A stretch of DNA of 64,000 bases from Porphyridium purpureum (taxonomy: Eukaryota; Rhodophyta; Bangiophyceae; Porphyridiales; Porphyridiaceae), in the NCBI GenBank assembly GCA_008690995.1, contig VRMN01000001.1:3472001-3536000 (forward strand), given 5' to 3'. Of this stretch, positions 1 through 64,000 are shown piece after piece. The stretch's first letter is position 1. Every line of letters begins with the position of its first letter. The notes under the pieces are model-generated. The model was given only the letters and a program-made list of their open reading frames with translations, had not been told where the DNA came from and made no database searches. A program made the position numbers and the translations under genes.

Positions 1-164
1 GCTTGCCCCAACCCCGACCCCGAACAAGCGCGTGGCGCCGCGCACTCCCTCTCCGCGCAGCCTGCAATATCACGACACGCGCTGACGCTCAGCGGCACGA
101 CACGAGCTGCTTACGTGACGCGCTCCCCCCCCCTATACAGTACAGTCCGCAGTACAGTCATGCC

Positions 165-172
165 ACTGTACC
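165..172 (+). promoter_or_regulatory. ACTGTACC promoter motif
   Basis: Exact ACTGTACC within a cluster; AGTACAGT variants lie at 139-146 and 151-158 and a GCTGTACC at 189-196. It is upstream of the phosphoglucomutase gene. Function is inferred from recurrence across the window. Confidence 0.5.
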
Positions 173-452
173 ATAGTCTCGACGGGGAGCTGTACCGCGC
201 GTTGCGGTGGCGGGACGCGCCGCGAGGTCACCAGTGCAGCAGCGCTCGCGGCGTGCTGGCGTTCTCCAAACACGACACCCGCCGGAATTCGTGCGCTTCA
301 GCGATGCGCCGCGCGCGCGTGTGTGGCGCTCGTCCTGCCGCGTGGTTCCGTCGAGCCCCGTGCCGCTGCAGCGCGCGTTGTTTCTGTCGGTATGCGACGG
401 CAGCCGGGTTCGCGGCGCGGGGCGTGCGAAGCTGCAACACGCGCGCACTTGC

Positions 453-460
453 GGTACAGT
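453..460 (-). promoter_or_regulatory. GGTACAGT promoter motif
   Basis: Exact motif 227 bp before the phosphoglucomutase ATG, followed by GCTGTACC at 499-506. Inferred core promoter element. Confidence 0.5.
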
Positions 461-633
461 GCTGTGAACCGCGCCGAAATCTGCGGCGCGGTTTCCGGGC
501 TGTACCCCCGCGCGTGTGTGTGGTGGCGTGCGCCACAAAAATGAACGGCCAGCTGGTTTCGATGCGGAGATTTGTGGCGGGGAGAGAGAGAAGGCAAGGC
601 AGGCGGGAAGAAGAGGGTGGAGAAGAGCAGAGG

Positions 634-634
<1 letters not shown>

Positions 635-662
<28 letters not shown>
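635..662 (+). repeat. (AG)14 microsatellite in the PGM leader
   Basis: Fourteen uninterrupted AG units, 24 bp before the PGM start codon, probably within the 5' untranslated leader. In the PGM frame it would read as an Arg-Glu run, which argues that translation starts after it, at 687. Confidence 0.9.
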
Positions 663-664
<2 letters not shown>

Positions 665-686
665 GGGAAGAAGAGGGAGTGCGAAG

Positions 687-2429
687 ATGGTGGGGTATGT
701 GGTGAAGAGCGTGGCGACGGCGCCGATCGACGGCCAGAAGACAGGCACGTCGGGGCTGCGGAAAAAGACGGCCGTGTTCAGCTCGCCAAACTACCTGGCC
801 AACTGGGTGCAGTCGCTGTTCTACTCGCTGGACGGGCTGGCCGGCGCCACAATTGCGCTCGGCGGCGACGGGCGCTACTTCAGCAAGGAGGCGATCCAGA
901 TCATCGCGCGCCTGGCCGCCGGCAACGGCGTCGCCAAGCTCGTGGTCGGGCAGAAAGGCATCATGTGCACACCCGCAATGTCGTGCGTCATCCGGGAATC
1001 CAAGCTGTACGGCGGAATCATTCTCACCGCATCGCATAACCCGGGAGGCCCAGATGAGGATTTCGGAATCAAGTACAACACCGGAAACGGCGGGCCCGCT
1101 CCAGAAAGCGTGACAGACGCAATCTTCGCCCACACAAAGTCGATCTCAGAGCTCAAGTTTGCCTTTGCAGAGGACGGCTCGGAAGATCCGTTTGCCTCTG
1201 CAGATATCTCCAAGCTCGGCAGCACGACTTTCACAACGGCAGGTGGCTCCTTTGAAATCGAGGTGATTTCGCCCACCGAGCAGTACGTTGCCATGCTGAA
1301 GGGCATGTTCGACTTTACCTCCATGAAGGCACTGCTAGCCCGCGAGGACTTCAAGATGCTGTTTGATGGTATGTCCGGCGTGACGGGCCCGTACGCGCGG
1401 CGCCTCTTCGTTGAGGAGCTTGGTGCGCCAGAGTCGTCGCTCATGCGTTGTGAGCCGCTGCCAGACTTTGGCAAAGGCCATCCGGATCCAAACTTGACGT
1501 ACGCAGCAGAACTCGTCAAGCACATGGATCCCAAGCAGAACTCGGACGCGCCTGACTTTGGCGCTGCGTCCGACGGCGACGGCGACCGTAATATGATCCT
1601 GGGCAAGGGCTTCTTCGTGACGCCAAACGACTCTGTCGCGGTCATCGCGGCTGAGGCTACGTCCGCCATTCCTTATTTTCAGAAGCACGGGCTAAAAGGT
1701 GTGGCTCGCTCCATGCCGACGGCAGGCGCCATTGACAAAGTCGCGGCAAAGCTTGGCCTCGAGTGCTTCGTCACGCCAACTGGCTGGAAGTTCTTTGGCA
1801 ACCTGATGGACGCCGGCCGCGTGCAGATTTGCGGTGAGGAAAGCTTCGGAACAGGTGCAGACCATGTACGCGAAAAGGATGGCCTTTTCGCGGTGCTATC
1901 CTGGCTGCAGATTCTTGCGTACAAGAATGCAGACTCGTCCAAGCCGCTCGTGTCGGTTGAGGCCATTGTCAAGGAGTTCTGGAGCACGTATGGACGCAAC
2001 TTTTTCTCTCGATATGATTACGAGGGCGTCGAGTCGGACGCCGCGAACAAGATGATGGCACACCTGGAGAAGATCCAAGAAGACATGAACGCGAGTAAGG
2101 ACCCGAGCGGTCTAATGACCTTGGGTGGTTTCGCCACCAAGGTCAAGTTGGCGGAAAACTTTACATACAAGGATCCCGTCGACGGCAGCGTGGCCTCCAA
2201 GCAGGGTATTCTGTTTGTGTTCGAGGAAGATTCGCGCATCATCTTTCGGCTCTCCGGCACAGGCTCCGCAGGGGCTACCATCCGTATGTATATTGAAAAA
2301 TACGAGCCAGACGCAACACAGACTGACAAGGACGCTCAGGTCGCGCTCAAACCGCTCATCGACCTTGCCCTGGAAGTCAGCCAGCTCAAGGAGTTCACGG
2401 GTCGCAATGAGCCAACAGTGATCACGTAG
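687..2429 (+). CDS. PGM: phosphoglucomutase
   Basis: Interconverts glucose 1-phosphate and glucose 6-phosphate, linking glycolysis with starch and nucleotide-sugar synthesis. The protein has 580 residues, the usual length for eukaryotic PGM1. The phosphoserine loop TASHNPGG is intact, with the catalytic Ser near residue 116. The Mg-binding loop DGDGDR is near 296-301, the sugar-binding loop CGEESFGTG near 382-390, and the C-terminal phosphate-binding RLSGTGS is present. The ATG at 687 was chosen because the family's N-terminus ([17 protein letters not shown]) follows directly. The longer open frame upstream is an Arg-Glu run encoded by the AG repeat. No transit peptide is seen, so the enzyme is probably cytosolic. 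Its 3' end converges on the next gene, with 118 bp between them. Confidence 0.96.
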
Positions 2430-2547
2430 GATAGGCTGCAAATCCTAAAAATCGGACGATTTGATCGATTCGAAAGGCTATCCGACATGAAAAGTAACGC
2501 GAAAAAGAATAGTTCACATAGTTCACAGCCTCTTGAAATCTTCATCG

Positions 2548-4272
2548 TCATGTTCCTTGTGTAGTATTTGTGTCACCAAGCACTTTGCGCGCGTGATCCA
2601 ATGCTCGCGATACGTCAATGAATTTGTATTCTCCTGATGATTCTGATGATCCCGACGATCGCGACGATCCGAGAGAAGGTGACACTGAGCCGACATCATT
2701 CATATCCTGTTGCAAGTCGTCTTCTTCTTCTTCAAGAGACAAACTGCTGCTGTGACGACTCTCAAGTGCACCAGAAGGGATATTCGCACGCCTTTCAAGC
2801 TCGCGAAGCCTCGCCTGCATGTCCGCGATCATCTGCGGGTCCTCAGCTACGCCGACAAGTTGCTCCTGCGCTCTGTGTACCGAGTCGTTCGACGCATCGT
2901 TTGCGATGGAAGAAATATGCGTCATCCACAGTGCATCCGCATGAGGAATGGCCGCCACACGGCGCATAATGTATTCGGACTCGCTAATGTACTCCTGTTC
3001 GTGTCCAGAGGATTCTATTTCAGATCTGAATGATTGACGCTTGCTTGCGTTCAAATGGTCCAGCCAGCTGTACGCGCCCTCTTTCTTTGTTTCCGATGAA
3101 GCATCATAGAGGGTACTTCCGCTTGGCGTGACACATGCGCTGTAGGCGCGAAACAGACCAAACCCAATCGCCAAACCCAGAGCCAGCGCGAGCAAACGAT
3201 GATCATGCGACTCCTGCGTGGAAAACAACGCATTCTTTCCGTGCAGGTCGATGGCCATTTTCAACTTTTCAAGCATTTCATGGTCGTCTCTTGATGCACA
3301 ACAGACACTCTGATGCTCAAAACTCCACTTCACACACGTCGCAAACATACCTCGCGGATCCGATAGAATTTCGCTCACCGCTCCAAGCGATAGTACTACC
3401 TCTGTGTCTTCGAGATACAACTCGTCCGAATCATGCTTGCTCTCGAGGCTCGCTGGGACAACCCAGGATGTCCGCATAGTCGCATCTTCTGTTCCCCCGA
3501 GTTCCCCCTCGCTCAAATATCCCGCTAAACATGCACCAATGAGGTGCAAGTTCAAGGTCAGTCGCTGCGCTGCACATCGGAACGTTCGTATCCGAAACAC
3601 TCGCAGCTGCTGAAGGTCTACCAGCCGTCTACCATTTTCATCGGGTCTGGATCCCATGTCGTGGTACGGGGTGACGAGCCCGCGCACCACGCGTTGTGCA
3701 GCTTCTTCGGCGCAAATGCCGCGTACGATGCCGTTCTGAAATCGAACTCTCACAGAAGAAGGGGGCGCCAACTCGGACGCACGCGGCTTATCCCAGCCGG
3801 CAACATAGAACACATTTCCACGGTATAGAAACGCATGGCATGAGCGCCACCAGGTATCACGGTCCGCACGTCCAGGCTCAAGAGCCGACGGAGATGCAAA
3901 CGGGATGAAGTCGGCTGTCTCGATGCTCAACAAATCGCCATCGGCACGGTCCGACAAGAAAACCACAGCTGGCGGTGAGCTGGGTGTCGCGGACCAGCGG
4001 TATAGACCTGCCAAAACTGCATACTCGTCCTGGACGTGTGCGCCATACGTCACACTCCCGTACAAACACCCTGCCTGTGCTATCACTTTGCTTGTAAGCC
4101 TCACTTGGGTGCGGTGAAACATGTACTGCTCAGGCATACATCGTGCCAATTCGCGCGACACGGTGCCCTGCAGCTCTTCCGCTGATCCTGCATCGGCCGG
4201 ACCATCGCCTATTTCACATACGATGGCAAAGTCCAACCGCTCCACGTCCGTGCATGAGCTTTCGGTCTCCAT
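2548..4272 (-). CDS. uncharacterised protein with one membrane span
   Basis: I do not recognise this family. The 574-residue protein has no signal peptide. Residues about 1-345 look globular, with regular hydrophobic strands and several Cys. One clear hydrophobic segment follows at about 360-380, beginning LALALGLAIG. The remaining 190 residues are acidic and Ser-rich, with a short coiled-coil-like stretch near the end (DMQARLRELERR). This pattern fits a membrane-anchored protein with its large domain on one side. The ATG lies 101 bp from the Ku80 ATG on the other strand, so the two probably share a promoter region. That does not imply a shared role. The long open frame and moderate codon bias make it a confident gene of unknown function. 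Confidence 0.8.
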   Translation of the reverse strand: METESSCTDVERLDFAIVCEIGDGPADAGSAEELQGTVSRELARCMPEQYMFHRTQVRLTSKVIAQAGCLYGSVTYGAHVQDEYAVLAGLYRWSATPSSPPAVVFLSDRADGDLLSIETADFIPFASPSALEPGRADRDTWWRSCHAFLYRGNVFYVAGWDKPRASELAPPSSVRVRFQNGIVRGICAEEAAQRVVRGLVTPYHDMGSRPDENGRRLVDLQQLRVFRIRTFRCAAQRLTLNLHLIGACLAGYLSEGELGGTEDATMRTSWVVPASLESKHDSDELYLEDTEVVLSLGAVSEILSDPRGMFATCVKWSFEHQSVCCASRDDHEMLEKLKMAIDLHGKNALFSTQESHDHRLLALALGLAIGFGLFRAYSACVTPSGSTLYDASSETKKEGAYSWLDHLNASKRQSFRSEIESSGHEQEYISESEYIMRRVAAIPHADALWMTHISSIANDASNDSVHRAQEQLVGVAEDPQMIADMQARLRELERRANIPSGALESRHSSSLSLEEEEDDLQQDMNDVGSVSPSLGSSRSSGSSESSGEYKFIDVSRALDHARKVLGDTNTTQGT

Positions 4273-4373
4273 GTAGCCTCCGCCATACCCGCATTTGGAC
4301 AGCCTGGAGAAATTTGGGAGAGAAGGTACTTGGATGTTAGTCGTTCACCTCCCATGTCAGGAATGGAAGAAAG

Positions 4374-6977
4374 ATGCCGACAAGAGATGCGGTGCTGGTG
4401 GTTCTGGATCTCTTCCAGCCGGCGCAGAATCATGGCGAAGACTCGAGTCAGCCACGCGTTCATGCGCCTCTCTTGATCGAGGCGGTGCGTCAATACATCA
4501 AACGGCGCTTTGCTTTTGACAGGGCGCAAACCGCAGGGACAGCCTCTGACAAATTGGGCCTGGTGTGTCTTCGCAATGGCGCGTGCACGCGAGCCGCGCT
4601 TAATATGTGGCGAGCCAAGCAAAAAGACCCACACAACATATCCGAACCAGAACAGCTAATGTGTGGCATCGAGCTGTGTGGCAAGATTGTCGAGCCTGAC
4701 ATAAACCTTTTCAACCAGCTGGAGCGCCTGAGCAACGAATGCACATCGCCCAACGCGTCCCCTTCCTCATGTACTAGTGTCTGCGCTCCAGTGCAAGAGT
4801 GGAGTGATGTGCTGTTGTATGCCTCTGACTTGCTGATGGATCCGTCCACAGGTACGGCGTCCACGTTTCGAAAACGCATGGTGATCTTCTCTGGCGGTCT
4901 AAGTGGGGATTCAACGAGCGGCTTAAAGGCAGAGGAAAACAAGGGGCATGCGAAGCAGGCATTGCGAGCGCTTGCGTGCACCATGGTGCAGCACAAACTT
5001 GAAATGGACGTTGTGATCTATGCACTCGACGAGGCGATTGAGGACGCATTCCCTTTTCCTGCTCTCGATGGCGATGACCAAGATGTCCTTTCGTCTAAGT
5101 TTGAAGAGGAAGTGCGAGCTCGAGTGTCTCGAGGATCAGGATTGTCGAGAGCAAATGCGGTGGTACACACGGTTCTCCGGCGTCTGGCAAGCTGTACACG
5201 GACTGGTCAGTCATTCTCATTAGCGTCAGCCTTGCACAATTTGAGCCAACCGGGAAGCGTTCGGCGCGGTGAGTTTTCTGACGAAAAGGAAGTCTTGAAG
5301 GGCGTCATGCAATTCGGACACTCGCTCGCGATACCTATTCGTGTTCGCAAGCACGTAAAGCAGCAGCGGGGCCCAAAAAAGTACCGTCTCTTGTGGAGCA
5401 ATACAGTGGGACAAAGGGGCAGTAAGATAGCTGTGTTCCCAGAGCGCGACAGTGTCGCCTTTACGCGCGACTCGCAGACAGGAAGGGACGTGTATGTACG
5501 AAATGAAGATATTGTTGCGGTGTATCGATTCGGAGAAGGAACGCAACTTCCTTGGAGTGAACAAGCAGACGCTGCGTGTAGAATCCGTGCAACCACCAAA
5601 GTCTTGCAAATCAAGTGCGTACAGACTATGCCGGAGACCCTGTCTCTTCACAAGAGAGTCCTTGGCACCGGAACGTTTGTAGTGCATCCACTCGAGACAG
5701 AACCAGGAGGCATCGCCGCTGTTTCCTCACTTTCAAGGACGCTGTGCGATTTGAATCTGTGTCTCATCGCTTTATTTGCAAAGCGCGTGGGCTCACCTAT
5801 CCAAAACGTCATGTTGTGGAGCGAAGAAATTTGCTTTTCAGGTAATGGCATACCCTTCCTGTTCATGACTGAGACACCCACGCAGGAAGACGTGCGACAC
5901 TTTCCATTCAAGAGAATGCCCAGTGCTGCGAATCAATCGGAAATGATGGACATCACTGACAGACTTGTTGATTCAATGGAACTTTGCTTTGATGCGGATA
6001 CCAATCAAGACATCGAAGATGAGAACGAGGGGCCACGCAGTGTGAATCCGGTAACACTGTGGAATCCGCTGCGACAGAGGCACGCAGATTGTGTTTTTGA
6101 ACGCGCGACAGGCATCACTTTTTTGAGCAGTTTGGAAGGAGATGATCACAAGATGGTGCAGCCCGCTTGCGATTTGATGATGAAGCGCATTCATGTGGAA
6201 GAGGGTGGTCAGAAAGTTATACCGTTGAAACCATCCCAATATGAATCCATTTTGCTCGATGCCAACTGCTTTTTCGAGGACCAAAGTGAGAGTATGAGGG
6301 AGCAACGCCTGGCTGTGCACCAGGCGATTAAAGCCAACGACCGGAAGCGCAAAGCCAGTGACATGGCTGAGATTGACCCAATTTTGGGTAAGAGCAGCAG
6401 CCGTCTTGAAAAGACAGTGCTTTTGAAGTATGATCGTGTTCTTGTGGAGGACATCGGTAGCATGGAACGTCAGCGGCAGCCGACGCATGCGAGAAAAAGC
6501 AAGGTACTTGAGAACTTGTCAAACTTTGAAGCAATGGTAGATGAGCGCGAAGAAGACCTTGCCACCGTGGCGTACCGCGAGATGGCAGAATCGCTGCTTT
6601 TTTGTGTGGCAAGCTCCGTGATCGAGACATCAGACTTTGTTGCAGGGATCCGCTCTTTTCGGGCGGCGTGCCGTGACACGCCCACGCAGTGTAAGCATTG
6701 GAACTATTTTGTGGAGAATGTGCTGAGGAGCGCTCGCAGTGACAAATCAGCGCTGCAGTTCCTTAGAACTGTCGAACGTGAAACTGAGTCTGTGGCTGAT
6801 CTGCTGGCTTTGTTGCAAGATTCCGAAACCGACGGATTCGGACTTGGCACCGATGAGTGCCGGCACTTTCGTGAGCAGATGCGTGCTGCCATCGCCCATG
6901 TCGATGGAACTGCTCCGTCGGAAGCTGCGTCCGGAAGCGACAACGAGTCGGCGCGTGTGCAGCACGAGTTGACGTAA
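4374..6977 (+). CDS. KU80: Ku80 subunit of the Ku DNA-end-binding complex
   Basis: Expected to pair with Ku70, ring broken DNA ends in the nucleus and start non-homologous end joining. The protein has 867 residues, longer than the 732 of human Ku80. The N-terminus reads as a von Willebrand A-like domain (about 1-240, starting TRDAVLVVLDLF). The Ku beta-barrel core runs from about 318 (IPIRVRKH) through the conserved VYRFGEGTQLPW region and beyond. A typical Ku80 C-terminal helical domain follows at about 715-850, with the EEDLATVAYREMAESL helix and a GIRSFRAAC segment that parallels the human IRAFREEA region. That domain is the part that docks DNA-PKcs in animals. The short divergent gap to the upstream gene suggests a shared promoter. 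I saw no frameshift or intron. Confidence 0.88.
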   Translation: MPTRDAVLVVLDLFQPAQNHGEDSSQPRVHAPLLIEAVRQYIKRRFAFDRAQTAGTASDKLGLVCLRNGACTRAALNMWRAKQKDPHNISEPEQLMCGIELCGKIVEPDINLFNQLERLSNECTSPNASPSSCTSVCAPVQEWSDVLLYASDLLMDPSTGTASTFRKRMVIFSGGLSGDSTSGLKAEENKGHAKQALRALACTMVQHKLEMDVVIYALDEAIEDAFPFPALDGDDQDVLSSKFEEEVRARVSRGSGLSRANAVVHTVLRRLASCTRTGQSFSLASALHNLSQPGSVRRGEFSDEKEVLKGVMQFGHSLAIPIRVRKHVKQQRGPKKYRLLWSNTVGQRGSKIAVFPERDSVAFTRDSQTGRDVYVRNEDIVAVYRFGEGTQLPWSEQADAACRIRATTKVLQIKCVQTMPETLSLHKRVLGTGTFVVHPLETEPGGIAAVSSLSRTLCDLNLCLIALFAKRVGSPIQNVMLWSEEICFSGNGIPFLFMTETPTQEDVRHFPFKRMPSAANQSEMMDITDRLVDSMELCFDADTNQDIEDENEGPRSVNPVTLWNPLRQRHADCVFERATGITFLSSLEGDDHKMVQPACDLMMKRIHVEEGGQKVIPLKPSQYESILLDANCFFEDQSESMREQRLAVHQAIKANDRKRKASDMAEIDPILGKSSSRLEKTVLLKYDRVLVEDIGSMERQRQPTHARKSKVLENLSNFEAMVDEREEDLATVAYREMAESLLFCVASSVIETSDFVAGIRSFRAACRDTPTQCKHWNYFVENVLRSARSDKSALQFLRTVERETESVADLLALLQDSETDGFGLGTDECRHFREQMRAAIAHVDGTAPSEAASGSDNESARVQHELT

Positions 6978-6979
6978 GA

Positions 6980-6987
6980 GGTACAGT
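6980..6987 (-). promoter_or_regulatory. GGTACAGT promoter motif
   Basis: Lies 3 bp after the Ku80 stop codon and 137 bp before the ATG of the next gene. The downstream gene's promoter therefore appears to begin inside the Ku80 3' untranslated region. Confidence 0.55.
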
Positions 6988-7123
6988 CTAAAGCCACAGT
7001 GTTCAGTAAAATACGGGAAAGTATGAAAAATTAAATTAAAAAAGACCTTAAAATAATGGAGGTGTCGTTCGCCAAGTGCGTGGCGGTTGGGCCCGCTCCA
7101 AGTGGGTAGCAGCATCAGGAGAG

Positions 7124-8974
7124 ATGGAGAAAGGCTTGGCGGAGCTGCGGAGCGGCGACCGGCAAAAGCAGCTTAGTGGGTTGCTCATCTGCATAGCCGC
7201 GCTGCGGTCTGACGACTCAAAGGGATCGGTCTCGGGGGATGCTCGCGGGGAATCTGGTGCAAAGTGCCACGAGGTGTTCAACGCTGCATTTGGCACGGAC
7301 GGTGCTTTATTCCGTAGACTGCTCAAGGCAGAATCCACACGGCTGCTTGCAGCAAAATGTCTGTCAGCACTTGTCAAGCTCGACTGTACGCTTGCATGTG
7401 ATCCGCGGCACGCTGGCGTGGTGCCAGCCCTGCTTTCGGCAACCCGCGACGAACTTGATGCCTCATTCTCTGACCCTGTCAACGTGGAGCTGCAGCGAAA
7501 GCATCGCATAGCTATCCTCGAGTCAGCCATTTCATACTTGGTAAGCGTGTCTCTTCTTAATGACAATGCGCTACGCCTGGAGTCTGCAGATGTATCCAGT
7601 CATGCTCTAGCAATGAGCCGAATAGTATGCTACGGCCTGCAAGAGCAGCAGCTGCCAGAATGCGCTCGCTTGGAGGCACTGCATCTCTTGATGACTTCCC
7701 TTAAATATACTGAAGTGCTCCCTCTTGAAGCGGAAAGGAATGCAGTGATATATCAAATGCTTCGGTGCGTCGTGGAGCAGTGCATACAAGAAAAAGAACA
7801 GCACTTAGATGAGCAAGTGCTGACCTATGGCTTTGCGCTACCCATGACTCTACAAGTCATGGCCGAAAACCCGGAACGATTCGGCTGGGACCGGGGTGAA
7901 AAACGGGGAGGAAATCAGGAAAAGGGTGTAGAGAGGAATCAGATGTGCCTGTTGCGGAGGGCATTGGAGTGTGGGCTCAGGCAAAGCATGAAATTGACAC
8001 TGGCAAAAGGGAAAGCGGAGCAAGACGCAGAGGATATGAAGCTGGGTGTGTACGTTTGCGTCCATTTGGGAGTACATTTGTTCGGCCGGCGGTTCTTGTC
8101 TTGGATGGACCTGGACGGGAATTCTACGCAAAACGCGTTGCCATCTGCAGGTTCGCCGCCGTGGTTGCTTGCAGCATTGGTTGTGCAAAATGTTGCCACC
8201 GACTTTCGCGTGCATTCAAGTCTGAATGTGCGACTGCTCGCGCTCCGCGCCTTCGCTGCTGTTATGTGTGCCCTAATGACGGATGAACAAGACGATGAGG
8301 AAAATGATACAGTCCTTGGTCCTGACACAGAAAATGAGCAAGCTGTTCTCGTGTACACTGTGCAGTGTGTTGAGGTTCTTTTAGACCAAGCAGACGTGCA
8401 CATCAAAAAGCAGCGCGAAACTCCGAGCAGCATAGATCGCCTCTTGGTGTCGCTTTGCAGCACGTTATCCAAGTTCTTGTGCATGGCAGTGCCTACCCTG
8501 GAAGATCGCTGCGTACGTGTCCTCTGTTCCGCATTGAAACTGGAGGTACGCGCCGCAGAAAACGAGGATGGATTTCTCGAAGAGAGCTCGATCTTGCATG
8601 CCATCATCCATGACTTGAACGAGCTGTGTTCAGACACCGTGCGGGCGCGGATTTGCGCTGAGCACGGTCTCGAGCGCGTGCTGTACGAGCTGCTTGGCTT
8701 GTACGGAGGCAAAGTGCGGCTGGATGGGCTCGAATCGTCTCGCGTGCGGTCGTTCGCGTCCCTGGTGGACACTCTGACCAGTCTTACAGAAATCGACGGG
8801 TCTACTGTGGATCGAGCCGCAGTGAGATCATCTGTCGAGCAGCTGGTGGCTCGAATGCAGGTTTACATACAAGAAAGTACCACCGAGCGTGCGCGTACAG
8901 AAATTTCTCCTCAAGCTGATGCGCGAGCCCTACGCGAGGCGCTGTGCTTGGCCTTGACCGAGTTACAAATTTGA
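7124..8974 (+). CDS. helical-repeat protein, possibly neurochondrin family
   Basis: A 616-residue, almost wholly helical protein with armadillo/HEAT-like spacing of leucines. The opening (LAELRSGDRQKQLSGLLICIAAL) followed by a paragraph on losing or counting chromosome-size repeats resembles neurochondrin, a cytosolic scaffold whose biochemical role is poorly defined. The resemblance is by eye and moderate. An importin-like or other armadillo protein is the alternative. The frame extends further upstream but without an ATG. The ATG at 7124 follows a promoter motif at 6980 by 137 bp, which supports it. No signal peptide or membrane span is seen. The 3' end converges on the MFS transporter gene. 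Confidence 0.6.
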   Translation: MEKGLAELRSGDRQKQLSGLLICIAALRSDDSKGSVSGDARGESGAKCHEVFNAAFGTDGALFRRLLKAESTRLLAAKCLSALVKLDCTLACDPRHAGVVPALLSATRDELDASFSDPVNVELQRKHRIAILESAISYLVSVSLLNDNALRLESADVSSHALAMSRIVCYGLQEQQLPECARLEALHLLMTSLKYTEVLPLEAERNAVIYQMLRCVVEQCIQEKEQHLDEQVLTYGFALPMTLQVMAENPERFGWDRGEKRGGNQEKGVERNQMCLLRRALECGLRQSMKLTLAKGKAEQDAEDMKLGVYVCVHLGVHLFGRRFLSWMDLDGNSTQNALPSAGSPPWLLAALVVQNVATDFRVHSSLNVRLLALRAFAAVMCALMTDEQDDEENDTVLGPDTENEQAVLVYTVQCVEVLLDQADVHIKKQRETPSSIDRLLVSLCSTLSKFLCMAVPTLEDRCVRVLCSALKLEVRAAENEDGFLEESSILHAIIHDLNELCSDTVRARICAEHGLERVLYELLGLYGGKVRLDGLESSRVRSFASLVDTLTSLTEIDGSTVDRAAVRSSVEQLVARMQVYIQESTTERARTEISPQADARALREALCLALTELQI

Positions 8975-9275
8975 CCAGGAGCGTATCCCATGCCAAGTCG
9001 AACGCGTGGTGTGGTCACTTCACCATGATAGAAATATCTATGTGCTGCTAGAGTTGGAAATCTCTGCTTGCTCACACCTTAATATGATCAGCCTTGTACA
9101 AAGGCGACAAACACGCTCACCGCGATGCTAATTCCCTCTGGTGGTTTGGACAAAAGCGTTGAATGCAGAACACTTTATTGCAAATAAGATACAACACAAC
9201 AGTTCACCGTGAAACAAAGATTTTTGTTCGTCTCCAGACTCGCACAGTCGCGCACTTGCATCGCTGTCGTCTGGT
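8975..9275. other. convergent 3' regions
   Basis: About 300 bp between two convergent stop codons. It is AT-richer than its flanks and probably holds the 3' untranslated regions and poly(A) sites of both neighbours. I see no separate gene. Confidence 0.6.
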
Positions 9276-10877
9276 TCATTTGTCGGCAAGCTCTTGACCA
9301 TTCGTCTCATTCAGGAGCAACAAGCTGGCCATGACGGTGCAGCACAGCACACAAACCAAAATTAGACCCCAGCTAATGCTGTCTAGGATCACAGGCGCGA
9401 GAACAGCACCCAAGTGCGCCGCCATCGCGCCAAAGTTCATCCCAAAACTACGGCACGTGCTCGGGAAACATTCCGCCGCGATGACGTACATCAGGTTCGC
9501 CGATCCCAGTGAGCCCATGCGCGCGATGAGCGTTAGCGCGGTTTGAGCAGACGCCGATGCATCAGTAATGGCCGGAATGCTCTGGAGAAGAACACAAAGG
9601 AACACGATGGCTACGAAGAACACAACGGTCCGCTTACGACCAATCAGGTTCGCGAACACAAACATCAAGAAATGCGTTGGAATTTCGACCACCGCCCCAA
9701 GCGCTACACCAACGTAAAAATTGGACACTGAAATTAATTCGCCAGCAAAGGCGATGGCATAGTAGCTGAATGACATAGAGAAGTGAATCCAGCATACACC
9801 AATGGTCATTGGCAGCACAGCTCTACTAAACAGCTCGCGAACACTTTGCCAAGCGGATACGCTCATCTCTTCATCATCTGCGCCAAGGGCAGAATCAAAA
9901 GAAGACGACGAAGAAGGTTCACGAGCCAGCTTGGCGCGCTCAAATCCCTTGTAATCATGTCCACCATCATCGTCGTCAGCTGTGTTTTCTTTTGTAGCTC
10001 CGTAGGAGTTCCTGTGAAAATCTCGCATTCCTGTAGAGGACGTGTGGTCCGTCGCGTCTACATTGACTCCTTCCGAGCCCGGAGAGCCGACTTCAACATT
10101 CGAGTTGGACATAATATACCTTTCCGGTTCCTCAAGCGCGTGTTGCTCTTCAAAAGGTAGCTCCGCCTGATTTGTTTCGGCCACCTCAATGATAAGCTGC
10201 ATGGCCTGATCGAGGCGGTTAAGAACGAGATAGAAGCGCGCGGATTCCGGAAGCCATGCACCGAGGACAAGAGTGGCGACAATCGACGGGACTTGGAGCG
10301 TAATGAGCCAACGCCAGCTTACATTTTGTAGAAGCCAGCCCGTGAATGCCAAGAAAAACAGGCTTCCAGACCAGAAGCACGCAAAGGTAGACTTTGCAAT
10401 GGCACGCTTACTTGAATCACAGTATTCCATCGTGAGAACTAGCACGCCGTTGAACACGCCGCATGTTCCGAACCCGCACATAAAGCGCATAAGCAGGAGC
10501 ACGGAGTACACTGGTGCCAGAAACACGCAGGAGCCAAACAGCGTCATAACAAAGCACGCGATGATGGTGGTTGGACGCCTACCGCGCGAGTCGCTGAGTA
10601 TGCCCCACAACGGAAGTCCGACAATGTAGCCGATAAAAAAGATCGAGCCGACGAGGTCTGCGCTGAGCTTGTCGATCCCAAAAGCTTCAGTGACGCGCGG
10701 CATGAGGATTTCCGGCATCAACATATTCGTTCCGCAAGCCAAGAACGCCACCATACCCACGCCCATCATCCACATCTGAAAGCGCCCAAAGCCGCCGGCA
10801 AACTCGAGCATCTCCTCCACGCTGTGCGGCGCGTCGGGGACGCCCGGGTGGCCCGCCTCCACGCGAGCGCTGTCCAT
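9276..10877 (-). CDS. major facilitator superfamily transporter (SLC22/SV2-like)
   Basis: A 533-residue membrane transporter with about 12 hydrophobic segments. The first half carries the MFS signature between spans 2 and 3 (GILSDSRGRRPT) and a PESARFYL motif after span 6. The latter is typical of the SLC22/SV2/sugar-porter branch, which moves organic ions or sugars. The central cytoplasmic loop is unusually long, about 120 residues, acidic and Ser-rich, a likely site of phosphorylation. The substrate cannot be told from sequence. The ATG at 10877 was chosen; the open frame continues upstream without an ATG. There is no plastid presequence, so a plasma or internal membrane location is likely. 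Confidence 0.88.
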   Translation of the reverse strand: MDSARVEAGHPGVPDAPHSVEEMLEFAGGFGRFQMWMMGVGMVAFLACGTNMLMPEILMPRVTEAFGIDKLSADLVGSIFFIGYIVGLPLWGILSDSRGRRPTTIIACFVMTLFGSCVFLAPVYSVLLLMRFMCGFGTCGVFNGVLVLTMEYCDSSKRAIAKSTFACFWSGSLFFLAFTGWLLQNVSWRWLITLQVPSIVATLVLGAWLPESARFYLVLNRLDQAMQLIIEVAETNQAELPFEEQHALEEPERYIMSNSNVEVGSPGSEGVNVDATDHTSSTGMRDFHRNSYGATKENTADDDDGGHDYKGFERAKLAREPSSSSSFDSALGADDEEMSVSAWQSVRELFSRAVLPMTIGVCWIHFSMSFSYYAIAFAGELISVSNFYVGVALGAVVEIPTHFLMFVFANLIGRKRTVVFFVAIVFLCVLLQSIPAITDASASAQTALTLIARMGSLGSANLMYVIAAECFPSTCRSFGMNFGAMAAHLGAVLAPVILDSISWGLILVCVLCCTVMASLLLLNETNGQELADK

Positions 10878-11935
10878 CCTGCAACCTGTTCTGAGATAAT
10901 AACGGTACGCGCGGACGCATTTCAGTGCGGCTCGCCACGACGTGCCCGAGCTTTGAGACTGGCGCCCCCTATGTGACGTTCCACTGCGACACGCCGTCAC
11001 GGCCTCACACGCGCGCAGCCTACCAAATTCGAGTCGCTGCGTACTAAAATTTGCAGAACGGCGTGAAACCCTAGTTCGCCACCTGCAAGGACAGTGCGGA
11101 CATCATTCTGGAGAAGAAGCCGGCTCACACCGTTGGTGTCAGTAGTGCTGGCGGTCGCCACAACGAAGCATCGTGAGTCCACTCGTGCGCAATCTGGGAG
11201 CGCCTCGTCATAGTCTCCCAGCCTGTGAGCCATGCGGGAGAGCGGCCGAGCAGCTGTCGCCCGTGCGCCAGGGGAAAGTCTGGTATTTCCCTTTCATTTT
11301 AATTGCCGCTGAACAGCACTAGTCAAATCAAGTAGTCATTATAATGTCATCATCCCAATAACCGTATCGGATTTAAGTCCGACCGCCCGGGATTGTTCGC
11401 TCGTGCTTTTGTGTGACTTGATGCTTCCCAATGGTACGTCGCACCGGCCCCTGATCCTACTTGTTTTCTGTTCAGACTTGGCGTGCGAATCTCCGGTTGC
11501 GCATGGCGCAACCAGCTTCGATTCTCTCGGAAGAAAAGAAAAGCACGACCCCAGCCCGACAACTGCCATGTCATCGCATCCTCCTCTAACCGCCCAAATG
11601 GCAGGGAGAAACTGATCCGCGAAACTAAACATCCTAGGAAGAGGAGAAAGAAAAGGACGAAAAAGATAAGCATGCTTATCTTCTTCACGAATGCCAAGAT
11701 GACAGGCAACGGAATGCCCAGATGCGTCCAGGACGAAACTCTGATGCAGGTGCAAACGACCGACCACGCACAACCCCTATCTCAACTCAAGCGCCACCGC
11801 CCCATAATGCAAATTTTTCGCAGCAACCTCAAAAAATAAAGTAATAACACATCTCTCTGCCACACCCATCACGTGCTCCTCCATGCTACTCGGTGAGCTC
11901 ATGCCATACACGCTCACACACACGCGTCACGGCGC
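10878..11935. other. gene-poor stretch
   Basis: About 1.06 kb without a gene I can support. Short frames on both strands lack an ATG or a recognisable motif. It contains a perfect 20-bp palindrome at 11663-11682 and a shorter one at 11367-11382. The left end must carry the MFS gene promoter, but no ACTGTACC motif is present there. Confidence 0.5.
11663..11682. repeat. perfect 20-bp palindrome
   Basis: AAGATAAGCATGCTTATCTT equals its own reverse complement. It could be a two-fold protein-binding site or form a hairpin in RNA. No gene is close enough to say which. Confidence 0.6.
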
Positions 11936-12133
11936 CTACTGGATGACGCAGCAGCCGCCCTTCTCGGCCTTCGCGGGCGGCGGCGGCGGCGGCGGCGCTG
12001 CGGCAGCGCTGCCGGCGGTCGGTCTCGGCGGCGCCTGCCCGCCTTGCGCGTTTCCTCCGGGGCGCCCGCCCGTGGGCATTTCCAAACTCTTCCGCACGGG
12101 CACGCCCGCATCGCTGCTGGAGTCGCTCGACAT
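11936..12133 (-). CDS. small Pro/Gly-rich protein with C-terminal CaaX box
   Basis: A 65-residue protein ending in Cys-Cys-Val-Ile-Gln. The last four residues fit a CaaX box (C62-V-I-Q), so farnesylation and membrane attachment are expected, with Cys61 a possible palmitoylation site. The N-terminus is acidic and Ser-rich (MSSDSSSDAG). The middle is Gly/Pro/Ala-rich with a run of seven prolines encoded by a CCG repeat, followed by a basic KAEKGG before the lipid site. Codon third positions are strongly G/C, as in the real genes nearby. A GCTGTACC promoter-like motif lies at 12406-12413, 273 bp upstream. The frame stays open about 50 bp above the ATG, so this could instead be the last exon of a larger gene. 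No homologue recognised. Confidence 0.5.
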   Translation of the reverse strand: MSSDSSSDAGVPVRKSLEMPTGGRPGGNAQGGQAPPRPTAGSAAAAPPPPPPPAKAEKGGCCVIQ

Positions 12134-12207
12134 GATCGGCTGTGCGGCGCGCTTGGCTTCCTCGACGCAGGTACGACGCGATGCTCAGAGCCGCCCGCTT
12201 CCTCCCG

Positions 12208-12237
12208 CACCACCACCACCACCACCACCACCACCAC
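12208..12237 (+). repeat. (CAC)10 trinucleotide repeat
   Basis: Ten perfect CAC units, then a C-rich run. On the minus strand it lies in the probable 5' leader of the small CaaX protein gene. Confidence 0.9.
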
Positions 12238-13864
12238 CCCCCGCCCACTCTCCCCGCCGCCACTCCTCCTGTCGTCCAGCTAGCCCCCCTCCCGCTCCCC
12301 CGCAACCATGTACCACCCTCCGATCAAAACGCCTTTCTGCCTGCCAGACAGCCAGCGCGCGTGCGCACGCAGCCGCACTGAACTTGCGGCCGTAACACGA
12401 CGCCAGCTGTACCCCTTCCAAATTGGCGTGCGTTCATACGCGCCGTAACGGCCATTTGCACAGCCGCGCCCCACGTTGCAGCCGCGGCGGCGGCCCGGCA
12501 TGCATGCCGGCTGCATCGTGCCAACGCCACGCGCTCGGGCGCGTGCGGACGGCTCGGGCTCAAGCAGATGGCCGGGATCTGTGGTACATGCTGCCTCGCG
12601 CCTCTGCTCGCCTCGTTCCTCGCCGTGCAGAAGAGCGGTTCCTGGACAAACATGCCGTCGTGGCCTTCGCAATCTCATTCGTGCGCGTCTGGCGTCGCCT
12701 GTTCCTGCTCCTGCTGCTGCTGCTGCCGAGGCGGGAATCGAGCATCAAGGTGGCAACAGAGCAGCACTTGGATAGACGACCACATCATGTCGACTGGAAG
12801 AGTATTCGCTCCCGCGCTACCGCGGGCACTGGCGAGTGGAGGGGCAGACCAAGGCGTCCCGGACCATGTTCAACACTAATTCGTAGGAGAGATGCGCGAT
12901 AGCTTTTCGCACACACGCCACCATAACCGGGACGACGAATTTTCCGTCTACGCACCCATGGTCGGCTTGCCGGACAGGCGTGCATCATTCCACACCCCAT
13001 TAACGAGCCAAGGCAAAGCATCGCCGCATGTTTCTTCGTTTCGGGTGAAAGAATCGCAGGACTGCATCATACTGTCTGCCAAAAGGACGCGTGCCATCCC
13101 AGTGTCGACGTCGCCAACTCTGGATGACGCGCCGCTGCAGCTCTTATGCATGAGCCTCTGTCAGGGCTTTGGCACCACGGCACTTTTGCACTCGTTGAGC
13201 AGCTAGACCAGCGTCTGCTGACGTCTGCCATCTGCAATGACCAGCAGCAGCGGATTGCCTCCTGATGTGGGTGAAGAACCGGCAGACTCGCTTTACTTGA
13301 AGCGGCCTGGACCATTGGGGAACAAAAAGCACAGACATGTGCGACGAACATGAAACACGACCCAGTCGGACCGACATGGAAAGAGCAAGTGATGCGCCAA
13401 TCGAGCGCTTCCCTTCGCATTTTGCTAGAACTCTGTCAGCCTGTCAAAATAGCACTAGCACGCCGACGCATCGCTTGCGTCGAGGCGCTTGGAGCACTCC
13501 GGCATCTCAAAAACGCTCGCCGCCTCGGTGACCACTTTCAGTGCGCGCGCGGACGCGTTCTATTTTAGTGCTGATTCCTAAGGGGCATGTGCATCCTCCT
13601 TTACGGCATGCGCGGAACCCCTACACCACAGCACGCGCAATCAGTCGCCGTCCGTGCCGCGGACGGGGCGGCGCGGACCCTGCATGCGTCGCCACTTGCG
13701 CCACCATGCGTGGTCACCAGCTGCGTGGAGAATCCGCTGGCTGTGCCATTATCGGTGCCGCCGGCTCAGCCGCGGGATACCGGCGTTGTCCCCCGTCCTT
13801 CGCTTCTTCAGCACCATGACTCCGTGTGGCTCGCGTGCGCCTGCTCGAGAAAACATTTCTCCGT

Positions 13865-13886
13865 ACTGTACATCGGTGGGTACAGT
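13865..13886. promoter_or_regulatory. paired ACTGTACA and GGTACAGT motifs
   Basis: ACTGTACA at 13865-13872 and GGTACAGT at 13879-13886 form an inverted pair 82-103 bp before the kinase ATG. Confidence 0.55.
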
Positions 13887-13967
13887 AGCTTGCGTTGAAG
13901 AAGGCAGAGCGTGAAGCAGGAGCACCCAAGGTTCCGTTATTCGCCAGCGCGCTAAACCGACGGCACG

Positions 13968-15385
13968 ATGGGGATGTTTGACTGCTGCCTCGGCACCAGC
14001 GCGACCGCGCCGGCGTCTTCTGGCGCAGCCGCCGCAGCGGCGTCGTCCGCAATGCCTGCCGGAGTGGCACTCCCGGGATGCGAGCTGCTTCGGCTGTTGG
14101 GCGAAGGCTCCTTTGGCACGGTGATTCTCGTGCGCGAACGCCAGACAGGTAACCTTTACGCCGTCAAGATCATGTCCAAGGCACAGCTCGCATCTGAAGA
14201 CCAGCTCGCTAACATTGCATTGGAGCGACAGGTGCTCAGAGAAGCCGGCCCGCACCCGTTTATTGTCGAGTGCGCCGCGGGATTCCAGACCGAGAATGCA
14301 GTGGTGCTCGTACTCGAGTACCTGCCCGGCGGTGACTTCTATGACCTACTCCGCTCAAAAGGATTATTGTCTGAGGAGCAGGCTCAGTTCTATCTTGCCG
14401 AGGTCGTGGTGGGTATTGGCGAGCTTCATGCTCACAAGGTATGTGCTCGTGCGCTTGTATTTTACAGGATCTGCTGGGACTTTTCTGTGTACTTGGATTT
14501 CTCACCTGATGTATGAGATCGTTTAACTGACCTCTTCTGTCATTGTCCGATTGATTCACGCGTCAATGTCTTATTTACACTTCGATATCACGTTTGTTTG
14601 TCTCTGCATGTCATGGTCTGCAACAACTCGAAATGATGCATCGTATCCCACAGTTTGTACTGCGCGACCTCAAGCTGGAAAACATCTTGCTGGACGCTGA
14701 CGGGCACGTGCGCTTGACAGACTTTGGACTCGCAGGCAAAGTGAATACAGTGGGCGACACGAGCATCACGGATCTCAGTGGCACGGCCATCTACCAAGCG
14801 CCTGAGATTCTGTCCGGGAAGGGCCATGGTACTCCAGTTGACTGGTGGGCGCTGGGTATCCTTGCATTTATCATGATGACTGGAAAGCCGCCATTCGGTG
14901 GTAGTGATCGCGCAGAGCTGTACGCGGCGATCGAAAAAGCCGAAATCGATCTAGAAAGTAACCCGAAGGCGCAGGGTTGGGATCCTATCACAAAGGACTT
15001 TATTCAAGGTTTGCTTACGAAAAATCCTGCCAAGCGACTGGGGTCGGGCGGAGTGCAGGATGTCATATCACATCCCTTTTTTCGAGGCATTGATTGGGAG
15101 GCTCTACTGCGCATGGAGCTCGAGCCGCCCATTAAATTGGGCATCGAAAAGGCGGGTCTCGGCGAGAAGGATGCTATGGCGGCACAGCAAGCCAAAGAAC
15201 AATTGCGGAAGAAGCTTGACCAAGCCGCAAAGGATCGTAAGGGTGTCTATGGCGTCCTAGCTGAATTCCAAGAGATCCGTGCAGGCGGGCGCGCATCAAT
15301 AGGGCTGGACTTTGACAACAAGCGTTCAGACCAAGACGATGGCGCCGCTCTCAAGAAGGCTGGTTTTTCTCTGCTTAAGAAGTAA
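13968..15385 (+). CDS. AGC-family Ser/Thr protein kinase with acylation-type N-terminus
   Basis: Two exons: 13968..14438 and 14654..15385, giving 400 residues. The intron is phase 0, starts GTATGT and ends CCCACAG. Joining restores the catalytic loop, LHAHK then FVLRDLKLEN. The glycine loop (GEGSFGTV), the VAIK-type lysine (YAVKIM), DFG, the GTAIYQAPE segment and the AGC-type ending HPFFRGIDW are all present, so it should be active. The protein opens MGMFDCCLG: Gly2 with Cys at position 6 fits N-myristoylation, and the two Cys fit palmitoylation, so membrane attachment is likely. There is no PH domain. The C-terminal tail is Lys-rich and coiled-coil-like and lacks a visible FxxF hydrophobic motif. 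The closest subgroup by eye is Akt/S6K/PKC. Confidence 0.87.
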
Positions 15386-15402
15386 ATCCGGCCGAGCTTG
15401 CC

Positions 15403-18400
15403 CTAGACGATTTCGGTCGGTGCTCGAACTTCCTCAATCAAACTGATAACCTGAGAAAGCAATTCGCTCTGTGCTTCCAGCAGCTGGTGATCTGGAAGAA
15501 CTGACTGCAGCTGCAAAAAGTGAGACAGGTGACTGCGTGCTTTCTTGAACACTTCCATGTCGCGAATATTGCCCTTGGCCACGATCCAATGGTCTAGCAC
15601 CATCGCGCCCGTCCACTGGTCTGAGACCCCAGAGCCACCAAACAGCATAATGTCAATCGGTGAAACTGCGGTGGAGTCGCGAACAAAGACATTCGTTGTT
15701 TGCATGAGTTGCACGTAGGAGTACCAAGCCGCCTGTGCGCCCTCGCCTGATGCATTTACCGAGCCCGGATGTATGACAGCATTTTGCGCAGTTCGGGTTA
15801 GAAGAACTCGATTGTTGATGCGATGAGCCAGGCTGGGCACCGCGGAACACACAAGCGCGACGTGAAGGCCCAGCCGCTCGCAATTAACATTAAACTCGTG
15901 CGCGTCAGGGCGATAGTCGCGCGGAAGGAAGCGATTCGACACCAAACTCGACCGAATTTGGTCCTTGACACCGAGTGCAACCTGAAGCGACGAAATAGAC
16001 AGGCCTCGCTGAAGCGCATACGAGCGCGAAAGCTCAAAGTTCCGCTGCCGGACTGTCTTTTCCCACTCGAGGAATGCGCGCACGGCAGCGAGAATATCGG
16101 AGGTCTTGCTAAAGTTGTTGTCAGACGGACCTCGACGATCAGCCTGTTTTCCATCACCGTCATCGCGCACATTGGAGCTCAGAAAGATGGAAGGAACGGA
16201 CAAAACCGCGGCAATGCTCATTCCAATCTCGACACCTTTCATCAGCACAGAAAGCAAAACCATGCGCCCGAGTAACGGGTCAAGTGGCAGCTGAGCCAGA
16301 ACTTTCCCCAGCGGTGTCAAAACCTGACTCTCACCTTCCAGATCCTCTGCACTCGGGTCTCCCGGAACCCCTGGGCGGCGCCAGTTGGGATCAGCTACGA
16401 TTCGCATAGCGCCCATGCTCACAAGCTCATTGATGGCATCATCCACACGAGGACGCGACGGCGGGTCAAGGGCGCTCGCCAATACGGTGCGTAAGTTTTG
16501 GTTCTCAAAAATTCCTTTGGCGAGCAATCCGAGGGTCTCAAGCGAGCAGCGCTGAATTTCGGGCACGGAGGAATTATCCAGTTGCATGTAGAAATCGCGC
16601 GAAATCAGCCGGTAACAGGTACCAGGTCGGACACGACCGGCGCGGCCGCGACGCTGGGTCAAGCTTTCTTTGCTGACATGCACACAATCAAGGGATGAGA
16701 GACGTGCCGAGGGATGGTACGTCATCTCTCGCGCACGCGCCGTATCAATGACAACGGTCACATCCTCGATGGTGATCGACGTCTCGGCAATATTTGTCGA
16801 GAGCACAACCTTGACCGTGTTTGCCGGAACCGGGATAAAAACTTCCCTTTGTCGAGCAGCGGGGAGACTCGAATGCATCATCAGTACTTTCACGTTCGCA
16901 TCAAAGGTCATGCCTGACAGAAGGCGCCGCACGTGCTGGATTTCATCCCAGCCAGGCAGAAAACAAAGCATGGTTCCACCTCGCGCGGGCCCGGCGGTCG
17001 GTACCGACTGCTTAGCAATAAGAGTTTGAACTAGGTTTGCACACAGTGAACACATCAACTCGTCGTATGTTGCGTCCTGCCGTCGCTCAAAATTCTTCTC
17101 GTCCACTTTCCACGACTTATTATTGACCTCCAAGTCTCGTTCTTCGGTCGAAATCCTCATATCGCGTTCCATGTTGAGAAGACGGCGGATCAAGGGTGAA
17201 CGCTGTTCAGGCAGCAAACCTTCGAGATCTTCTAAATACACGTTCTTAATCTGGAAACGGGTGGCCGAAGGAACTTCAATGGAGAGCGAATCAAAGTCGC
17301 GAAAATACTCAACAAATTTGGCTGCTTCAAGCGTTGCAGACATGAGCACAATGGACAGGTAAGGGTTGGTTTTCAAGGCCTCGCGTAGAGCAATGAGCAG
17401 CATGTCTGAATTTGCGTCACGCTCATGTACCTCGTCAACAATAATGTGACTGATTCCATGGCAGTTAGGGTTGGCTTGCAGGCGGCGCAGCAGCACACCA
17501 GTCGTCACAAACTCCATGCTTGCAAAGTGGCGCGGCTTCTTGCGCTCCAGGCGTATATGGTACCCTACCGACTCACCCACCTGCTCACCGCGCTCGGATG
17601 CCACACGATTTGCCGCAGAGACCGCTGCAATACGACGCGGCTCGCTTATTATAATTTTGCATTCGTGACCAATGCCCTTTTCAATGTAATCGTCCAAAAT
17701 AAATTGAGGAATGCGCGTTGTCTTACCCGAACCCGTGCCACCCTGGAACACAAGGACCCGCGCAGCGCGACGAGTTCGGGCCACGTAAGCCTCTGCGGGA
17801 GAAGATGCTAACGACGCAGATGTTGAAAGCGCCGTTCCATTCGCATTGGCAGGACCCACCGCCTGCATATTTTCACGACCGGGAAGAAGGGCCGAAGAGC
17901 TTGCGGACTCTGTCACTTGACCGACCTCAGCGGTGGCAACGCTTTCGCCCTGACCCAGAAAGCCTTCGCCTTTTTCCATGGACGAAGCGGCAATGCCCGA
18001 ATTCACGGCCTTCTCGCCGTCCAAATTGTGCCCTTCTGACGGGCTGATGTCAGTAGCGCTGTCTGGGTCGAGCCGGGGCGCTATCTGCAAAGCTTGCAGG
18101 ATGTCAGTGCGCATTGTGTCCACAGGTAAAGGTTCCATTCTACGGATTGTACGAGCTCCAGGCGAGCGCATATTCAAAAGCTCCTGTTGAAGACGTGCAC
18201 TGACTTGCATTGCTCGCTCTAGTTCTGCTCCAGCAAGTCGCCCATTGCTAGTATCCTCTGGTTCATTCTCGACGCTTCCGACGTTTGAGGATGCAGTGTG
18301 CGCTTCCCCGTGGTCCATCATTTCCTCGGCAGACGGATCAGCGCCCCAGACGCGTTCGTCCCCTTTCTCACCGACATCACTCTTCTCCGCATTGGAATTC

Positions 18401-19527
18401 TCTGCGATCAAATTCGGCTTGTTCGGAAAATTCCTCGCCGAGTTTTTGTTGCCGCGTGCCCCGCTCAAACGGCCTACGATCTTGTTCTGTTTCAAGAGTC
18501 CAACGTAGTCCGGGTCTGAATCCAGTTTCTCCAGCACAGCCGACAGCTGCTTTTCCTGATCGCCTGTGAGACGGGGATACAAAGTTGCGCGCCCCAGATT
18601 CGAGTACTTTTTCAGAAGGCGAGATAACTGTATGAACCGCGCCTGACCAATTTTGGTCTTTAAGACTTTTGTCGCCTTGATGTAAGCGTGACCCTGTACG
18701 TAGTCCTTGTCGTGCTCGTTGGGGATACCATACGCGGCGCCGGAGACCTTTTCAACCTCTCCTCCTTTACCAGAGAAGACTTTGTACATGACTGTACAAG
18801 CCGGCTGCGCACCATCCTTACGCATGTTCTCGTGAAACTTCTCGACCGGTGGGTCCACGCTCAACAAGTGGCTTACACGGACGGCAAACTCCACCACGGG
18901 CTCACTCGTCGCTGCAATCAGCCTGGGGATATCCACCGCCAAAACTTGGCCATACTCCCTCGGTCCACCAAGCACAACGTCCATCTTGTGCGTCTTATTC
19001 TCCTCTTTTAGCTTTTCCATGGCTTTCTTGCTGAACTCTAGCAGATCCTCGCCCACGTATTCCTCCAGAGTGGTTACTGCTTCCATGTTGGCCATTTGCG
19101 TGGCTTCCTTTTTCGACCTTGACCGGCCCATTGTCCGTAATTGCCTGTGGCCGACGACTCTTTGAAACTTTTGAGGCAAGGCAACATACAGGTACACGGT
19201 ATGCCACGGATGCTTCTTATTCCCCGCAACCAGCGCCTCATACGTCGGGGGAGGAAGGCTCATCGCCCTCAGGAATTCAGTGATCTTGAGCTTTGCCTGC
19301 GGATCCTTCAATGGCTTGTTCGAAATGGACTTTGCGTACGCTGAGCGCCTCATACTCCATGATGCGGCCGGTGCGGACAGTCGTTGCCGCGACGTCGCGC
19401 ACAGGCTGCTGAGGTCCCGCCGGCTCCGCGGCAGGAGCCCCGACCGGCGCACCGAGGACCAGCCGAGGACCTGATTTGAGGCGGCCCAGGCCAACCCCCT
19501 CCACATCCAGCACGAAGCAGATCCCAT
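15403..19527 (-). CDS. DEAH-box RNA helicase with N-terminal dsRNA-binding-like domain
   Basis: A 1374-residue ATP-dependent RNA helicase of the DHX9/DHX36 group. The first 70 residues are rich in Arg, Ser and Ala with no acidic run, as in an organelle presequence. A dsRBD-like segment follows at about 70-160, with LPPPTYEALVAGNKKHPWH and an SRSKKEATQMAN helix. Helicase motif I (GGTGSGKTT) is near 596, DEVH near 699, SAT near 727, STNIAETSITI and QRRGRAGRVRPG near 950. The HA2 and OB regions follow. Between the usual LP..R..IL..L lead-in and motif I there is a Ser/Ala/Gly-rich insert of about 110 residues. The ATG at 19527 was chosen because promoter motifs lie about 85-100 bp upstream. Its 3' end converges on the kinase with a 17-bp gap. 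Confidence 0.9.
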   Translation of the reverse strand: MGSASCWMWRGLAWAASNQVLGWSSVRRSGLLPRSRRDLSSLCATSRQRLSAPAASWSMRRSAYAKSISNKPLKDPQAKLKITEFLRAMSLPPPTYEALVAGNKKHPWHTVYLYVALPQKFQRVVGHRQLRTMGRSRSKKEATQMANMEAVTTLEEYVGEDLLEFSKKAMEKLKEENKTHKMDVVLGGPREYGQVLAVDIPRLIAATSEPVVEFAVRVSHLLSVDPPVEKFHENMRKDGAQPACTVMYKVFSGKGGEVEKVSGAAYGIPNEHDKDYVQGHAYIKATKVLKTKIGQARFIQLSRLLKKYSNLGRATLYPRLTGDQEKQLSAVLEKLDSDPDYVGLLKQNKIVGRLSGARGNKNSARNFPNKPNLIAENSNAEKSDVGEKGDERVWGADPSAEEMMDHGEAHTASSNVGSVENEPEDTSNGRLAGAELERAMQVSARLQQELLNMRSPGARTIRRMEPLPVDTMRTDILQALQIAPRLDPDSATDISPSEGHNLDGEKAVNSGIAASSMEKGEGFLGQGESVATAEVGQVTESASSSALLPGRENMQAVGPANANGTALSTSASLASSPAEAYVARTRRAARVLVFQGGTGSGKTTRIPQFILDDYIEKGIGHECKIIISEPRRIAAVSAANRVASERGEQVGESVGYHIRLERKKPRHFASMEFVTTGVLLRRLQANPNCHGISHIIVDEVHERDANSDMLLIALREALKTNPYLSIVLMSATLEAAKFVEYFRDFDSLSIEVPSATRFQIKNVYLEDLEGLLPEQRSPLIRRLLNMERDMRISTEERDLEVNNKSWKVDEKNFERRQDATYDELMCSLCANLVQTLIAKQSVPTAGPARGGTMLCFLPGWDEIQHVRRLLSGMTFDANVKVLMMHSSLPAARQREVFIPVPANTVKVVLSTNIAETSITIEDVTVVIDTARAREMTYHPSARLSSLDCVHVSKESLTQRRGRAGRVRPGTCYRLISRDFYMQLDNSSVPEIQRCSLETLGLLAKGIFENQNLRTVLASALDPPSRPRVDDAINELVSMGAMRIVADPNWRRPGVPGDPSAEDLEGESQVLTPLGKVLAQLPLDPLLGRMVLLSVLMKGVEIGMSIAAVLSVPSIFLSSNVRDDGDGKQADRRGPSDNNFSKTSDILAAVRAFLEWEKTVRQRNFELSRSYALQRGLSISSLQVALGVKDQIRSSLVSNRFLPRDYRPDAHEFNVNCERLGLHVALVCSAVPSLAHRINNRVLLTRTAQNAVIHPGSVNASGEGAQAAWYSYVQLMQTTNVFVRDSTAVSPIDIMLFGGSGVSDQWTGAMVLDHWIVAKGNIRDMEVFKKARSHLSHFLQLQSVLPDHQLLEAQSELLSQVISLIEEVRAPTEIV

Positions 19528-19609
19528 CGCGTCCAGGCAAACGGCATGCGCGGCACCTGCCCACGCAGCGCTCACCGTGCGCGCGTCGGCGCGCCAGAAC
19601 AAGCGTGCG

Positions 19610-19630
19610 CTGTACTGTACTCACTGTACT
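19610..19630. promoter_or_regulatory. triple CTGTAC promoter motif
   Basis: Three CTGTAC cores in 21 bp, two of them ACTGTACT, 83-103 bp upstream of the helicase ATG. Confidence 0.5.
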
Positions 19631-19904
19631 TCTGCGCGCAACGGGAGAGTGAGTTTGGCGTTTGGGAGACGACAGACCGAGGCAGCAGCGGGGATCGCGA
19701 CACGAGTGATAAATGTGTACATTGCTTCCCTGTCATTAGCTTCCGATCGTTCGTTCCATAAGTCCATGGGTACGAAATTGTCTACAGAAAATCTACTGCG
19801 TCTCTTGTGGAGCCCCATCGTGTGGTCTCGCCGCAGCTTCTAATTCAGGGTCTGCGAGTTTCCATGAGCGAAGACTCTGATGTAAAGTTGGACAGACAGG
19901 CGGC

Positions 19905-20033
19905 CTATTGTTTGCTTTGCGCGAAGCGCATGTGCCCCGCGCCGACCATTTTAGTGATGGAGACCATGTGCTTGCACACGACCAGGGGGTGGGCAATAAA
20001 GGCTTCAAACTTGCAGCATTCGCATGGCATACA
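19905..20033 (-). CDS. possible terminal exon of a SWIM zinc-finger protein (SWS1/ZSWIM7-like)
   Basis: Partial and tentative. This minus-strand frame ends in a stop at 19905 and reads CMPCECCKFEAF, then HPLVVCKHMVSI. Together these fit the SWIM pattern CxC...CxH, and the CKH followed by a hydrophobic helix matches the end of ZSWIM7/SWS1, a RAD51-paralogue partner in homologous recombination. Third codon positions are mostly G or C, unlike the competing frame. AG dinucleotides upstream (for example at the AAG before the FEAF codons) could be an acceptor site. I could not find the upstream exons or a start, so gene extent is unknown and the call may be wrong. Confidence 0.3.
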   Translation of the reverse strand, partial: CMPCECCKFEAFIAHPLVVCKHMVSITKMVGAGHMRFAQSKQ

Positions 20034-21835
20034 AGTAAGCAGGGAAGGCAGCGCGCGTCGAGCACTAAGAGATGGTGAGCAAGGGCAACCAGCGATTCGA
20101 GCAGCCGGTCGTGTCTGTGTGTGCTCATTCACCCATTGCCCTGCGATGAGGCAGCACTAAGAATTGAAACTTGATTTCACGACATATGTGCATGTCTCCA
20201 TTGGCGAATAAATTCTGGCAATACCACGTCCACCTGCGCCCGCTGGGACCCCAGCTCGTTTCCAAGAGGAAGCGGAATCGACCCCTCCTGAGATTATAAC
20301 TCTCGACTTTATCCTGGTGGTGGTAGCGGTGGCGGCTACAGAAGCGGTGGCTTTGTCAGTTTCGTGCAAAGGTTGACGCAAAGAGCACCGCCGCCTATCG
20401 AATGGATACGGGATTGCGCGCCACCCCGAACGACGAGACACACGAGATTTCGTCGACTTGGGCACTCCACCAGGACCCGCTGAATCTTCCCCGGCTCAGA
20501 CGGATCTCTCCCTGGGTCGCGTGTGCACGGCGAACAATGATTTTTGCTAGACACTTCATTTCCATCGTGTGCGTGTGTGTGTTTGCTCCATCAACACAGA
20601 CCTCGACCACGCGCCGAGAAGCGCGCCCGCTTGACCTGGCGACGTGTGACTGCATGCGCGACGGCACGTGCGCGCTGGCTCGTGCCTTGCTAGACCGCGG
20701 ACACGCAGGCGCCGAATTCCTTGCGCCGTTGGTACCTTCCCTGCTGATTCCCGCCGCCCGGCGGATGCTGGGTGATTCCTCGGTCCGCCACCTGTGAATC
20801 TGGGGGTCATCGGCAGCACAATCCTATCCAGATTTACAGTGGCCGCGAGCGTCAAGGAAGTGTGCGCCTGCGTGGCGCGCACGCGCGGTCAGCTTGCTTG
20901 AGCACACGTCACGTCTGATGTGAAGGGGCAACAGTCAGTGATCGAGTCGCCGCGTCGAAACCGAAGAGGTGGTCCCGCCGGCGGAAGGCTCCCTACAACT
21001 GTCCGCATATTAATTCCGCTGAAAGGAAGGCGCCTGAATAGAGGATGGATGGCGACGGTTCGCGCGCTCCCTTGCTCCGCGTGTCGCGATCAAAGGCGGA
21101 CGTCGCGGTGCGGCGTCTGGAATCATGTCATCGACAAGGCCGTATGGAACCGTGCCGGGCGGGCTATATATGACGGTTTGCGCCGCAGAGGTGGTGTTTC
21201 GAGCAACACCTGGGCTCCGCGCACGTGAAGTTGCTAGATCGCAGTATCTCTCTTGAATGACAAGGCAGGTGGACGTGCAGAGCACAGCAGCATGGACAAA
21301 GGGTTATGGACAACCGCCAGGAGCGGACGGGAGGAGTCGATTGAAAGCGCTAAAACGGAGTCATCTTGCGGCTGCAACCCTTCAGAAATACAACAGGAGA
21401 TGGTGGGCTCAGGCGCAGACTGCTCGTCAAAGGATCCGCCTCTGTCGAAGATGAGGGACGCGGACACTGTATCACAGCAGCAGCAGAAGCAGCGGTATAG
21501 TGCAGCAACTCGTGTGGGGCGCGTAGGACGCCCGCTGCTTCGTGAAGAGGTTTCTGCGCAGAGGCGTCGACAGCAGCTGCGCGAGCACGCGCCTGTGCGT
21601 CGCGTTTCCAATTCCTTATAGACCTTGAAAACCGAGCAGAGGCCGACTTACTTCAATTATAAAAGAAACCTTACTTGAATGGCAGGACAGGATCGGGCGA
21701 CTCTGATGCTGCGGGAGACCGTAACGTGAGGCGCGGTGGCGGTGGCGGTGGGTCCAGAGGAATGGACGTCCCTCGCACATGCCGCCCTGGAGCAGACGCA
21801 AGAATCTCTGTTCTTGATTTGGCCTCTGTACACTA

Positions 21836-21843
21836 GGTACAGT
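21836..21843 (-). promoter_or_regulatory. GGTACAGT promoter motif
   Basis: Exact motif 101 bp upstream of the XDH ATG, paired with CTGTAC at 21826-21831 in the opposite orientation. Confidence 0.55.
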
Positions 21844-21943
21844 CACATTCTCAGAAGCACCGAGTCAATGTTTCAATTTGCTCCGAGGTCCACAGCAGGG
21901 GGGAAGTGCGCTGAAGGGTCCGGAAGGGTGGGCCCCTCACGCC

Positions 21944-24900
21944 ATGGGCTCCGGCGGGGAAGGCACCCTTGCGCTTAGTGCGGCAGAAATCATCTGGGTG
22001 TCAGAATTCGTGGTCTACGTGAACGGGAGACGCTACGCGTGGTGGCTATCCAATGAGCGACCCCCAAACTCTCCGCCCGGTCTTCAGAACGTGCCCGGTC
22101 TGTCAGTGCACAGCACACTGCTGGACCTCTTGCGCCGCGTGCTCGGCTTAACAGGCACTAAGCTGGGGTGCGGGGAAGGGGGTTGCGGCGCCTGCACCGT
22201 CCTGATCACCAAATACAAAGCGCCGGCCCAGACCTTTGAGAGCCACGCTGTCAATGCATGCCTGTATCCCATGCTCGCGGCGCACGGCTGCGCGGTAACG
22301 ACTGTCGAGGGCGTCGGGTCTACACGGCACGGACTACACCCAGCCCAGAGGGCCCTTGCGGAGGGTTTTGGCTCCCAGTGCGGATTTTGCACACCTGGTA
22401 TCGTCATGTCAATGTATGCCATGCAACAAGAAGCCAGTGCGCGAGGTAAGAAGTTATCAGACCATGATGTGGAACATGGCTTTGACGGTAATTTGTGTCG
22501 GTGTACAGGCTACAGGCCCATCTTGGACGCATTCAAGCGGTACGCGTCAGACATCGAAGACGTACAATGTGCGGAGACCACGGCGTGCGGATCGTGCAGC
22601 AACTCGTGCGATTCACCATGCGGACATGCTGTATCACGTGAGTCCCGGCTGCGGGCTGCCGTTCGAATCGATCCCGTCGCATCTGAATCATGCCGTTCAG
22701 AATTGACGGCAAAATCTTATGAGAACGCTCATTTCGTGCTCCATGGATCTGAATGGTACCGACCGATTGATTTGCTAAGCATGAGTAGATCGCTCGGCGC
22801 GACCGATCGTGATCAATCGGCCTCGTGGACAATGCTTGTCGGAAATTCAGAGTTGGGCATTGAATTTAAAGCTCGCCATCACGTCCAGTCGCGCATTATC
22901 TGTGCTGCTGATGTCAGCGAACTGTTACAGATTTCGGCAGAAACTGATGGTCTGCGAATTGGTGCCTCTGTGACTTGGACTGCTTTGAGTGAGTTTATTG
23001 GAGAATGCAAAGAGGTGGAGTCCAAGATGGGGAACGCGCGAGCCATTCAAGAGCAGTTGCAATGGTTTGCCGGTCGACAAATTCGAAATGTTTCGGCGAT
23101 TGCTGGCAACATTGTCACTGCGAGCCCCATATCTGATATGAATCCAGTTTGGATTGCGGCAGGGGCGAGGTTCGAACTTTTGTCTCTACGCAGTATGAGG
23201 CGTCGAATCGTCCTGGCGCGTGACTTTTTCTTGGGTTATCGTAAGGTGGATCTGAGCGAGCCAGACGACGAAATACTGCTGTCAGTGGTGTTGCCTTGGA
23301 CAATGGACCATGAGTTCGTGTTTCCCTTCAAAGTCTCTCGACGCAAGGAGGACGATATAGCCATTGTGTCTTCATGCATACGTTTTGCCCTGCAGCGAGA
23401 TAATTCTGGCTGGTTCTTCAGAGACGTAAGCATCGCGTTCGGCGGCCTGGCTGCCCGCACACTGTCTGCGGCTGAAACAGAGCACTTTCTTCTGAGTCAG
23501 GGTAGTCTGAGTCGAAGCGTGGTGGAAGCAGCTGTGAAGGTGCTGAGAGATGAAATCGAACTCGTAGAAAGTGTGCCTGGTGGTATGCGTGAGTATCGAG
23601 AGAGTCTGGCCGTTGGCCTCTTTTGCAAAAGTATTGCTGGCCTTCTGCGTGCGGTCTTTTCGAAGAACGACGGTTTTGCTGCTGATGGAATCTTGAAGAG
23701 TTTTCAGTCCTTTGTAGCGCTAGATTATCCCGATGACAAATCGCTGCTTTGTTCGCGACCGTTGTCTGAAGCCGTTCAAATTTGCCAGGCAGCGCCGGCT
23801 CAGACGACTGGGACCCACGGGAATGTTGAGAGCGCGACATGTTCAGGCGTGAAGGCTAAGGCTGTGGTTGGGAACTCCATACGACATGCATCTGCGGAGC
23901 TTCAAACTACCGGAGAGGCCGAGTACGTGGACGATGTACCTCTCATTGTCGGCACGCAACACGGTGCTTTCATTTTGTCTGACCGACCGCACGCACGTAT
24001 CTTGAACGCGGATTTCTCACAGGTTCTTGCATGTGATGGAGTCCTTGATGTCGTGACGGCCAAGGACGTACCGGGCTTCAACTCCATTGGCCAGCCGCCT
24101 TTCTTTGATGAGTTGGTCTTTGCGATTGATAAGGTGACACATGTTGGGCAAATTGTGGGACTGGTCGTTGCACAGTCCAAGGCGCAGGCCGTACATGCCG
24201 CCAAGAAAGCGGTAATCTCATATGAGGACTTGCCGGCTATTATTCATCTCGAAGAGGCGGTGCGACAGGGCTCCTTTTGTTCGTACGCCCCCGAGCAACG
24301 CATTGAGCAAGGTGATGTGGACAGCGTCTTTGCGAAGACGGAACTTGCTGCGGACCATGGTGATTGCGGTCGCGGCCCAATTGTCGCCCTCAGCGGGGAA
24401 GTGCGGATAGGTGGACAGGAACATTTTTACCTGGAAACCAACGGCTCGTACGTGTACCCGATAGATGGCGGGCGCGAAGTGCACATGGTCGTTTCGACTC
24501 AAGCGCCAGGAAAGACGCAGGCGGTCGTAGCTCGTGTGCTGGGCATGCCTTCGCATCGGGTAGTGTGCAAAACAAAACGAATTGGAGGTGGTTTTGGTGG
24601 CAAGGAAACTCGGAACTTTTTTATGACGAGCGCGCTAGCCGTGGCGGTCGATAAGTTGAAGGTCCCCATTCACCTGTTCCTTGATCGAGATGTCGACATG
24701 CAGATCTCTGGGCAGCGCCATGCCATGTTTGCAAAGTACAAGGTGGCATTCGATACACATTCAGGTCGGATTCTTGCACTCCATGTGGAGCTTTTTAGCA
24801 ACATGGGAATCAGTTTGGACCTTTCTTTACCAGTTCTCGGACGCGCACTATTTCACTTGGATAATACATACCATCTGGAAAATGTTCGCTTCATCGGTAA

Positions 24901-26245
24901 GCTTTGCGTGACCAATACGCCAAGCAACACGGCGTTTCGAGGCTTCGGCGGACCACAAGGTATGATGGTGACTGAGCAAGTCATCGACCACATTGCACTG
25001 TATCTGCGCAAACCGGCTCATGAGGTGAGATCTGTCAATCTTTACTCTGAGCAACTCTGTAAAGCTCCGTTTGGTATGTCAGTCGCGGCGGACCGAATCC
25101 GTGCGTGCTGGGACCGAGTTTTGGAGTCGAGCGAAATGCCGGATCGATTGTCAAAAATTGAAGCTTTCAATGCAAGTCACAGAACACGCAAGCGGGGCAT
25201 TGCGGCGATTCCCACAAAGTTTGGGATATCCTTTACCTTCCGAACCTTCAACCAGGCCGCCGCGCTTGTGAACATATATCTCGATGGTTCTGTCTTGGTC
25301 TCTCACGGTGGCGTGGAGATGGGTCAAGGCCTGCATACGAAAATGATCCAGGTGGCCGCAACAGAACTGAGAATCAGTGCAGAGAAGGTGTTTATTTCTG
25401 AAACGGCAACTGATAAGGTACCGAATGCGTCTCCTACTGCCGCGTCGGCCTCTTCGGATATGTATGGAATGGCCATAGTTGATGCGTGTGCTCAGCTTAA
25501 TGCGCGACTGGCAAAGTATCGTGCGGAGAATGAGGAGGACGGCGATGCGTGGAAAAGCGCGGTCCTGGCTGCGTGGAATGAACGAGTAAATCTCTCGGCG
25601 CAAGGATTCTACCGGACACCGGATCTTGATGCAGTGGACCTCTCTCGCAACGAAAAGGGCAATCCATTCTACTATTTTACGTACGGTGCTGCTGTATCTG
25701 AAGTGGAAATCGATACGCTCACAGGAGAGTTTTGCATCGTGCGCGCGGACGTGGTGATGGACGTGGGTCAGGCTCTGAATCCGGCGATCGATATCGGGCA
25801 AATCGAGGGCGGTTTTGTGCAGGGCGTGGGCTGGTGTACCATGGAAGAGCTGGTGCGCGGCTCTGAGAACGCCCACGCATGGTTCAAGTCAGGAAATGGC
25901 ACGATGCTTACACAGGGCCCTTCCACGTACAAGATTCCTGGCTTTCGCGACGTGCCGCTCGACTTTCGTGTCGAGCTGCTACCCCTGACCTGCGAGAAGC
26001 CGACTGTGCATTCGAGCAAAGCAGTTGGAGAGCCGCCATTCTTCTTGGGCGCATCTGCTTTTTTTGCGATTAAGAATGCATGCTACGCGGCTCGCTGCGC
26101 GAATGGTTATGATGACGCCTTTTTCCTGGATTCGCCGGCTTCTGTCGAGCGCATCCGTATGGCATGCGTGGATGATATCGTCGAATTGTGCTTACGCGCA
26201 CACAATCTAGACCCGGTGCGGTACCGCCCAGCTATCGTTTTGTGA
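21944..26245 (+). CDS. XDH: xanthine dehydrogenase
   Basis: Oxidises hypoxanthine to xanthine and urate in purine breakdown. The 1433-residue, single-exon protein has the full domain order. Two 2Fe-2S sites come first (GCGEGGCGACTV near 75; CGFCTPG near 145 with NLCRCTGYRP near 183). A FAD domain spans about 240-500, and the molybdopterin domain starts around 640. In the latter, GGGFGGKE (near 883), FRGFGGPQG (near 1000) and KAVGEPPFFLG (near 1360, with the catalytic Glu) are intact. GISFTFRTFNQAA and VSHGGVEMGQGLHTKM match animal XDH closely. The ATG at 21944 is the first in frame after the promoter motif. Aldehyde oxidase is the only close alternative. The Arg in FRGFGG that binds purine carboxyl-like groups favours XDH. 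No targeting signal is visible. Confidence 0.95.
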   Translation: MGSGGEGTLALSAAEIIWVSEFVVYVNGRRYAWWLSNERPPNSPPGLQNVPGLSVHSTLLDLLRRVLGLTGTKLGCGEGGCGACTVLITKYKAPAQTFESHAVNACLYPMLAAHGCAVTTVEGVGSTRHGLHPAQRALAEGFGSQCGFCTPGIVMSMYAMQQEASARGKKLSDHDVEHGFDGNLCRCTGYRPILDAFKRYASDIEDVQCAETTACGSCSNSCDSPCGHAVSRESRLRAAVRIDPVASESCRSELTAKSYENAHFVLHGSEWYRPIDLLSMSRSLGATDRDQSASWTMLVGNSELGIEFKARHHVQSRIICAADVSELLQISAETDGLRIGASVTWTALSEFIGECKEVESKMGNARAIQEQLQWFAGRQIRNVSAIAGNIVTASPISDMNPVWIAAGARFELLSLRSMRRRIVLARDFFLGYRKVDLSEPDDEILLSVVLPWTMDHEFVFPFKVSRRKEDDIAIVSSCIRFALQRDNSGWFFRDVSIAFGGLAARTLSAAETEHFLLSQGSLSRSVVEAAVKVLRDEIELVESVPGGMREYRESLAVGLFCKSIAGLLRAVFSKNDGFAADGILKSFQSFVALDYPDDKSLLCSRPLSEAVQICQAAPAQTTGTHGNVESATCSGVKAKAVVGNSIRHASAELQTTGEAEYVDDVPLIVGTQHGAFILSDRPHARILNADFSQVLACDGVLDVVTAKDVPGFNSIGQPPFFDELVFAIDKVTHVGQIVGLVVAQSKAQAVHAAKKAVISYEDLPAIIHLEEAVRQGSFCSYAPEQRIEQGDVDSVFAKTELAADHGDCGRGPIVALSGEVRIGGQEHFYLETNGSYVYPIDGGREVHMVVSTQAPGKTQAVVARVLGMPSHRVVCKTKRIGGGFGGKETRNFFMTSALAVAVDKLKVPIHLFLDRDVDMQISGQRHAMFAKYKVAFDTHSGRILALHVELFSNMGISLDLSLPVLGRALFHLDNTYHLENVRFIGKLCVTNTPSNTAFRGFGGPQGMMVTEQVIDHIALYLRKPAHEVRSVNLYSEQLCKAPFGMSVAADRIRACWDRVLESSEMPDRLSKIEAFNASHRTRKRGIAAIPTKFGISFTFRTFNQAAALVNIYLDGSVLVSHGGVEMGQGLHTKMIQVAATELRISAEKVFISETATDKVPNASPTAASASSDMYGMAIVDACAQLNARLAKYRAENEEDGDAWKSAVLAAWNERVNLSAQGFYRTPDLDAVDLSRNEKGNPFYYFTYGAAVSEVEIDTLTGEFCIVRADVVMDVGQALNPAIDIGQIEGGFVQGVGWCTMEELVRGSENAHAWFKSGNGTMLTQGPSTYKIPGFRDVPLDFRVELLPLTCEKPTVHSSKAVGEPPFFLGASAFFAIKNACYAARCANGYDDAFFLDSPASVERIRMACVDDIVELCLRAHNLDPVRYRPAIVL

Positions 26246-27446
26246 AAAGGTATCGTACTTTCCGGGGTCTGTTCGGGTGCGTGCCCTCTTGCAAGCCGTG
26301 CCTGTGCCATGGAAGGAAAAGGACATGGAGCCCGAGTTCAACCAGAATCCAAATGCAAGCATTGCATCCATGCTCACGCCGCCGCCGCGCCAAGGACACC
26401 GTGCGACAAGCGCATGCCCTAGATGTTGATACTACGAGATCAAGCCCACTATCTTCGGGTCAAAACATTTCAATGCAGCTAGTCTCAGAGGGATCGCGAA
26501 CACCATGTCCAAGCGATGCAAGTCTGCTGGCTGGCGCGCTATCACGACCTAGTCACTCGACCCGTGGTCTGAAGAAAGAGAGGCCGCGAGGAGCGCATCT
26601 CTGCAGAAACGGTTAGAAGCAAGCCTGGCTCTGAAAATGAGGAGACATGGTGTAAGCTGGCTTGGCGTCGTTTCGAGCGAAGAATTTGTGAGTCCGGGTC
26701 GAGCGATGCGGACATCTTCCCGCAGAGCGACGCACACAGGAAGCCCGATGTCGGGCTGTGCGCGCTGCTCTTATCATGTACCGACATTCGTTACCAGTCA
26801 AGTTTGACTTGGGCAAACACGTGTTAAGGATTTCGGATCCGACATGGTCCATGTCGTCTAACGGGTTCCGGCGTTTCGGGTCTTTTTGAAAGACCCGTGA
26901 AGAAGATACGATACAAACGCAATGACAGAGCCTGACCTTTCTAGTACAAGTCACAAGAACGCAAGTGTCGCCTTCATAATTACTCACATAACAGGAAAAC
27001 TTTCCGTAGGGCGCGACCTTTAGTCCATGCATAAAGCAGGCGGCGGCCGTGTCCGTTTCGAGACCCCGGCCCTCTCAAGACCGGTGCTGTCTGTGCCGAC
27101 GCGAAGGTTCATAGTAAGGGCCCTACACGTAGCATCTCCGACCCCTCACGCTTCTTGGTGGCCTCCATGCGGTTGTCCTCTTTGTGCTGCCTGTGTTTTG
27201 TTCTTCGTGTGCCGTCATCCGGTGTGTGCGCTTGTCATCACCAGGCACATGGGATTTGAAGTGTACTAAATACTGTACCGCACGGGATCCCAGATTCTCG
27301 GTTGTTGCCCCGCGTCCGAGGAGATTCGCAAGTCACAACGCTGTCAAGGGAAAAGATACTTGCTCTTCCTTTGCGTACTACGCATACGCTTGTGCACCTG
27401 CCTGCGCCATTGAACAAGACAACACGTGATCGCGTGAAGCTTTGTC
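26246..27446. other. intergenic stretch of 1.2 kb
   Basis: It contains the XDH 3' region and the promoter of the next gene (motif at 27272). A minus-strand frame at 26613-27032 starts with ATG and encodes 139 residues, but its codon use is not biased and no domain is recognised, so it is not called. Confidence 0.45.
27272..27279 (+). promoter_or_regulatory. ACTGTACC promoter motif
   Basis: Exact motif 167 bp upstream of the ATG at 27447. Confidence 0.55.
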
Positions 27447-28040
27447 ATGATGCTGGCTTTCATCGGAGCGGTCACAGCAGGCGGACCGGCTTCCGCTGTT
27501 TCTGCGCTTCCGGCATGCGCACAGACGAGGGGCATGCTTCCTGTGGGCCGGGAGATGACGCGCCGCGTGCACACGCGCGCGAACGCGCTCGTCGTGCGAG
27601 CACAAGATGACCCGTCCGATCCCAGTTCTATGGACTTTAGTACCGAAAGCGCGATGGTGGTCCCTTCGGAGCTTGTGGGTGTGTATCAGTTGGACGAGCT
27701 CGAGGACAAGGATACGTGCGTGACAGCCATCTACCTTTGCGAGGGCGGCGAAGTCAAATTTGGCGAGACAGACGGACCCGAGCCGGCGCGCGTATCGGGC
27801 TCTTGGATGCTGCAGGAAGGAAACAAATTTGCGATGAATATCCAGCGCGTCTTTGAGGACCGCACCGGTGAATACACGGTAACGAGGGATTACATCGGTT
27901 CCGTTACCAGGCACCTAAGCTACATGGAAATCGATGGCACGATTCAGATGCAGTTTCCGGTGGGATATTTCAAGCTGTTCAACGCCAAAGACGATTTGCC
28001 GGCGGAGGACATGGTTCAATTTAAGTCGGCACCGTACTAA
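27447..28040 (+). CDS. small organelle-targeted protein of unknown function
   Basis: A 197-residue protein. The first 50 residues are hydrophobic at the very start, then rich in Ala, Arg and Thr with few acids (ending about RVHTRANALVVRAQ), the usual look of a plastid or mitochondrial presequence. The mature part, from about residue 55, is a compact beta-rich domain with an acidic start (DDPSDPSSMDF), a VCxxIYLCEGGEVKFG-like strand pair and a SGSWMLQEGNKFAMNIQRVF stretch. That layout recalls lipocalin-like or nucleotide-free beta-barrel plastid proteins of algae, but I cannot assign a family. The start is supported by the promoter motif at 27272. Confidence 0.75.
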   Translation: MMLAFIGAVTAGGPASAVSALPACAQTRGMLPVGREMTRRVHTRANALVVRAQDDPSDPSSMDFSTESAMVVPSELVGVYQLDELEDKDTCVTAIYLCEGGEVKFGETDGPEPARVSGSWMLQEGNKFAMNIQRVFEDRTGEYTVTRDYIGSVTRHLSYMEIDGTIQMQFPVGYFKLFNAKDDLPAEDMVQFKSAPY

Positions 28041-28244
28041 GTTCAGGGATCGTAGCATCAGAAAGCAATCTCCTTATCGGACACAAGGAGTCACCTGACG
28101 TTTTCTTTTCTTCCGTATCCCTTTCGATTTCACGCCTTAATTTTTTTTTTTTTTTCATTTTCTTCTTTTGGAAGCTTGTTGAGCCTGTCATGTCGCACGC
28201 TCAAGGAAGCAGATCACAGTAAAAAGTGAGTAGAGCCTCCAAGC
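28041..28244. other. short intergenic region with oligo(T) tract
   Basis: Contains an uninterrupted T15 run at 28141-28155, about 90 bp before the YJU2 start. No ACTGTACC motif is present. Confidence 0.6.
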
Positions 28245-29192
28245 ATGTCGGAGCGTAAGGTGCTGAACAAGTACTACCCGCCGGACTTTGATCCGAGCAA
28301 ATTGCCGCGTGCCAAGAAGCGCGCGAAGGGCGCACTCGAGCCGGTTCGTTTCATGCTGCCGATGACAGTACGCTGCGACTCTTGTCGCGCATTTACGTAC
28401 ACGGGCACAAAGTTCAACGCCAAGAAGGAGACTGTGCAGGATGAGACGTACCGCGGCATCAAGATATTTCGCTTTCACATCAAATGCATGACGTGCGGGC
28501 AGAAGGTGACCATCAAGACAGACCCGGAGAACTCAGACTATGTCTGCGATGCAGGCGCCAAGCGCGTTTTCGAAAAGATTGCTCGACGCGCACGGCAAGA
28601 GAGACTTGGAGGGGCTGACGCTGAAGAAGGGGAAGAGGATGAGCTAGCCGCCGCAGGCGCGGCTAGCTCCAGAAAAAAGGAATGGTCAAAAATAACTCCT
28701 CTCGAGTCAAAAGTTGAGCAGCGCGCAAAGCAGGCACGGCTTGAACTGGAACAAATCGACGAATTGGAAGAGCTGCATTCTGTGAGCAGACTAAGAGACA
28801 ACACAGAGAAGCGATTGCACTCCAAAGTCGTGGTAGCAAACAACGAGCAGCCAGTGCCGCGCCAGGCCAATTCCGACAACGACGAGCTGGATGATGAGGA
28901 ATTTCGGCGCGCCCAAGAAGAAATTAGCGTGGTCCCTGAAAGTCGAGTGCAAGGCAAACGATCACGCGAGGCAATGAACGCGAGACCGACGAATGAAGGG
29001 GGACAAAATGCCGTGGATGCGGCAGATACTCATCCTCCTCCGATTTTGAAATCCAACACGGAAAGTGATACGACGTCAAAAGCGGAAAAGATTAACATGG
29101 GCGAACCGGTGAGGAGTCAGTCCACCGCTGGCGCGCTTACGGCGCTCGCGGCATACGCAAGTAGTTCGAGTGACGAAACGGCTCCTGAGTGA
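28245..29192 (+). CDS. YJU2: splicing factor YJU2 (CCDC94/CWC16 family)
   Basis: A step-one factor of the nuclear spliceosome that helps position the branch helix. The 315-residue protein starts MSERKVLNKYYPPDFDPSK, the family's hallmark N-terminus. Four Cys in two CxxC pairs (CDSC near residues 44-47; CMTCGQK near 82-87) form the expected zinc site, and KTDPENSDYVCDAGAKR follows as in other members. After the conserved 110 residues comes a charged coiled-coil region and a low-complexity, Ser-rich tail. Its presence shows that this intron-poor genome keeps a working catalytic spliceosome, in line with the three introns found in this window. Confidence 0.93.
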   Translation: MSERKVLNKYYPPDFDPSKLPRAKKRAKGALEPVRFMLPMTVRCDSCRAFTYTGTKFNAKKETVQDETYRGIKIFRFHIKCMTCGQKVTIKTDPENSDYVCDAGAKRVFEKIARRARQERLGGADAEEGEEDELAAAGAASSRKKEWSKITPLESKVEQRAKQARLELEQIDELEELHSVSRLRDNTEKRLHSKVVVANNEQPVPRQANSDNDELDDEEFRRAQEEISVVPESRVQGKRSREAMNARPTNEGGQNAVDAADTHPPPILKSNTESDTTSKAEKINMGEPVRSQSTAGALTALAAYASSSSDETAPE

Positions 29193-29313
29193 CACTTCCT
29201 TGCAGCATATCGCTCGATGCGATTCTATTATCTTTTCTTTTGTTCTTCTTTTGCCTTACGCATTCAGGAGCTTGTCGGGAAGCGATGAGCACAGTCGAGG
29301 CACGGATCGCTTC

Positions 29314-29761
29314 TCATGCGCTTTCTGCCTCTGCTGCTTCCGAGAGGTTGCGGAATGTATAAACGCGGTATAGCTGGTACATGCTTGTCCCCGCTACGAA
29401 CAAATTGACGAGCGCCAAGTTGTAATTTTTAGGAACAATGACAAACGACCACCGGAACCAGATACACCCCGTCGCAGCGAGTGCGATGTTCGTCGGCACG
29501 GAGATCGTGTTGGGCGGGCGCTTCATGTCCGCAAAATTGGCTGCCACGAGCCCCCATTTCATTGTCGGTGCTGTGATAGGAATAGAAACGAGAACGATGT
29601 GAGGACACGAGAAAGATGTTCGGTCAGTCTGCCCCATGTAGCCGCCCGAGAATAGGTGGACTAGATTCGGGCCTTTCGCCAGCCTAAAACGTACCCCAGA
29701 AGAAAACCGTCTTGAGACCCGCCGGGTGATTCCACAGCTCCTTCAGTCGAGCCGATGCCAT
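29314..29761 (-). CDS. MPC2: mitochondrial pyruvate carrier subunit 2
   Basis: Inner-membrane subunit that, with MPC1, imports pyruvate into mitochondria. Two exons on the minus strand: 29761..29695 and 29570..29314. The 124-bp intron has a GTACGT donor and an ACAG acceptor and splits the Ala codon of WAPTMKWG. The joined protein has 107 residues and opens MASARLKELWNHPAGLKTVFFW, as MPC2 does. It holds the family motifs APTMKWGLV, RPPNTIS and SFVIVPKNYNLALVNLFV, with two or three hydrophobic segments. The exon 1 start is the first ATG in that frame. Without the splice, the second exon has only an alternative start and lacks the conserved N-terminus. Confidence 0.92.
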
Positions 29762-29967
29762 GTCGCTTGCCCGTTATTTCTTTCCCTCTGCGCTGAGTCC
29801 GCTCACACACACCCTTCGTCCGACCACGCACCCCATCTTCTGAAACGGTTTAACGGCTTCATCGAGCCTGACGAGCCGGTTTCTTGCTTCACAAGGGGAA
29901 TGCCGCAACTTTACATCTCGCGTGGGCACACGTTGATTAAATGCTGGTGACGGACCAAGTTTATATT
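29762..29967. other. short spacer between two minus-strand genes
   Basis: Holds the MPC2 promoter and the 3' end of the lipase-like gene. No CTGTAC-type motif is seen. Confidence 0.5.
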
Positions 29968-31221
29968 CTAAGAATCCTTCGCGAGCTTGCCAACGCGCTC
30001 CTCGACCCATTCAAGCATGTCGCGAGAGACTTGAGCTGCGAGTCCAGGGTTGCCCAGCAGATCGTGAACGTGCGAGTCGTATAACCGAAACGTCTTCACT
30101 CGCGACCCGGCACGCTCGACAAAGCGCTGGCTACCCTGCATGCTTGTAACACGGTCGGCCTTGGCGTGCGCAATGAACAGTGCCGTGGAGAAAGACGACG
30201 CCGAATTCATGATTTCGGAGCAGCTCTTCAGAATTTCATACCCGACACGCGCGCGCACACCTGCTGTCATGATCAGCGGATCCGTTGTTTCAGGTGACGT
30301 TGAGAAGTTCCGCCGGGCCTTGAGGCTTTGTACTCGCATGAAGGGAAACAGCGTACCGAGAATAGGGGCGAACAGCTTGACGAGCGGCTTGGGGAAGACG
30401 GCAACTGCCGGGGCGGTGAGCAGCACGCCATCCCAAGGCGGCAAAGCACCTAGTCTGCGCGCCCTGTCTGCGTCGTCACGTGCAAGCCGAATCGCGAGTG
30501 CGCCTCCAAGCGAATGCCCGACTAAGAACTTTGGTATCGCCTGTAGGCGGTTGCGGCTCACGACATCTTGGACGTACATGCGCGCATCTGCAATGTAGTG
30601 ATTAAAGCTTGACGTATACGCGCGCAGTCCATCGGAACGGCCATGTCCGCACAGATCATGTGCAAATACTGCATAGTCCTTGGCAACAAACTGGCGCACA
30701 AGCGTGCTATATCGATTGGAATGGGCATTCAGGCCGTGGATGATGAAAAGCGCGCCCTTGAAGCGCGGTGAGTTCGTGTCCTTCTCCCTTCGTTTTCTAC
30801 GGGCGTCACTGCGGCGACGCGGCAGCCACTGCTGCGCGAAGATGCGCTGCCCGCGCGAATTGGTGAATAAACGCATCGAATGATCGCACCATTCCTCATC
30901 ACCCTCGGCACCCTGTCCTGTTCTTCTTGCGGAGAACGAGAGCCAACGAGACAGCCAGTGGCTAGCGGAAGAACTCGACGAACTAGCGCTACTAGTCAGG
31001 GGCCTGTGCTTCAGGGAGCACGCTCTCGCGCCCGCGCGTTCCGCGTATGGTATTTCGTACAACTCGTCCGCATGTTTGTCACGTGGGTTAGCCTGCGATG
31101 CCGCACGGTCGGGCGGCCGCGCCACGTTGTTCGGAAGCGCTCGTCGCTCTCGGGGCGTTTCTTCTTTCACTCGGCGGCCCCAGCGCGCGCGCCTATCTCT
31201 CCATGAGACGACGACCTCCAT
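29968..31221 (-). CDS. alpha/beta hydrolase of the monoacylglycerol lipase type
   Basis: Likely hydrolyses monoacylglycerols or lysophospholipids. The 417-residue protein has a conserved domain from about residue 115. The oxyanion region HGLNAHSNRY fits the HGxxxHxxRY pattern of monoglyceride lipases. The nucleophile elbow is GHSLGG, the acid is in AKADRVTS and the His in YDSHVHDLL, so the triad looks complete. The first 110 residues are Arg- and Ser-rich and not conserved. They may be an organelle presequence or an untranslated leader, with the true start at the Met before RLFTNSRGQRIFAQQW. The start at 31221 is therefore uncertain; the domain call is not. Confidence 0.85.
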   Translation of the reverse strand: MEVVVSWRDRRARWGRRVKEETPRERRALPNNVARPPDRAASQANPRDKHADELYEIPYAERAGARACSLKHRPLTSSASSSSSSASHWLSRWLSFSARRTGQGAEGDEEWCDHSMRLFTNSRGQRIFAQQWLPRRRSDARRKRREKDTNSPRFKGALFIIHGLNAHSNRYSTLVRQFVAKDYAVFAHDLCGHGRSDGLRAYTSSFNHYIADARMYVQDVVSRNRLQAIPKFLVGHSLGGALAIRLARDDADRARRLGALPPWDGVLLTAPAVAVFPKPLVKLFAPILGTLFPFMRVQSLKARRNFSTSPETTDPLIMTAGVRARVGYEILKSCSEIMNSASSFSTALFIAHAKADRVTSMQGSQRFVERAGSRVKTFRLYDSHVHDLLGNPGLAAQVSRDMLEWVEERVGKLAKDS

Positions 31222-31321
31222 GGAACATAAATATCACCCGTACAAAGAACTGGGGAGAGAAGAATTCAGTTGCGTTCCAATCTAAAGTACAATTTAATGA
31301 TATTAGTTGAAGGCGGATCCC

Positions 31322-32836
31322 TTACGCGCGCGACGAAGAAGAAAAGCGGCTCGAGTTGCGGCTCCAGCTACTCTTGCGGCTATCGTATCCGTATCCGATA
31401 ATGTTATTTTGATTCGAATCGGTGATGGGCAACATCTCACTGAAACCAGCACTCAGCTTGCTCAGGAAGTCAGAGTCCTGGCTTTCTCCGACCGACAGGT
31501 CACGCAGTTTGTCCACGTTGAAATTGCTCAGACCCTCACTGTGTACCATTTCTGGGTCACGCCAATCATAACCCCGTGCTCGCACCTTGTCCCAGTCCAC
31601 ATCAGCAAAGAAGGGATGCGCTTTGATTTCGACCATCGACAGGCGTTCCTGCTCGGTCTTTGTGATGACCTGGGTCAAAAGTGACACAGCTTCAGGACTA
31701 AAACGCGGGCCATACGTAATTTCGCCGGATCGGATTCGGCGGAACAAGTCCGCGCGCGACTGATTTGGACGAAAGAAAGGTGTGTACCCAGCAATGGCGC
31801 GGTACATCAGGATGCCAAACGCCCATGAATCAACTTTCACGCCGTACTGAGTCCCAGAGACGACTTCCGGGGAGAGAAATTCGCGAGTTCCGCAAAAAGA
31901 GTGTGTGCGACCAAACGACCCACCGGCCAGCTTCTTCGCCAAGCCAAAATCTCCGAGAACAACATGACCATCACTGCTAATCAACAGATTCTCGGGTTTC
32001 AAGTCGCGATAGACAATCCCATGCTCGTGTAAAAACTCGAGCGCAAGGACCACTTCGGCCAACATGTATTTCGCCGATTGCTCGCTCATGTGATGTCGCG
32101 CCACACGCCGCAAATACGAGTGGAGATCTCCGCCACCACAGAACTCGCTCACCAGGAAGAGATTTGTCTCGCTCTGGAATGCGTACACCAGCTTCATAAT
32201 GAATGGATGGTTCTGCCCAATTTCCAACGCAAATCGCTCGTCAACAGCGTGGCGTGTCGCAGTCGCCGATTCAAGTGCGTCCCATTTTCCAATGACTTTC
32301 AGAGCAAAGAGCTCCTGTGTCACCTTGTCGCGCACGAGAAACACGCGCCCACTACCGCCCTTTCCAATTGGCGAGATCACTTCAAAGTCATCGAGCTTCA
32401 CGACGCGCGACGACGCCATATCTTCAAGTTCGGCGTGCCATCGCTCGGCGGTTTGCTGGCTATCGAATCGAAGCTCCAGGCCGCGCGACTTGCGCTTACC
32501 CGCAAAGGAAACAATCACTTTCGCAGCCTTGCACTTGAAAAGCGCACCTTGAACTTCTTCAACTTGCAGAACCTGGCCACGTTCCTTGGCGTCGCGGCAA
32601 ATGATGATGGCGCCGCCTCTTAATTCGATCCACCTCCTCTTCAAGGGTGCGAGTCGCTCCATGCCGGCCCGACTTCGCACCAATACCTCACCAGAGAGTA
32701 CCAATGGCGCTCGTCTCACGAGCGCGTTGCGAGCGTCCAAGTCGCCCCATTCTTCCTGCGTCGTAGTAGCCACCAGAGTTTTGTTCTCGCGGACGGCGGC
32801 AAGCGCCTCAACGGACTGCAACTCCATCACATCCAT
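31322..32836 (-). CDS. Akt-like kinase: PH domain plus AGC kinase domain
   Basis: A 504-residue kinase in the Akt/PKB arrangement. A PH domain spans about 45-145: it has beta strands from LVLSGEVLVRSR, and the invariant Trp in the final helix (AERWHAELEDM). The kinase domain runs about 150-420, with GKGGSGRV, FALKVIGK, VYRDLKPENLL, GDFGLAKK, the activation segment FCGTREFLSPE and the AGC-type HPFFADVDWDKV. It probably reads phosphoinositide signals at the membrane. The C-terminal tail is Ser-rich (SSWSRNSSRFSSSSRA). A canonical FPQFSY hydrophobic motif is not evident, so regulation by a TORC2-type kinase may differ. It is the second AGC kinase in the window. Confidence 0.9.
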   Translation of the reverse strand: MDVMELQSVEALAAVRENKTLVATTTQEEWGDLDARNALVRRAPLVLSGEVLVRSRAGMERLAPLKRRWIELRGGAIIICRDAKERGQVLQVEEVQGALFKCKAAKVIVSFAGKRKSRGLELRFDSQQTAERWHAELEDMASSRVVKLDDFEVISPIGKGGSGRVFLVRDKVTQELFALKVIGKWDALESATATRHAVDERFALEIGQNHPFIMKLVYAFQSETNLFLVSEFCGGGDLHSYLRRVARHHMSEQSAKYMLAEVVLALEFLHEHGIVYRDLKPENLLISSDGHVVLGDFGLAKKLAGGSFGRTHSFCGTREFLSPEVVSGTQYGVKVDSWAFGILMYRAIAGYTPFFRPNQSRADLFRRIRSGEITYGPRFSPEAVSLLTQVITKTEQERLSMVEIKAHPFFADVDWDKVRARGYDWRDPEMVHSEGLSNFNVDKLRDLSVGESQDSDFLSKLSAGFSEMLPITDSNQNNIIGYGYDSRKSSWSRNSSRFSSSSRA

Positions 32837-33379
32837 GATGACTCAACCTATCTGCACGTCGCGTCCGTCTCTTGATCTGTCATGTTGCACCGCCAAGCGC
32901 CACTACGGATAGCGTCATAACACGAGCGGCGCCATGCTTATATACCCGCTGCGAGCGCGGTGCGTCTGCTACCGATCGGCAGGGACAGCGGGCGCAGAAA
33001 GTCGAATTAATGGCTGTGCGCGACGCTTTGCAGGTTCGCGGCGTTCCGGCTCCGATGCGGAAGAGCCGGTGCTCGATGCAACCGAGCTCTCTCCACGCGT
33101 TTCTCCTGCTTGATCGTGCGAAAACGCGCCAGTTTTGCTAGCACAGTTTTCTCGCCAGCAGCGCCAAGCTGTACCTCGTCCGGCGGATTCACTGTACCGC
33201 ACTCCGCACGCGCCTGCTCCGGCTCCACACCGCGTGCGAGCGCGCGCACTCGAGAAAACATGGGGAGCGCGGAGCAGGAGGCATTTGCGCGTATAAAGCG
33301 TGCGCGTGAGCAGGAAGATATTGTTGGCATCGTGCCGGTTGGATTGAATGGTTGAGAGCACGCGCTGGTACAGGGGACG
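32837..33379. other. divergent promoter region
   Basis: 543 bp between the Akt-like and SRPBCC genes, read away from each other. It contains GCTGTACC at 33168-33175 and ACTGTACC at 33191-33198. No gene is seen. Confidence 0.55.
33191..33198 (+). promoter_or_regulatory. ACTGTACC promoter motif
   Basis: Exact motif 181 bp upstream of the SRPBCC gene ATG and 355 bp from the Akt-like kinase start on the other strand. Confidence 0.55.
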
Positions 33380-33835
33380 ATGGTCGCGTCAGTTGAGACA
33401 GAGATTGAAGTCGCCGCGCCACCAGAGGTGGTGTGGAAGCGGCTGATGGACTTTGGCTCGTACGCCGCTGAGTCATGGAACCCTATGCTGTTGAGGGTTG
33501 AGGGGGAAGCCCGATTGGGCTCGACTCTTTCGGTAGACGTCAAGCAACCGGAGATGAGCATGATGACATTCACTCCCGTCGTGGTGACAATGGACCCGAT
33601 GCACGAATTCGCTTGGAACGGTAAACTTTTTTTCCCGGGATTGTTCGACGGAGAGCATCGTTTCAAGCTGGTGCCGAGTGCTGATGGTCAGCACACCACT
33701 TTCTTCCATTCGGAGTCTTTCTCAGGTTTGCTCGTGTATTTGTTCTTTTCAGAATCCATGCGTGCCAACATCACGAAAGGCTTCGAGTCCATGAACGAGG
33801 CTCTGAAGAAGAGGTGCGAGTCTGGAAATGAGTAG
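33380..33835 (+). CDS. SRPBCC/START-like small-molecule-binding protein
   Basis: A 151-residue, single-domain protein of the polyketide cyclase/START-like fold. It opens with the usual beta strand (TEIEVAAPPEVVWKRLMDFGSYAAESWNP), has the central KLFFPGLFDGEHRFKL strands and finishes with a long helix (ANITKGFESMNEALKKRCE). Members bind lipids or other hydrophobic ligands in a deep cavity; the ligand is not predictable. Many bacterial homologues exist, so an old gene transfer is possible, but codon use matches the neighbours. The start at 33380 lies a normal distance from the promoter motif. Confidence 0.88.
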   Translation: MVASVETEIEVAAPPEVVWKRLMDFGSYAAESWNPMLLRVEGEARLGSTLSVDVKQPEMSMMTFTPVVVTMDPMHEFAWNGKLFFPGLFDGEHRFKLVPSADGQHTTFFHSESFSGLLVYLFFSESMRANITKGFESMNEALKKRCESGNE

Positions 33836-33898
33836 GGTCACTCGGGAGCACGAAGCGCGTTCTTGTACTGAAGGAATTTTCTTTCGGCGGAGGGACTG

Positions 33899-35242
33899 TC
33901 ACGGATTCGGCTCGGTCTCGAAAACATGATCCTGGCTCAGCGGGCACTCGAGGAACGATACGCAGTCAAAGAGCTGCGTGGGACTTGTGAATTGCCATGT
34001 TGCAATGAGATTTGCCAATGGCGAAACAGCTCGTTCGCACTTTTGACGCAGTGTTTCAGTTAAAGGAGCATCTGTGACGACCAGTAAGATGCGGAAACGG
34101 ACCAGTGGGCTGGGCTCACCGCGCGGAAAGGAGTACCACACCTTGCCCCGCCCGGCGTTGACCACCCGTTCCAAGTGTTCTCGAGGCGCCGTGCGCCCGT
34201 CGAATGTTCCGTAGAATGCAACGAGAACGCGATCAAAGACGCTAGGCCCGAGCTCGCAATCGTCGCTGAATACGGTCATAGGGTCTCCCGTCACTGCAAA
34301 AGGTGCTTCAGATACCCTACGAGAAGCTGCTGCGCATTCCTGAAGCCATGCAGGCTCCACCATGCGAATACCCCGGGCTCGTGCAAGCAAGTACTTGAGG
34401 GTACGACGCGTCACTCGCCTTGTGCTGGGGTCGACTGCCACAATCAGATGGGTGGGCTCGTCATCAAGACCTCTGGCCATGGATACGAATGACAACTTGC
34501 GACTCCAGCGGCAGACGAGGCTCTTTTCCGCAGATGATAAGCCCGACGTTTCTATCACCACGGATTGGTCCGCGGATTGGTCCACCGATTGGTCCACCGA
34601 TTGGTCCACGGATTGGTCCACCGATTGGTCCACCGATTGGTCCACCGAGTGGTCCACCGATTGGTCCACCGAGTGGTCCACCGATTGGTCCACCAAGTGG
34701 TCCACCGAGTTTCTTTCATGTTCTCCTACTTGCCGTACCCTTAGTGTGGCTGTTTCCGCAGAGGGAGGCTTGCTGCTCGGCGTTGGCTCCGCCCCAAGCG
34801 CGGGATTTGCTTCCGTTCCGCACGTTGCCGTTTGCAGTGCACACGCCTCTGCCTTTTCGGCCACCGATGTTTGGATTCCTACTTCAGCCCGGATGACTTG
34901 ATCGCGGATGCCTCGAGCACGCATGCGACGAGCGTCACTATCGATGAATTCGAATGAACCGTCAAGGATCATCTCACGTACGTGCTGCTGAAGCTTGAAG
35001 ATGTCCGTGGCAAGATGCTGCAGCTCGCTGTACTTTACCACATCCGCCATGACGCATCCGGTGGTGTCGCACAATGCGCATGCACCGCGCTCGTCGACTG
35101 CCGTACGAAAGCAGTCATAGCACGCCACGTGCATGCAGTTGCGCATGGCGTGCGGCTCACAAAGTTGGGCGCCGCAGCACTCGCACGAGATCACATTCTC
35201 CAGAACAGCCAAGAGGCTCTCAATTGATTGTCTCAGAGCCAT
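33899..35242 (-). CDS. RING - tandem BRCT protein, BARD1/BRCA1 type
   Basis: A 447-residue protein with the BRCA1/BARD1 layout. An N-terminal C3HC4 RING uses C20/C23, C36/H38, C41/C44 and C55/C58 and is flanked by helices as in BARD1 (the segment after the last Cys reads like BARD1's DLKINRQL helix). A Ser-rich linker follows, containing a VDQS repeat. Two BRCT repeats occupy about 240-440. The first contains THLIVAVDPSTRRVTRRTLKYL and the Trp of EPAWLQEC. The second starts near FDRVLVAFYGTF. No ankyrin repeats are visible, unlike animal BARD1. The expected role is a ubiquitin ligase in homologous-recombination repair. BRCA1 versus BARD1 orthology needs a tree. Confidence 0.85.
   Translation of the reverse strand: MALRQSIESLLAVLENVISCECCGAQLCEPHAMRNCMHVACYDCFRTAVDERGACALCDTTGCVMADVVKYSELQHLATDIFKLQQHVREMILDGSFEFIDSDARRMRARGIRDQVIRAEVGIQTSVAEKAEACALQTATCGTEANPALGAEPTPSSKPPSAETATLRVRQVGEHERNSVDHLVDQSVDHSVDQSVDHSVDQSVDQSVDQSVDQSVDQSVDQSADQSVVIETSGLSSAEKSLVCRWSRKLSFVSMARGLDDEPTHLIVAVDPSTRRVTRRTLKYLLARARGIRMVEPAWLQECAAASRRVSEAPFAVTGDPMTVFSDDCELGPSVFDRVLVAFYGTFDGRTAPREHLERVVNAGRGKVWYSFPRGEPSPLVRFRILLVVTDAPLTETLRQKCERAVSPLANLIATWQFTSPTQLFDCVSFLECPLSQDHVFETEPNP
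34563..34706 (-). repeat. 12-bp minisatellite inside the RING-BRCT gene
   Basis: Twelve tandem units of GATTGGTCCACC on the plus strand, most identical and the rest differing at one or two bases. Twelve is a multiple of three, so on the minus strand each unit adds four residues, mostly VDQS or VDHS. The array lies in the linker between RING and BRCT. Confidence 0.95.
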
Positions 35243-35400
35243 TTGACTGTCCCGCCACTCGCCGAAATGGCCGGCTGCGCCACACGCATTATATTGCCCT
35301 GCCCCTTGCCTTCCCAGCCGTGCGTTCCAGGCCCTTCGTTCGTCCTGCGCCGGACCCTTTTCGCTTTCGGTTTGGTTTTGGCGCGAAAACCGACATCCAC

Positions 35401-35408
35401 ACTGTACC
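35401..35408 (+). promoter_or_regulatory. ACTGTACC promoter motif
   Basis: Exact motif 158 bp from the RING-BRCT ATG on one side and 135 bp from the small candidate ORF at 35544 on the other. Confidence 0.5.
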
Positions 35409-35543
35409 TCTTCGACTAAATTTAGAATTCAGAGAAAACGTGTTTGGCGGCTGTGGAGTGCGGTGTCACGCATAGGCGCTGTTGATTCCCCGTTCCCGTT
35501 CAGAGTTACCACGGCAGAACGTTCTGGCCCGGGGGAGACCAAG

Positions 35544-35684
35544 ATGAAGGTTAGTTCGAATAGCCAAGCCTGGTCGGACGGCTTCCCGGACGCAGCGGCT
35601 GGTCTTCCGAACGCAAATTCTGCCTTCTTTTGCTCGATTCAGGTGCGTTCAGCGTGTGGACCGCCGCCCGGCCAGAAAGAATGA
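35544..35684 (+). CDS. candidate small protein or short spliced gene
   Basis: An ATG-initiated frame of 46 residues placed 135 bp downstream of an ACTGTACC motif. No family is recognised. The sequence right after the second codon is GTTAGT, a good donor, and a pyrimidine-rich stretch ending TTCAG precedes the later part, so the apparent frame could contain an intron. Splicing to the following AG would give a different, basic protein reading to about 35868. Which form exists, if either, cannot be told by eye. Confidence 0.22.
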   Translation: MKVSSNSQAWSDGFPDAAAGLPNANSAFFCSIQVRSACGPPPGQKE

Positions 35685-35970
35685 ACCATTCATGCCATGC
35701 TGGTGGCGCGTTCAGTCCGATGTCGATTCATCTGTGAGGCTTCGGGTGGGCAACACGGTTCTGGCTTTCTTTCAGAAGCACATTCCATTTATTGTAACTC
35801 CGTATTCGGAATCGCTTCAATTCGCATTGACCAATAATACTGCATGGTCTGAACCTCGATTATCGTGACAAACCTCCCTGCATTCCGTCCCGAAAATTAT
35901 GACGGCGCGAGCTCCCACGGATCCTAGAACAAGCACATCCTTCGGCCAGGCCCGAGACGCCGAGGCACGT

Positions 35971-36330
35971 TCAGAAACCGAAAAGTTTAGGCTCGCCCTT
36001 CTGAACCATGTATTCAGCTCGATCCTGAGACACGGCGCAGCAGTGACAGCACCACGCAAGACAACAGACCTTGACACCGCTCTCATTTTCGACCCCGTAT
36101 TCGCGCTGCAGCTGCTGTCTCGTCATCATTGCGCAGACACAGCCCACGAACGGAACGAAGAAAGAGCCGATGACGACGAGCGCGCACTTGCTACTCACGC
36201 ACGGCGACTCCTCGCCATTCATAGCTCCGTACAGTTCGCCGACCGCACATGGCGAACACCAAAATACATAGCAGCACGAGCCGAGGTGCGAGAAGCACGA
36301 ACACAACCCCTCTGAATATTCCTTCGACAT
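35971..36330 (-). CDS. PLAC8-family cysteine-rich membrane protein
   Basis: A 119-residue protein with the PLAC8/fw2.2/cornifelin pattern. A Cys-rich start (EYSEGLCSCFSHLGSC) is followed by FWCSPCAVGELYGAM, which holds the CPxA-like motif (here CSPCA). A hydrophobic segment follows (ALVVIGSFFVPFVGCVCAM), and then a second Cys cluster (KVCCLAWCCHCCAVSQDRAEY), the latter also typical of the family. Members act in cell-size control, cadmium or calcium transport, depending on lineage. The ATG at 36330 was chosen; the frame continues 12 bp further to a TTG only. Confidence 0.85.
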   Translation of the reverse strand: MSKEYSEGLCSCFSHLGSCCYVFWCSPCAVGELYGAMNGEESPCVSSKCALVVIGSFFVPFVGCVCAMMTRQQLQREYGVENESGVKVCCLAWCCHCCAVSQDRAEYMVQKGEPKLFGF

Positions 36331-36840
36331 GGCTTCGACCAATCGTGTGACTGCCGCCCTTCAAACTCACCGCTCCCTGTCCTGCGTGCTGCGCACCACC
36401 TGGTGCTTTGGCTGTTGCTCAAGGGCAGAAGACGGGGAAGTTTTGGCGCCGTGTCACACCATCCTGTCTTAAATTGACCTGGCGCGCGTGCGACTGGATT
36501 TCTCCGCTTCGGTGCTCCTCGCGTGTTTGGTGATGAGATGCCCGAGTTTAAATCTTCCACGTTGTAGATTTTATATGTAGAATCGTCCGCGCAAACGGCA
36601 CATGTTTTGTTCTGCTTTTCGGCTTACCAGGGTACTGCGGCTCCGAAGTACAGCGCGTTGACCCACTCGCGTCGCCCCCAGGAACGATTCCGTGGCCTGT
36701 CGATGGTCGCCCGGACTCTGCGGTCTCGCCGCTGGAGACGCTCAGATCTAGCTGTAGACGCGGGCCGCACTGGTAGTCTTTATCATTTGGTCATCACTGC
36801 AATCCAAACTACTCAAGGGTTACAGCCTGTTTCTGGCCCT
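36331..36840. other. intergenic stretch
   Basis: 510 bp between a minus-strand start and the end of the next minus-strand gene. It should hold the PLAC8 promoter and 3' untranslated sequence. I see no gene or known motif. Confidence 0.5.
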
Positions 36841-38094
36841 TCAGGTGACGGAGTCGCTCCGCAGGTGCAGGAGACGTGCGTAATCCGCGATCATCTCGCT
36901 AATGCCTTCCGCGCATTCAAACGGGAGCACGTTGCTGTTTGCAAACACTCTGGTACTCGCAAAGAGCCTTGGGAATAGTTCCTCGTAAAATCGCGTCCTC
37001 TGCTGGACCGTCTCCTTCTCGGTGCTCTTCTTCATGTTTCTGCGCAGCAAAGTGTTTGTGGTGGAGCTCCCAATGAGCTTTGCCCCCTCGGCAGGCGCAG
37101 CGATCCACACAGATGTTGAGGTGAGCTCTTTCATCATTGGCCTGTAGTCACGTTCCCAAAAGCCACTCAAAAATGAGAATACCGCGTACCTCGATTTCGG
37201 GTTCTGCGTTACCTCCGCGACGAGAGGGTCCAACCACTCGGCATCTACGTTCCGCTCTTGCGAAAATAAGTTCTTGGCGCTGAACGAAAAGAGAAAAGAG
37301 CGCTTGCCAAACAAGCTGGAGAAGAGCAGTGAGCCTATCGGGCCGCTCAAAATTGCCCAAGTCAGCTTCCTCGCAAGCGCACCTCTCGGGGCTATACTAT
37401 ACACAGACGGAGGTGGATTTGATACCAGAAGCCCGTCAGCTTTTTTCGACGAGTTTTGCAAGTATTTCGCGGCCAGTAAGCCAACTCCAAACGAAGCTCC
37501 CTGCGTGAGAAGAATCACTTTCGCGCCTTGCGTCTCAACCTGTGTCTCCACGACGTGCTGAATTTGCCTGGCCCAGTCCTCTACGGTCCAAGGCTGACTT
37601 TCAGCCGCAAAGCTGTCTCCACAACCCATCAAATCAGGCACGAGAAAATCAACCGGAAAATCCTGCTTCTGGCGCTGTTTCGCAATGTAGCAGCCGATTA
37701 GCCGAGCAAAAAACTCACCGGTCAGGCCCACGCCCACTGGCATGATCGGAACGACCACGGTTCGTGCGGGGCCGAAATTGTTGCACGTGTAAACGTCCAG
37801 CGAGTAGTACATATCGCGCCCATTATCGTTAAAAGGTACAACTCGCTTGGCCATTCCATACGAAGGGTGGTTCAGGTATTCAGCGTACTTGATCTGCGTC
37901 CCCGTCTCGTATTCAACCCGACCTGCTTCAATCATGACGCAATCATTGATTCGACGCCGTCTGCATGCTGATGAACCAGGGCTACACTTTAAGTGCGTAC
38001 TTCTGCTGAGCGTACTGCACGCATTGATGAACGGTGGCGCACGGGCAAATCGACACGGACCGGGTGCCACATACGCCGTCGCGTCCCACGGCAT
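36841..38094 (-). CDS. plastid-type alpha/beta hydrolase-fold protein, probably non-catalytic
   Basis: A 417-residue protein. The first 70 residues look like a plastid presequence (Ala, Ser, Arg and Cys rich, no acidic run). The fold core follows: PARTVVVPIMPVGVG, then VDFLVPDLMGCGDS, and the nucleophile elbow GASFG. The acid region (SVWIAAPAEGAK) lacks an obvious Asp. Where the catalytic His normally sits in a SGHxLPxE context this protein has SNVLPFECAEGISEMI, so Val stands in place of His. That suggests a binding or scaffold role, though an unusual active site cannot be ruled out. The ATG at 38094 is the first in frame; the frame opens further up without ATG. Confidence 0.72.
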   Translation of the reverse strand: MPWDATAYVAPGPCRFARAPPFINACSTLSRSTHLKCSPGSSACRRRRINDCVMIEAGRVEYETGTQIKYAEYLNHPSYGMAKRVVPFNDNGRDMYYSLDVYTCNNFGPARTVVVPIMPVGVGLTGEFFARLIGCYIAKQRQKQDFPVDFLVPDLMGCGDSFAAESQPWTVEDWARQIQHVVETQVETQGAKVILLTQGASFGVGLLAAKYLQNSSKKADGLLVSNPPPSVYSIAPRGALARKLTWAILSGPIGSLLFSSLFGKRSFLFSFSAKNLFSQERNVDAEWLDPLVAEVTQNPKSRYAVFSFLSGFWERDYRPMMKELTSTSVWIAAPAEGAKLIGSSTTNTLLRRNMKKSTEKETVQQRTRFYEELFPRLFASTRVFANSNVLPFECAEGISEMIADYARLLHLRSDSVT

Positions 38095-38731
38095 GGCGAT
38101 CTCGCTTGCGGAGGATCCAAAACCTGTCCAGCAAGAAGACCTGATCCCTGGGTGTCTCGTCCAGAATGGTTCAGCCTTGGACACTCCGGAACCCAGTCTG
38201 CACTTGAACAGGCAGTACGATGTAAACGAGAGCGCTTCTGACACCGCTCCCGATTTGACTGTTGATATGTGGAGTCTGGCGGCCCAAGGCTTGGGACGTC
38301 GGGAGATGTCCTGTTCCTAATAAGAAACACACGTTTTAGTATGACCCTCCAGCTATACCTTTCGAATTGGAAAGGGGGAGGGTGCACGGGCGTTTCTGCT
38401 CAGAATCCTTTTCTTCCGGACTCAGCAAACACACGAGAAGGTCTATCCTCTGATCCTGTCCGCCTGCTCGACGACAATAGGGGAGTGCTTCGTGTCCTCG
38501 TGTGAAACAAAGACCGGCGAACATGAACGACAGGCGAGATCTGGCAGCCCCGCCGTCCAAGCATGGCGGCGCTCCCCGCCTTAACCGGTTTATCGGTTGA
38601 TATTTCAAGTTTGACCCCACGCCGGTAGACTGCGATCCGCTCGAACGGCTCGTCGCTGCGCCTCTGCATCAGAATCGCTCGGGCGGCACTCAACACGATC
38701 CGCTCGGCAGCGGTACCACAACGCGGTCCGG
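38095..38731. other. divergent promoter region
   Basis: 637 bp between divergent genes. It lacks a clear ACTGTACC motif, unlike most divergent gaps here. Short frames on both strands have no recognisable content. Confidence 0.5.
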
Positions 38732-39517
38732 ATGAACGAATTGCCAGACGTCGAGGCCCGCAATGTCGTCCAGGTGTATGACGCCATTGCTTCTCATTTT
38801 GATTCGACCCGGTTTGCAGTCTGGCCCGGCGTGCGAGCGTTTCTCGACGGTCTCAAGCACAATTCGCTAGTGTTGGATATTGGTTGTGGCAACGGTAAGT
38901 ACATCAAGTATGCGAACTGCGGATCCTCATCCGGCGCTACGAGCAGAAGGAGACTGTGGATGATTGGGAGCGACGTTTCTGCATCGCTGAGCGCCATTAC
39001 GGCCTCGCATGCAAGCGAGTGTGTAGTTGCAGACGGGCTGCGCTCACCGTACCGTTCTTCGTGTGCTGATGCCGTTATCAGCATCGCCGTGCTGCACCAT
39101 ATCAGCTCAGAAGCTCGTCGTATTGACGCTGTGCGCGAGCTCCTTCGCTTGCTTCGCGTCGGTGGTACGCTTTTGATCTACGTTTGGGCGCGCGAGCAAC
39201 AGGACGAAGCCGCCACGGTAAGCAAATGGACAGCGGTCAACGAGAAGAACGATTTCCTCGTGCCCTGGACTGTGCTAGCGAGTGGTGCCCGAACAAGCAA
39301 CGATGATCGCGTGCAACGCGCGCTAAATGCCGGAGGCGAGTTGCTGGATGATGATATCCAGAAGCAGGCAGTGAGGCTGTATCGCTTTTATCACGTGTTT
39401 CAGAGGAACGAGTTGGAGGACCTAATTCAGAAGCACTTTAGCGACGTGGCTCGTATTTTGCACAGCTTTTATGAGAAGAGCAATTGGGCTGTAGTCTGTG
39501 AAAAGCTAGAAACATAA
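38732..39517 (+). CDS. TRM9: tRNA wobble-uridine methyltransferase, Trm9/ALKBH8 type
   Basis: Forms the methyl ester of mcm5U at the tRNA wobble position, with the Trm112 partner. The 261-residue protein has the family N-terminus VYDAIASHFDSTRFAVWPGVRAFL and motif I of class I methyltransferases, VLDIGCGNGKY. The post-I segment is GSDVSASL, and the acidic-to-hydrophobic ISIAVLHHIS motif contains the family's paired His. GGTLLIYVWA and a Trm9-like C-terminal FYHVFQRNELEDLI complete the domain. It stands alone, without the AlkB or RNA-recognition domains of animal ALKBH8, as in yeast. The tRNA targets are expected to be Arg and Glu isoacceptors, on family knowledge only. Confidence 0.92.
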   Translation: MNELPDVEARNVVQVYDAIASHFDSTRFAVWPGVRAFLDGLKHNSLVLDIGCGNGKYIKYANCGSSSGATSRRRLWMIGSDVSASLSAITASHASECVVADGLRSPYRSSCADAVISIAVLHHISSEARRIDAVRELLRLLRVGGTLLIYVWAREQQDEAATVSKWTAVNEKNDFLVPWTVLASGARTSNDDRVQRALNAGGELLDDDIQKQAVRLYRFYHVFQRNELEDLIQKHFSDVARILHSFYEKSNWAVVCEKLET

Positions 39518-40775
39518 GAGTCAAGGCGGCTTTCAAGGTACGCACTTCATATGTGCGTGTGCTATGTATCCAAGGCTCATTTTCTGGAAGCTCTTTGAGC
39601 CACCGTGAGCTGGTCCTCATAGGCAGCCTACTGGTTTTTAATTCGGGATTTATAACTGATAGGAGCTCTCGAACTTCGCAGTGAGTAATGGTATCCTATT
39701 TCACACTGAATGAACGGCGGCATATTGGGTGAGAAATTACGACTGCTGGTCGCAAAAGTTTGCATGACTTCATGGCATGGCGAATGAACTTGTGTATCCA
39801 GGGAAATCAAGGCTTACTACTACTTGCCCCGGACGTGCTGCGGACTTCGCATGTAGCATCACAGTGATCAACGTTGCCCTTCACATGCTCATTTCAGGCC
39901 CTGCTCAACAGCTGTGAAAATGAAGGAATGCCTGGCGAGACGCGAATTTGTGTCGTTCCTTGGCCGCGTATGGGGCATTTGGAAAGCAAGGCCTGCGCGC
40001 CGTCAACGACGCAACCTGGACTACAGTGCCAATTAGATATGCAGAGTCTGGTCGCTCTGTTATCAGTCCCCGGCCTATTGATGCAGCCTGAGGGTGCCAT
40101 GGCGTGGCGCAATCGTTCTTATAACTTCCTCCAGAGATGTAGCGCGGTGCTCAGCGGTACTGTTTAGGTGCGCATGTACACCGCTATGCGGCAGTAGATC
40201 TGGAAAATTGAAAAAGGTGGAATCAGTGCTCGCGCTGCGCCTTCACTGTCTGCGACCAAGAGCAAATTTTTTTGCGGGAGCAATCGCAGCGCTGCCGCGT
40301 ATCTGCCACAAGTTGCTGCTCTTTGCTCGTACCGCAGCTGACGAGCCCGGCTTCGCGAGCCAGTGGCCCGTTTGGCGCCAGGCATAACTTTCGCGAAATG
40401 TAATTTGCGGTTTCGCTAATACACGCGTGTACTTTGTCCTCTTGCACGGTGGATCGCTATGCGAGCACCCCATGCCCGTGAGGGGTCACCTATGCAAAGT
40501 TTCTCGCAAGAAGTCGTACCGTGGCGACCATGTGCTGCATCAGAGAACTCGGTATCGGCTTGAACGCTTTGTACAGACTCGCTTTCCGCTGCACCGGCCC
40601 GACACGTGAATCGCTACTGCAAAACTTGAAGGCTGCTCACGGCGGCGTCGGACCACGCGCTGGCGTTCAGCCTCTGTCAAATTATCGATGCTCGCATGCA
40701 TGTCGAAAATCTGAAGTCTTACTCCGCAAAGCACGTATGCACAACGCAGCGCACGTGGCACACCGATGAGCGCAT
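39518..40775. other. intergenic stretch of 1.26 kb
   Basis: Between two convergent genes. Frames at 39877-40167 and 40521-40769 on the plus strand are open but lack ATG context or motifs. A pyrimidine-rich AG precedes the first, so an isolated exon is conceivable. Nothing here is called. Confidence 0.4.
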
Positions 40776-41567
40776 CTACTGTCGCTGCGCCAGTGTAATG
40801 CGATAGATGTGGAGGGACTCGAAAGAGGTCTGCTTCATGACGGATAATGGCTGGACCATGAACTTGCTGTCGTCGACGCGTGTGTCATTGAGCTTGACGA
40901 GAAACATCATGCTGAAGGGACGGTCCAGAAAGCTCATGTAGAGGACTGCAGAAGGGGATTTCTGGAAGATGAGCACCAGCGTGTCCAGCAGGGCGTCGTG
41001 TGACGCTTCGTCGTACACAGTCTCTACAGTAACTATGACTTGGGTGCTTCTCAGTTGCTGGTCCCACCACTCGGTGTCATCTTCAGCGCACAGTTCTGCG
41101 CGCGTGGGGCTCTGATTTTGCAACGAGCGACGCCACCGCCGTTGAAATGCGTCCAAGCCCCACTCAACGCGCTCAACCGCAAGGCGCACGTCAAGCTCGA
41201 GGCCAGTGTCTTTCACTCGCGCCGGTGCTCGAGCGGTCTCCACGTTCGCAAGCAGCTCATCCACGTTCTGATCGGTCGCCAACACGTAGGCGCCACGCTG
41301 GGCCATTCGAATTGCGAGCAGCCCAGTCCCTGCGCCTAGCTCGAGAACGCGCAGTCCACTCCACGATGCGATGTGTCCTTCGAGCGCGGCGTCCATGGCC
41401 ATGGATGCATTCCAAAAGATGCCGCGGTATCCGTTGGCCGCCAGGGAGAAGTCAGTGTATACAGCACCGGTACCACTCGCTAGCTTGGTTTGCGCCACCG
41501 TCGCCTCGAAGAACGGCTGGGGATACCCGTCATTGTGACCACCAGTCATCGTGCAACGCCATCGCAT
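40776..41567 (-). CDS. METTL21-type protein methyltransferase
   Basis: A 263-residue member of methyltransferase family 16, whose members methylate lysines in translation factors and chaperones. SAM motif I is LRVLELGAGTGLLAI. The post-I acidic loop follows (YVLATDQNVDELLANV), and the (D/E)xxY motif appears as TVETVYDE, which ends the conserved core. The ATG at 41567 was used; the frame opens further without an ATG, and the next Met at 41549 is possible. A GGTACAGT motif 58 bp upstream is shared with the divergent gene. The protein substrate cannot be inferred. Confidence 0.85.
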   Translation of the reverse strand: MRWRCTMTGGHNDGYPQPFFEATVAQTKLASGTGAVYTDFSLAANGYRGIFWNASMAMDAALEGHIASWSGLRVLELGAGTGLLAIRMAQRGAYVLATDQNVDELLANVETARAPARVKDTGLELDVRLAVERVEWGLDAFQRRWRRSLQNQSPTRAELCAEDDTEWWDQQLRSTQVIVTVETVYDEASHDALLDTLVLIFQKSPSAVLYMSFLDRPFSMMFLVKLNDTRVDDSKFMVQPLSVMKQTSFESLHIYRITLAQRQ

Positions 41568-41625
41568 CGATCGCCGACCGCACGCGCCGACGTACGCCCG
41601 ATGCAGCACCACCTCCCAAACAATA

Positions 41626-41633
41626 GGTACAGT
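41626..41633 (-). promoter_or_regulatory. GGTACAGT motif in a divergent promoter
   Basis: Lies 58 bp from the methyltransferase ATG and 135 bp from the ATG of the opposite metalloprotease-like gene; only 201 bp separate the two starts. Confidence 0.58.
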
Positions 41634-41768
41634 GAATGATGTACCTTCAGGAGGTGCGTCGTTCCAAAGAGGGGAAACGGGCAACTGAAATTAAACGGCG
41701 AGTTTGAATTGAGATTCCCGGGCAAAGCGAGTTCACCGCGGCCTGGCACGCGTTGGTGCCTGGCGAGC

Positions 41769-43244
41769 ATGGCTAGCATGCTCCGAAATATGTGGAATAC
41801 GCCGCTGCTTCGGCTTGCTCTGGCCTCAATTCTCGCCGCATGTTCTGTGGGCGGCGCGCCAGTCCGAGATTCTTTGATTGGTGTTTCAGGCGGTGGCCGG
41901 CAAACTTTTTCACAGTCTGTCTTTATCTTCTCGTCGGATCTGCCGTCACAGTTCGAGCCGGCAGTGGAGCGCGCCAAGCTGATTTTGGAGGAAACGTGGC
42001 TGTCGCTAGTGCCAGTCAATGTGCGCCTTGTCTTTGATGAGCAATTGGTCGGCAGCGCCCTGTATGGGGTGGGTAGTCCGTCCGACACCATGCCTTATGA
42101 CGGAAGCTACTATACCATCTCAGCAGCAGAGGCTCTAGCTCGCGCGCCGCTGAATGCAGAGGACGCACCAGACATCATTGTGCGGTTCAATCCGGCTCAA
42201 AACTGGCACACACAGTTCAACGAAGTGCCGCCCGGGCGATCTGTCGACTTCCTCACGGTCCTTCTTCATGAGGTCATGCACGGCCTTGTTTTTGTTGGCC
42301 TTGCTCAAGTGAGTGAGGACGGGCAGCGCGTTGCATTGAATCCGTTTGATTCGAATCAATTGCATATTTTCGATATGTTCCTGGCGTCTAAGAGCCAGAA
42401 GTGCGTGCTTCGCGGTGTGTACGGTGCAGAGCCGGATTACAAGTCAGCTAATAGGGAAGTTTACCTGGCGGCAACTAGTTTAAGTGACCTTGTTTTCTTA
42501 TGGTCGGACCGTGGCGTGCTCCAGGAGTACTTATTGCACGCCCCTTCGGATTTTACACAAGGGGTCAGTATTTATCATATGAGTGTCTCGCCTCAGGACC
42601 CGATGTTGATGAGCCCAGGCATTCAAGACGGTGTGCAAATCCATAGATTTGACACGGCCCTGATTCGCATGATAGATGCAATGATTTATTGTGGAGCAGA
42701 TTGCATTCCGACACAACTATGCGCGCCCGGAACGTTTTCTGAGCCCACATTGTCGCCATCTCCAACTCCTTCGCCAGTACCAGAGCAGATGATCGCAGGA
42801 CTTCCCGTTCCAGCATTTATTGGCCTTGTCGTGGGGTGTGCGGTCGCGGCAATCATTATTTCATTCCTTGGTATATACTGTTTCGTGGTGAACAAGCGTC
42901 AAGAGAAACGCGAGCAGCGAGCTCGGAAGCGGGAGCAGCGCGAAATGTATAAAATACAGCGGGAACAGGTGGCACGATCAGCAGCCAGAAATGGATACTC
43001 CGCTAGACACGGCGGAGTGCTTTTCACACGGCAGAACGATAGTGCTTATGGCACAGCAAAAGCAGAACGAGAGGAGAAGTTGCGATATTATCGAGAGCAA
43101 AAGCATGCGAGGCGGTCTGCGAGGCGTGTTGCGGGAAACGGAATTTCTCACTCGACATCTTTCCGTAACCGCGCGAGCTTTGTGGGCTCTAAAAAAAGTT
43201 CTGGTTCTGGAATTATGGCGCGTTCCAAACCGACGAGAAAATAA
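41769..43244 (+). CDS. membrane-anchored HExxH metallopeptidase-like protein
   Basis: A 491-residue type I membrane protein. The signal peptide is MASMLRNMWNTPLLRLALASILAACSVGG. The luminal or outer domain holds an HExxH zinc motif (LLHEVMHGLVFVG, near residues 172-176) with a later LHIFDMFL stretch that may carry the third ligand. The arrangement is like matrixin or leishmanolysin-type metallopeptidases, but no family is certain. A Pro/Ser-rich stalk (PTLSPSPTPSPVPEQ) precedes one membrane span (FIGLVVGCAVAAIIISFLGI). The cytosolic tail of about 130 residues is extremely basic (REQRARKREQREMYK). It is a candidate cell-surface or Golgi protease. The ATG at 41769 follows the shared promoter motif. 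Confidence 0.8.
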   Translation: MASMLRNMWNTPLLRLALASILAACSVGGAPVRDSLIGVSGGGRQTFSQSVFIFSSDLPSQFEPAVERAKLILEETWLSLVPVNVRLVFDEQLVGSALYGVGSPSDTMPYDGSYYTISAAEALARAPLNAEDAPDIIVRFNPAQNWHTQFNEVPPGRSVDFLTVLLHEVMHGLVFVGLAQVSEDGQRVALNPFDSNQLHIFDMFLASKSQKCVLRGVYGAEPDYKSANREVYLAATSLSDLVFLWSDRGVLQEYLLHAPSDFTQGVSIYHMSVSPQDPMLMSPGIQDGVQIHRFDTALIRMIDAMIYCGADCIPTQLCAPGTFSEPTLSPSPTPSPVPEQMIAGLPVPAFIGLVVGCAVAAIIISFLGIYCFVVNKRQEKREQRARKREQREMYKIQREQVARSAARNGYSARHGGVLFTRQNDSAYGTAKAEREEKLRYYREQKHARRSARRVAGNGISHSTSFRNRASFVGSKKSSGSGIMARSKPTRK

Positions 43245-43305
43245 ACGATGACCCGTGACCGTTTTCAAATCTATAGGTCAACATCATTTAACAGTCTTAG
43301 CGTAC

Positions 43306-44260
43306 CTACTGCTCCTTCTTGCCTTCTGCCTCGGCGGCCGTGGCAGCAGGCGCGAGCGTGCGGTACATGAGAATCTGCGCAAAGATGGTAAAATTACAAA
43401 AGGCCGAAATTACGTACCCAGCCAGAATGCGAGTGCTAGGTACCTCCTGCAAAGTGGTGAATACTCGTGCAAGGGACCCCAGCGCGAGACCTCCACATGT
43501 GGCCGGCGAAAGTTGTCCAGTTGACTTGCTGTTGTAATTCGCCACGATCTGGGGCACTCGCGAAAACAGCGATACAATTGCATTCATACCAGTAAGAAGT
43601 CGGAGCACTTCGAGCGAAAAGTAAGGCGAGCACATCCACACGAGAGACACTGAAAATACGATGACGAATATGCCACCCTGCGCTGCTTGGTTGCGGAAAG
43701 TGTACAGAAGACCCAGAAGTACCATATTCTGAAACGCAATGGAGATAAAATCACCGTACGTAGTGAGCGGATAGTCTTCGCGGTAGTGCGCAGCGAGATT
43801 GTAGATATAGCCAAATTGCTCCACACAAAGTGCGGTCGTCGAAACGCCCTCGCCAGACTTGCTTCTCCAGATTGTCACAATTTGTGGCAGCTTGATGATG
43901 GAAGCAAACAGCACAATACCTAGGCCTAGGGCTTTTGACAAGCACGCACTGAACGATGCAGTGAAATCCGAACATATGCAAACGACAAACTCAGTCAGAA
44001 ACACGTTCACCTGGGATCATATCGAGTTGCTTCCCACCTGCTGGACCGGCACGTGTGACCCATGGCGTCCACGACAGAAAGAGAGGAGGAGATATAATAG
44101 TCATTTCGACGTGGAGCTCATGCTCAACTTACGCAAAGCAGCCAGAGGACACGAATAACAATGACACAAGCTCCCCTGGTCCCATGCGGGGATCGCTTGC
44201 ACAGACGGCGGGCATCGCGCGATGGAGCAGCAGCGGCAACAGCGGCGTATCCTCGGCCAT
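43306..44260 (-). CDS. MPDU1: PQ-loop protein, MPDU1-like
   Basis: Needed in animals for use of dolichol-linked mannose and glucose in the ER. Two exons on the minus strand: 44260..44133 and 43948..43306. The 184-bp intron has GTAAGT as donor and TTCAG as acceptor and splits an Ala codon. Joining gives 256 residues and yields GCFAACLSKALGLGIV, which aligns with the MPDU1 lead-in. PQ-loop motifs are KLPQIVTIW and RVPQIVANY, and the family's TGQLSPAT and GSLARVFTTLQE stretches are present, with about seven hydrophobic segments. Exon 2 has no in-frame ATG near its start, which forced the search for exon 1. The splice is a prediction without transcript evidence. Confidence 0.85.
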
Positions 44261-44658
44261 GATATTCGAAAACAAAAATCGGGCGCCAGGCGCGTGAGTG
44301 TCGTGTGGCACAGGAAGCGAGGCCCAACCCGTTTCGATGTCGTCCGACGGCCACACGATGAACCAACCCCTTTCGCTGGACCGAAAAGTTCATGAACGCC
44401 AGGCTGAGACAACGCTGGGTTCTGTGCAGCGTGCACTGTACCTTTTGTAGATCTTTTGTGCTGCCCGGTGCCAAGTTCTAATCTGATCCGCTGGGGTGCG
44501 AGCAGCAGCTTCATCTCACGGCACGACACACGAACCGAAACGCGTCGCGTTTTCGCCAACTGCTCCTGCTCCTCGAGCAAGGTCGTCGCTTGTTCGAATC
44601 CATCAGAAGCAGAGTCCAGCGAACGCTTTCCTTGCTGCAGAACACGCAGAGCTGCGCG
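44261..44658. other. divergent promoter region
   Basis: 398 bp between head-to-head starts. The motif at 44435 lies near the middle and probably serves both genes. No gene is seen. Confidence 0.55.
44435..44442 (+). promoter_or_regulatory. ACTGTACC motif in a divergent promoter
   Basis: 175 bp from the MPDU1-like ATG and 216 bp from the hydrolase ATG. Confidence 0.57.
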
Positions 44659-45519
44659 ATGGATCGACGCGAATTTCGGCAGGGTTGCATCGCAGTCTCG
44701 ATTTACGCGGCTGAGAATGTACCACGGGTGCGGGATTCTCCTTCTAAAGGAATCGCACTACTTGTCCACGGCTGGCCTGACCGGGCCGACGAGCTCTTCC
44801 GATACCAGATTCAGGCGCTTCTGAACGCCGGCTTTTCTTGTGCAACAGTAACTCTGCCGGCGTTTGACGCACGAGTCCAGGATGTTGCAAGTCCAAACTT
44901 TAGCGACGTCGTGGACGACATGCACGAGCTGGTGACATCGAATTTACTCTCAAGTGCACACCCGGTAATCACGCTTATAGGGCATGATTTCGGGTGTTTG
45001 GTAGTCGGTCTGTACGCCGCGCGGTATCCGGCCACCGTGAGGAATCTAGTGATGCTTGACGTCGGTCTCGGTCGCTTTCCCAAACAAGCGTCCTTCTTTT
45101 TGACGTGCTTTCTTTACAGCTATCAAGTGGCGGCGCTGCTCTGCTATCGAGTTCTACCAAGATTCATCGCAGCTCCAATAGTGAGAGCGATTGCGCGCGT
45201 GTCCCATGCGCCACGCAATCCGAATGAAGTTACTCCTTCCATGGGCTGGGTGTACTATGAATTGTATCGAAACTATAAGAGCTTGGGAAAAGAGCTTTCT
45301 GCCATAGGTCCAAATCTCCCCATTCTTTTCATGTATGGTGAGAGAAACCTGCTCCGGTTCTTTTCGCAACGGTGGCTTGATCGCGTGTCCAAACAAGTCC
45401 ACGGTTTATGTCAGGGATTTCCGGGAGACCACTGGTTTCTGGTCCGATCCAAGTGCCGTGACCAAGTCTCGGAAGCCATCGTCGTGTGGCTCGAGCGGCA
45501 GAGATCTTCATCCCTGTAA
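44659..45519 (+). CDS. alpha/beta hydrolase, epoxide hydrolase-like
   Basis: A 286-residue protein. The oxyanion motif HGWPD fits the HGxP signature, and the nucleophile elbow GHDFGC carries Asp, as in epoxide hydrolases and haloalkane dehalogenases. The later PGDHWFLV supplies the His. A cap-domain region with Tyr (WVYYELYRNY) could supply the epoxide-polarising Tyr residues. The ATG at 44659 was chosen; upstream frame lacks ATG. The natural substrate is unknown. Confidence 0.82.
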   Translation: MDRREFRQGCIAVSIYAAENVPRVRDSPSKGIALLVHGWPDRADELFRYQIQALLNAGFSCATVTLPAFDARVQDVASPNFSDVVDDMHELVTSNLLSSAHPVITLIGHDFGCLVVGLYAARYPATVRNLVMLDVGLGRFPKQASFFLTCFLYSYQVAALLCYRVLPRFIAAPIVRAIARVSHAPRNPNEVTPSMGWVYYELYRNYKSLGKELSAIGPNLPILFMYGERNLLRFFSQRWLDRVSKQVHGLCQGFPGDHWFLVRSKCRDQVSEAIVVWLERQRSSSL

Positions 45520-45606
45520 AGAAGGACGATCTTTCACAAAAAACTGGCATAGATCTCGGCTATTGCTCATTCTGCTTCCCTCGTCAGAGCCCCAAGAAAC
45601 CCCACC

Positions 45607-48153
45607 TCAGATTTTCGATGTGACCACCCGCTTTAGCTTGTCCATGAGCGCTGCATCAAAAGACCTCAGTGTCCCTGCAATCGTTCTCAGCATCTTCGCC
45701 ATAACGAGATTTGTAACGTCGTCGCGCGCAACATCCCGTTCATCGATATACCGGAGAATTTCAACGAGCAGAGCGTGCTTCTTGCTGTGCATGCACTCAA
45801 ACAAAATCATGTTCCACGACGATGTTGGCACGTATAAAGGATGACTTTGGCTTCCCTCATGCAATGAATGCAACATCCTCCATGCGCTGTCGTGGTGCCC
45901 CCCGCGGCACAGGGCCTTAAGTACGTAACTGCGTTCCATCATCTCGATGTCTTCACCCTGCTCATTGAGCTCTGTCCGAAGCCGCTGAAATATGCACACA
46001 ACGTCCCGCGAGCGACCCAGGCGCGAGTACGCGTCTGCAGCGACCAAAAGAATATTTTTGGAAAGGCAAGGTAAAGAGTTTGAAGCGTCTTCAAAAATCT
46101 GGATGGCTCGATTCAGATGATCTTCAGTGTCCGATTTCACATGCACACGCATGAGAGCCACGTACGAGTTGACATGAATCCGTTGATCAGTCTTTGCACA
46201 CACTGACTCAAGCGCCGCAAAGAATTTTTCCGCTCGGTACGTGTTGCGCGGTTTCATACACAAGCTGATCAAGAAAGTGTACGAGACAGCGTCACAACGG
46301 ACTTGAAAGTCCTTGCTGAATTCGCGAATCAGTTTCAAGGCATCTTCAAGGTTCCCATCGCTTTTGACGATGCACTTCAGCATTGCATTCATTGTTCCAC
46401 TTGTCAGGCTGACTTTGCAATAAGTCATCGAATCAATCGCTTGGAGGGCGGCCACTAAGTCGCCGTCTTCTGCCACTAGATCAAGATACGTGTTGAAAGT
46501 GACCGTGTCGGCAGTCCCAGAACGTACGAGCTTTTCAAGAACATTCTCGGCTTTCAACCGCATATCCAACGATCTGTCATTGCCTTCTGGGCATTTCTTC
46601 AATTCACCGCGCAGCTCACTGCGATACGTTTTTAACAGGGCATTATATGCTGGAAGCTTTTCTAAGGCACGAGTATCACAAAACTCACTTTCGAGCCAGC
46701 GCACGATTTGCTCGGCCAATGAAGAATCCTGCCGCTCGCTGCACGCATCCATAAGGATAACAAATGAAATGGGATCCAATCTGACTCCAAACTCTGCCGT
46801 CAGGCGTCTGACACAAGCTAATATATCCGTCATTGAGTACGAGGTCTCCTGGCACAAAACCGCGATACCCGCATTCACCGACGAAGAACCAAACGCATGC
46901 TCATGGCGTGCAAAGTCGACGAAGCGAACCAAATTGTCGGGTGACGTGGCCTCCCCGCAGCGCACTTCTATTGCCGCATACTCTCTCAAACTCCACTCGT
47001 CCAAATGTATCCAAAAGTCACGACCGTTTTCTGACTTGTTCAGAAGTGCCCTGGCTAACTTCAACCAATCATTGCGTGGGAATTCCTTGCTCTGGGCATT
47101 ACTCGCCCGAAGCCACAAATTTGCTAGCTCAGGAAGTAGGTCTGGAGTTGACAAAGCCCAATGCTTCGTGAATCTATGTACACGTTCAAGTACCTCCTCA
47201 TCGACGAGACAAAAGGCATTGCTCCGTATGTGAGCCCGCAATGTGGCAAAACTGTCCTGTTCCAGTGGCAGCAAAGGATCCAGGAGAAAACACGCAATAT
47301 CTGAGCGTCCAATGTGTACAAGAGTGCCGATCGCAGTCGCAAACGTGCCAAACGAAACCTCCTGCATGTCGTTGCAAGATTCCTGATACTCACAAAGTAA
47401 TTCAAGGAGCTTCGTGGCGTCCTCCTTCCGCACAAGGGATTTCATGAGCGTCCCGTAAGTGACACCATTTGGGACAATTCCGCGCTCACTCATTTGTCTG
47501 ACCAATGAGTCCACAGATCTTTTGTCTCGAGCCAATACCGCAAGGTGAATGAGCGAATTGAAAGTAACCACATCACGACTAACCCTTCCGCAAAACTGCG
47601 AATCAAACCAGTCCATGATGGTTTGCGCCTCCGCCAAAGAACGTGCACACTTGAGTGTCGTATTCAACGTGACAGGGGACGGCCCTATCCTCAGCGCATC
47701 CAGCTCGTGCAAAGTCTGCTTGATATGCTCGAATGCGTGTGACCCCTTACCTCTACATCGCACGACAGCATCAATATATGCATTCAATGTGAATACATTA
47801 GGCACGAATCGCGTGCTCAAGCCCGCATGTTGATCTCCATTGTCCGTTTCCGTGACGGTTCGAAACAGGCGCGTGGCTTCATCCAGCTGCCTTTGTCGTC
47901 CGAACCTTGAAATACGCCGGTTTACGTCGCGAATGTTGCGAAACTCTTGGAGCTGCAGATCAGTATCCGCAGAAGCAGACACCGAAACTGCGCAAGGACG
48001 AGAGCGCTGGGCCGGACGCAAGCAAGCGGTACGAATGCCACGTGCGCGGCGGGCAATGCGCGCGCCAGGTTCGCGCAAGCCGGCGCGCGTCCGGGACCGG
48101 GACCCTAACACAGCTCCACCGGAAAACGCGAGCCCAAACGCTGCCGGCTCCAT
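45607..48153 (-). CDS. pentatricopeptide repeat (PPR) protein, organelle-targeted
   Basis: An 848-residue protein with an Arg/Ala/Ser-rich presequence of about 60 residues, acidic residues absent. Helical repeats of about 35 residues start near 110, each with the VTFNSLI / MSERGIVPNGVTYGTLMKSL pattern of P-class PPR proteins, and fill the rest of the protein with some degenerate ones. Such proteins bind one RNA in a plastid or mitochondrion and control its processing, stability or translation. No editing (E/DYW) or Smr domain is seen at the C-terminus. Plastid versus mitochondrion cannot be settled by eye. Confidence 0.88.
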   Translation of the reverse strand: MEPAAFGLAFSGGAVLGSRSRTRAGLREPGARIARRARGIRTACLRPAQRSRPCAVSVSASADTDLQLQEFRNIRDVNRRISRFGRQRQLDEATRLFRTVTETDNGDQHAGLSTRFVPNVFTLNAYIDAVVRCRGKGSHAFEHIKQTLHELDALRIGPSPVTLNTTLKCARSLAEAQTIMDWFDSQFCGRVSRDVVTFNSLIHLAVLARDKRSVDSLVRQMSERGIVPNGVTYGTLMKSLVRKEDATKLLELLCEYQESCNDMQEVSFGTFATAIGTLVHIGRSDIACFLLDPLLPLEQDSFATLRAHIRSNAFCLVDEEVLERVHRFTKHWALSTPDLLPELANLWLRASNAQSKEFPRNDWLKLARALLNKSENGRDFWIHLDEWSLREYAAIEVRCGEATSPDNLVRFVDFARHEHAFGSSSVNAGIAVLCQETSYSMTDILACVRRLTAEFGVRLDPISFVILMDACSERQDSSLAEQIVRWLESEFCDTRALEKLPAYNALLKTYRSELRGELKKCPEGNDRSLDMRLKAENVLEKLVRSGTADTVTFNTYLDLVAEDGDLVAALQAIDSMTYCKVSLTSGTMNAMLKCIVKSDGNLEDALKLIREFSKDFQVRCDAVSYTFLISLCMKPRNTYRAEKFFAALESVCAKTDQRIHVNSYVALMRVHVKSDTEDHLNRAIQIFEDASNSLPCLSKNILLVAADAYSRLGRSRDVVCIFQRLRTELNEQGEDIEMMERSYVLKALCRGGHHDSAWRMLHSLHEGSQSHPLYVPTSSWNMILFECMHSKKHALLVEILRYIDERDVARDDVTNLVMAKMLRTIAGTLRSFDAALMDKLKRVVTSKI

Positions 48154-48297
48154 CGCAAATGAAACTCTGACGCAACAGGCCAGCGAGCGCGTCCCGCGAC
48201 GGCGACGCCAGGCTCGTTCCGTCCAGCTTGCGCTGCGATCGCGTCGAGCGGCCGGTTCAACGCGAAGCTTACAGTCGCGGCGTGTTCACGTGCACCA

Positions 48298-48305
48298 ACT
48301 GTACC
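48298..48305 (+). promoter_or_regulatory. ACTGTACC motif in a divergent promoter
   Basis: Nearly centred between the PPR start (145 bp) and cyclin start (149 bp). A CGTACAGT variant lies at 48330-48337. Confidence 0.6.
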
Positions 48306-48446
48306 GCTGCGTTCCCGCTGTTCAGCGGTCGTACAGTGCGGCTTGCGCGCGCGGATTGGCCGTGGCAGTGGGGCGGCCAAGGGCGCGCACGACACAAACG
48401 TGTACGGCGGCGGCGCTCGAGTCTGTGCTCCCGGAGGACACCGGTG

Positions 48447-49364
48447 ATGATGCCGACGATGGCGAGCACAGAGCGAGCAGTGATTGCTTCGCCGAGCGAC
48501 GCGGACGCGTTCCGCTTTTCCGACGAGGAGCTGGTGAGGTCCCCTGCGGTGCTCAGTGGCTTCGCAACAAACGTTCATGGCTGGGGTATGAGATCTTATG
48601 CGCAGCATATTGAGGAGCTAGGGCAGACTCTGAAGGTGCCCTCCATGGTCCAATCGTTCGCGTGCGTTCTCGTTCAGCGATACATGATGCTTGAGTCTGT
48701 GTCTGGACTCGAGTCCAGTGAAACACTTGCGACTGCGGCTTTCTTTCTGGCCTGTAAGGCGCAGGAGACGCCCAAACGGTTGAAGGAAGTTGTCACAGAG
48801 TCGCTGCGTCTTCGACTTCAGAATGATAAGCTTTTGCCTGATCTTTTCCCCAGTGATTCTCGCGGCCAATGTTTGTACGATCTCATTCTAGCTTCCTCGG
48901 AATCTGGGGCAGCTTCTCCCCTCGCTTCCCCGTCAGATGGTGATTTCTTCGTTCCTCCTCATGTTTTTCGGAATGAGAGAGATGCGGTTTTGAACCTTGA
49001 AGAGGCGATTCTTCGTGCGGTCTCGTTCTGTCTTCATATTGAGATGCCGTACAAGCCATTCATGGAACTGGTGACGCGATTCGTGCCGGACGAAACGAAA
49101 AAGGTTTTCGTGCAAGTTGGATGGAGCTTTATCAACGACTCGTACAAGACTTGGGTTCACATGAAGTATGATGAGAAATCGATTGCGATCGCAGCTTTCA
49201 TGTTGACTCGACTGTTTCTTTCGCAGGGCTCCCCGGGTAGTGAGGCGCAGAATAGCCCAAGCGTGTCGCTCGAATTTGAGGAGCTTGAAAACAAGCAGGT
49301 CATGGACGCTGCCTTCATGATGTTGGAGCTGTACGATGATTCGAGTAAGCAAGCGTGGATATAG
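48447..49364 (+). CDS. transcription-type cyclin (C/K/L/T group)
   Basis: A 305-residue cyclin, expected to activate a transcription CDK of the CDK9/12 or CDK8 kind. The first cyclin box has the signature ATAAFFLACKAQETPKRLKEVV, close to CKVEETPKKLRDV in cyclins K, T and L. The second box follows FCLHIEMPYKPFMELV. The C-terminus is short, with no RS or His-rich tail, so it is closer to cyclin C or K than to human cyclin T1 or L. ATGs at 48447, 48450 and 48459 are possible. The upstream part of the frame is unconserved and overlaps the promoter motif, so it was excluded. Confidence 0.86.
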   Translation: MMPTMASTERAVIASPSDADAFRFSDEELVRSPAVLSGFATNVHGWGMRSYAQHIEELGQTLKVPSMVQSFACVLVQRYMMLESVSGLESSETLATAAFFLACKAQETPKRLKEVVTESLRLRLQNDKLLPDLFPSDSRGQCLYDLILASSESGAASPLASPSDGDFFVPPHVFRNERDAVLNLEEAILRAVSFCLHIEMPYKPFMELVTRFVPDETKKVFVQVGWSFINDSYKTWVHMKYDEKSIAIAAFMLTRLFLSQGSPGSEAQNSPSVSLEFEELENKQVMDAAFMMLELYDDSSKQAWI

Positions 49365-49426
49365 GTCAGAGGTGAGAGCAAAAGTGTACAATATACAAAT
49401 GTTTCAAAGAAGTGAAACGTGGAAGG

Positions 49427-50890
49427 CTAGTCGGACTCGTTTCCGGGCTGCCGATTCAAGCCTGTCTTTGGCCCCGAAACCACACGCCTTTCCGCCTTTG
49501 TCAGAGCGTAGTTTAGTCTCTGGAGCTTGTGCATTGGCTTGGGCCCCCAAAGATCACCAAACTGAGCTTTCCGTGCGCTCGTGTACTGCTCCTTTGTTCC
49601 GGAAGAACGAGTCCACGGAACGCGCCCCCACTCTCCATCCTTCGTGCATGCGTCGAAATTCACGTGACCTTGTAATTTCAACGGAGATCGCGTCAGACGA
49701 CCCCAAGCACGCTTCTTGTAATCCAGTCCTTGAAACGTGGAGGCAGCGTCAGCCGCTACAAGTGCGACGTACGAGAATCGTTCATTTTCATAGCCCAGCA
49801 TGCGGCCTTCACCTCGGACGCGACGCTGTAGTTCGTTCTGCACAGAGCGCTGAACAAAGTTGCAAAATTGCGTAGACCCTTTCATTGGGCACGGCTTGTC
49901 GTGCTGACACGGCGCGACCACTCGCATGCCGGCTTCGATTCCTTTTTGACGGCAATGCTCTATTCGCTCGTAGCCGCGCGGCGTCCCTGCCTCGCAAATG
50001 ACTAGCACCGTCTTTGTGCGTGCGATAAGTTTCTTCAACGTGCTTTCAATCCGTTCGGCGGACGTCCCGATTTCACCAAGAACGAAACTAGAAAGAACGA
50101 TATCAAAGCGTACATCCGGCGGCACGAGCTCGAGTGAATCCAGCCATGCAGATTGAAAGTCTCCTTCGTTTCCCTCCGAATGGCGACTAAATGTCTTGAC
50201 GAATTTGGAAAGAATACTTCTTCCAAACTCGCTCATGATGGCCGCTCGCTCCACCAGAACAGAGGCCCTCAATGACGCGGGAAACGAGCTCAAGGCGGCA
50301 GCCGTTCCCGTTGCTGGACCGGCGCCAAAATCAAGTACACTTCGAGGCTGAAAGGAAGGTTCCACTTGCTGCACTTCATGAATGGCACGCCGCAGCGCAG
50401 CAAAAGTGCCGGGAGCTTTGGACATCGAGTATGCAGCAACGGCTCCCAGAGAGCCATACATGTTCTCCCGCACACGTTCACCCATGCGAATCTTCTCAAA
50501 ATCAATCTCGAGCTCCTTGAGATGGGATCGTAATGCGCTGATGTTAGGGACCGGCTTTTCACGAATCGTGTCACTTATTGCGCTCACAAGCGCTTCAGGC
50601 ATTGATGCGGCTTCCTGGCTCATCTTTTCCCAAACAAATGCGTCCTGTCCGAGTGCTCGCGTGCGCACGTCATGGCGTTTTCGGATTTGCGGGATCAATC
50701 CCGGTCCGTTCTCTTCCTCTGCTGTCAGCTCACCGTCATCATGATCGTCATCACCGCCATGCGGAAGAGCGGCTTCTCCGGTCGACTGTGTCGCACTGTC
50801 GGGCGCAGCCTTGGCCGCGAGTGCCCTTGCGGGGTGACGCGCGAGCCTCACCAACGAGTTGGCCGCGCGCTGCGCAAGCAGCACTGACAT
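49427..50890 (-). CDS. METTL17: mitoribosome assembly factor METTL17/Rsm22
   Basis: A 487-residue methyltransferase-like protein required for assembly of the small mitochondrial ribosomal subunit. An Arg/Ala-rich mitochondrial presequence precedes the core. The SAM-like motif is RSVLDFGAGPATGT. Near the end are the Cys residues of the family's iron-sulfur site (VICEAG, then VAPCQHDKPCPM and FCNFVQRSVQ), as in Rsm22. The ATG at 50890 was preferred because two promoter motifs lie 126-181 bp upstream. The frame upstream lacks conservation and overlaps them. Whether it still methylates RNA is doubtful on family knowledge. Confidence 0.88.
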   Translation of the reverse strand: MSVLLAQRAANSLVRLARHPARALAAKAAPDSATQSTGEAALPHGGDDDHDDGELTAEEENGPGLIPQIRKRHDVRTRALGQDAFVWEKMSQEAASMPEALVSAISDTIREKPVPNISALRSHLKELEIDFEKIRMGERVRENMYGSLGAVAAYSMSKAPGTFAALRRAIHEVQQVEPSFQPRSVLDFGAGPATGTAAALSSFPASLRASVLVERAAIMSEFGRSILSKFVKTFSRHSEGNEGDFQSAWLDSLELVPPDVRFDIVLSSFVLGEIGTSAERIESTLKKLIARTKTVLVICEAGTPRGYERIEHCRQKGIEAGMRVVAPCQHDKPCPMKGSTQFCNFVQRSVQNELQRRVRGEGRMLGYENERFSYVALVAADAASTFQGLDYKKRAWGRLTRSPLKLQGHVNFDACTKDGEWGRVPWTRSSGTKEQYTSARKAQFGDLWGPKPMHKLQRLNYALTKAERRVVSGPKTGLNRQPGNESD

Positions 50891-51588
50891 TTTCGCGCGC
50901 ACAGTGCGAGCATGCGTGGAACGAGTTCGGCGCGGGAGAGTGTCGTGGGCCGTCGCATGTGCGCTGTGCGTCGGCTGCCGGGACCGAGAGACGCGCACCG
51001 TCTCGGTACTGTGACGCTGTACCTCGTGTGCGCTCGATACGCAATTGATCGAGCGCGCGTGAAAGTACAGTTTGCCGCACCCAGTCGGCCGTGCGCGTGA
51101 GGTCCGCAGCTCCGGTGACACAAGCGATGTGGACGCAACGCACCAGCAGGAGCCCATCGCCGCGCCGCATCGCACAAACTTGCAACTTCCCTGGCGAGAG
51201 TCTCCGGTCCTGATCACATGCTGTGCTCTGCAACAGCTGACCAGGTCGATTGCGTGAGAAACCGCGGCTTTGAAACCCTCAGTTCCGCACCGCGGCCGGT
51301 GGATTTTTTAGGTCTCGCTCGGCCTGGCGCGTTGTGGCGTCGGCGTGTTGCGAGAGGGCTCAGGTTCGCTCTCTATCATTTGACTTCATGAATTGGATCA
51401 TGAACGGCCTTTTGTTCTAGCCAGGAGAACGCTTCTCGTTTGCGGTACGTACGCCAAGACATCAGAGAAGCCAGTTTTCAGTGAAAGTTTACGGATTGGA
51501 TAGGGTGATCAGGAGGGAGAGTGCGGAGAATTCAGCGAAGCGTAGTGCTTGCAAGCTTGTTTCTATTAACGTACGCATAAGCACAAAC
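50891..51588. other. divergent promoter region
   Basis: 698 bp containing GCTGTACC at 51016-51023 and AGTACAGT at 51064-51071. The frames seen here are GC-rich shadows. No gene is called. Confidence 0.5.
51064..51071 (-). promoter_or_regulatory. AGTACAGT promoter motif variant
   Basis: Lies 174 bp from the METTL17 start, with GCTGTACC 41 bp closer. Confidence 0.45.
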
Positions 51589-53238
51589 ATGTACAATTCA
51601 CAGCAAGGGGATGAGACACCCCAGCAGCAGCAGCGAGTCGGCTCCAACTCAATGGCCAGCGCGGCGGCCTCGGGTCTTCCTAGCTCACTCGCTGCGGCTA
51701 TTGTTCAGCCCACCGCTTGGATCAAGTCAACTTCCTTGAGTCTTCTGTCCCATTCGCCGCATGGAGCTGTGCACAAATCATCTTCGCTGCTAGATGCGAT
51801 GGTGAATGAGGACTTGAGTATGCTTGACGGTTCGATGTATGTCCAAAGCATTGAGAAGAGCGATTCACAGGGTAGCAGTCCTTCTGCCAAGCTTTCGTAC
51901 GCAAATTCCGCGGAGTTCAGCAGTCAGCTACTGACACGGAATCGCTTCTACGAATGGCTGGAAAGTGAGACTCATATTGACTTGGATAAGCTTCGTCTGG
52001 CTGCACGATACGGTATTCCGGACGATGTACGAGGAGATGTATGGAAGTATTTGCTCGGTGTCTCGAAGAGCGAAAAATCAGATGAGCTGTACCAGAAAAA
52101 TAGGAACACTGCGCGATACAGGGAGCGCCTACGCGGCGTTGATGAAAGTGACGAGGTGTCGCGTAGAGTGATGGGAGAGGCGCGCAGGCAGTGGCAAAGC
52201 CGTGTATCAGACGACTCTCGAGCGGTTCAGCAACGACCTTTTTTGGGGCATTTAGAAATCCGTCAGACCGCGGCGAGCGAAAAGGGGGATCGAAACACCA
52301 CGCCTCCTGAATTTGAGGTTCGTGCTCGGTTGGAAAAGTCGAGCGATCATGAAGGTGGTAGCAGCACTTTGGAACATTGCTCCAGTAGGGCAAGTGACAG
52401 TACAAGAACCCCAACTTCGGAACAGAGCTCCAGGACGTTTTCACGCGAATTGAGTGAATCAGAGATCTTCCAGCAAGCAACAGCTACCGTTCGAGGCGCA
52501 ACGGAGGATGATGCTTCCAGAGCGAGTACGAAAGCGTCTGAAGCGGCGAGTGCACGAGCAAGCACTTTTTCTGATGGCAAAAATTCAGCAAAGGCGAATG
52601 AGTTGAACCAAAGGAAAACGGATAACCGGGCGATTGCATCTTTGGTGCTTGACACGAAGGCCGGCACAGATGAGAATTTGAGAGTTTATGCTCGGGTCAT
52701 TTCAGCCACGTTGAATTCGCTTGGTCCGGAGTACGTGTACTGCGCGGAACTGGTATCCATGTTAACGCCGTTTTTAGTTGTTATGACGGAAGAGTCTGAC
52801 GTGTTCATGAGCTACCACCGTTTGATTCGCAGACACGAGGCGGTGCTCAGAGAGGACCAGCAGGAGTTGAAGCGTCAAACAGCTAGTTTTGTAACCATGT
52901 TTCGTGTCCTGCAGCCAGAGTTGTGGGACTATTTCGAAAGCGAAGAGGTACCAGTGTCTCAATGGATTCCGAGTTGGTTCAAAAGCTTGCTATCACGGCA
53001 ATTGCCTCTGTCTTGCGTGCTTCGGCTGTGGGACACATACTTCAGCTCGGATGAAGGACTAGAGCTGCACCCATTCGTTTGCCTTGCAATCATGGATTTG
53101 ATACAGGAGGAGATTTTCGAGCTGGATGGCGCGGATATTGTATCCTACTTGCATTCACTCCCTCACTTGGACATCGATCGAGTCGTAGCCCTAGCAAGTA
53201 ACATACGGGAAGATGCTGTTGGGCGCGAAATCCTGTAA
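51589..53238 (+). CDS. TBC-domain protein (Rab GAP-like), catalytic residues partly replaced
   Basis: A 549-residue protein with a split TBC domain. The first part is YGIPDDVRGDVWKYLLGVSK (about 135-160), typical of the TBC start. Around 185-200, SRRVMGEARRQW may be a degenerate IxxDxxR arginine-finger motif. A Ser/Thr/Glu-rich insert of roughly 150 residues follows. The second half resumes at LRVYARVISATLNSLGPEYVYC and ends in the expected LPLSCVLRLWDTYF helix. At the glutamine-finger site, where active GAPs have YxQ, this protein has YCA. It may therefore be a weak or non-catalytic Rab-binding protein. The ATG at 51589 is the first in frame. Confidence 0.84.
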   Translation: MYNSQQGDETPQQQQRVGSNSMASAAASGLPSSLAAAIVQPTAWIKSTSLSLLSHSPHGAVHKSSSLLDAMVNEDLSMLDGSMYVQSIEKSDSQGSSPSAKLSYANSAEFSSQLLTRNRFYEWLESETHIDLDKLRLAARYGIPDDVRGDVWKYLLGVSKSEKSDELYQKNRNTARYRERLRGVDESDEVSRRVMGEARRQWQSRVSDDSRAVQQRPFLGHLEIRQTAASEKGDRNTTPPEFEVRARLEKSSDHEGGSSTLEHCSSRASDSTRTPTSEQSSRTFSRELSESEIFQQATATVRGATEDDASRASTKASEAASARASTFSDGKNSAKANELNQRKTDNRAIASLVLDTKAGTDENLRVYARVISATLNSLGPEYVYCAELVSMLTPFLVVMTEESDVFMSYHRLIRRHEAVLREDQQELKRQTASFVTMFRVLQPELWDYFESEEVPVSQWIPSWFKSLLSRQLPLSCVLRLWDTYFSSDEGLELHPFVCLAIMDLIQEEIFELDGADIVSYLHSLPHLDIDRVVALASNIREDAVGREIL

Positions 53239-53293
53239 TACAATAGGTAAGGAGTCTCTGGAAAGCTTTTCGTTGCCACAGCATCGTACCGCT

Positions 53294-55009
53294 CTACTTC
53301 ATCAGCGGAGATAAGAGCTGAGCAACTTGATTCAACGTAACAAGATGCACCTCATTACTCGACAAGGATCTTTTCTGGATCGCACGCTCTAGCAGCCAAA
53401 GCTGTTCAAATTCGTCCCGCATTAAAGGCATCACTCGCACAGCGCTGCCTCGCCCATATCCATGAAACGCTGCCACGGGCTGGTCCCCAGACACCGTCTT
53501 GCCTTGTAGAGCGTGTCGCTCATGCTTCCACGGCATTCGATACGTGCCCGGTATGGAGATGCTTTCAGCAGATGTCACGTACTTGTGAATACACATGTAC
53601 AGCCGCTGCGATCCGCAGCGCTTGCAGAATGAGTTTGTTTCCATTTCGCACCCCAGAATGTAGTCCTGCAATTTTTCGACCAAGGCACGAGAAAGGACAA
53701 CAGTACCACCTTGGGGAATGCCCGGACAATGTTCACAGAAGAGACGATCGCATCGAGTCTCCGCTGAAGATTCGAAGGAGTCTTCACCAGGAAGGCTGCA
53801 CCAGCGGCCCCCGCCTTTCACATTGATGTCCCGAATCCAGCGGGCAAAGCTGCTGTAATCTCCGTTATCAACACGAACAGCTTCAAGGTAGCCGCCCCAT
53901 TTCGGTGAGACATCCGGATCTGGTAATGCAGAACGTGCAAGTAGTGAGAGCGCTCGAGGAAAGACATATGTATCATCATCTACCAGCGCAAGGTATTTTA
54001 GGTTCGGATTCTTCCGCATCGCTCCGTTCCACGCAGCGCGGACTCGAACAAGATGCGACCATGCGCCCATAGATTCAAGATAGCGCTCGGACATTGCGTA
54101 AGCAGGTTGCACCACTTCAAAGCGGACGAAATCACAGCGTGTCGTCTCCATATCTGTAAATACTACAATATTATCGGGTTGCAGCCCCCGTCCCCACGAT
54201 CTACTGACTGCGTCGACGCGCTCGGCAAAGTTCTTGTTTCCTGCGAGAACCGCAAAAAAAGTGCTATCTTCGGGGAAGCCCTGCTTCGAAATAACTTGCG
54301 AATCTGCTAAATTGGTGCCAAATGCACGAATTCTGCCGTGCTGAGCAGACCAGATGATTGGGAAGGAAGGCGATAAAGCAATGAGTCCCGCTTGTCTCTG
54401 CAGAACCCTGGCCTCACTTTCCGAGCCCAGTTCTAACTCCAGCAGTAAATTTGAGCCCGACAGCGAGATACTCTTGCGAGACAGCCACGCCCGAGATAGT
54501 TCAGACAATGCCTGCACGATCGAAAAATTGCCTATCAGGCAGGAAGAGGCGCTCTCACGGACGACAATGTGCAGTACGGCCTCACATGCTCCATTTCTCG
54601 CTTCCCCGCATAAAGCTTCCATGGCATTCAGGAGTCCGACTCGAAAAGTGTCACAAGAAGCTACCCACGGAGGAAGCACTCTGGGTGTCGGGGAGGTCAC
54701 GGAAGTGGTCGCGCCACCGCTATCGTCAAGGACGCCAGACGTGACGAGTGCGAGTAAGCCATCCCTGCCAGCAAGTCGCCGACTGTCGATCGAATCATGT
54801 GACTGCGCGAAGTTCAAGTCATGTTCTAGAATCAAGCTACCGAGCACTGACGGCAGCGTCCGTGTTCGCCGTTGGTGGCCGACCTGACCACGATGAAGCA
54901 GTACGAAGGCGCGCAACAGCAGCACAGACAGAGCAACCACCAGAGTGGCCACTAAAGCCGGCAATCGAGGCGACCGGCGAACTTTCTCACTCCCGCGCGG
55001 CGCATGCAT
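53294..55009 (-). CDS. type II membrane glycosyltransferase, fringe/GT31-like
   Basis: A 571-residue Golgi-type glycosyltransferase. A short basic tail is followed by one signal-anchor span (PALVATLVVALSVLLLRAFV, about 16-36). The catalytic half, from about 265, has FFAVLAGNKNFAERVDAVSRSW, then IVVFTD, LKYLALVDDDTYVFPRAL with the metal-binding DDD, and a GGTVVLSRALVEKL region as in fringe-like transferases. Several Cys pairs near the end (CDRLFCEHC, CKRCG) probably form disulfides in the lumen. It should transfer a UDP-sugar onto glycans, perhaps the exported polysaccharide. Sugar and acceptor are unknown. The ATG at 55009 lies 64 bp from an ACTGTACT motif. Confidence 0.83.
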   Translation of the reverse strand: MHAPRGSEKVRRSPRLPALVATLVVALSVLLLRAFVLLHRGQVGHQRRTRTLPSVLGSLILEHDLNFAQSHDSIDSRRLAGRDGLLALVTSGVLDDSGGATTSVTSPTPRVLPPWVASCDTFRVGLLNAMEALCGEARNGACEAVLHIVVRESASSCLIGNFSIVQALSELSRAWLSRKSISLSGSNLLLELELGSESEARVLQRQAGLIALSPSFPIIWSAQHGRIRAFGTNLADSQVISKQGFPEDSTFFAVLAGNKNFAERVDAVSRSWGRGLQPDNIVVFTDMETTRCDFVRFEVVQPAYAMSERYLESMGAWSHLVRVRAAWNGAMRKNPNLKYLALVDDDTYVFPRALSLLARSALPDPDVSPKWGGYLEAVRVDNGDYSSFARWIRDINVKGGGRWCSLPGEDSFESSAETRCDRLFCEHCPGIPQGGTVVLSRALVEKLQDYILGCEMETNSFCKRCGSQRLYMCIHKYVTSAESISIPGTYRMPWKHERHALQGKTVSGDQPVAAFHGYGRGSAVRVMPLMRDEFEQLWLLERAIQKRSLSSNEVHLVTLNQVAQLLSPLMK

Positions 55010-55312
55010 TGTGGACGCTGGCCACGGTCTCGCGGACCCCAACACTTTACCTTGCGCGCTTCGCAGCGATGAACTGTACTAATCCACAGAACCGCGCGCC
55101 AGTCACGCTGGGATCGTGCGCGTAGCACTGGACTACGGCACCTGCTCGGAGCGCGCGCGCGCGTGCTTACGGGCGGAACCCAACCAGCAGACCGAGGCTG
55201 CGTGTGCCGCGCTGTCGCTCGGCAGCTGGCTGGCTCACTCTCCTCGAAAGCCAGCCGATCACTTCTCAACTTGCTGCTCTCCCACGGCGCGTCGACGTCG
55301 CGTGGGATCTGC
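55010..55312. other. divergent promoter region
   Basis: 303 bp between head-to-head starts, with ACTGTACT at 55073-55080. It also contains a short alternating CG tract near 55151-55163. No gene is seen. Confidence 0.5.
55073..55080 (+). promoter_or_regulatory. ACTGTACT promoter motif variant
   Basis: 64 bp from the glycosyltransferase start and about 230 bp from the SNF2 start. Confidence 0.45.
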
Positions 55313-58300
55313 ATGGAAGGCAGCGGATGGCAGACAGCGCACGTGCCCGGCGGGCCTGGGGGTGGCCCGCAATGCCGTCACGCGAAGGTCAAGCAGACGT
55401 CCGCCAGAATGAGGGCAAAGCAGCCTCCCGGAAAAACTGGAGGTATTTTCAAACGGGTGTGCTCGACCAGCAGTGGTAGTAGCGTTCATGAATTGGACCA
55501 AGGCACTTTCGCCATCAACTCTGATTCTTCCTCTAGCGGCGTCACTACTCCGACGGATTCGTCAATCGGTCAAAGTGATGGCAGAATCGCGTGGACGGAC
55601 GGATCGAAGCAGCTGCGGTACAAGGCCAGTGCAAGGCAACAGCAGACTTTGCTGTTTCCGCATGAAGCGAAAGTACGAAAGTGCGTGAATGAGGATGAAG
55701 AGGAATTGGACTTTCTGAGCACTGTTCCGGACCAGCCTGGGCATGGAAATTCTTTCAACCAAAACCTTCAACCGGTCTCAAGTGGATATGATTCACCCGG
55801 CATCCCGCGTCTTTCAAGAGGAAAAGCGCGCTGCGAAAAGGTGATTGTGATCGAGTCCTCCGATGATGATCGGGCTCCAGATGCGATCAACGGAGTCAGG
55901 GTGCATTCGTCCACAAAATCCTATGCAAAACATCCAAGGAAAGTCAGGCGCAAGCGACTTCGAAAAGGCGCTGGAGATGATACAAGTAGTGATGAAAATC
56001 TTCCCACGATTGAAAACCTCGAACACATGTTGGAGCGAGAAACCGAAACTCCGCAGAAGGCGGTTCGGCATCATCGCTTGCGCGTGCAGTTACCTGAGGA
56101 GGAGGCTGACGCCGCTGCCGTGGACCCTAGTACCATCAAGTTTGTCAGTTCAAGGGTAGGACCAGTCAAACGCAAATGCGCTGCTGCTAAATTGCGAAAG
56201 CTGACAAGCGAAGAGCGGGCTGATAGAATGCAGGCCCTTCTGGCGCAGACTGAACGTATAGAGGGAGAACTGCAAAGTCTCCTTTCTCACCAGCTCGTGG
56301 CGCGCGCTTCATTGTCACCTTCTGCGGCCGAAAGTAGTGATTTATTCACGAATGCTTTCGCGCCAGCCCCAAACTCACCCAATGGCTCGGCTTGTTCCGT
56401 GCAGCTAAAATTTCACCAAATGGTTGGTGTAAAATGGCTTCTGGCGTTGCATCGTGACGGTCGAAATGCCATTCTAGCCGACGACATGGGTCTTGGCAAG
56501 ACGATTCAGACTCTGGCCCTAGTGCATGCTCTGAAGCACTCAGGTAAGCATGGTTGCACTCTGATTGTTGCTCCTGTCAGCGTTTGCGATCACTGGCTTT
56601 CAGACGCAGAGAAGTTTTTCCCGGGGCTCAGGGTGCATGCCCATGTTGGCAGCGTTGACCATCGAATGGGTGTTTGGGAGGAGGTGCTCCTTTCTCGGAA
56701 TGACGATGTTGGCAAGATGCCATACGATGTTATCGTGACATCATTTGAACTTGTTTCGCGAGACTTTTGTCGTTCGGCGGAGCTTTCGGTCGGTCAGATG
56801 CAATTTTCGGCTGTGCTTCAATTTCTGCGTGGTTGTAGGTTTTCTTATCTGGTCGTGGATGAAGCCCACCGTCTGAAGAACAAGGACTCCATGATGTTTG
56901 CCAAGCTGTCGCGGGATATCGCCAGTGAGCACCGTCTTCTTTTGACTGGCACGCCACTTCAAAACAATCTTCAAGAGCTTTGGGCCTTGCTTAATTTCTG
57001 TGTCCCGTCGATATTTGCCTCTTTGGACTCTTTCGAGGCTTGGTTCGTCCAGCCTTTCAACGAGGCCGTCAATACATCGGACTTCGAGTGTTCCGTTTCC
57101 GAGACGGAGCGGCTCGTGATCATTGAACGACTGCATCGCGTCCTTCGGCCCTTCATTCTCCGGCGAACGAAAAGCGAAGTGTTTGGCAACGACAAGGCTC
57201 TTGCGCCGCTGATTGAGCGGGATGTCTACTGTCCGCAGTCAAACATGCAGGTCGCTCTTGCCCACATATTCAGTCTTCAAAAGGCGAAGAAAGTTCGGTC
57301 TGCGAGCCAGGTGATGAGGTTTCGCCAGGCTGCCATCCACCCTTTCATGCTATCGACCTCACTGTACGATGACAGCGAACTGGAATCACTTGATAAGGGT
57401 CTTGTTTGTGCCTCTGGAAAATTTACCTTTCTGTGCAAGGCCTTGCCAGAGCTTCTTTGTCATGGCCACAAAATGCTTATTTTCTCGCAGTTCAAGGGGA
57501 GCTTGGATTTAGTGGAGTCTTTGCTCATGCTCCTGGGCGAGCGGTGGGCGAGAATTGACGGTGAGTTCTCGCTTGAAGATCGACAAACGCTTATGGCAGA
57601 CTTTTGCTCAGCCGAAAGCGGTGTCAATGTTTTTCTTCTCTCCACCCGTGCTGGAGGCGTGGGCCTGAATTTGCAGAGTGCGGATACAGTCATTTTATTA
57701 GACCAAGACCTTAATCCTCTGATGGATAAGCAGGCGATCTCGCGGTGCCACAGGATGGGCCAGATGAAGCCCGTGCTTGTTTTGAGGCTAATAACTGCCG
57801 ATTCTGTGGATGAATTGATTCTGTCGAGGTGCCGTTCAAAGATAGAAATGGAAGAGCAGATTATTGAGGCCGGTCGGTACGATGCGCTGTCTTCGACTGA
57901 CGAGAGAAAGCAAGTGCTGCTGAGTATTCTTGAGAATAGGCAACAACAAACAGTGAGCATTAGGAGACCTGATCTTCGATTTGAGTGGATGCATCAGAGC
58001 TCCGAGCTTTTGCACATTTTAAATCGATGCACGGCCGGCGCACCCCATAGGGCTGGTTCGCTCGAGTCGCATTCCCATGAAAGTAGTGCGGTTGATGCGA
58101 GCGCGGCTGTCGCCGAGGCTCGGCTGAAATGCCGTTTGCCGGCTTGGCTGAGTTTGACGGATGCCATGCTGCGTGACCTGACGGTGCAAGCGGAGACGCA
58201 GGCGAAAGCGTTGGACCAGGTGTCCCGAGCCCTGAAGGAATCAGATCCTCGTGCTGCATTTCTTCGCATCGAAGGAGTGCTGTCGAAGAAGGAAAGAGTC

Positions 58301-58420
58301 AAGTTTAAGAACTATGAGAGTCACATTCGTAGATCACCGCGTCGTCTAGAGGATCGTTTTTCTTTGAGTGATGTGGAGAACGCGGAGCTTGTTGATGCGA
58401 AGAAGAACGCTCGAAGTTGA
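55313..58420 (+). CDS. SNF2-family chromatin-remodelling ATPase
   Basis: A 1035-residue nuclear ATPase that should move nucleosomes. The first 350 residues are charged and probably disordered, with basic patches. The ATPase core holds motif I (ADDMGLGKTIQT, near 389), DEAH (VVDEAHRLKNKDS, near 515), the LTGTPLQNN motif, a helical stretch with RPFILRRTKSEV, and the C-lobe with STRAGGVGLNLQSAD and RCHRMGQ (near 812). EAGRYDALSSTDERKQVLLSIL after the core recalls Snf2/BRM and ISWI. I see no bromodomain, SANT/SLIDE or chromodomain, so the subfamily is unclear. The ATG at 55313 was chosen; 55409 is also possible. Confidence 0.9.
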   Translation: MEGSGWQTAHVPGGPGGGPQCRHAKVKQTSARMRAKQPPGKTGGIFKRVCSTSSGSSVHELDQGTFAINSDSSSSGVTTPTDSSIGQSDGRIAWTDGSKQLRYKASARQQQTLLFPHEAKVRKCVNEDEEELDFLSTVPDQPGHGNSFNQNLQPVSSGYDSPGIPRLSRGKARCEKVIVIESSDDDRAPDAINGVRVHSSTKSYAKHPRKVRRKRLRKGAGDDTSSDENLPTIENLEHMLERETETPQKAVRHHRLRVQLPEEEADAAAVDPSTIKFVSSRVGPVKRKCAAAKLRKLTSEERADRMQALLAQTERIEGELQSLLSHQLVARASLSPSAAESSDLFTNAFAPAPNSPNGSACSVQLKFHQMVGVKWLLALHRDGRNAILADDMGLGKTIQTLALVHALKHSGKHGCTLIVAPVSVCDHWLSDAEKFFPGLRVHAHVGSVDHRMGVWEEVLLSRNDDVGKMPYDVIVTSFELVSRDFCRSAELSVGQMQFSAVLQFLRGCRFSYLVVDEAHRLKNKDSMMFAKLSRDIASEHRLLLTGTPLQNNLQELWALLNFCVPSIFASLDSFEAWFVQPFNEAVNTSDFECSVSETERLVIIERLHRVLRPFILRRTKSEVFGNDKALAPLIERDVYCPQSNMQVALAHIFSLQKAKKVRSASQVMRFRQAAIHPFMLSTSLYDDSELESLDKGLVCASGKFTFLCKALPELLCHGHKMLIFSQFKGSLDLVESLLMLLGERWARIDGEFSLEDRQTLMADFCSAESGVNVFLLSTRAGGVGLNLQSADTVILLDQDLNPLMDKQAISRCHRMGQMKPVLVLRLITADSVDELILSRCRSKIEMEEQIIEAGRYDALSSTDERKQVLLSILENRQQQTVSIRRPDLRFEWMHQSSELLHILNRCTAGAPHRAGSLESHSHESSAVDASAAVAEARLKCRLPAWLSLTDAMLRDLTVQAETQAKALDQVSRALKESDPRAAFLRIEGVLSKKERVKFKNYESHIRRSPRRLEDRFSLSDVENAELVDAKKNARS

Positions 58421-58785
58421 TTTTGTACTGCGGTCTCGTGACGCGTGAGAGAAAGAAAGTTCGCCGAGACAAGGCAGGTGCTTATTAAATGATTGTACTG
58501 CTGAACACCGACCTTAACCTCGAGCGAGAAGCACTCGCGGTAGACAGAGCCCGTGGGTCCGCCTGGAGCATTTCATTTATTCGGGACACGCGCTTGGAAC
58601 TTCAACTTCAGTCTTTCGCACAACACTGTACCTCTTGGGCGTCAAGGCGGCACACGAAGGAGCGGTCTGCATCGCGGATTGCCACAATTGCCCGCGTCCT
58701 GCTCTTCAAGTGTGCACATACGCGCGCAGAGCGGAAAGGGAAGTCGCGTCGCGGGTTCAAAGATTCGAACAGAAGTCTTGAAACC
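58421..58785 (+). other. intergenic region and HDAC promoter
   Basis: 365 bp between two genes in the same direction. The ACTGTACC motif at 58625 lies 154 bp before the HDAC start. The open frame running through it is not conserved. Confidence 0.55.
58625..58632 (+). promoter_or_regulatory. ACTGTACC promoter motif
   Basis: Exact motif upstream of the class I HDAC gene. Its position inside the longer open frame is why the start was placed at 58786. Confidence 0.6.
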
Positions 58786-60075
58786 ATGCAGCGACGCGTG
58801 AGCTACTTCATGGACAATGAAGTCGGAGGCTACTACTACTCGCAGGGTCACCCGATGAAGCCGCACCGCATCGCCATGACGCACAACTTGGTGCTTGCGT
58901 ATGGCTTGTACAGACAGATGGAGGTTTATCGGCCACGATCTGCCGCCCCAGAGGAGATCACTGACTTTCACTCGTCCGATTACGTCAACTTCTTACGCCG
59001 CGTGAATCCAGACAACGCCGCCGAATTCGAAAAGGAACTCACGCGATTCAACGTGGGTCGCGTAGGCGGTGACTGTCCTTTGTTCGACGGTCTGTACGAC
59101 TTTTGTCAAAAGTATACGGGAGCCTCGATCGACGGGGCCCGCAAACTCATCGCTGGTGAGTCGGATATTGCGATCAACTGGAGCGGTGGCTTGCACCACG
59201 CAAAGAAGGCAGAAGCCAGCGGATTCTGTTACGTGAATGACATCGTGTTGGCGATTCTCGAGCTCCTTAGGTATTTTCCGCGAGTCTTATACATCGACAT
59301 TGACGTACATCACGGCGATGGAGTAGAGGAAGCATTCTATGCTACAGACCGTGTCATGACACTGTCGTTTCACAAGTTTGGGGACAACTTTTTCCCAGGT
59401 ACCGGTGACATTTGGGACAAAGGTGCGGGTAGCGGCGAGTATTACGCCGTCAATTTCCCTCTCAAGGATGGGATAGACGACGAAAGTTACGACCAAACCT
59501 TTGTTCCAGTAGTGAGCAAAGTTATAGAGGTTTTCCAACCCTCTGCCATTGTGCTGCAGTGTGGGGCAGACTCGCTGGCACAAGATCGATTAGGCTGCTT
59601 TAATCTGACAACTCGCGGCCATGCAAACTGTGTTCGGTTTGTCCGGTCCCTTAACATACCACTCTTAGTTGTGGGAGGAGGCGGGTACAATATCCGAAGC
59701 GTCGCACGATGCTGGGTAAACGAGACAGGAGTATGCTTGGGAACAGAGCTGGAGAATCGGATTCCGTACAACGACTACTGGGAATACTTTGCGCCGGAGT
59801 ACAACCTTCACGTAGAGAAAACAAGCATGGAAAACGCAAACTCCCGGGAATACTTGGAGGCGCTCAAAGTTAAGATTTTCGAGAATCTTCGGTGCTTGAA
59901 CGCTGCGCCTTCCGTCCAAATGCAGGAAATGCCGCCTTCCCTGTACGAAGATAAGGGCGGTGATGATCTATTAGACCCAGATACTCGTCCCACTGCCCAG
60001 GACGGAGATCAGAGGCAGTCACCAGATGAGTTTTACGACTCAGACCGAGACCAAGGGTTCGAAAATTTGAGATAG
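58786..60075 (+). CDS. HDAC1: class I histone deacetylase (RPD3/HDAC1 type)
   Basis: Zinc-dependent lysine deacetylase of nuclear corepressor complexes. The 429-residue protein is close to human HDAC1 over its catalytic length. It starts [28 protein letters not shown]. The paired His are in [19 protein letters not shown] (near 138), the zinc ligands in [14 protein letters not shown] (near 170) and [13 protein letters not shown] (near 266). The catalytic Tyr is in [14 protein letters not shown]. The core ends in [15 protein letters not shown], as in RPD3. A short acidic tail follows. All catalytic residues are intact. Confidence 0.96.
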
Positions 60076-60496
60076 ATCGAAGAGTTGTTTGCCCTTGCAC
60101 ACATGACATCCGTGTCTTCACATAATCCGAACGTCCTGAATGACATGAGCAAGTTGATGTTGGGACTGTAAATGACACGTCAAATCGTAGATTCCGATGA
60201 GCATGCAAAGTGTCATCCCGTGACGGTCTTTCTTACAAAAAATGAAAACGGCATGCACAAAGAAATAAAGGCTAGTGACATGGGATTTGGATCCAGACTG
60301 TAAAATTGAGTGGCCTCTTCTGGGAAATGCTCAGGATAGACAATGTAACCCAGAATGCCATCGCTCCAACGCAGGTCTCGATGTGGTCTCGGCACCCAAA
60401 ATATATTTCACGTGGACGCGTCTTTCGAGAACCGACACCTTTATGCACGCAAACAGGAGCTTGACGAAGACGCCTGCAAAGAAAGATGTCGCTTGA
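60076..60496. other. convergent 3' regions
   Basis: 421 bp between convergent stop codons. AT-richer than coding sequence; probably 3' untranslated regions. No gene is seen. Confidence 0.55.
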
Positions 60497-61486
60497 TTAC
60501 AAAGATCCTTGCACCGCAAGAACCAGTCTCCTGGCGCCCATCGACACGCGCGCACGCACGAGATATAGGATTGCCGCTGCAAGCGTGCTCTGAACAATTT
60601 TGGTCGACATGCCCCGATAAAATCCCTGTATTCCTTCTTTTCTTGATATCGTCATCAGAGCATCAGCCATTCCAGCATAATGTTGCAGATTATGTGCGCC
60701 CTTCCCTGAGACTTGCAACAGGCTTTTCACCACTAAAAGCGGGTATGTCAGTACGGTAGCTCCCAGCTTGGCTAGAGCGCCTATGATGAGCAGAGATCCC
60801 GCCGAAAGTACCTGACCACCGCCCTTGCGTCGGAGCCTTGCGCGAAGCACACGCGTCAGGAACTCTAGGATCGCAAATTGGAAAACAGGATTGCTGACCA
60901 TCAAAAGGGCGGGCAAAAGCCCTTTCAACACAGACTTCATTTGCTCTTCACGATACATCAAGCTGGCTGTCTCAAGAAAACCTCCACTCGAAGTCTGCAT
61001 GCGCGTGACGATAACCCACAGGGGATTTGTAATGAGGACGTTCATGCAGCCAGCCAGTGACGACACGAAGATTGAGCCTGCAACAGACAGAGACTTTGAA
61101 TGTCCGGCGCCGCTGCCGGTCAAGACCGCGCGAAAAAGGGAGTAGAAGTAGTAGTAGACTCCTTGGCTGCATACGGTTCCAAGCAGCGCCGGTCTTAAGC
61201 CAGCGTACAGAGAGCGGAACCAGACGAGCTCATCGTTTAGCCATTCAGAAACGTCCTGCTTGCGGGTCGCGAGCCCGGCGTCTTTTCTGCTGGTATCGTC
61301 GACCGTGCCGAGTTGCTGAGTCAACGAAGGTGAAGCGTTCGACGGAGATGACTTCACGCGAGTCTGCACCCGAGCAATGACCGTCATCAGGGGAAAGGTG
61401 GACGCGAGCGCCACGCTGCCGCCGAGCATGCCGGACAGGGCTTCGACAAGCGCCTCGCCAGACGCAGTACTGTGTGTCCCTGCCAT
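60497..61486 (-). CDS. mitochondrial-carrier-family protein, peroxisomal PMP34-like
   Basis: A 329-residue SLC25-type carrier with three repeats. Carrier signatures are present: STFPLMTVIARVQ, TNPLWVIVTRMQ and TYPLLVVKSLLQ, with the second and third followed by the usual amphipathic stretch. The pattern PLWVIVTRMQ with a YYYFYSLFRAVL helix resembles PMP34/PXN, the peroxisomal carriers of adenine nucleotides, CoA or NAD. The loop after the first repeat is long. It is tentative as to organelle, since ordinary inner-membrane carriers look similar. The ATG at 61486 matches the expected start; the frame upstream has no ATG. Confidence 0.84.
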   Translation of the reverse strand: MAGTHSTASGEALVEALSGMLGGSVALASTFPLMTVIARVQTRVKSSPSNASPSLTQQLGTVDDTSRKDAGLATRKQDVSEWLNDELVWFRSLYAGLRPALLGTVCSQGVYYYFYSLFRAVLTGSGAGHSKSLSVAGSIFVSSLAGCMNVLITNPLWVIVTRMQTSSGGFLETASLMYREEQMKSVLKGLLPALLMVSNPVFQFAILEFLTRVLRARLRRKGGGQVLSAGSLLIIGALAKLGATVLTYPLLVVKSLLQVSGKGAHNLQHYAGMADALMTISRKEGIQGFYRGMSTKIVQSTLAAAILYLVRARVSMGARRLVLAVQGSL

Positions 61487-61672
61487 GCTGGGACAAGGAT
61501 GAAAGATGACAGGATGTTCTGTTCCCCTTGCCGCCGTCCTGAATAAGTGGTTGCCTGCCACCACGCCGCCACTCTTCTCATTACTGATAGCGTGCGAACG
61601 CGCCGAACGTGGCTTTCGCGCGATCACACTGAGCCGCCATGCGTGTACAGTTGTGCGTCCGAGAAGGTCTGA

Positions 61673-61680
61673 GGTACAGT
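61673..61680 (-). promoter_or_regulatory. GGTACAGT promoter motif
   Basis: 187 bp upstream of the carrier start on the minus strand, with a TGTACAGT variant at 61644-61651. It lies just beyond the stop codon of the sulfotransferase gene. Confidence 0.55.
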
Positions 61681-61690
61681 GCCGACAGCG

Positions 61691-63172
61691 TCAAGCTGGA
61701 CCGGATGCGCGGTGGCGTGCCGTCTCGACGCAGTGCGGGTACCTTTGCAGCAACGCTGCGAAGATGTCCTCTGCCACGTTGTACAGGTGAACATCCAGGC
61801 GTTCGGCATCCAGCACGCGTGAAATAGTGCTTTCTGAGAGGCTCATGGCAATGTCCTCGCTGCGCGTGCGCTGGTTCAAGTGTGTTTTCAGAACTTTCTG
61901 CAGATCCATCTCATGCATCACCCGTTCACGAGTTGATTTGAGCCGTGATAACACGTCAAATGGTTCAAACTGACTGTGCTTGCTGGCGTGCAGACTGTCC
62001 ACAAAATCTTCATACACGGATTCTTTGTTCAGCATTTCCACAAGCACACACATAGATTCTGCGAACCTCTCCTGAAGTCCGACGAAGAAGAAATTGTTTC
62101 GCAGGTGCAACTCGGCGAGCTCTAATGCTGTCGACGCAATCACAGCATCCGTTTCAATCATGTAGTCGCGCAAGTCAGTTAGAAGGTCTGAGGATAACAA
62201 GTGGGCCGAGATCTTCGACGAAATCCGCTGCCACATCCCGCGCGATCCGGGCCTCCAAAAAGAAGTTCCGAGTCCGGCCAACCGTTTGGTCATGTAATTC
62301 AGATTTCGCGAGGTAAGATAGTGCACCAAAGGTTCCTCGTTTCGCGTTTCCCGATACTGGGACACGGAATAGTTCGATGCTTCAAAATGGCCGTAGTGAG
62401 ATATCTTCCGACGCAGCGGATGTCTCATGAAGGTAAAATACGTTCCTATGCGTCCCGGAATAATGTAATGAGCTCCGTAGTACTGATGGCCTACAATCAT
62501 GTCCAACGCTAGACGTTCTTCGGTGCTCATATCCAGGACCAATTCATGCAAATTGCAGTCGTAGTCAAACTCTGGATGCTTAAGTCGATGGTTCATTAGA
62601 ACTCGGTAAGCAAAGCTCTCGTTCTTTCGCGCACGATGACAAGTGTGATGCAAATTCAGGCCATTCTTTTTCGCAAAGGCGAATAAGTGTGTCTTCAGAT
62701 TATTGCCTGCGGTTTTATGCAAATGCAGAAAGATGAGAAGCAGTTTCGGAGGCTCACGGCTGCTGAAAAGATCCACGTACAAGTCGCTCTCGATGAATCT
62801 CGGGTAGAGAAGAGACGTAGGAATCCACGTAGCATTTGCAGCGGTGTCGCTTTCACCTTGACTGCCACCAGGCCCGTGCGCAACGGGATCGGCCTTGTTC
62901 CAGTTTCTTTGCCATACCGCTGAAGTTTCGTGATGTGGCTCAATGCTCTTGCCTCGCAGATCGAGAGCACGCTTGGAAATCGCTACCGCCCAAATCGCAC
63001 TTATCATCACGTAGACAAGGGCGAACTGCGGGGCAAGCGACGCAACTGAGCTGCGTTGCCGCGCCTTGGGGCTTAGCTTGGCGCTGCAGCTCGAGCCATA
63101 GTCAATCGAAAGAATTCCGCGATGATCTGCCGCCTGCAATCTCCGAGGGCGCGCCTGGCGCACTGCGGGCAT
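61691..63172 (-). CDS. type II membrane sulfotransferase
   Basis: A 493-residue Golgi-type enzyme that should move sulfate from PAPS to a glycan or other exported acceptor. A signal-anchor span at about 50-70 (FALVYVMISAIWAVAIS) follows a basic cytosolic tail. The 5'-phosphosulfate-binding motif is IFLHLHKTAGNNL and the 3'-phosphate-binding motif is FMRHPLRRKISHY, as in the HS2ST/galactose-sulfotransferase group. The ATG at 63172 was taken. Red algae export heavily sulfated polysaccharides, so a cell-wall role is plausible but inferred. The acceptor is unknown. Confidence 0.86.
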   Translation of the reverse strand: MPAVRQARPRRLQAADHRGILSIDYGSSCSAKLSPKARQRSSVASLAPQFALVYVMISAIWAVAISKRALDLRGKSIEPHHETSAVWQRNWNKADPVAHGPGGSQGESDTAANATWIPTSLLYPRFIESDLYVDLFSSREPPKLLLIFLHLHKTAGNNLKTHLFAFAKKNGLNLHHTCHRARKNESFAYRVLMNHRLKHPEFDYDCNLHELVLDMSTEERLALDMIVGHQYYGAHYIIPGRIGTYFTFMRHPLRRKISHYGHFEASNYSVSQYRETRNEEPLVHYLTSRNLNYMTKRLAGLGTSFWRPGSRGMWQRISSKISAHLLSSDLLTDLRDYMIETDAVIASTALELAELHLRNNFFFVGLQERFAESMCVLVEMLNKESVYEDFVDSLHASKHSQFEPFDVLSRLKSTRERVMHEMDLQKVLKTHLNQRTRSEDIAMSLSESTISRVLDAERLDVHLYNVAEDIFAALLQRYPHCVETARHRASGPA

Positions 63173-63278
63173 AATGCTTTCAATCACAGACGTGGCCTGT
63201 TCGAGAATCAGGAAAGCGATGTCATGAGTCACATCAACTTGTTTCCATGGCAGCGTTCGTAATTTAATTTCTGCGGTG

Positions 63279-63286
63279 ACTGTACC
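63279..63286 (+). promoter_or_regulatory. ACTGTACC promoter motif
   Basis: 107 bp upstream of the sulfotransferase start and between it and the citrate synthase 3' end. Confidence 0.57.
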
Positions 63287-63372
63287 GTCGAGTGTCGGCG
63301 AACGTCTCTAAATTAGACTGAACAAATCCTGCGGGGAGCGCCACGCATAGCAGAGCGGACAGTGGCGAAGGC

Positions 63373-64000
63373 TTAGAGCAGCCCTCTCGTGCTCCTCCTC
63401 CTCCTCTCAAACCCAAACGCATGCGCCTCCTCCGTCGTACAATCCAAACTGGGCACCGAGGATAAAAGACGAGCGTCAGCCGAAAACTCACCATCTTCCC
63501 GGGCGTCGATATCTACATACTCGCGACGCCCATGTCCCATGTACACCTGCCTCGGTCGACAGATCTTTAGCGCCGTTTCCTGCTGCATTTCGTTCCAGTG
63601 TGCCAACCAACCCGCCGTTCTTGCCATGGCTACAATCACCGTGAAATAATCGGAGGGAAATCCCAATATGCGCTGCGCAAGCGCCAAGTAGTAATCTGCA
63701 TTTGTGAAAACATGCCGCGTTTGAAAATAAGGATCGCCAAGAATGACATCTTCAACACGCATGGCTTTTCTCAGAAGCATGCCTTGTGCGTCGTCCCCGA
63801 AAAGCTCTTGTGCTTCGATTGCTATTTTTTTCAGCACACGCGCGCGGGGATCGTACGCCTTGAAAACAATGTGGCCAAAACCTGGGATTCTTCGCTTTTC
63901 GCTCTTCGCGGATTCTATGAATTCTGAAATAACGCTCGCATCATCCGATGGCAAGGCCTCAAGCATATCCAGGACGTGCTTTCCCACACTACCTATTCGT
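63373..64000 (-). CDS. CS: citrate synthase, C-terminal part (runs off the window)
   Basis: Partial. The N-terminal half lies beyond the right edge; the frame is still open at base 64000 (RIGSVGKHVLDM). Visible landmarks are PGFGHIVFKAYDPRARVL with the catalytic-region His, FTVIVAMARTAGWLAHWNEM and RPRQVYMG, all diagnostic of citrate synthase. The enzyme condenses acetyl-CoA and oxaloacetate in the citric-acid or glyoxylate cycle. After RPRQVYMG there is an extra tail of about 60 residues, ending RRRRSTRGLL. It has no peroxisomal SKL-type signal. Organelle cannot be told without the N-terminus. Confidence 0.9.
   Translation of the reverse strand, partial: RIGSVGKHVLDMLEALPSDDASVISEFIESAKSEKRRIPGFGHIVFKAYDPRARVLKKIAIEAQELFGDDAQGMLLRKAMRVEDVILGDPYFQTRHVFTNADYYLALAQRILGFPSDYFTVIVAMARTAGWLAHWNEMQQETALKICRPRQVYMGHGRREYVDIDAREDGEFSADARLLSSVPSLDCTTEEAHAFGFERRRRSTRGLL

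Follow-up and report, generated by a model that had tools for sequence, protein, structure and literature searches.

The sequence ACTGWAC is a promoter-associated and probably cis-regulatory element of the red alga Porphyridium purpureum, as seen from its enrichment in promoters, its freedom of orientation, its clustering and the spacings excluded between neighbouring copies. Extended as ACTGWAC(H)(Y)(C), it is probably recognised by one abundant sequence-specific transcription factor or by a small factor family; protein binding, activation, chromatin opening and the start-site position are what we infer from this. Little seems to be known on how nuclear promoters are built in red algae, which is our impression and not the outcome of a survey. 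The open-access literature searched, a scope outside which most subscription journals lie, contained neither a description of ACTGTACC or of the 7-base words on either strand nor a mention of the word among red-algal promoter elements, in agreement with a first-pass annotation of this DNA that knew of no described red-algal element of this form.

The 64-kb stretch of DNA analysed here (the window) contains 14 exact copies of the 8-mer ACTGTACC, 8 on the plus and 6 on the minus strand (Table 1), which confirms the positions and the occurrence in both orientations reported in the first-pass annotation. By chance 0.73 ± 0.84 copies are expected (maximum 3 in 100 dinucleotide shuffles) and a trinucleotide model predicts 1.28; the earlier estimate of about two copies was generous to chance. 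With one gene start corrected and a hydrolase ORF added, 13 of the 14 sites are located 58-226 bp from the nearest ATG, close to the 60-230 bp given earlier for nearly all copies; for the fourteenth, at 165, the nearest ATG is 260 bp away and belongs to the gene left of the window. The corrected start is that of the HDAC gene, whose longest ORF (58489-60075) includes site 58625. As alignments to the top-scoring class I HDACs of known structure begin only at residue 100-102 (for HDAC8 entries at residue 125), i.e., from ATG 58786, this ATG is likely the start and the site is thereby located 153 bp upstream and is not coding, so that, as had been claimed, none of the 14 copies lies in coding sequence.

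Table 1. Copies of ACTGTACC and selected ACTGTAC sites in the window, with neighbouring genes
Element	Position	Strand	Context
ACTGTAC x2 (140, 152)	140..158	-	same promoter cluster as site 165
ACTGTACC	165..172	+	between divergent genes; 260 bp upstream of left-of-window gene, 514 bp upstream of phosphoglucomutase gene
ACTGTACC	453..460	-	226 bp upstream of phosphoglucomutase gene 687-2429 (+)
ACTGTACC	6980..6987	-	136 bp upstream of gene 7124-8974 (+); 2 bp past Ku-domain ORF stop
ACTGTACC	13879..13886	-	81 bp upstream of protein kinase gene (13968); extra ACTGTAC at 13865 (+)
ACTGTAC direct pair, 2-bp gap	19614..19629	+	upstream of DEAD/DEAH helicase gene 15403-19527 (-)
ACTGTACC	21836..21843	-	100 bp upstream of xanthine-dehydrogenase-like gene (21944)
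ACTGTACC	27272..27279	+	167 bp upstream of ORF 27447-28040 (+)
ACTGTACC	33191..33198	+	181 bp upstream of Polyketide_cyc2 gene 33380; 354 bp upstream of kinase 31322-32836 (-)
ACTGTACC	35401..35408	+	158 bp upstream of BRCT-domain gene 33899-35242 (-)
ACTGTACC	41626..41633	-	divergent promoter: methyltransferase 40776-41567 (-) at 58 bp, 41769-43244 (+) at 135 bp
ACTGTACC	44435..44442	+	216 bp upstream of alpha/beta-hydrolase ORF 44659-45519 (+)
ACTGTACC	48298..48305	+	divergent promoter: PPR gene 45607-48153 (-) / cyclin/TFIIB-like gene 48447 (+); extra ACTGTAC at 48331 (-)
ACTGTAC	55073..55079	+	between divergent genes 53294-55009 (-) and SNF2 gene 55313 (+)
ACTGTACC	58625..58632	+	153 bp upstream of likely HDAC start 58786
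ACTGTACC	61673..61680	-	186 bp upstream of mitochondrial carrier gene 60497-61486 (-); extra ACTGTAC at 61645 (-)
ACTGTACC	63279..63286	+	106 bp upstream of gene 61691-63172 (-)

Thirty window genes were scored over 400 bp of upstream sequence, crossing of neighbouring genes being allowed and the hydrolase gene at 44659 being left out: ACTGTACC is found upstream of 15, ACTGTAC upstream of 18 and ACTGWAC upstream of 19 of them. The statement that the 8-mer marks most promoters was therefore too strong, and its assignment to one subset of promoters is supported. The Ku and Yju2 genes lack the word as noted before; MPC2 was not recognised in the Pfam scans of the window. The window also encodes a RabGAP, for which a protein search returned 12 relatives, including Galdieria and Cyanidiococcus.

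Throughout the 22.2-Mb genome ACTGTACC occurs 2375 times versus 945 times for its mirror image, and ACTGTAC 6320 versus 3088 times, which bears out the proposed genome-wide excess. The sites were assigned to sequence classes in a regional sample of 344 kb, window included, with 163 ORFs from a re-trained gene caller (a stricter first pass gave 103 ORFs). Here, 93 ACTGTAC sites are located in 106 promoter-bearing intergenic regions, none in 52 convergent regions and 23 in 251 kb of coding sequence, compared to 12, 5 and 38 for the mirror-image control word; in the suggested comparison of coding with upstream sequence, the coding copies are at about chance (23 vs ~20) with no depletion. The ORF set lacks the hydrolase 44659-45519 and the PLAC8 ORF 35971-36330 and retains the over-long HDAC ORF, so that, of the 93 promoter sites, the one at 36229 actually lies within an ORF and, of the 23 coding sites, the one at 58625 actually lies upstream. 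ACTGTAC shows the strongest promoter excess among all 7-mers after the CA repeat and is present in 56 of the 106 promoter intergenics, where order-3 simulations gave a mean of 10.1 and a maximum of 18 (n=30). The expected number of promoter sites depends on the model, being 10.8 from 4-mers and 26.6 from 5-mers, in which a portion of the word is already contained. Outside the window alone (280 kb), 71 sites are found in 86 promoter regions and none in 42 convergent ones. All enrichments were measured in this one red-algal genome.

As in the case of a general regulatory factor, the sites occur independently of orientation in the proximal promoters of a large proportion of genes, 85 of the 163 ORFs having a site upstream. 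The factor might instead serve one large regulon, e.g., of light, nutrient or cell-cycle genes, and in favour of this 50 of the 106 promoter intergenics are without ACTGTAC and ACTGWAC does not occur in 3 kb of the P. purpureum actin locus, including 1.6 kb upstream of the ATG. However, the site-bearing genes of the window are functionally mixed, encoding a phosphoglucomutase, a kinase, a xanthine-dehydrogenase-like protein, a PPR protein, an HDAC, an SNF2 helicase and a mitochondrial carrier, and a regulon is regarded as unlikely.

The orientation of sites relative to the gene is balanced, with 69/76 overall and 19 vs 20 in tandem intergenics, in which there is a single possible owner gene. 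Upstream of the ATG, site density forms a broad hump and not a peak at a fixed distance, with its maximum at about 75-250 bp. Of 98 noncoding sites, 48 have the nearer ATG at a distance of 60-230 bp, which holds for 27% of random promoter positions. The densities of 3.1-3.3 per kb in bins more than 350 bp from the ATG come from few sites and are in part due to double counting, as a site between two divergent genes is scored for each of them. Both the G-over-C and the A-over-T skew become weaker at about 100-150 bp before the ATG, which suggests an approximate zone of transcription starts. The site peak near this zone would be in line with an initiator-like core promoter element that positions transcription starts, as implied by the term core element in the first-pass annotation. 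This reading is very unlikely and was rejected, as the orientation is free, distances (taken to the ATG, not to start sites) are spread broadly, 29 of the 106 promoter intergenics carry two or more copies, and the word is unrelated to TATA boxes. Among the 142 genes having 100 bp or more of upstream sequence it is present in 9 of 18 TATA genes and 54 of 124 others (Fisher p 0.62), by which co-dependence with TATA was rejected as well.

The element has ACTGWAC as its core, followed by a weak tail on the 3′ side (0.29, 0.23 and 0.14 bits). Out of 21 single-base changes of ACTGTAC that were profiled, clear enrichment is kept by ACTGAAC alone (4.6-fold, 28 vs 6.0 expected), the strongest tolerated core variant and one absent from those listed earlier; AGTGTAC is weakly enriched (26 vs 11.6 expected). 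Of the near variants that had been supposed to mark further genes, ACTGTACT proved real (29 noncoding copies vs 2.9 expected; 1718 in the genome vs 668 mirrored), but GCTGTAC is enriched only 1.6-fold. GTAC is the core of SBP-box sites (CRR1), and SBP-box or CuRE GTAC elements, known from Chlamydomonas CRR1 and Arabidopsis SPL7, can be present in several copies per promoter. Since the word contains GTAC, a copper/SBP response element like the green-algal CuRE was considered, which is highly improbable: the core here is ACTGWAC and loss of GTAC is tolerated, as seen in ACTGAAC. The enrichment of this variant and a spacing that points to an asymmetric footprint also speak against the palindromic GTAC as recognition core, as it had been described. 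A genome search for SBP was without match, though control genomes also gave none, and one published table lists 0 SBP genes for P. purpureum and 23 for Chlamydomonas (PMC4827209). The same paper counts 60 C2H2 and 9 TALE proteins in P. purpureum, which are the first candidates for the putative factor.

Some sites are within 100 bp of an ATG and may be transcribed, in line with an RNA element of 5′ untranslated regions acting as translation, stability or processing signal; this is scarcely credible and was rejected on orientation, as the sites favour neither strand of the gene, and the 52 convergent regions without a copy hold 3′ ends only.

Homotypic clusters are frequent, with a minimum head-to-tail gap of 2 bp. 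Genome-wide, neighbouring sites with gaps of 0-30 form 890 direct, 303 convergent and 245 divergent pairs, and the mirror-pattern control forms 10, 1 and 4, respectively. Direct (head-to-tail) pairs are nearly absent at gaps 0-1 (3 of 890 vs 57 expected) and convergent (tail-to-tail) pairs at gaps 0-4 (4 of 303 vs 49 expected), whereas divergent (head-to-head) pairs show no exclusion at gaps 0-2 (24 of 245 vs 24 expected). These tests use whole-genome counts with overlapping or duplicated pairs included and assume uniform gaps; from the pair listings the C1 rows were used (99 of 100 direct rows, and 27 of 50 convergent and 35 of 50 divergent pairs). LTR-like repeats contain paired sites, as would fit a word that derives from copies of a repeat or mobile element dispersed near promoters. 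This is the least credible of all alternatives, rejected on the flanks of the 93 promoter sites, which share nothing beyond about 3 bp; the 2-bp linkers of direct pairs vary in sequence as well.

The pair spacing suggests an asymmetric footprint of 9-10 bp for the putative bound protein, as such a footprint would give exclusions of this kind, and the weak 3′ flank information falls on the side where the spacing shows extra room. The putative factor would bind double-stranded DNA of the proximal promoter at sites facing either way, often with two or more molecules side by side, each of them covering about 9-10 bp with contacts extending 2-3 bp past the core on its 3′ side. It would act at roughly half of the promoters, upstream of the start site, and most likely as a broad activator or as a chromatin-opening general regulatory factor in a role like that of Reb1, Abf1 or Rap1.

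The budding yeast sites of Reb1, Abf1 and Rap1 are short, of high information, orientation-free and located in the proximal promoters of many genes. The element described here shares all of these features; it differs in its sequence, in its frequent homotypic clusters with the 2-bp minimum head-to-tail gap and in being known from sequence alone. A more far-reaching and rather doubtful proposal is that ACTGWAC represents a broad promoter-marking system specific to the red-algal lineage, in which a putative DNA-binding protein outside the known families of general factors would occupy packed head-to-tail arrays and define about half of all promoters, alongside or instead of TATA-directed marking, and which LTR retrotransposons would have adopted. 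The segment TGWACCT matches seven of eight positions, W included, of the EIN3/EIL (TEIL) consensus in the form AYGWAYCT quoted in PMC5220190, the mismatch being the C of ACTG where AYG has its 5′ A. This is a resemblance only; an EIN3-domain search of the genome gave 0 matches and control genomes likewise gave none, so that neither this result nor that for SBP is by itself a sign of absence.

A single word that is present in 56 of the 106 intergenics with promoters and in 0 of the 52 convergent ones, and for which spacing by itself suggests a footprint, is a ready probe for finding the factor in a transformable alga, with tandem ACTGTACCTC as bait and ACTATACCTC and ACAGTACCTC as competitors. 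It also offers a design rule to try in compact synthetic promoters, and pair-spacing exclusion in a genome may hint at a binding footprint ahead of experiment. RNA-seq data already exist as ERP111278, the accession named in PMC10866757. The TATA-box promoter of P. purpureum actin likewise has a proximal element upstream of a 5′ UTR of roughly 110 bp; in this locus, which is without ACTGWAC, TATATAAA precedes the published 5′-UTR primer by about 30 bp. The actin promoter, lacking the word, works in vectors.

In the red alga Porphyridium purpureum, the word ACTGTACC with its 7-base core ACTGTAC is concentrated in promoters, free in its orientation, clustered, intolerant of mutation and subject to a footprint-like spacing rule. 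All 14 exact copies of ACTGTACC or its reverse complement GGTACAGT listed in the first-pass annotation are present in the window at their stated positions, and the word ranks first by likelihood score among the window's 8-mers under a trinucleotide model. The excess over chance was borne out, though not the earlier estimate of about two chance copies, as dinucleotide shuffles gave a mean of 0.73 (maximum 3) and the trinucleotide model 1.28. With 14 copies the window is denser than the genome average of ~7 ACTGTACC per 64 kb. The noncoding location of all 14 copies holds after correction of the HDAC start: site 58625 would be noncoding because the probable HDAC start is ATG 58786, placed there since the best-scoring solved HDACs align only from residue 100 onward. 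The proposed distance of 60-230 bp from an ATG fits as well, with 13 of 14 sites at 58-226 bp and one at 260 bp; site 44435 gains an owner at 216 bp because of the hydrolase gene given in the table.

The distribution of ACTGTAC was analyzed in a 344-kb sample of one genome (22.16 Mb, 46 contigs), comprising the window at C43:3472001-3536000, 200 kb to its left and 80 kb of contig C1. A 3-periodic Markov ORF caller, trained on long ORFs and with its threshold set from reversed sequence, called 163 ORFs covering 251 kb, and Pfam scans were run on the window calls. Tandem intergenics (56, 28 kb) hold 39 ACTGTAC and divergent ones (50, 43 kb) 54, versus none in the convergent intergenics (52, 18 kb), which contain only gene 3' ends. 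The suggested comparison of upstream and coding counts thus gave 93 in promoter intergenics, versus 10.8 (4-mer model) or 26.6 (5-mer model) expected, and 23 in 251 kb of CDS, where ~20 are expected; the mirror-image control gave 12, 5 and 38 in promoter regions, convergent regions and CDS. The promoter excess (p 4e-42) is second among the 7-mers tested, after a CA repeat, and at least one ACTGTAC occurs in 56 of 106 promoter intergenics (mean 10.1 across 30 simulations). The same pattern was found in the flank without the window (51 in 58 promoter regions, 0 in 29 convergent) and in the C1 sample (20 in 28, 0 in 13). Genome-wide, ACTGTAC occurs 6320 times versus 3088 for its mirror image, and the count proposed for ACTGTACC gave 2375 versus 945. 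The telobox-like AACCCTA is likewise promoter-biased in the 344-kb sample (20 promoter, 0 convergent, 3 CDS) and commonest 100-250 bp upstream of the ATG.

Of the 21 single-base variants, clear enrichment is confined to ACTGAAC (28 vs 6.0 expected), a result that makes the palindromic GTAC, formerly taken as the core, incidental. AGTGTAC is weakly enriched (26 vs 11.6); of the near variants named earlier, GCTGTAC is enriched, but weakly (28 vs 17.9), and ACTGTACT occurs 1718 times genome-wide versus 668 mirrored. On the 3' side, not-G, then pyrimidine, then C is preferred, the C that forms the eighth base being one of three allowed; 5', there is a mild preference for C or A. The best consensus is (M)ACTGWACHYC.

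As had been noted, both orientations occur: the split is 69 to 76 upstream of genes, and 19 to 20 in tandem intergenics, in which each site has a single possible owner. ACTGTAC density peaks ~75-250 bp upstream of the ATG, bins farther out being noisier, and sites lie a median of 185 bp from the nearer ATG, versus 319 bp for random promoter positions. By inference, most sites would sit close to transcription starts or a short way upstream of them, because the G-over-C and A-over-T strand skews beside the ATG fade ~100-150 bp upstream (G-over-C only gradually) and the actin start lies ~110 bp upstream. The latter is placed by the actin TATA box and a published 5'-UTR primer: in the available text of PMC10866757 a P. 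purpureum primer pair is given, of which the 5'-UTR primer has a single exact match in the genome, 109 bp ahead of the start codon of an ORF recognizable by eye as actin, and its partner agrees with the genome in 19 of 20 bases and has its end at the same ATG. These primer matches make P. purpureum almost certainly the source species. ACTGWAC is absent throughout this 3-kb actin locus, and no dependence of motif presence on a TATA box was found among genes of the 344-kb sample.

Pairs of adjacent ACTGTAC sites within 37 bp number 25 in the sampled promoters, versus a mean of 4.3 and a maximum of 12 in 500 random placements. Genome-wide, gaps of 0-30 bp separate 890 direct, 303 convergent and 245 divergent pairs, versus 10, 1 and 4 for the mirror pattern; these are raw counts with duplicated segments as they stand, direct pairs being summed over both strands and the others counted once. 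Direct pairs exceed the half expected under free orientation (binomial p 8e-20). Direct gaps of 0-1 bp are nearly absent (3/890), as are convergent gaps of 0-4 (4/303, all of gap 4); divergent gaps of 0-2 match expectation (24/245), with 1, 6 and 17 pairs at gaps 0, 1 and 2, so that zero-gap head-to-head contact is also rare. Direct pairs are most often spaced by 2 bp, as in 17 of the 99 rows analyzed. This spacing fits a putative protein covering the core and ~2-3 bp 3' of it, with little 5'. Avoidance of G directly after the core could in part cause the missing convergent gaps 0-2, but it cannot account for convergent gap 3 or for direct gaps 0-1.

We infer that one abundant transcription factor binds the word and would support transcription at about half of promoters. 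The available text of PMC4827209 reports for P. purpureum an expanded C2H2 set (60), nine TALE proteins and no SBP. Searches of the genome for SBP and EIN3 domains gave no matches, control genomes being equally silent in the same searches. In kind, the word would be an ordinary site for a transcription factor; this particular word seems to be both new to the literature and dominant to an unusual degree. ACTGTACC as a whole forward-strand word was not found in the open-access literature searched, the 7-base words appear in 5 papers, none about algae judging by titles, and, in agreement with the first-pass annotation, the available open-access text on P. purpureum and red-algal promoters yielded no red-algal element of this form.

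Coordinates of repeats, gene calls and the actin promoter stretch
Feature	Coordinates	Content
L030/L031 repeat pair (contig C2)	C2:1250601-1251800 and 1257036-1258235	convergent ACTGTAC pairs
L032/L033 repeat pair (contig C1)	C1:1067954-1069153 and 1074143-1075342	convergent ACTGTAC pairs
Actin promoter stretch (L029, 3-kb actin locus)	L029:1465-1610	TATATAAA ~30 bp before the actin 5'-UTR primer
HDAC N-terminal extension	window 58489-58786	probably spurious
Hydrolase gene	window 44659-45519	
Protein kinase domain	window 13968-15385	two ORFs, 13968-14516 and 14633-15385
Tandem repeat, ~12-bp period	window 34579-34708	9 copies of GGTCCACCGA, antisense, within BRCT-domain ORF 33899-35242

Convergent ACTGTAC pairs also recur ~6.2-6.4 kb apart within direct repeats whose copies are almost identical (100% over 280 bp; 99.3% over at least 858 bp), an arrangement that resembles retrotransposon long terminal repeats, and the promoters of these LTR-like repeats may have adopted the host element. 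Introns are rare in P. purpureum; one kinase domain spread across two window ORFs suggests such an intron.
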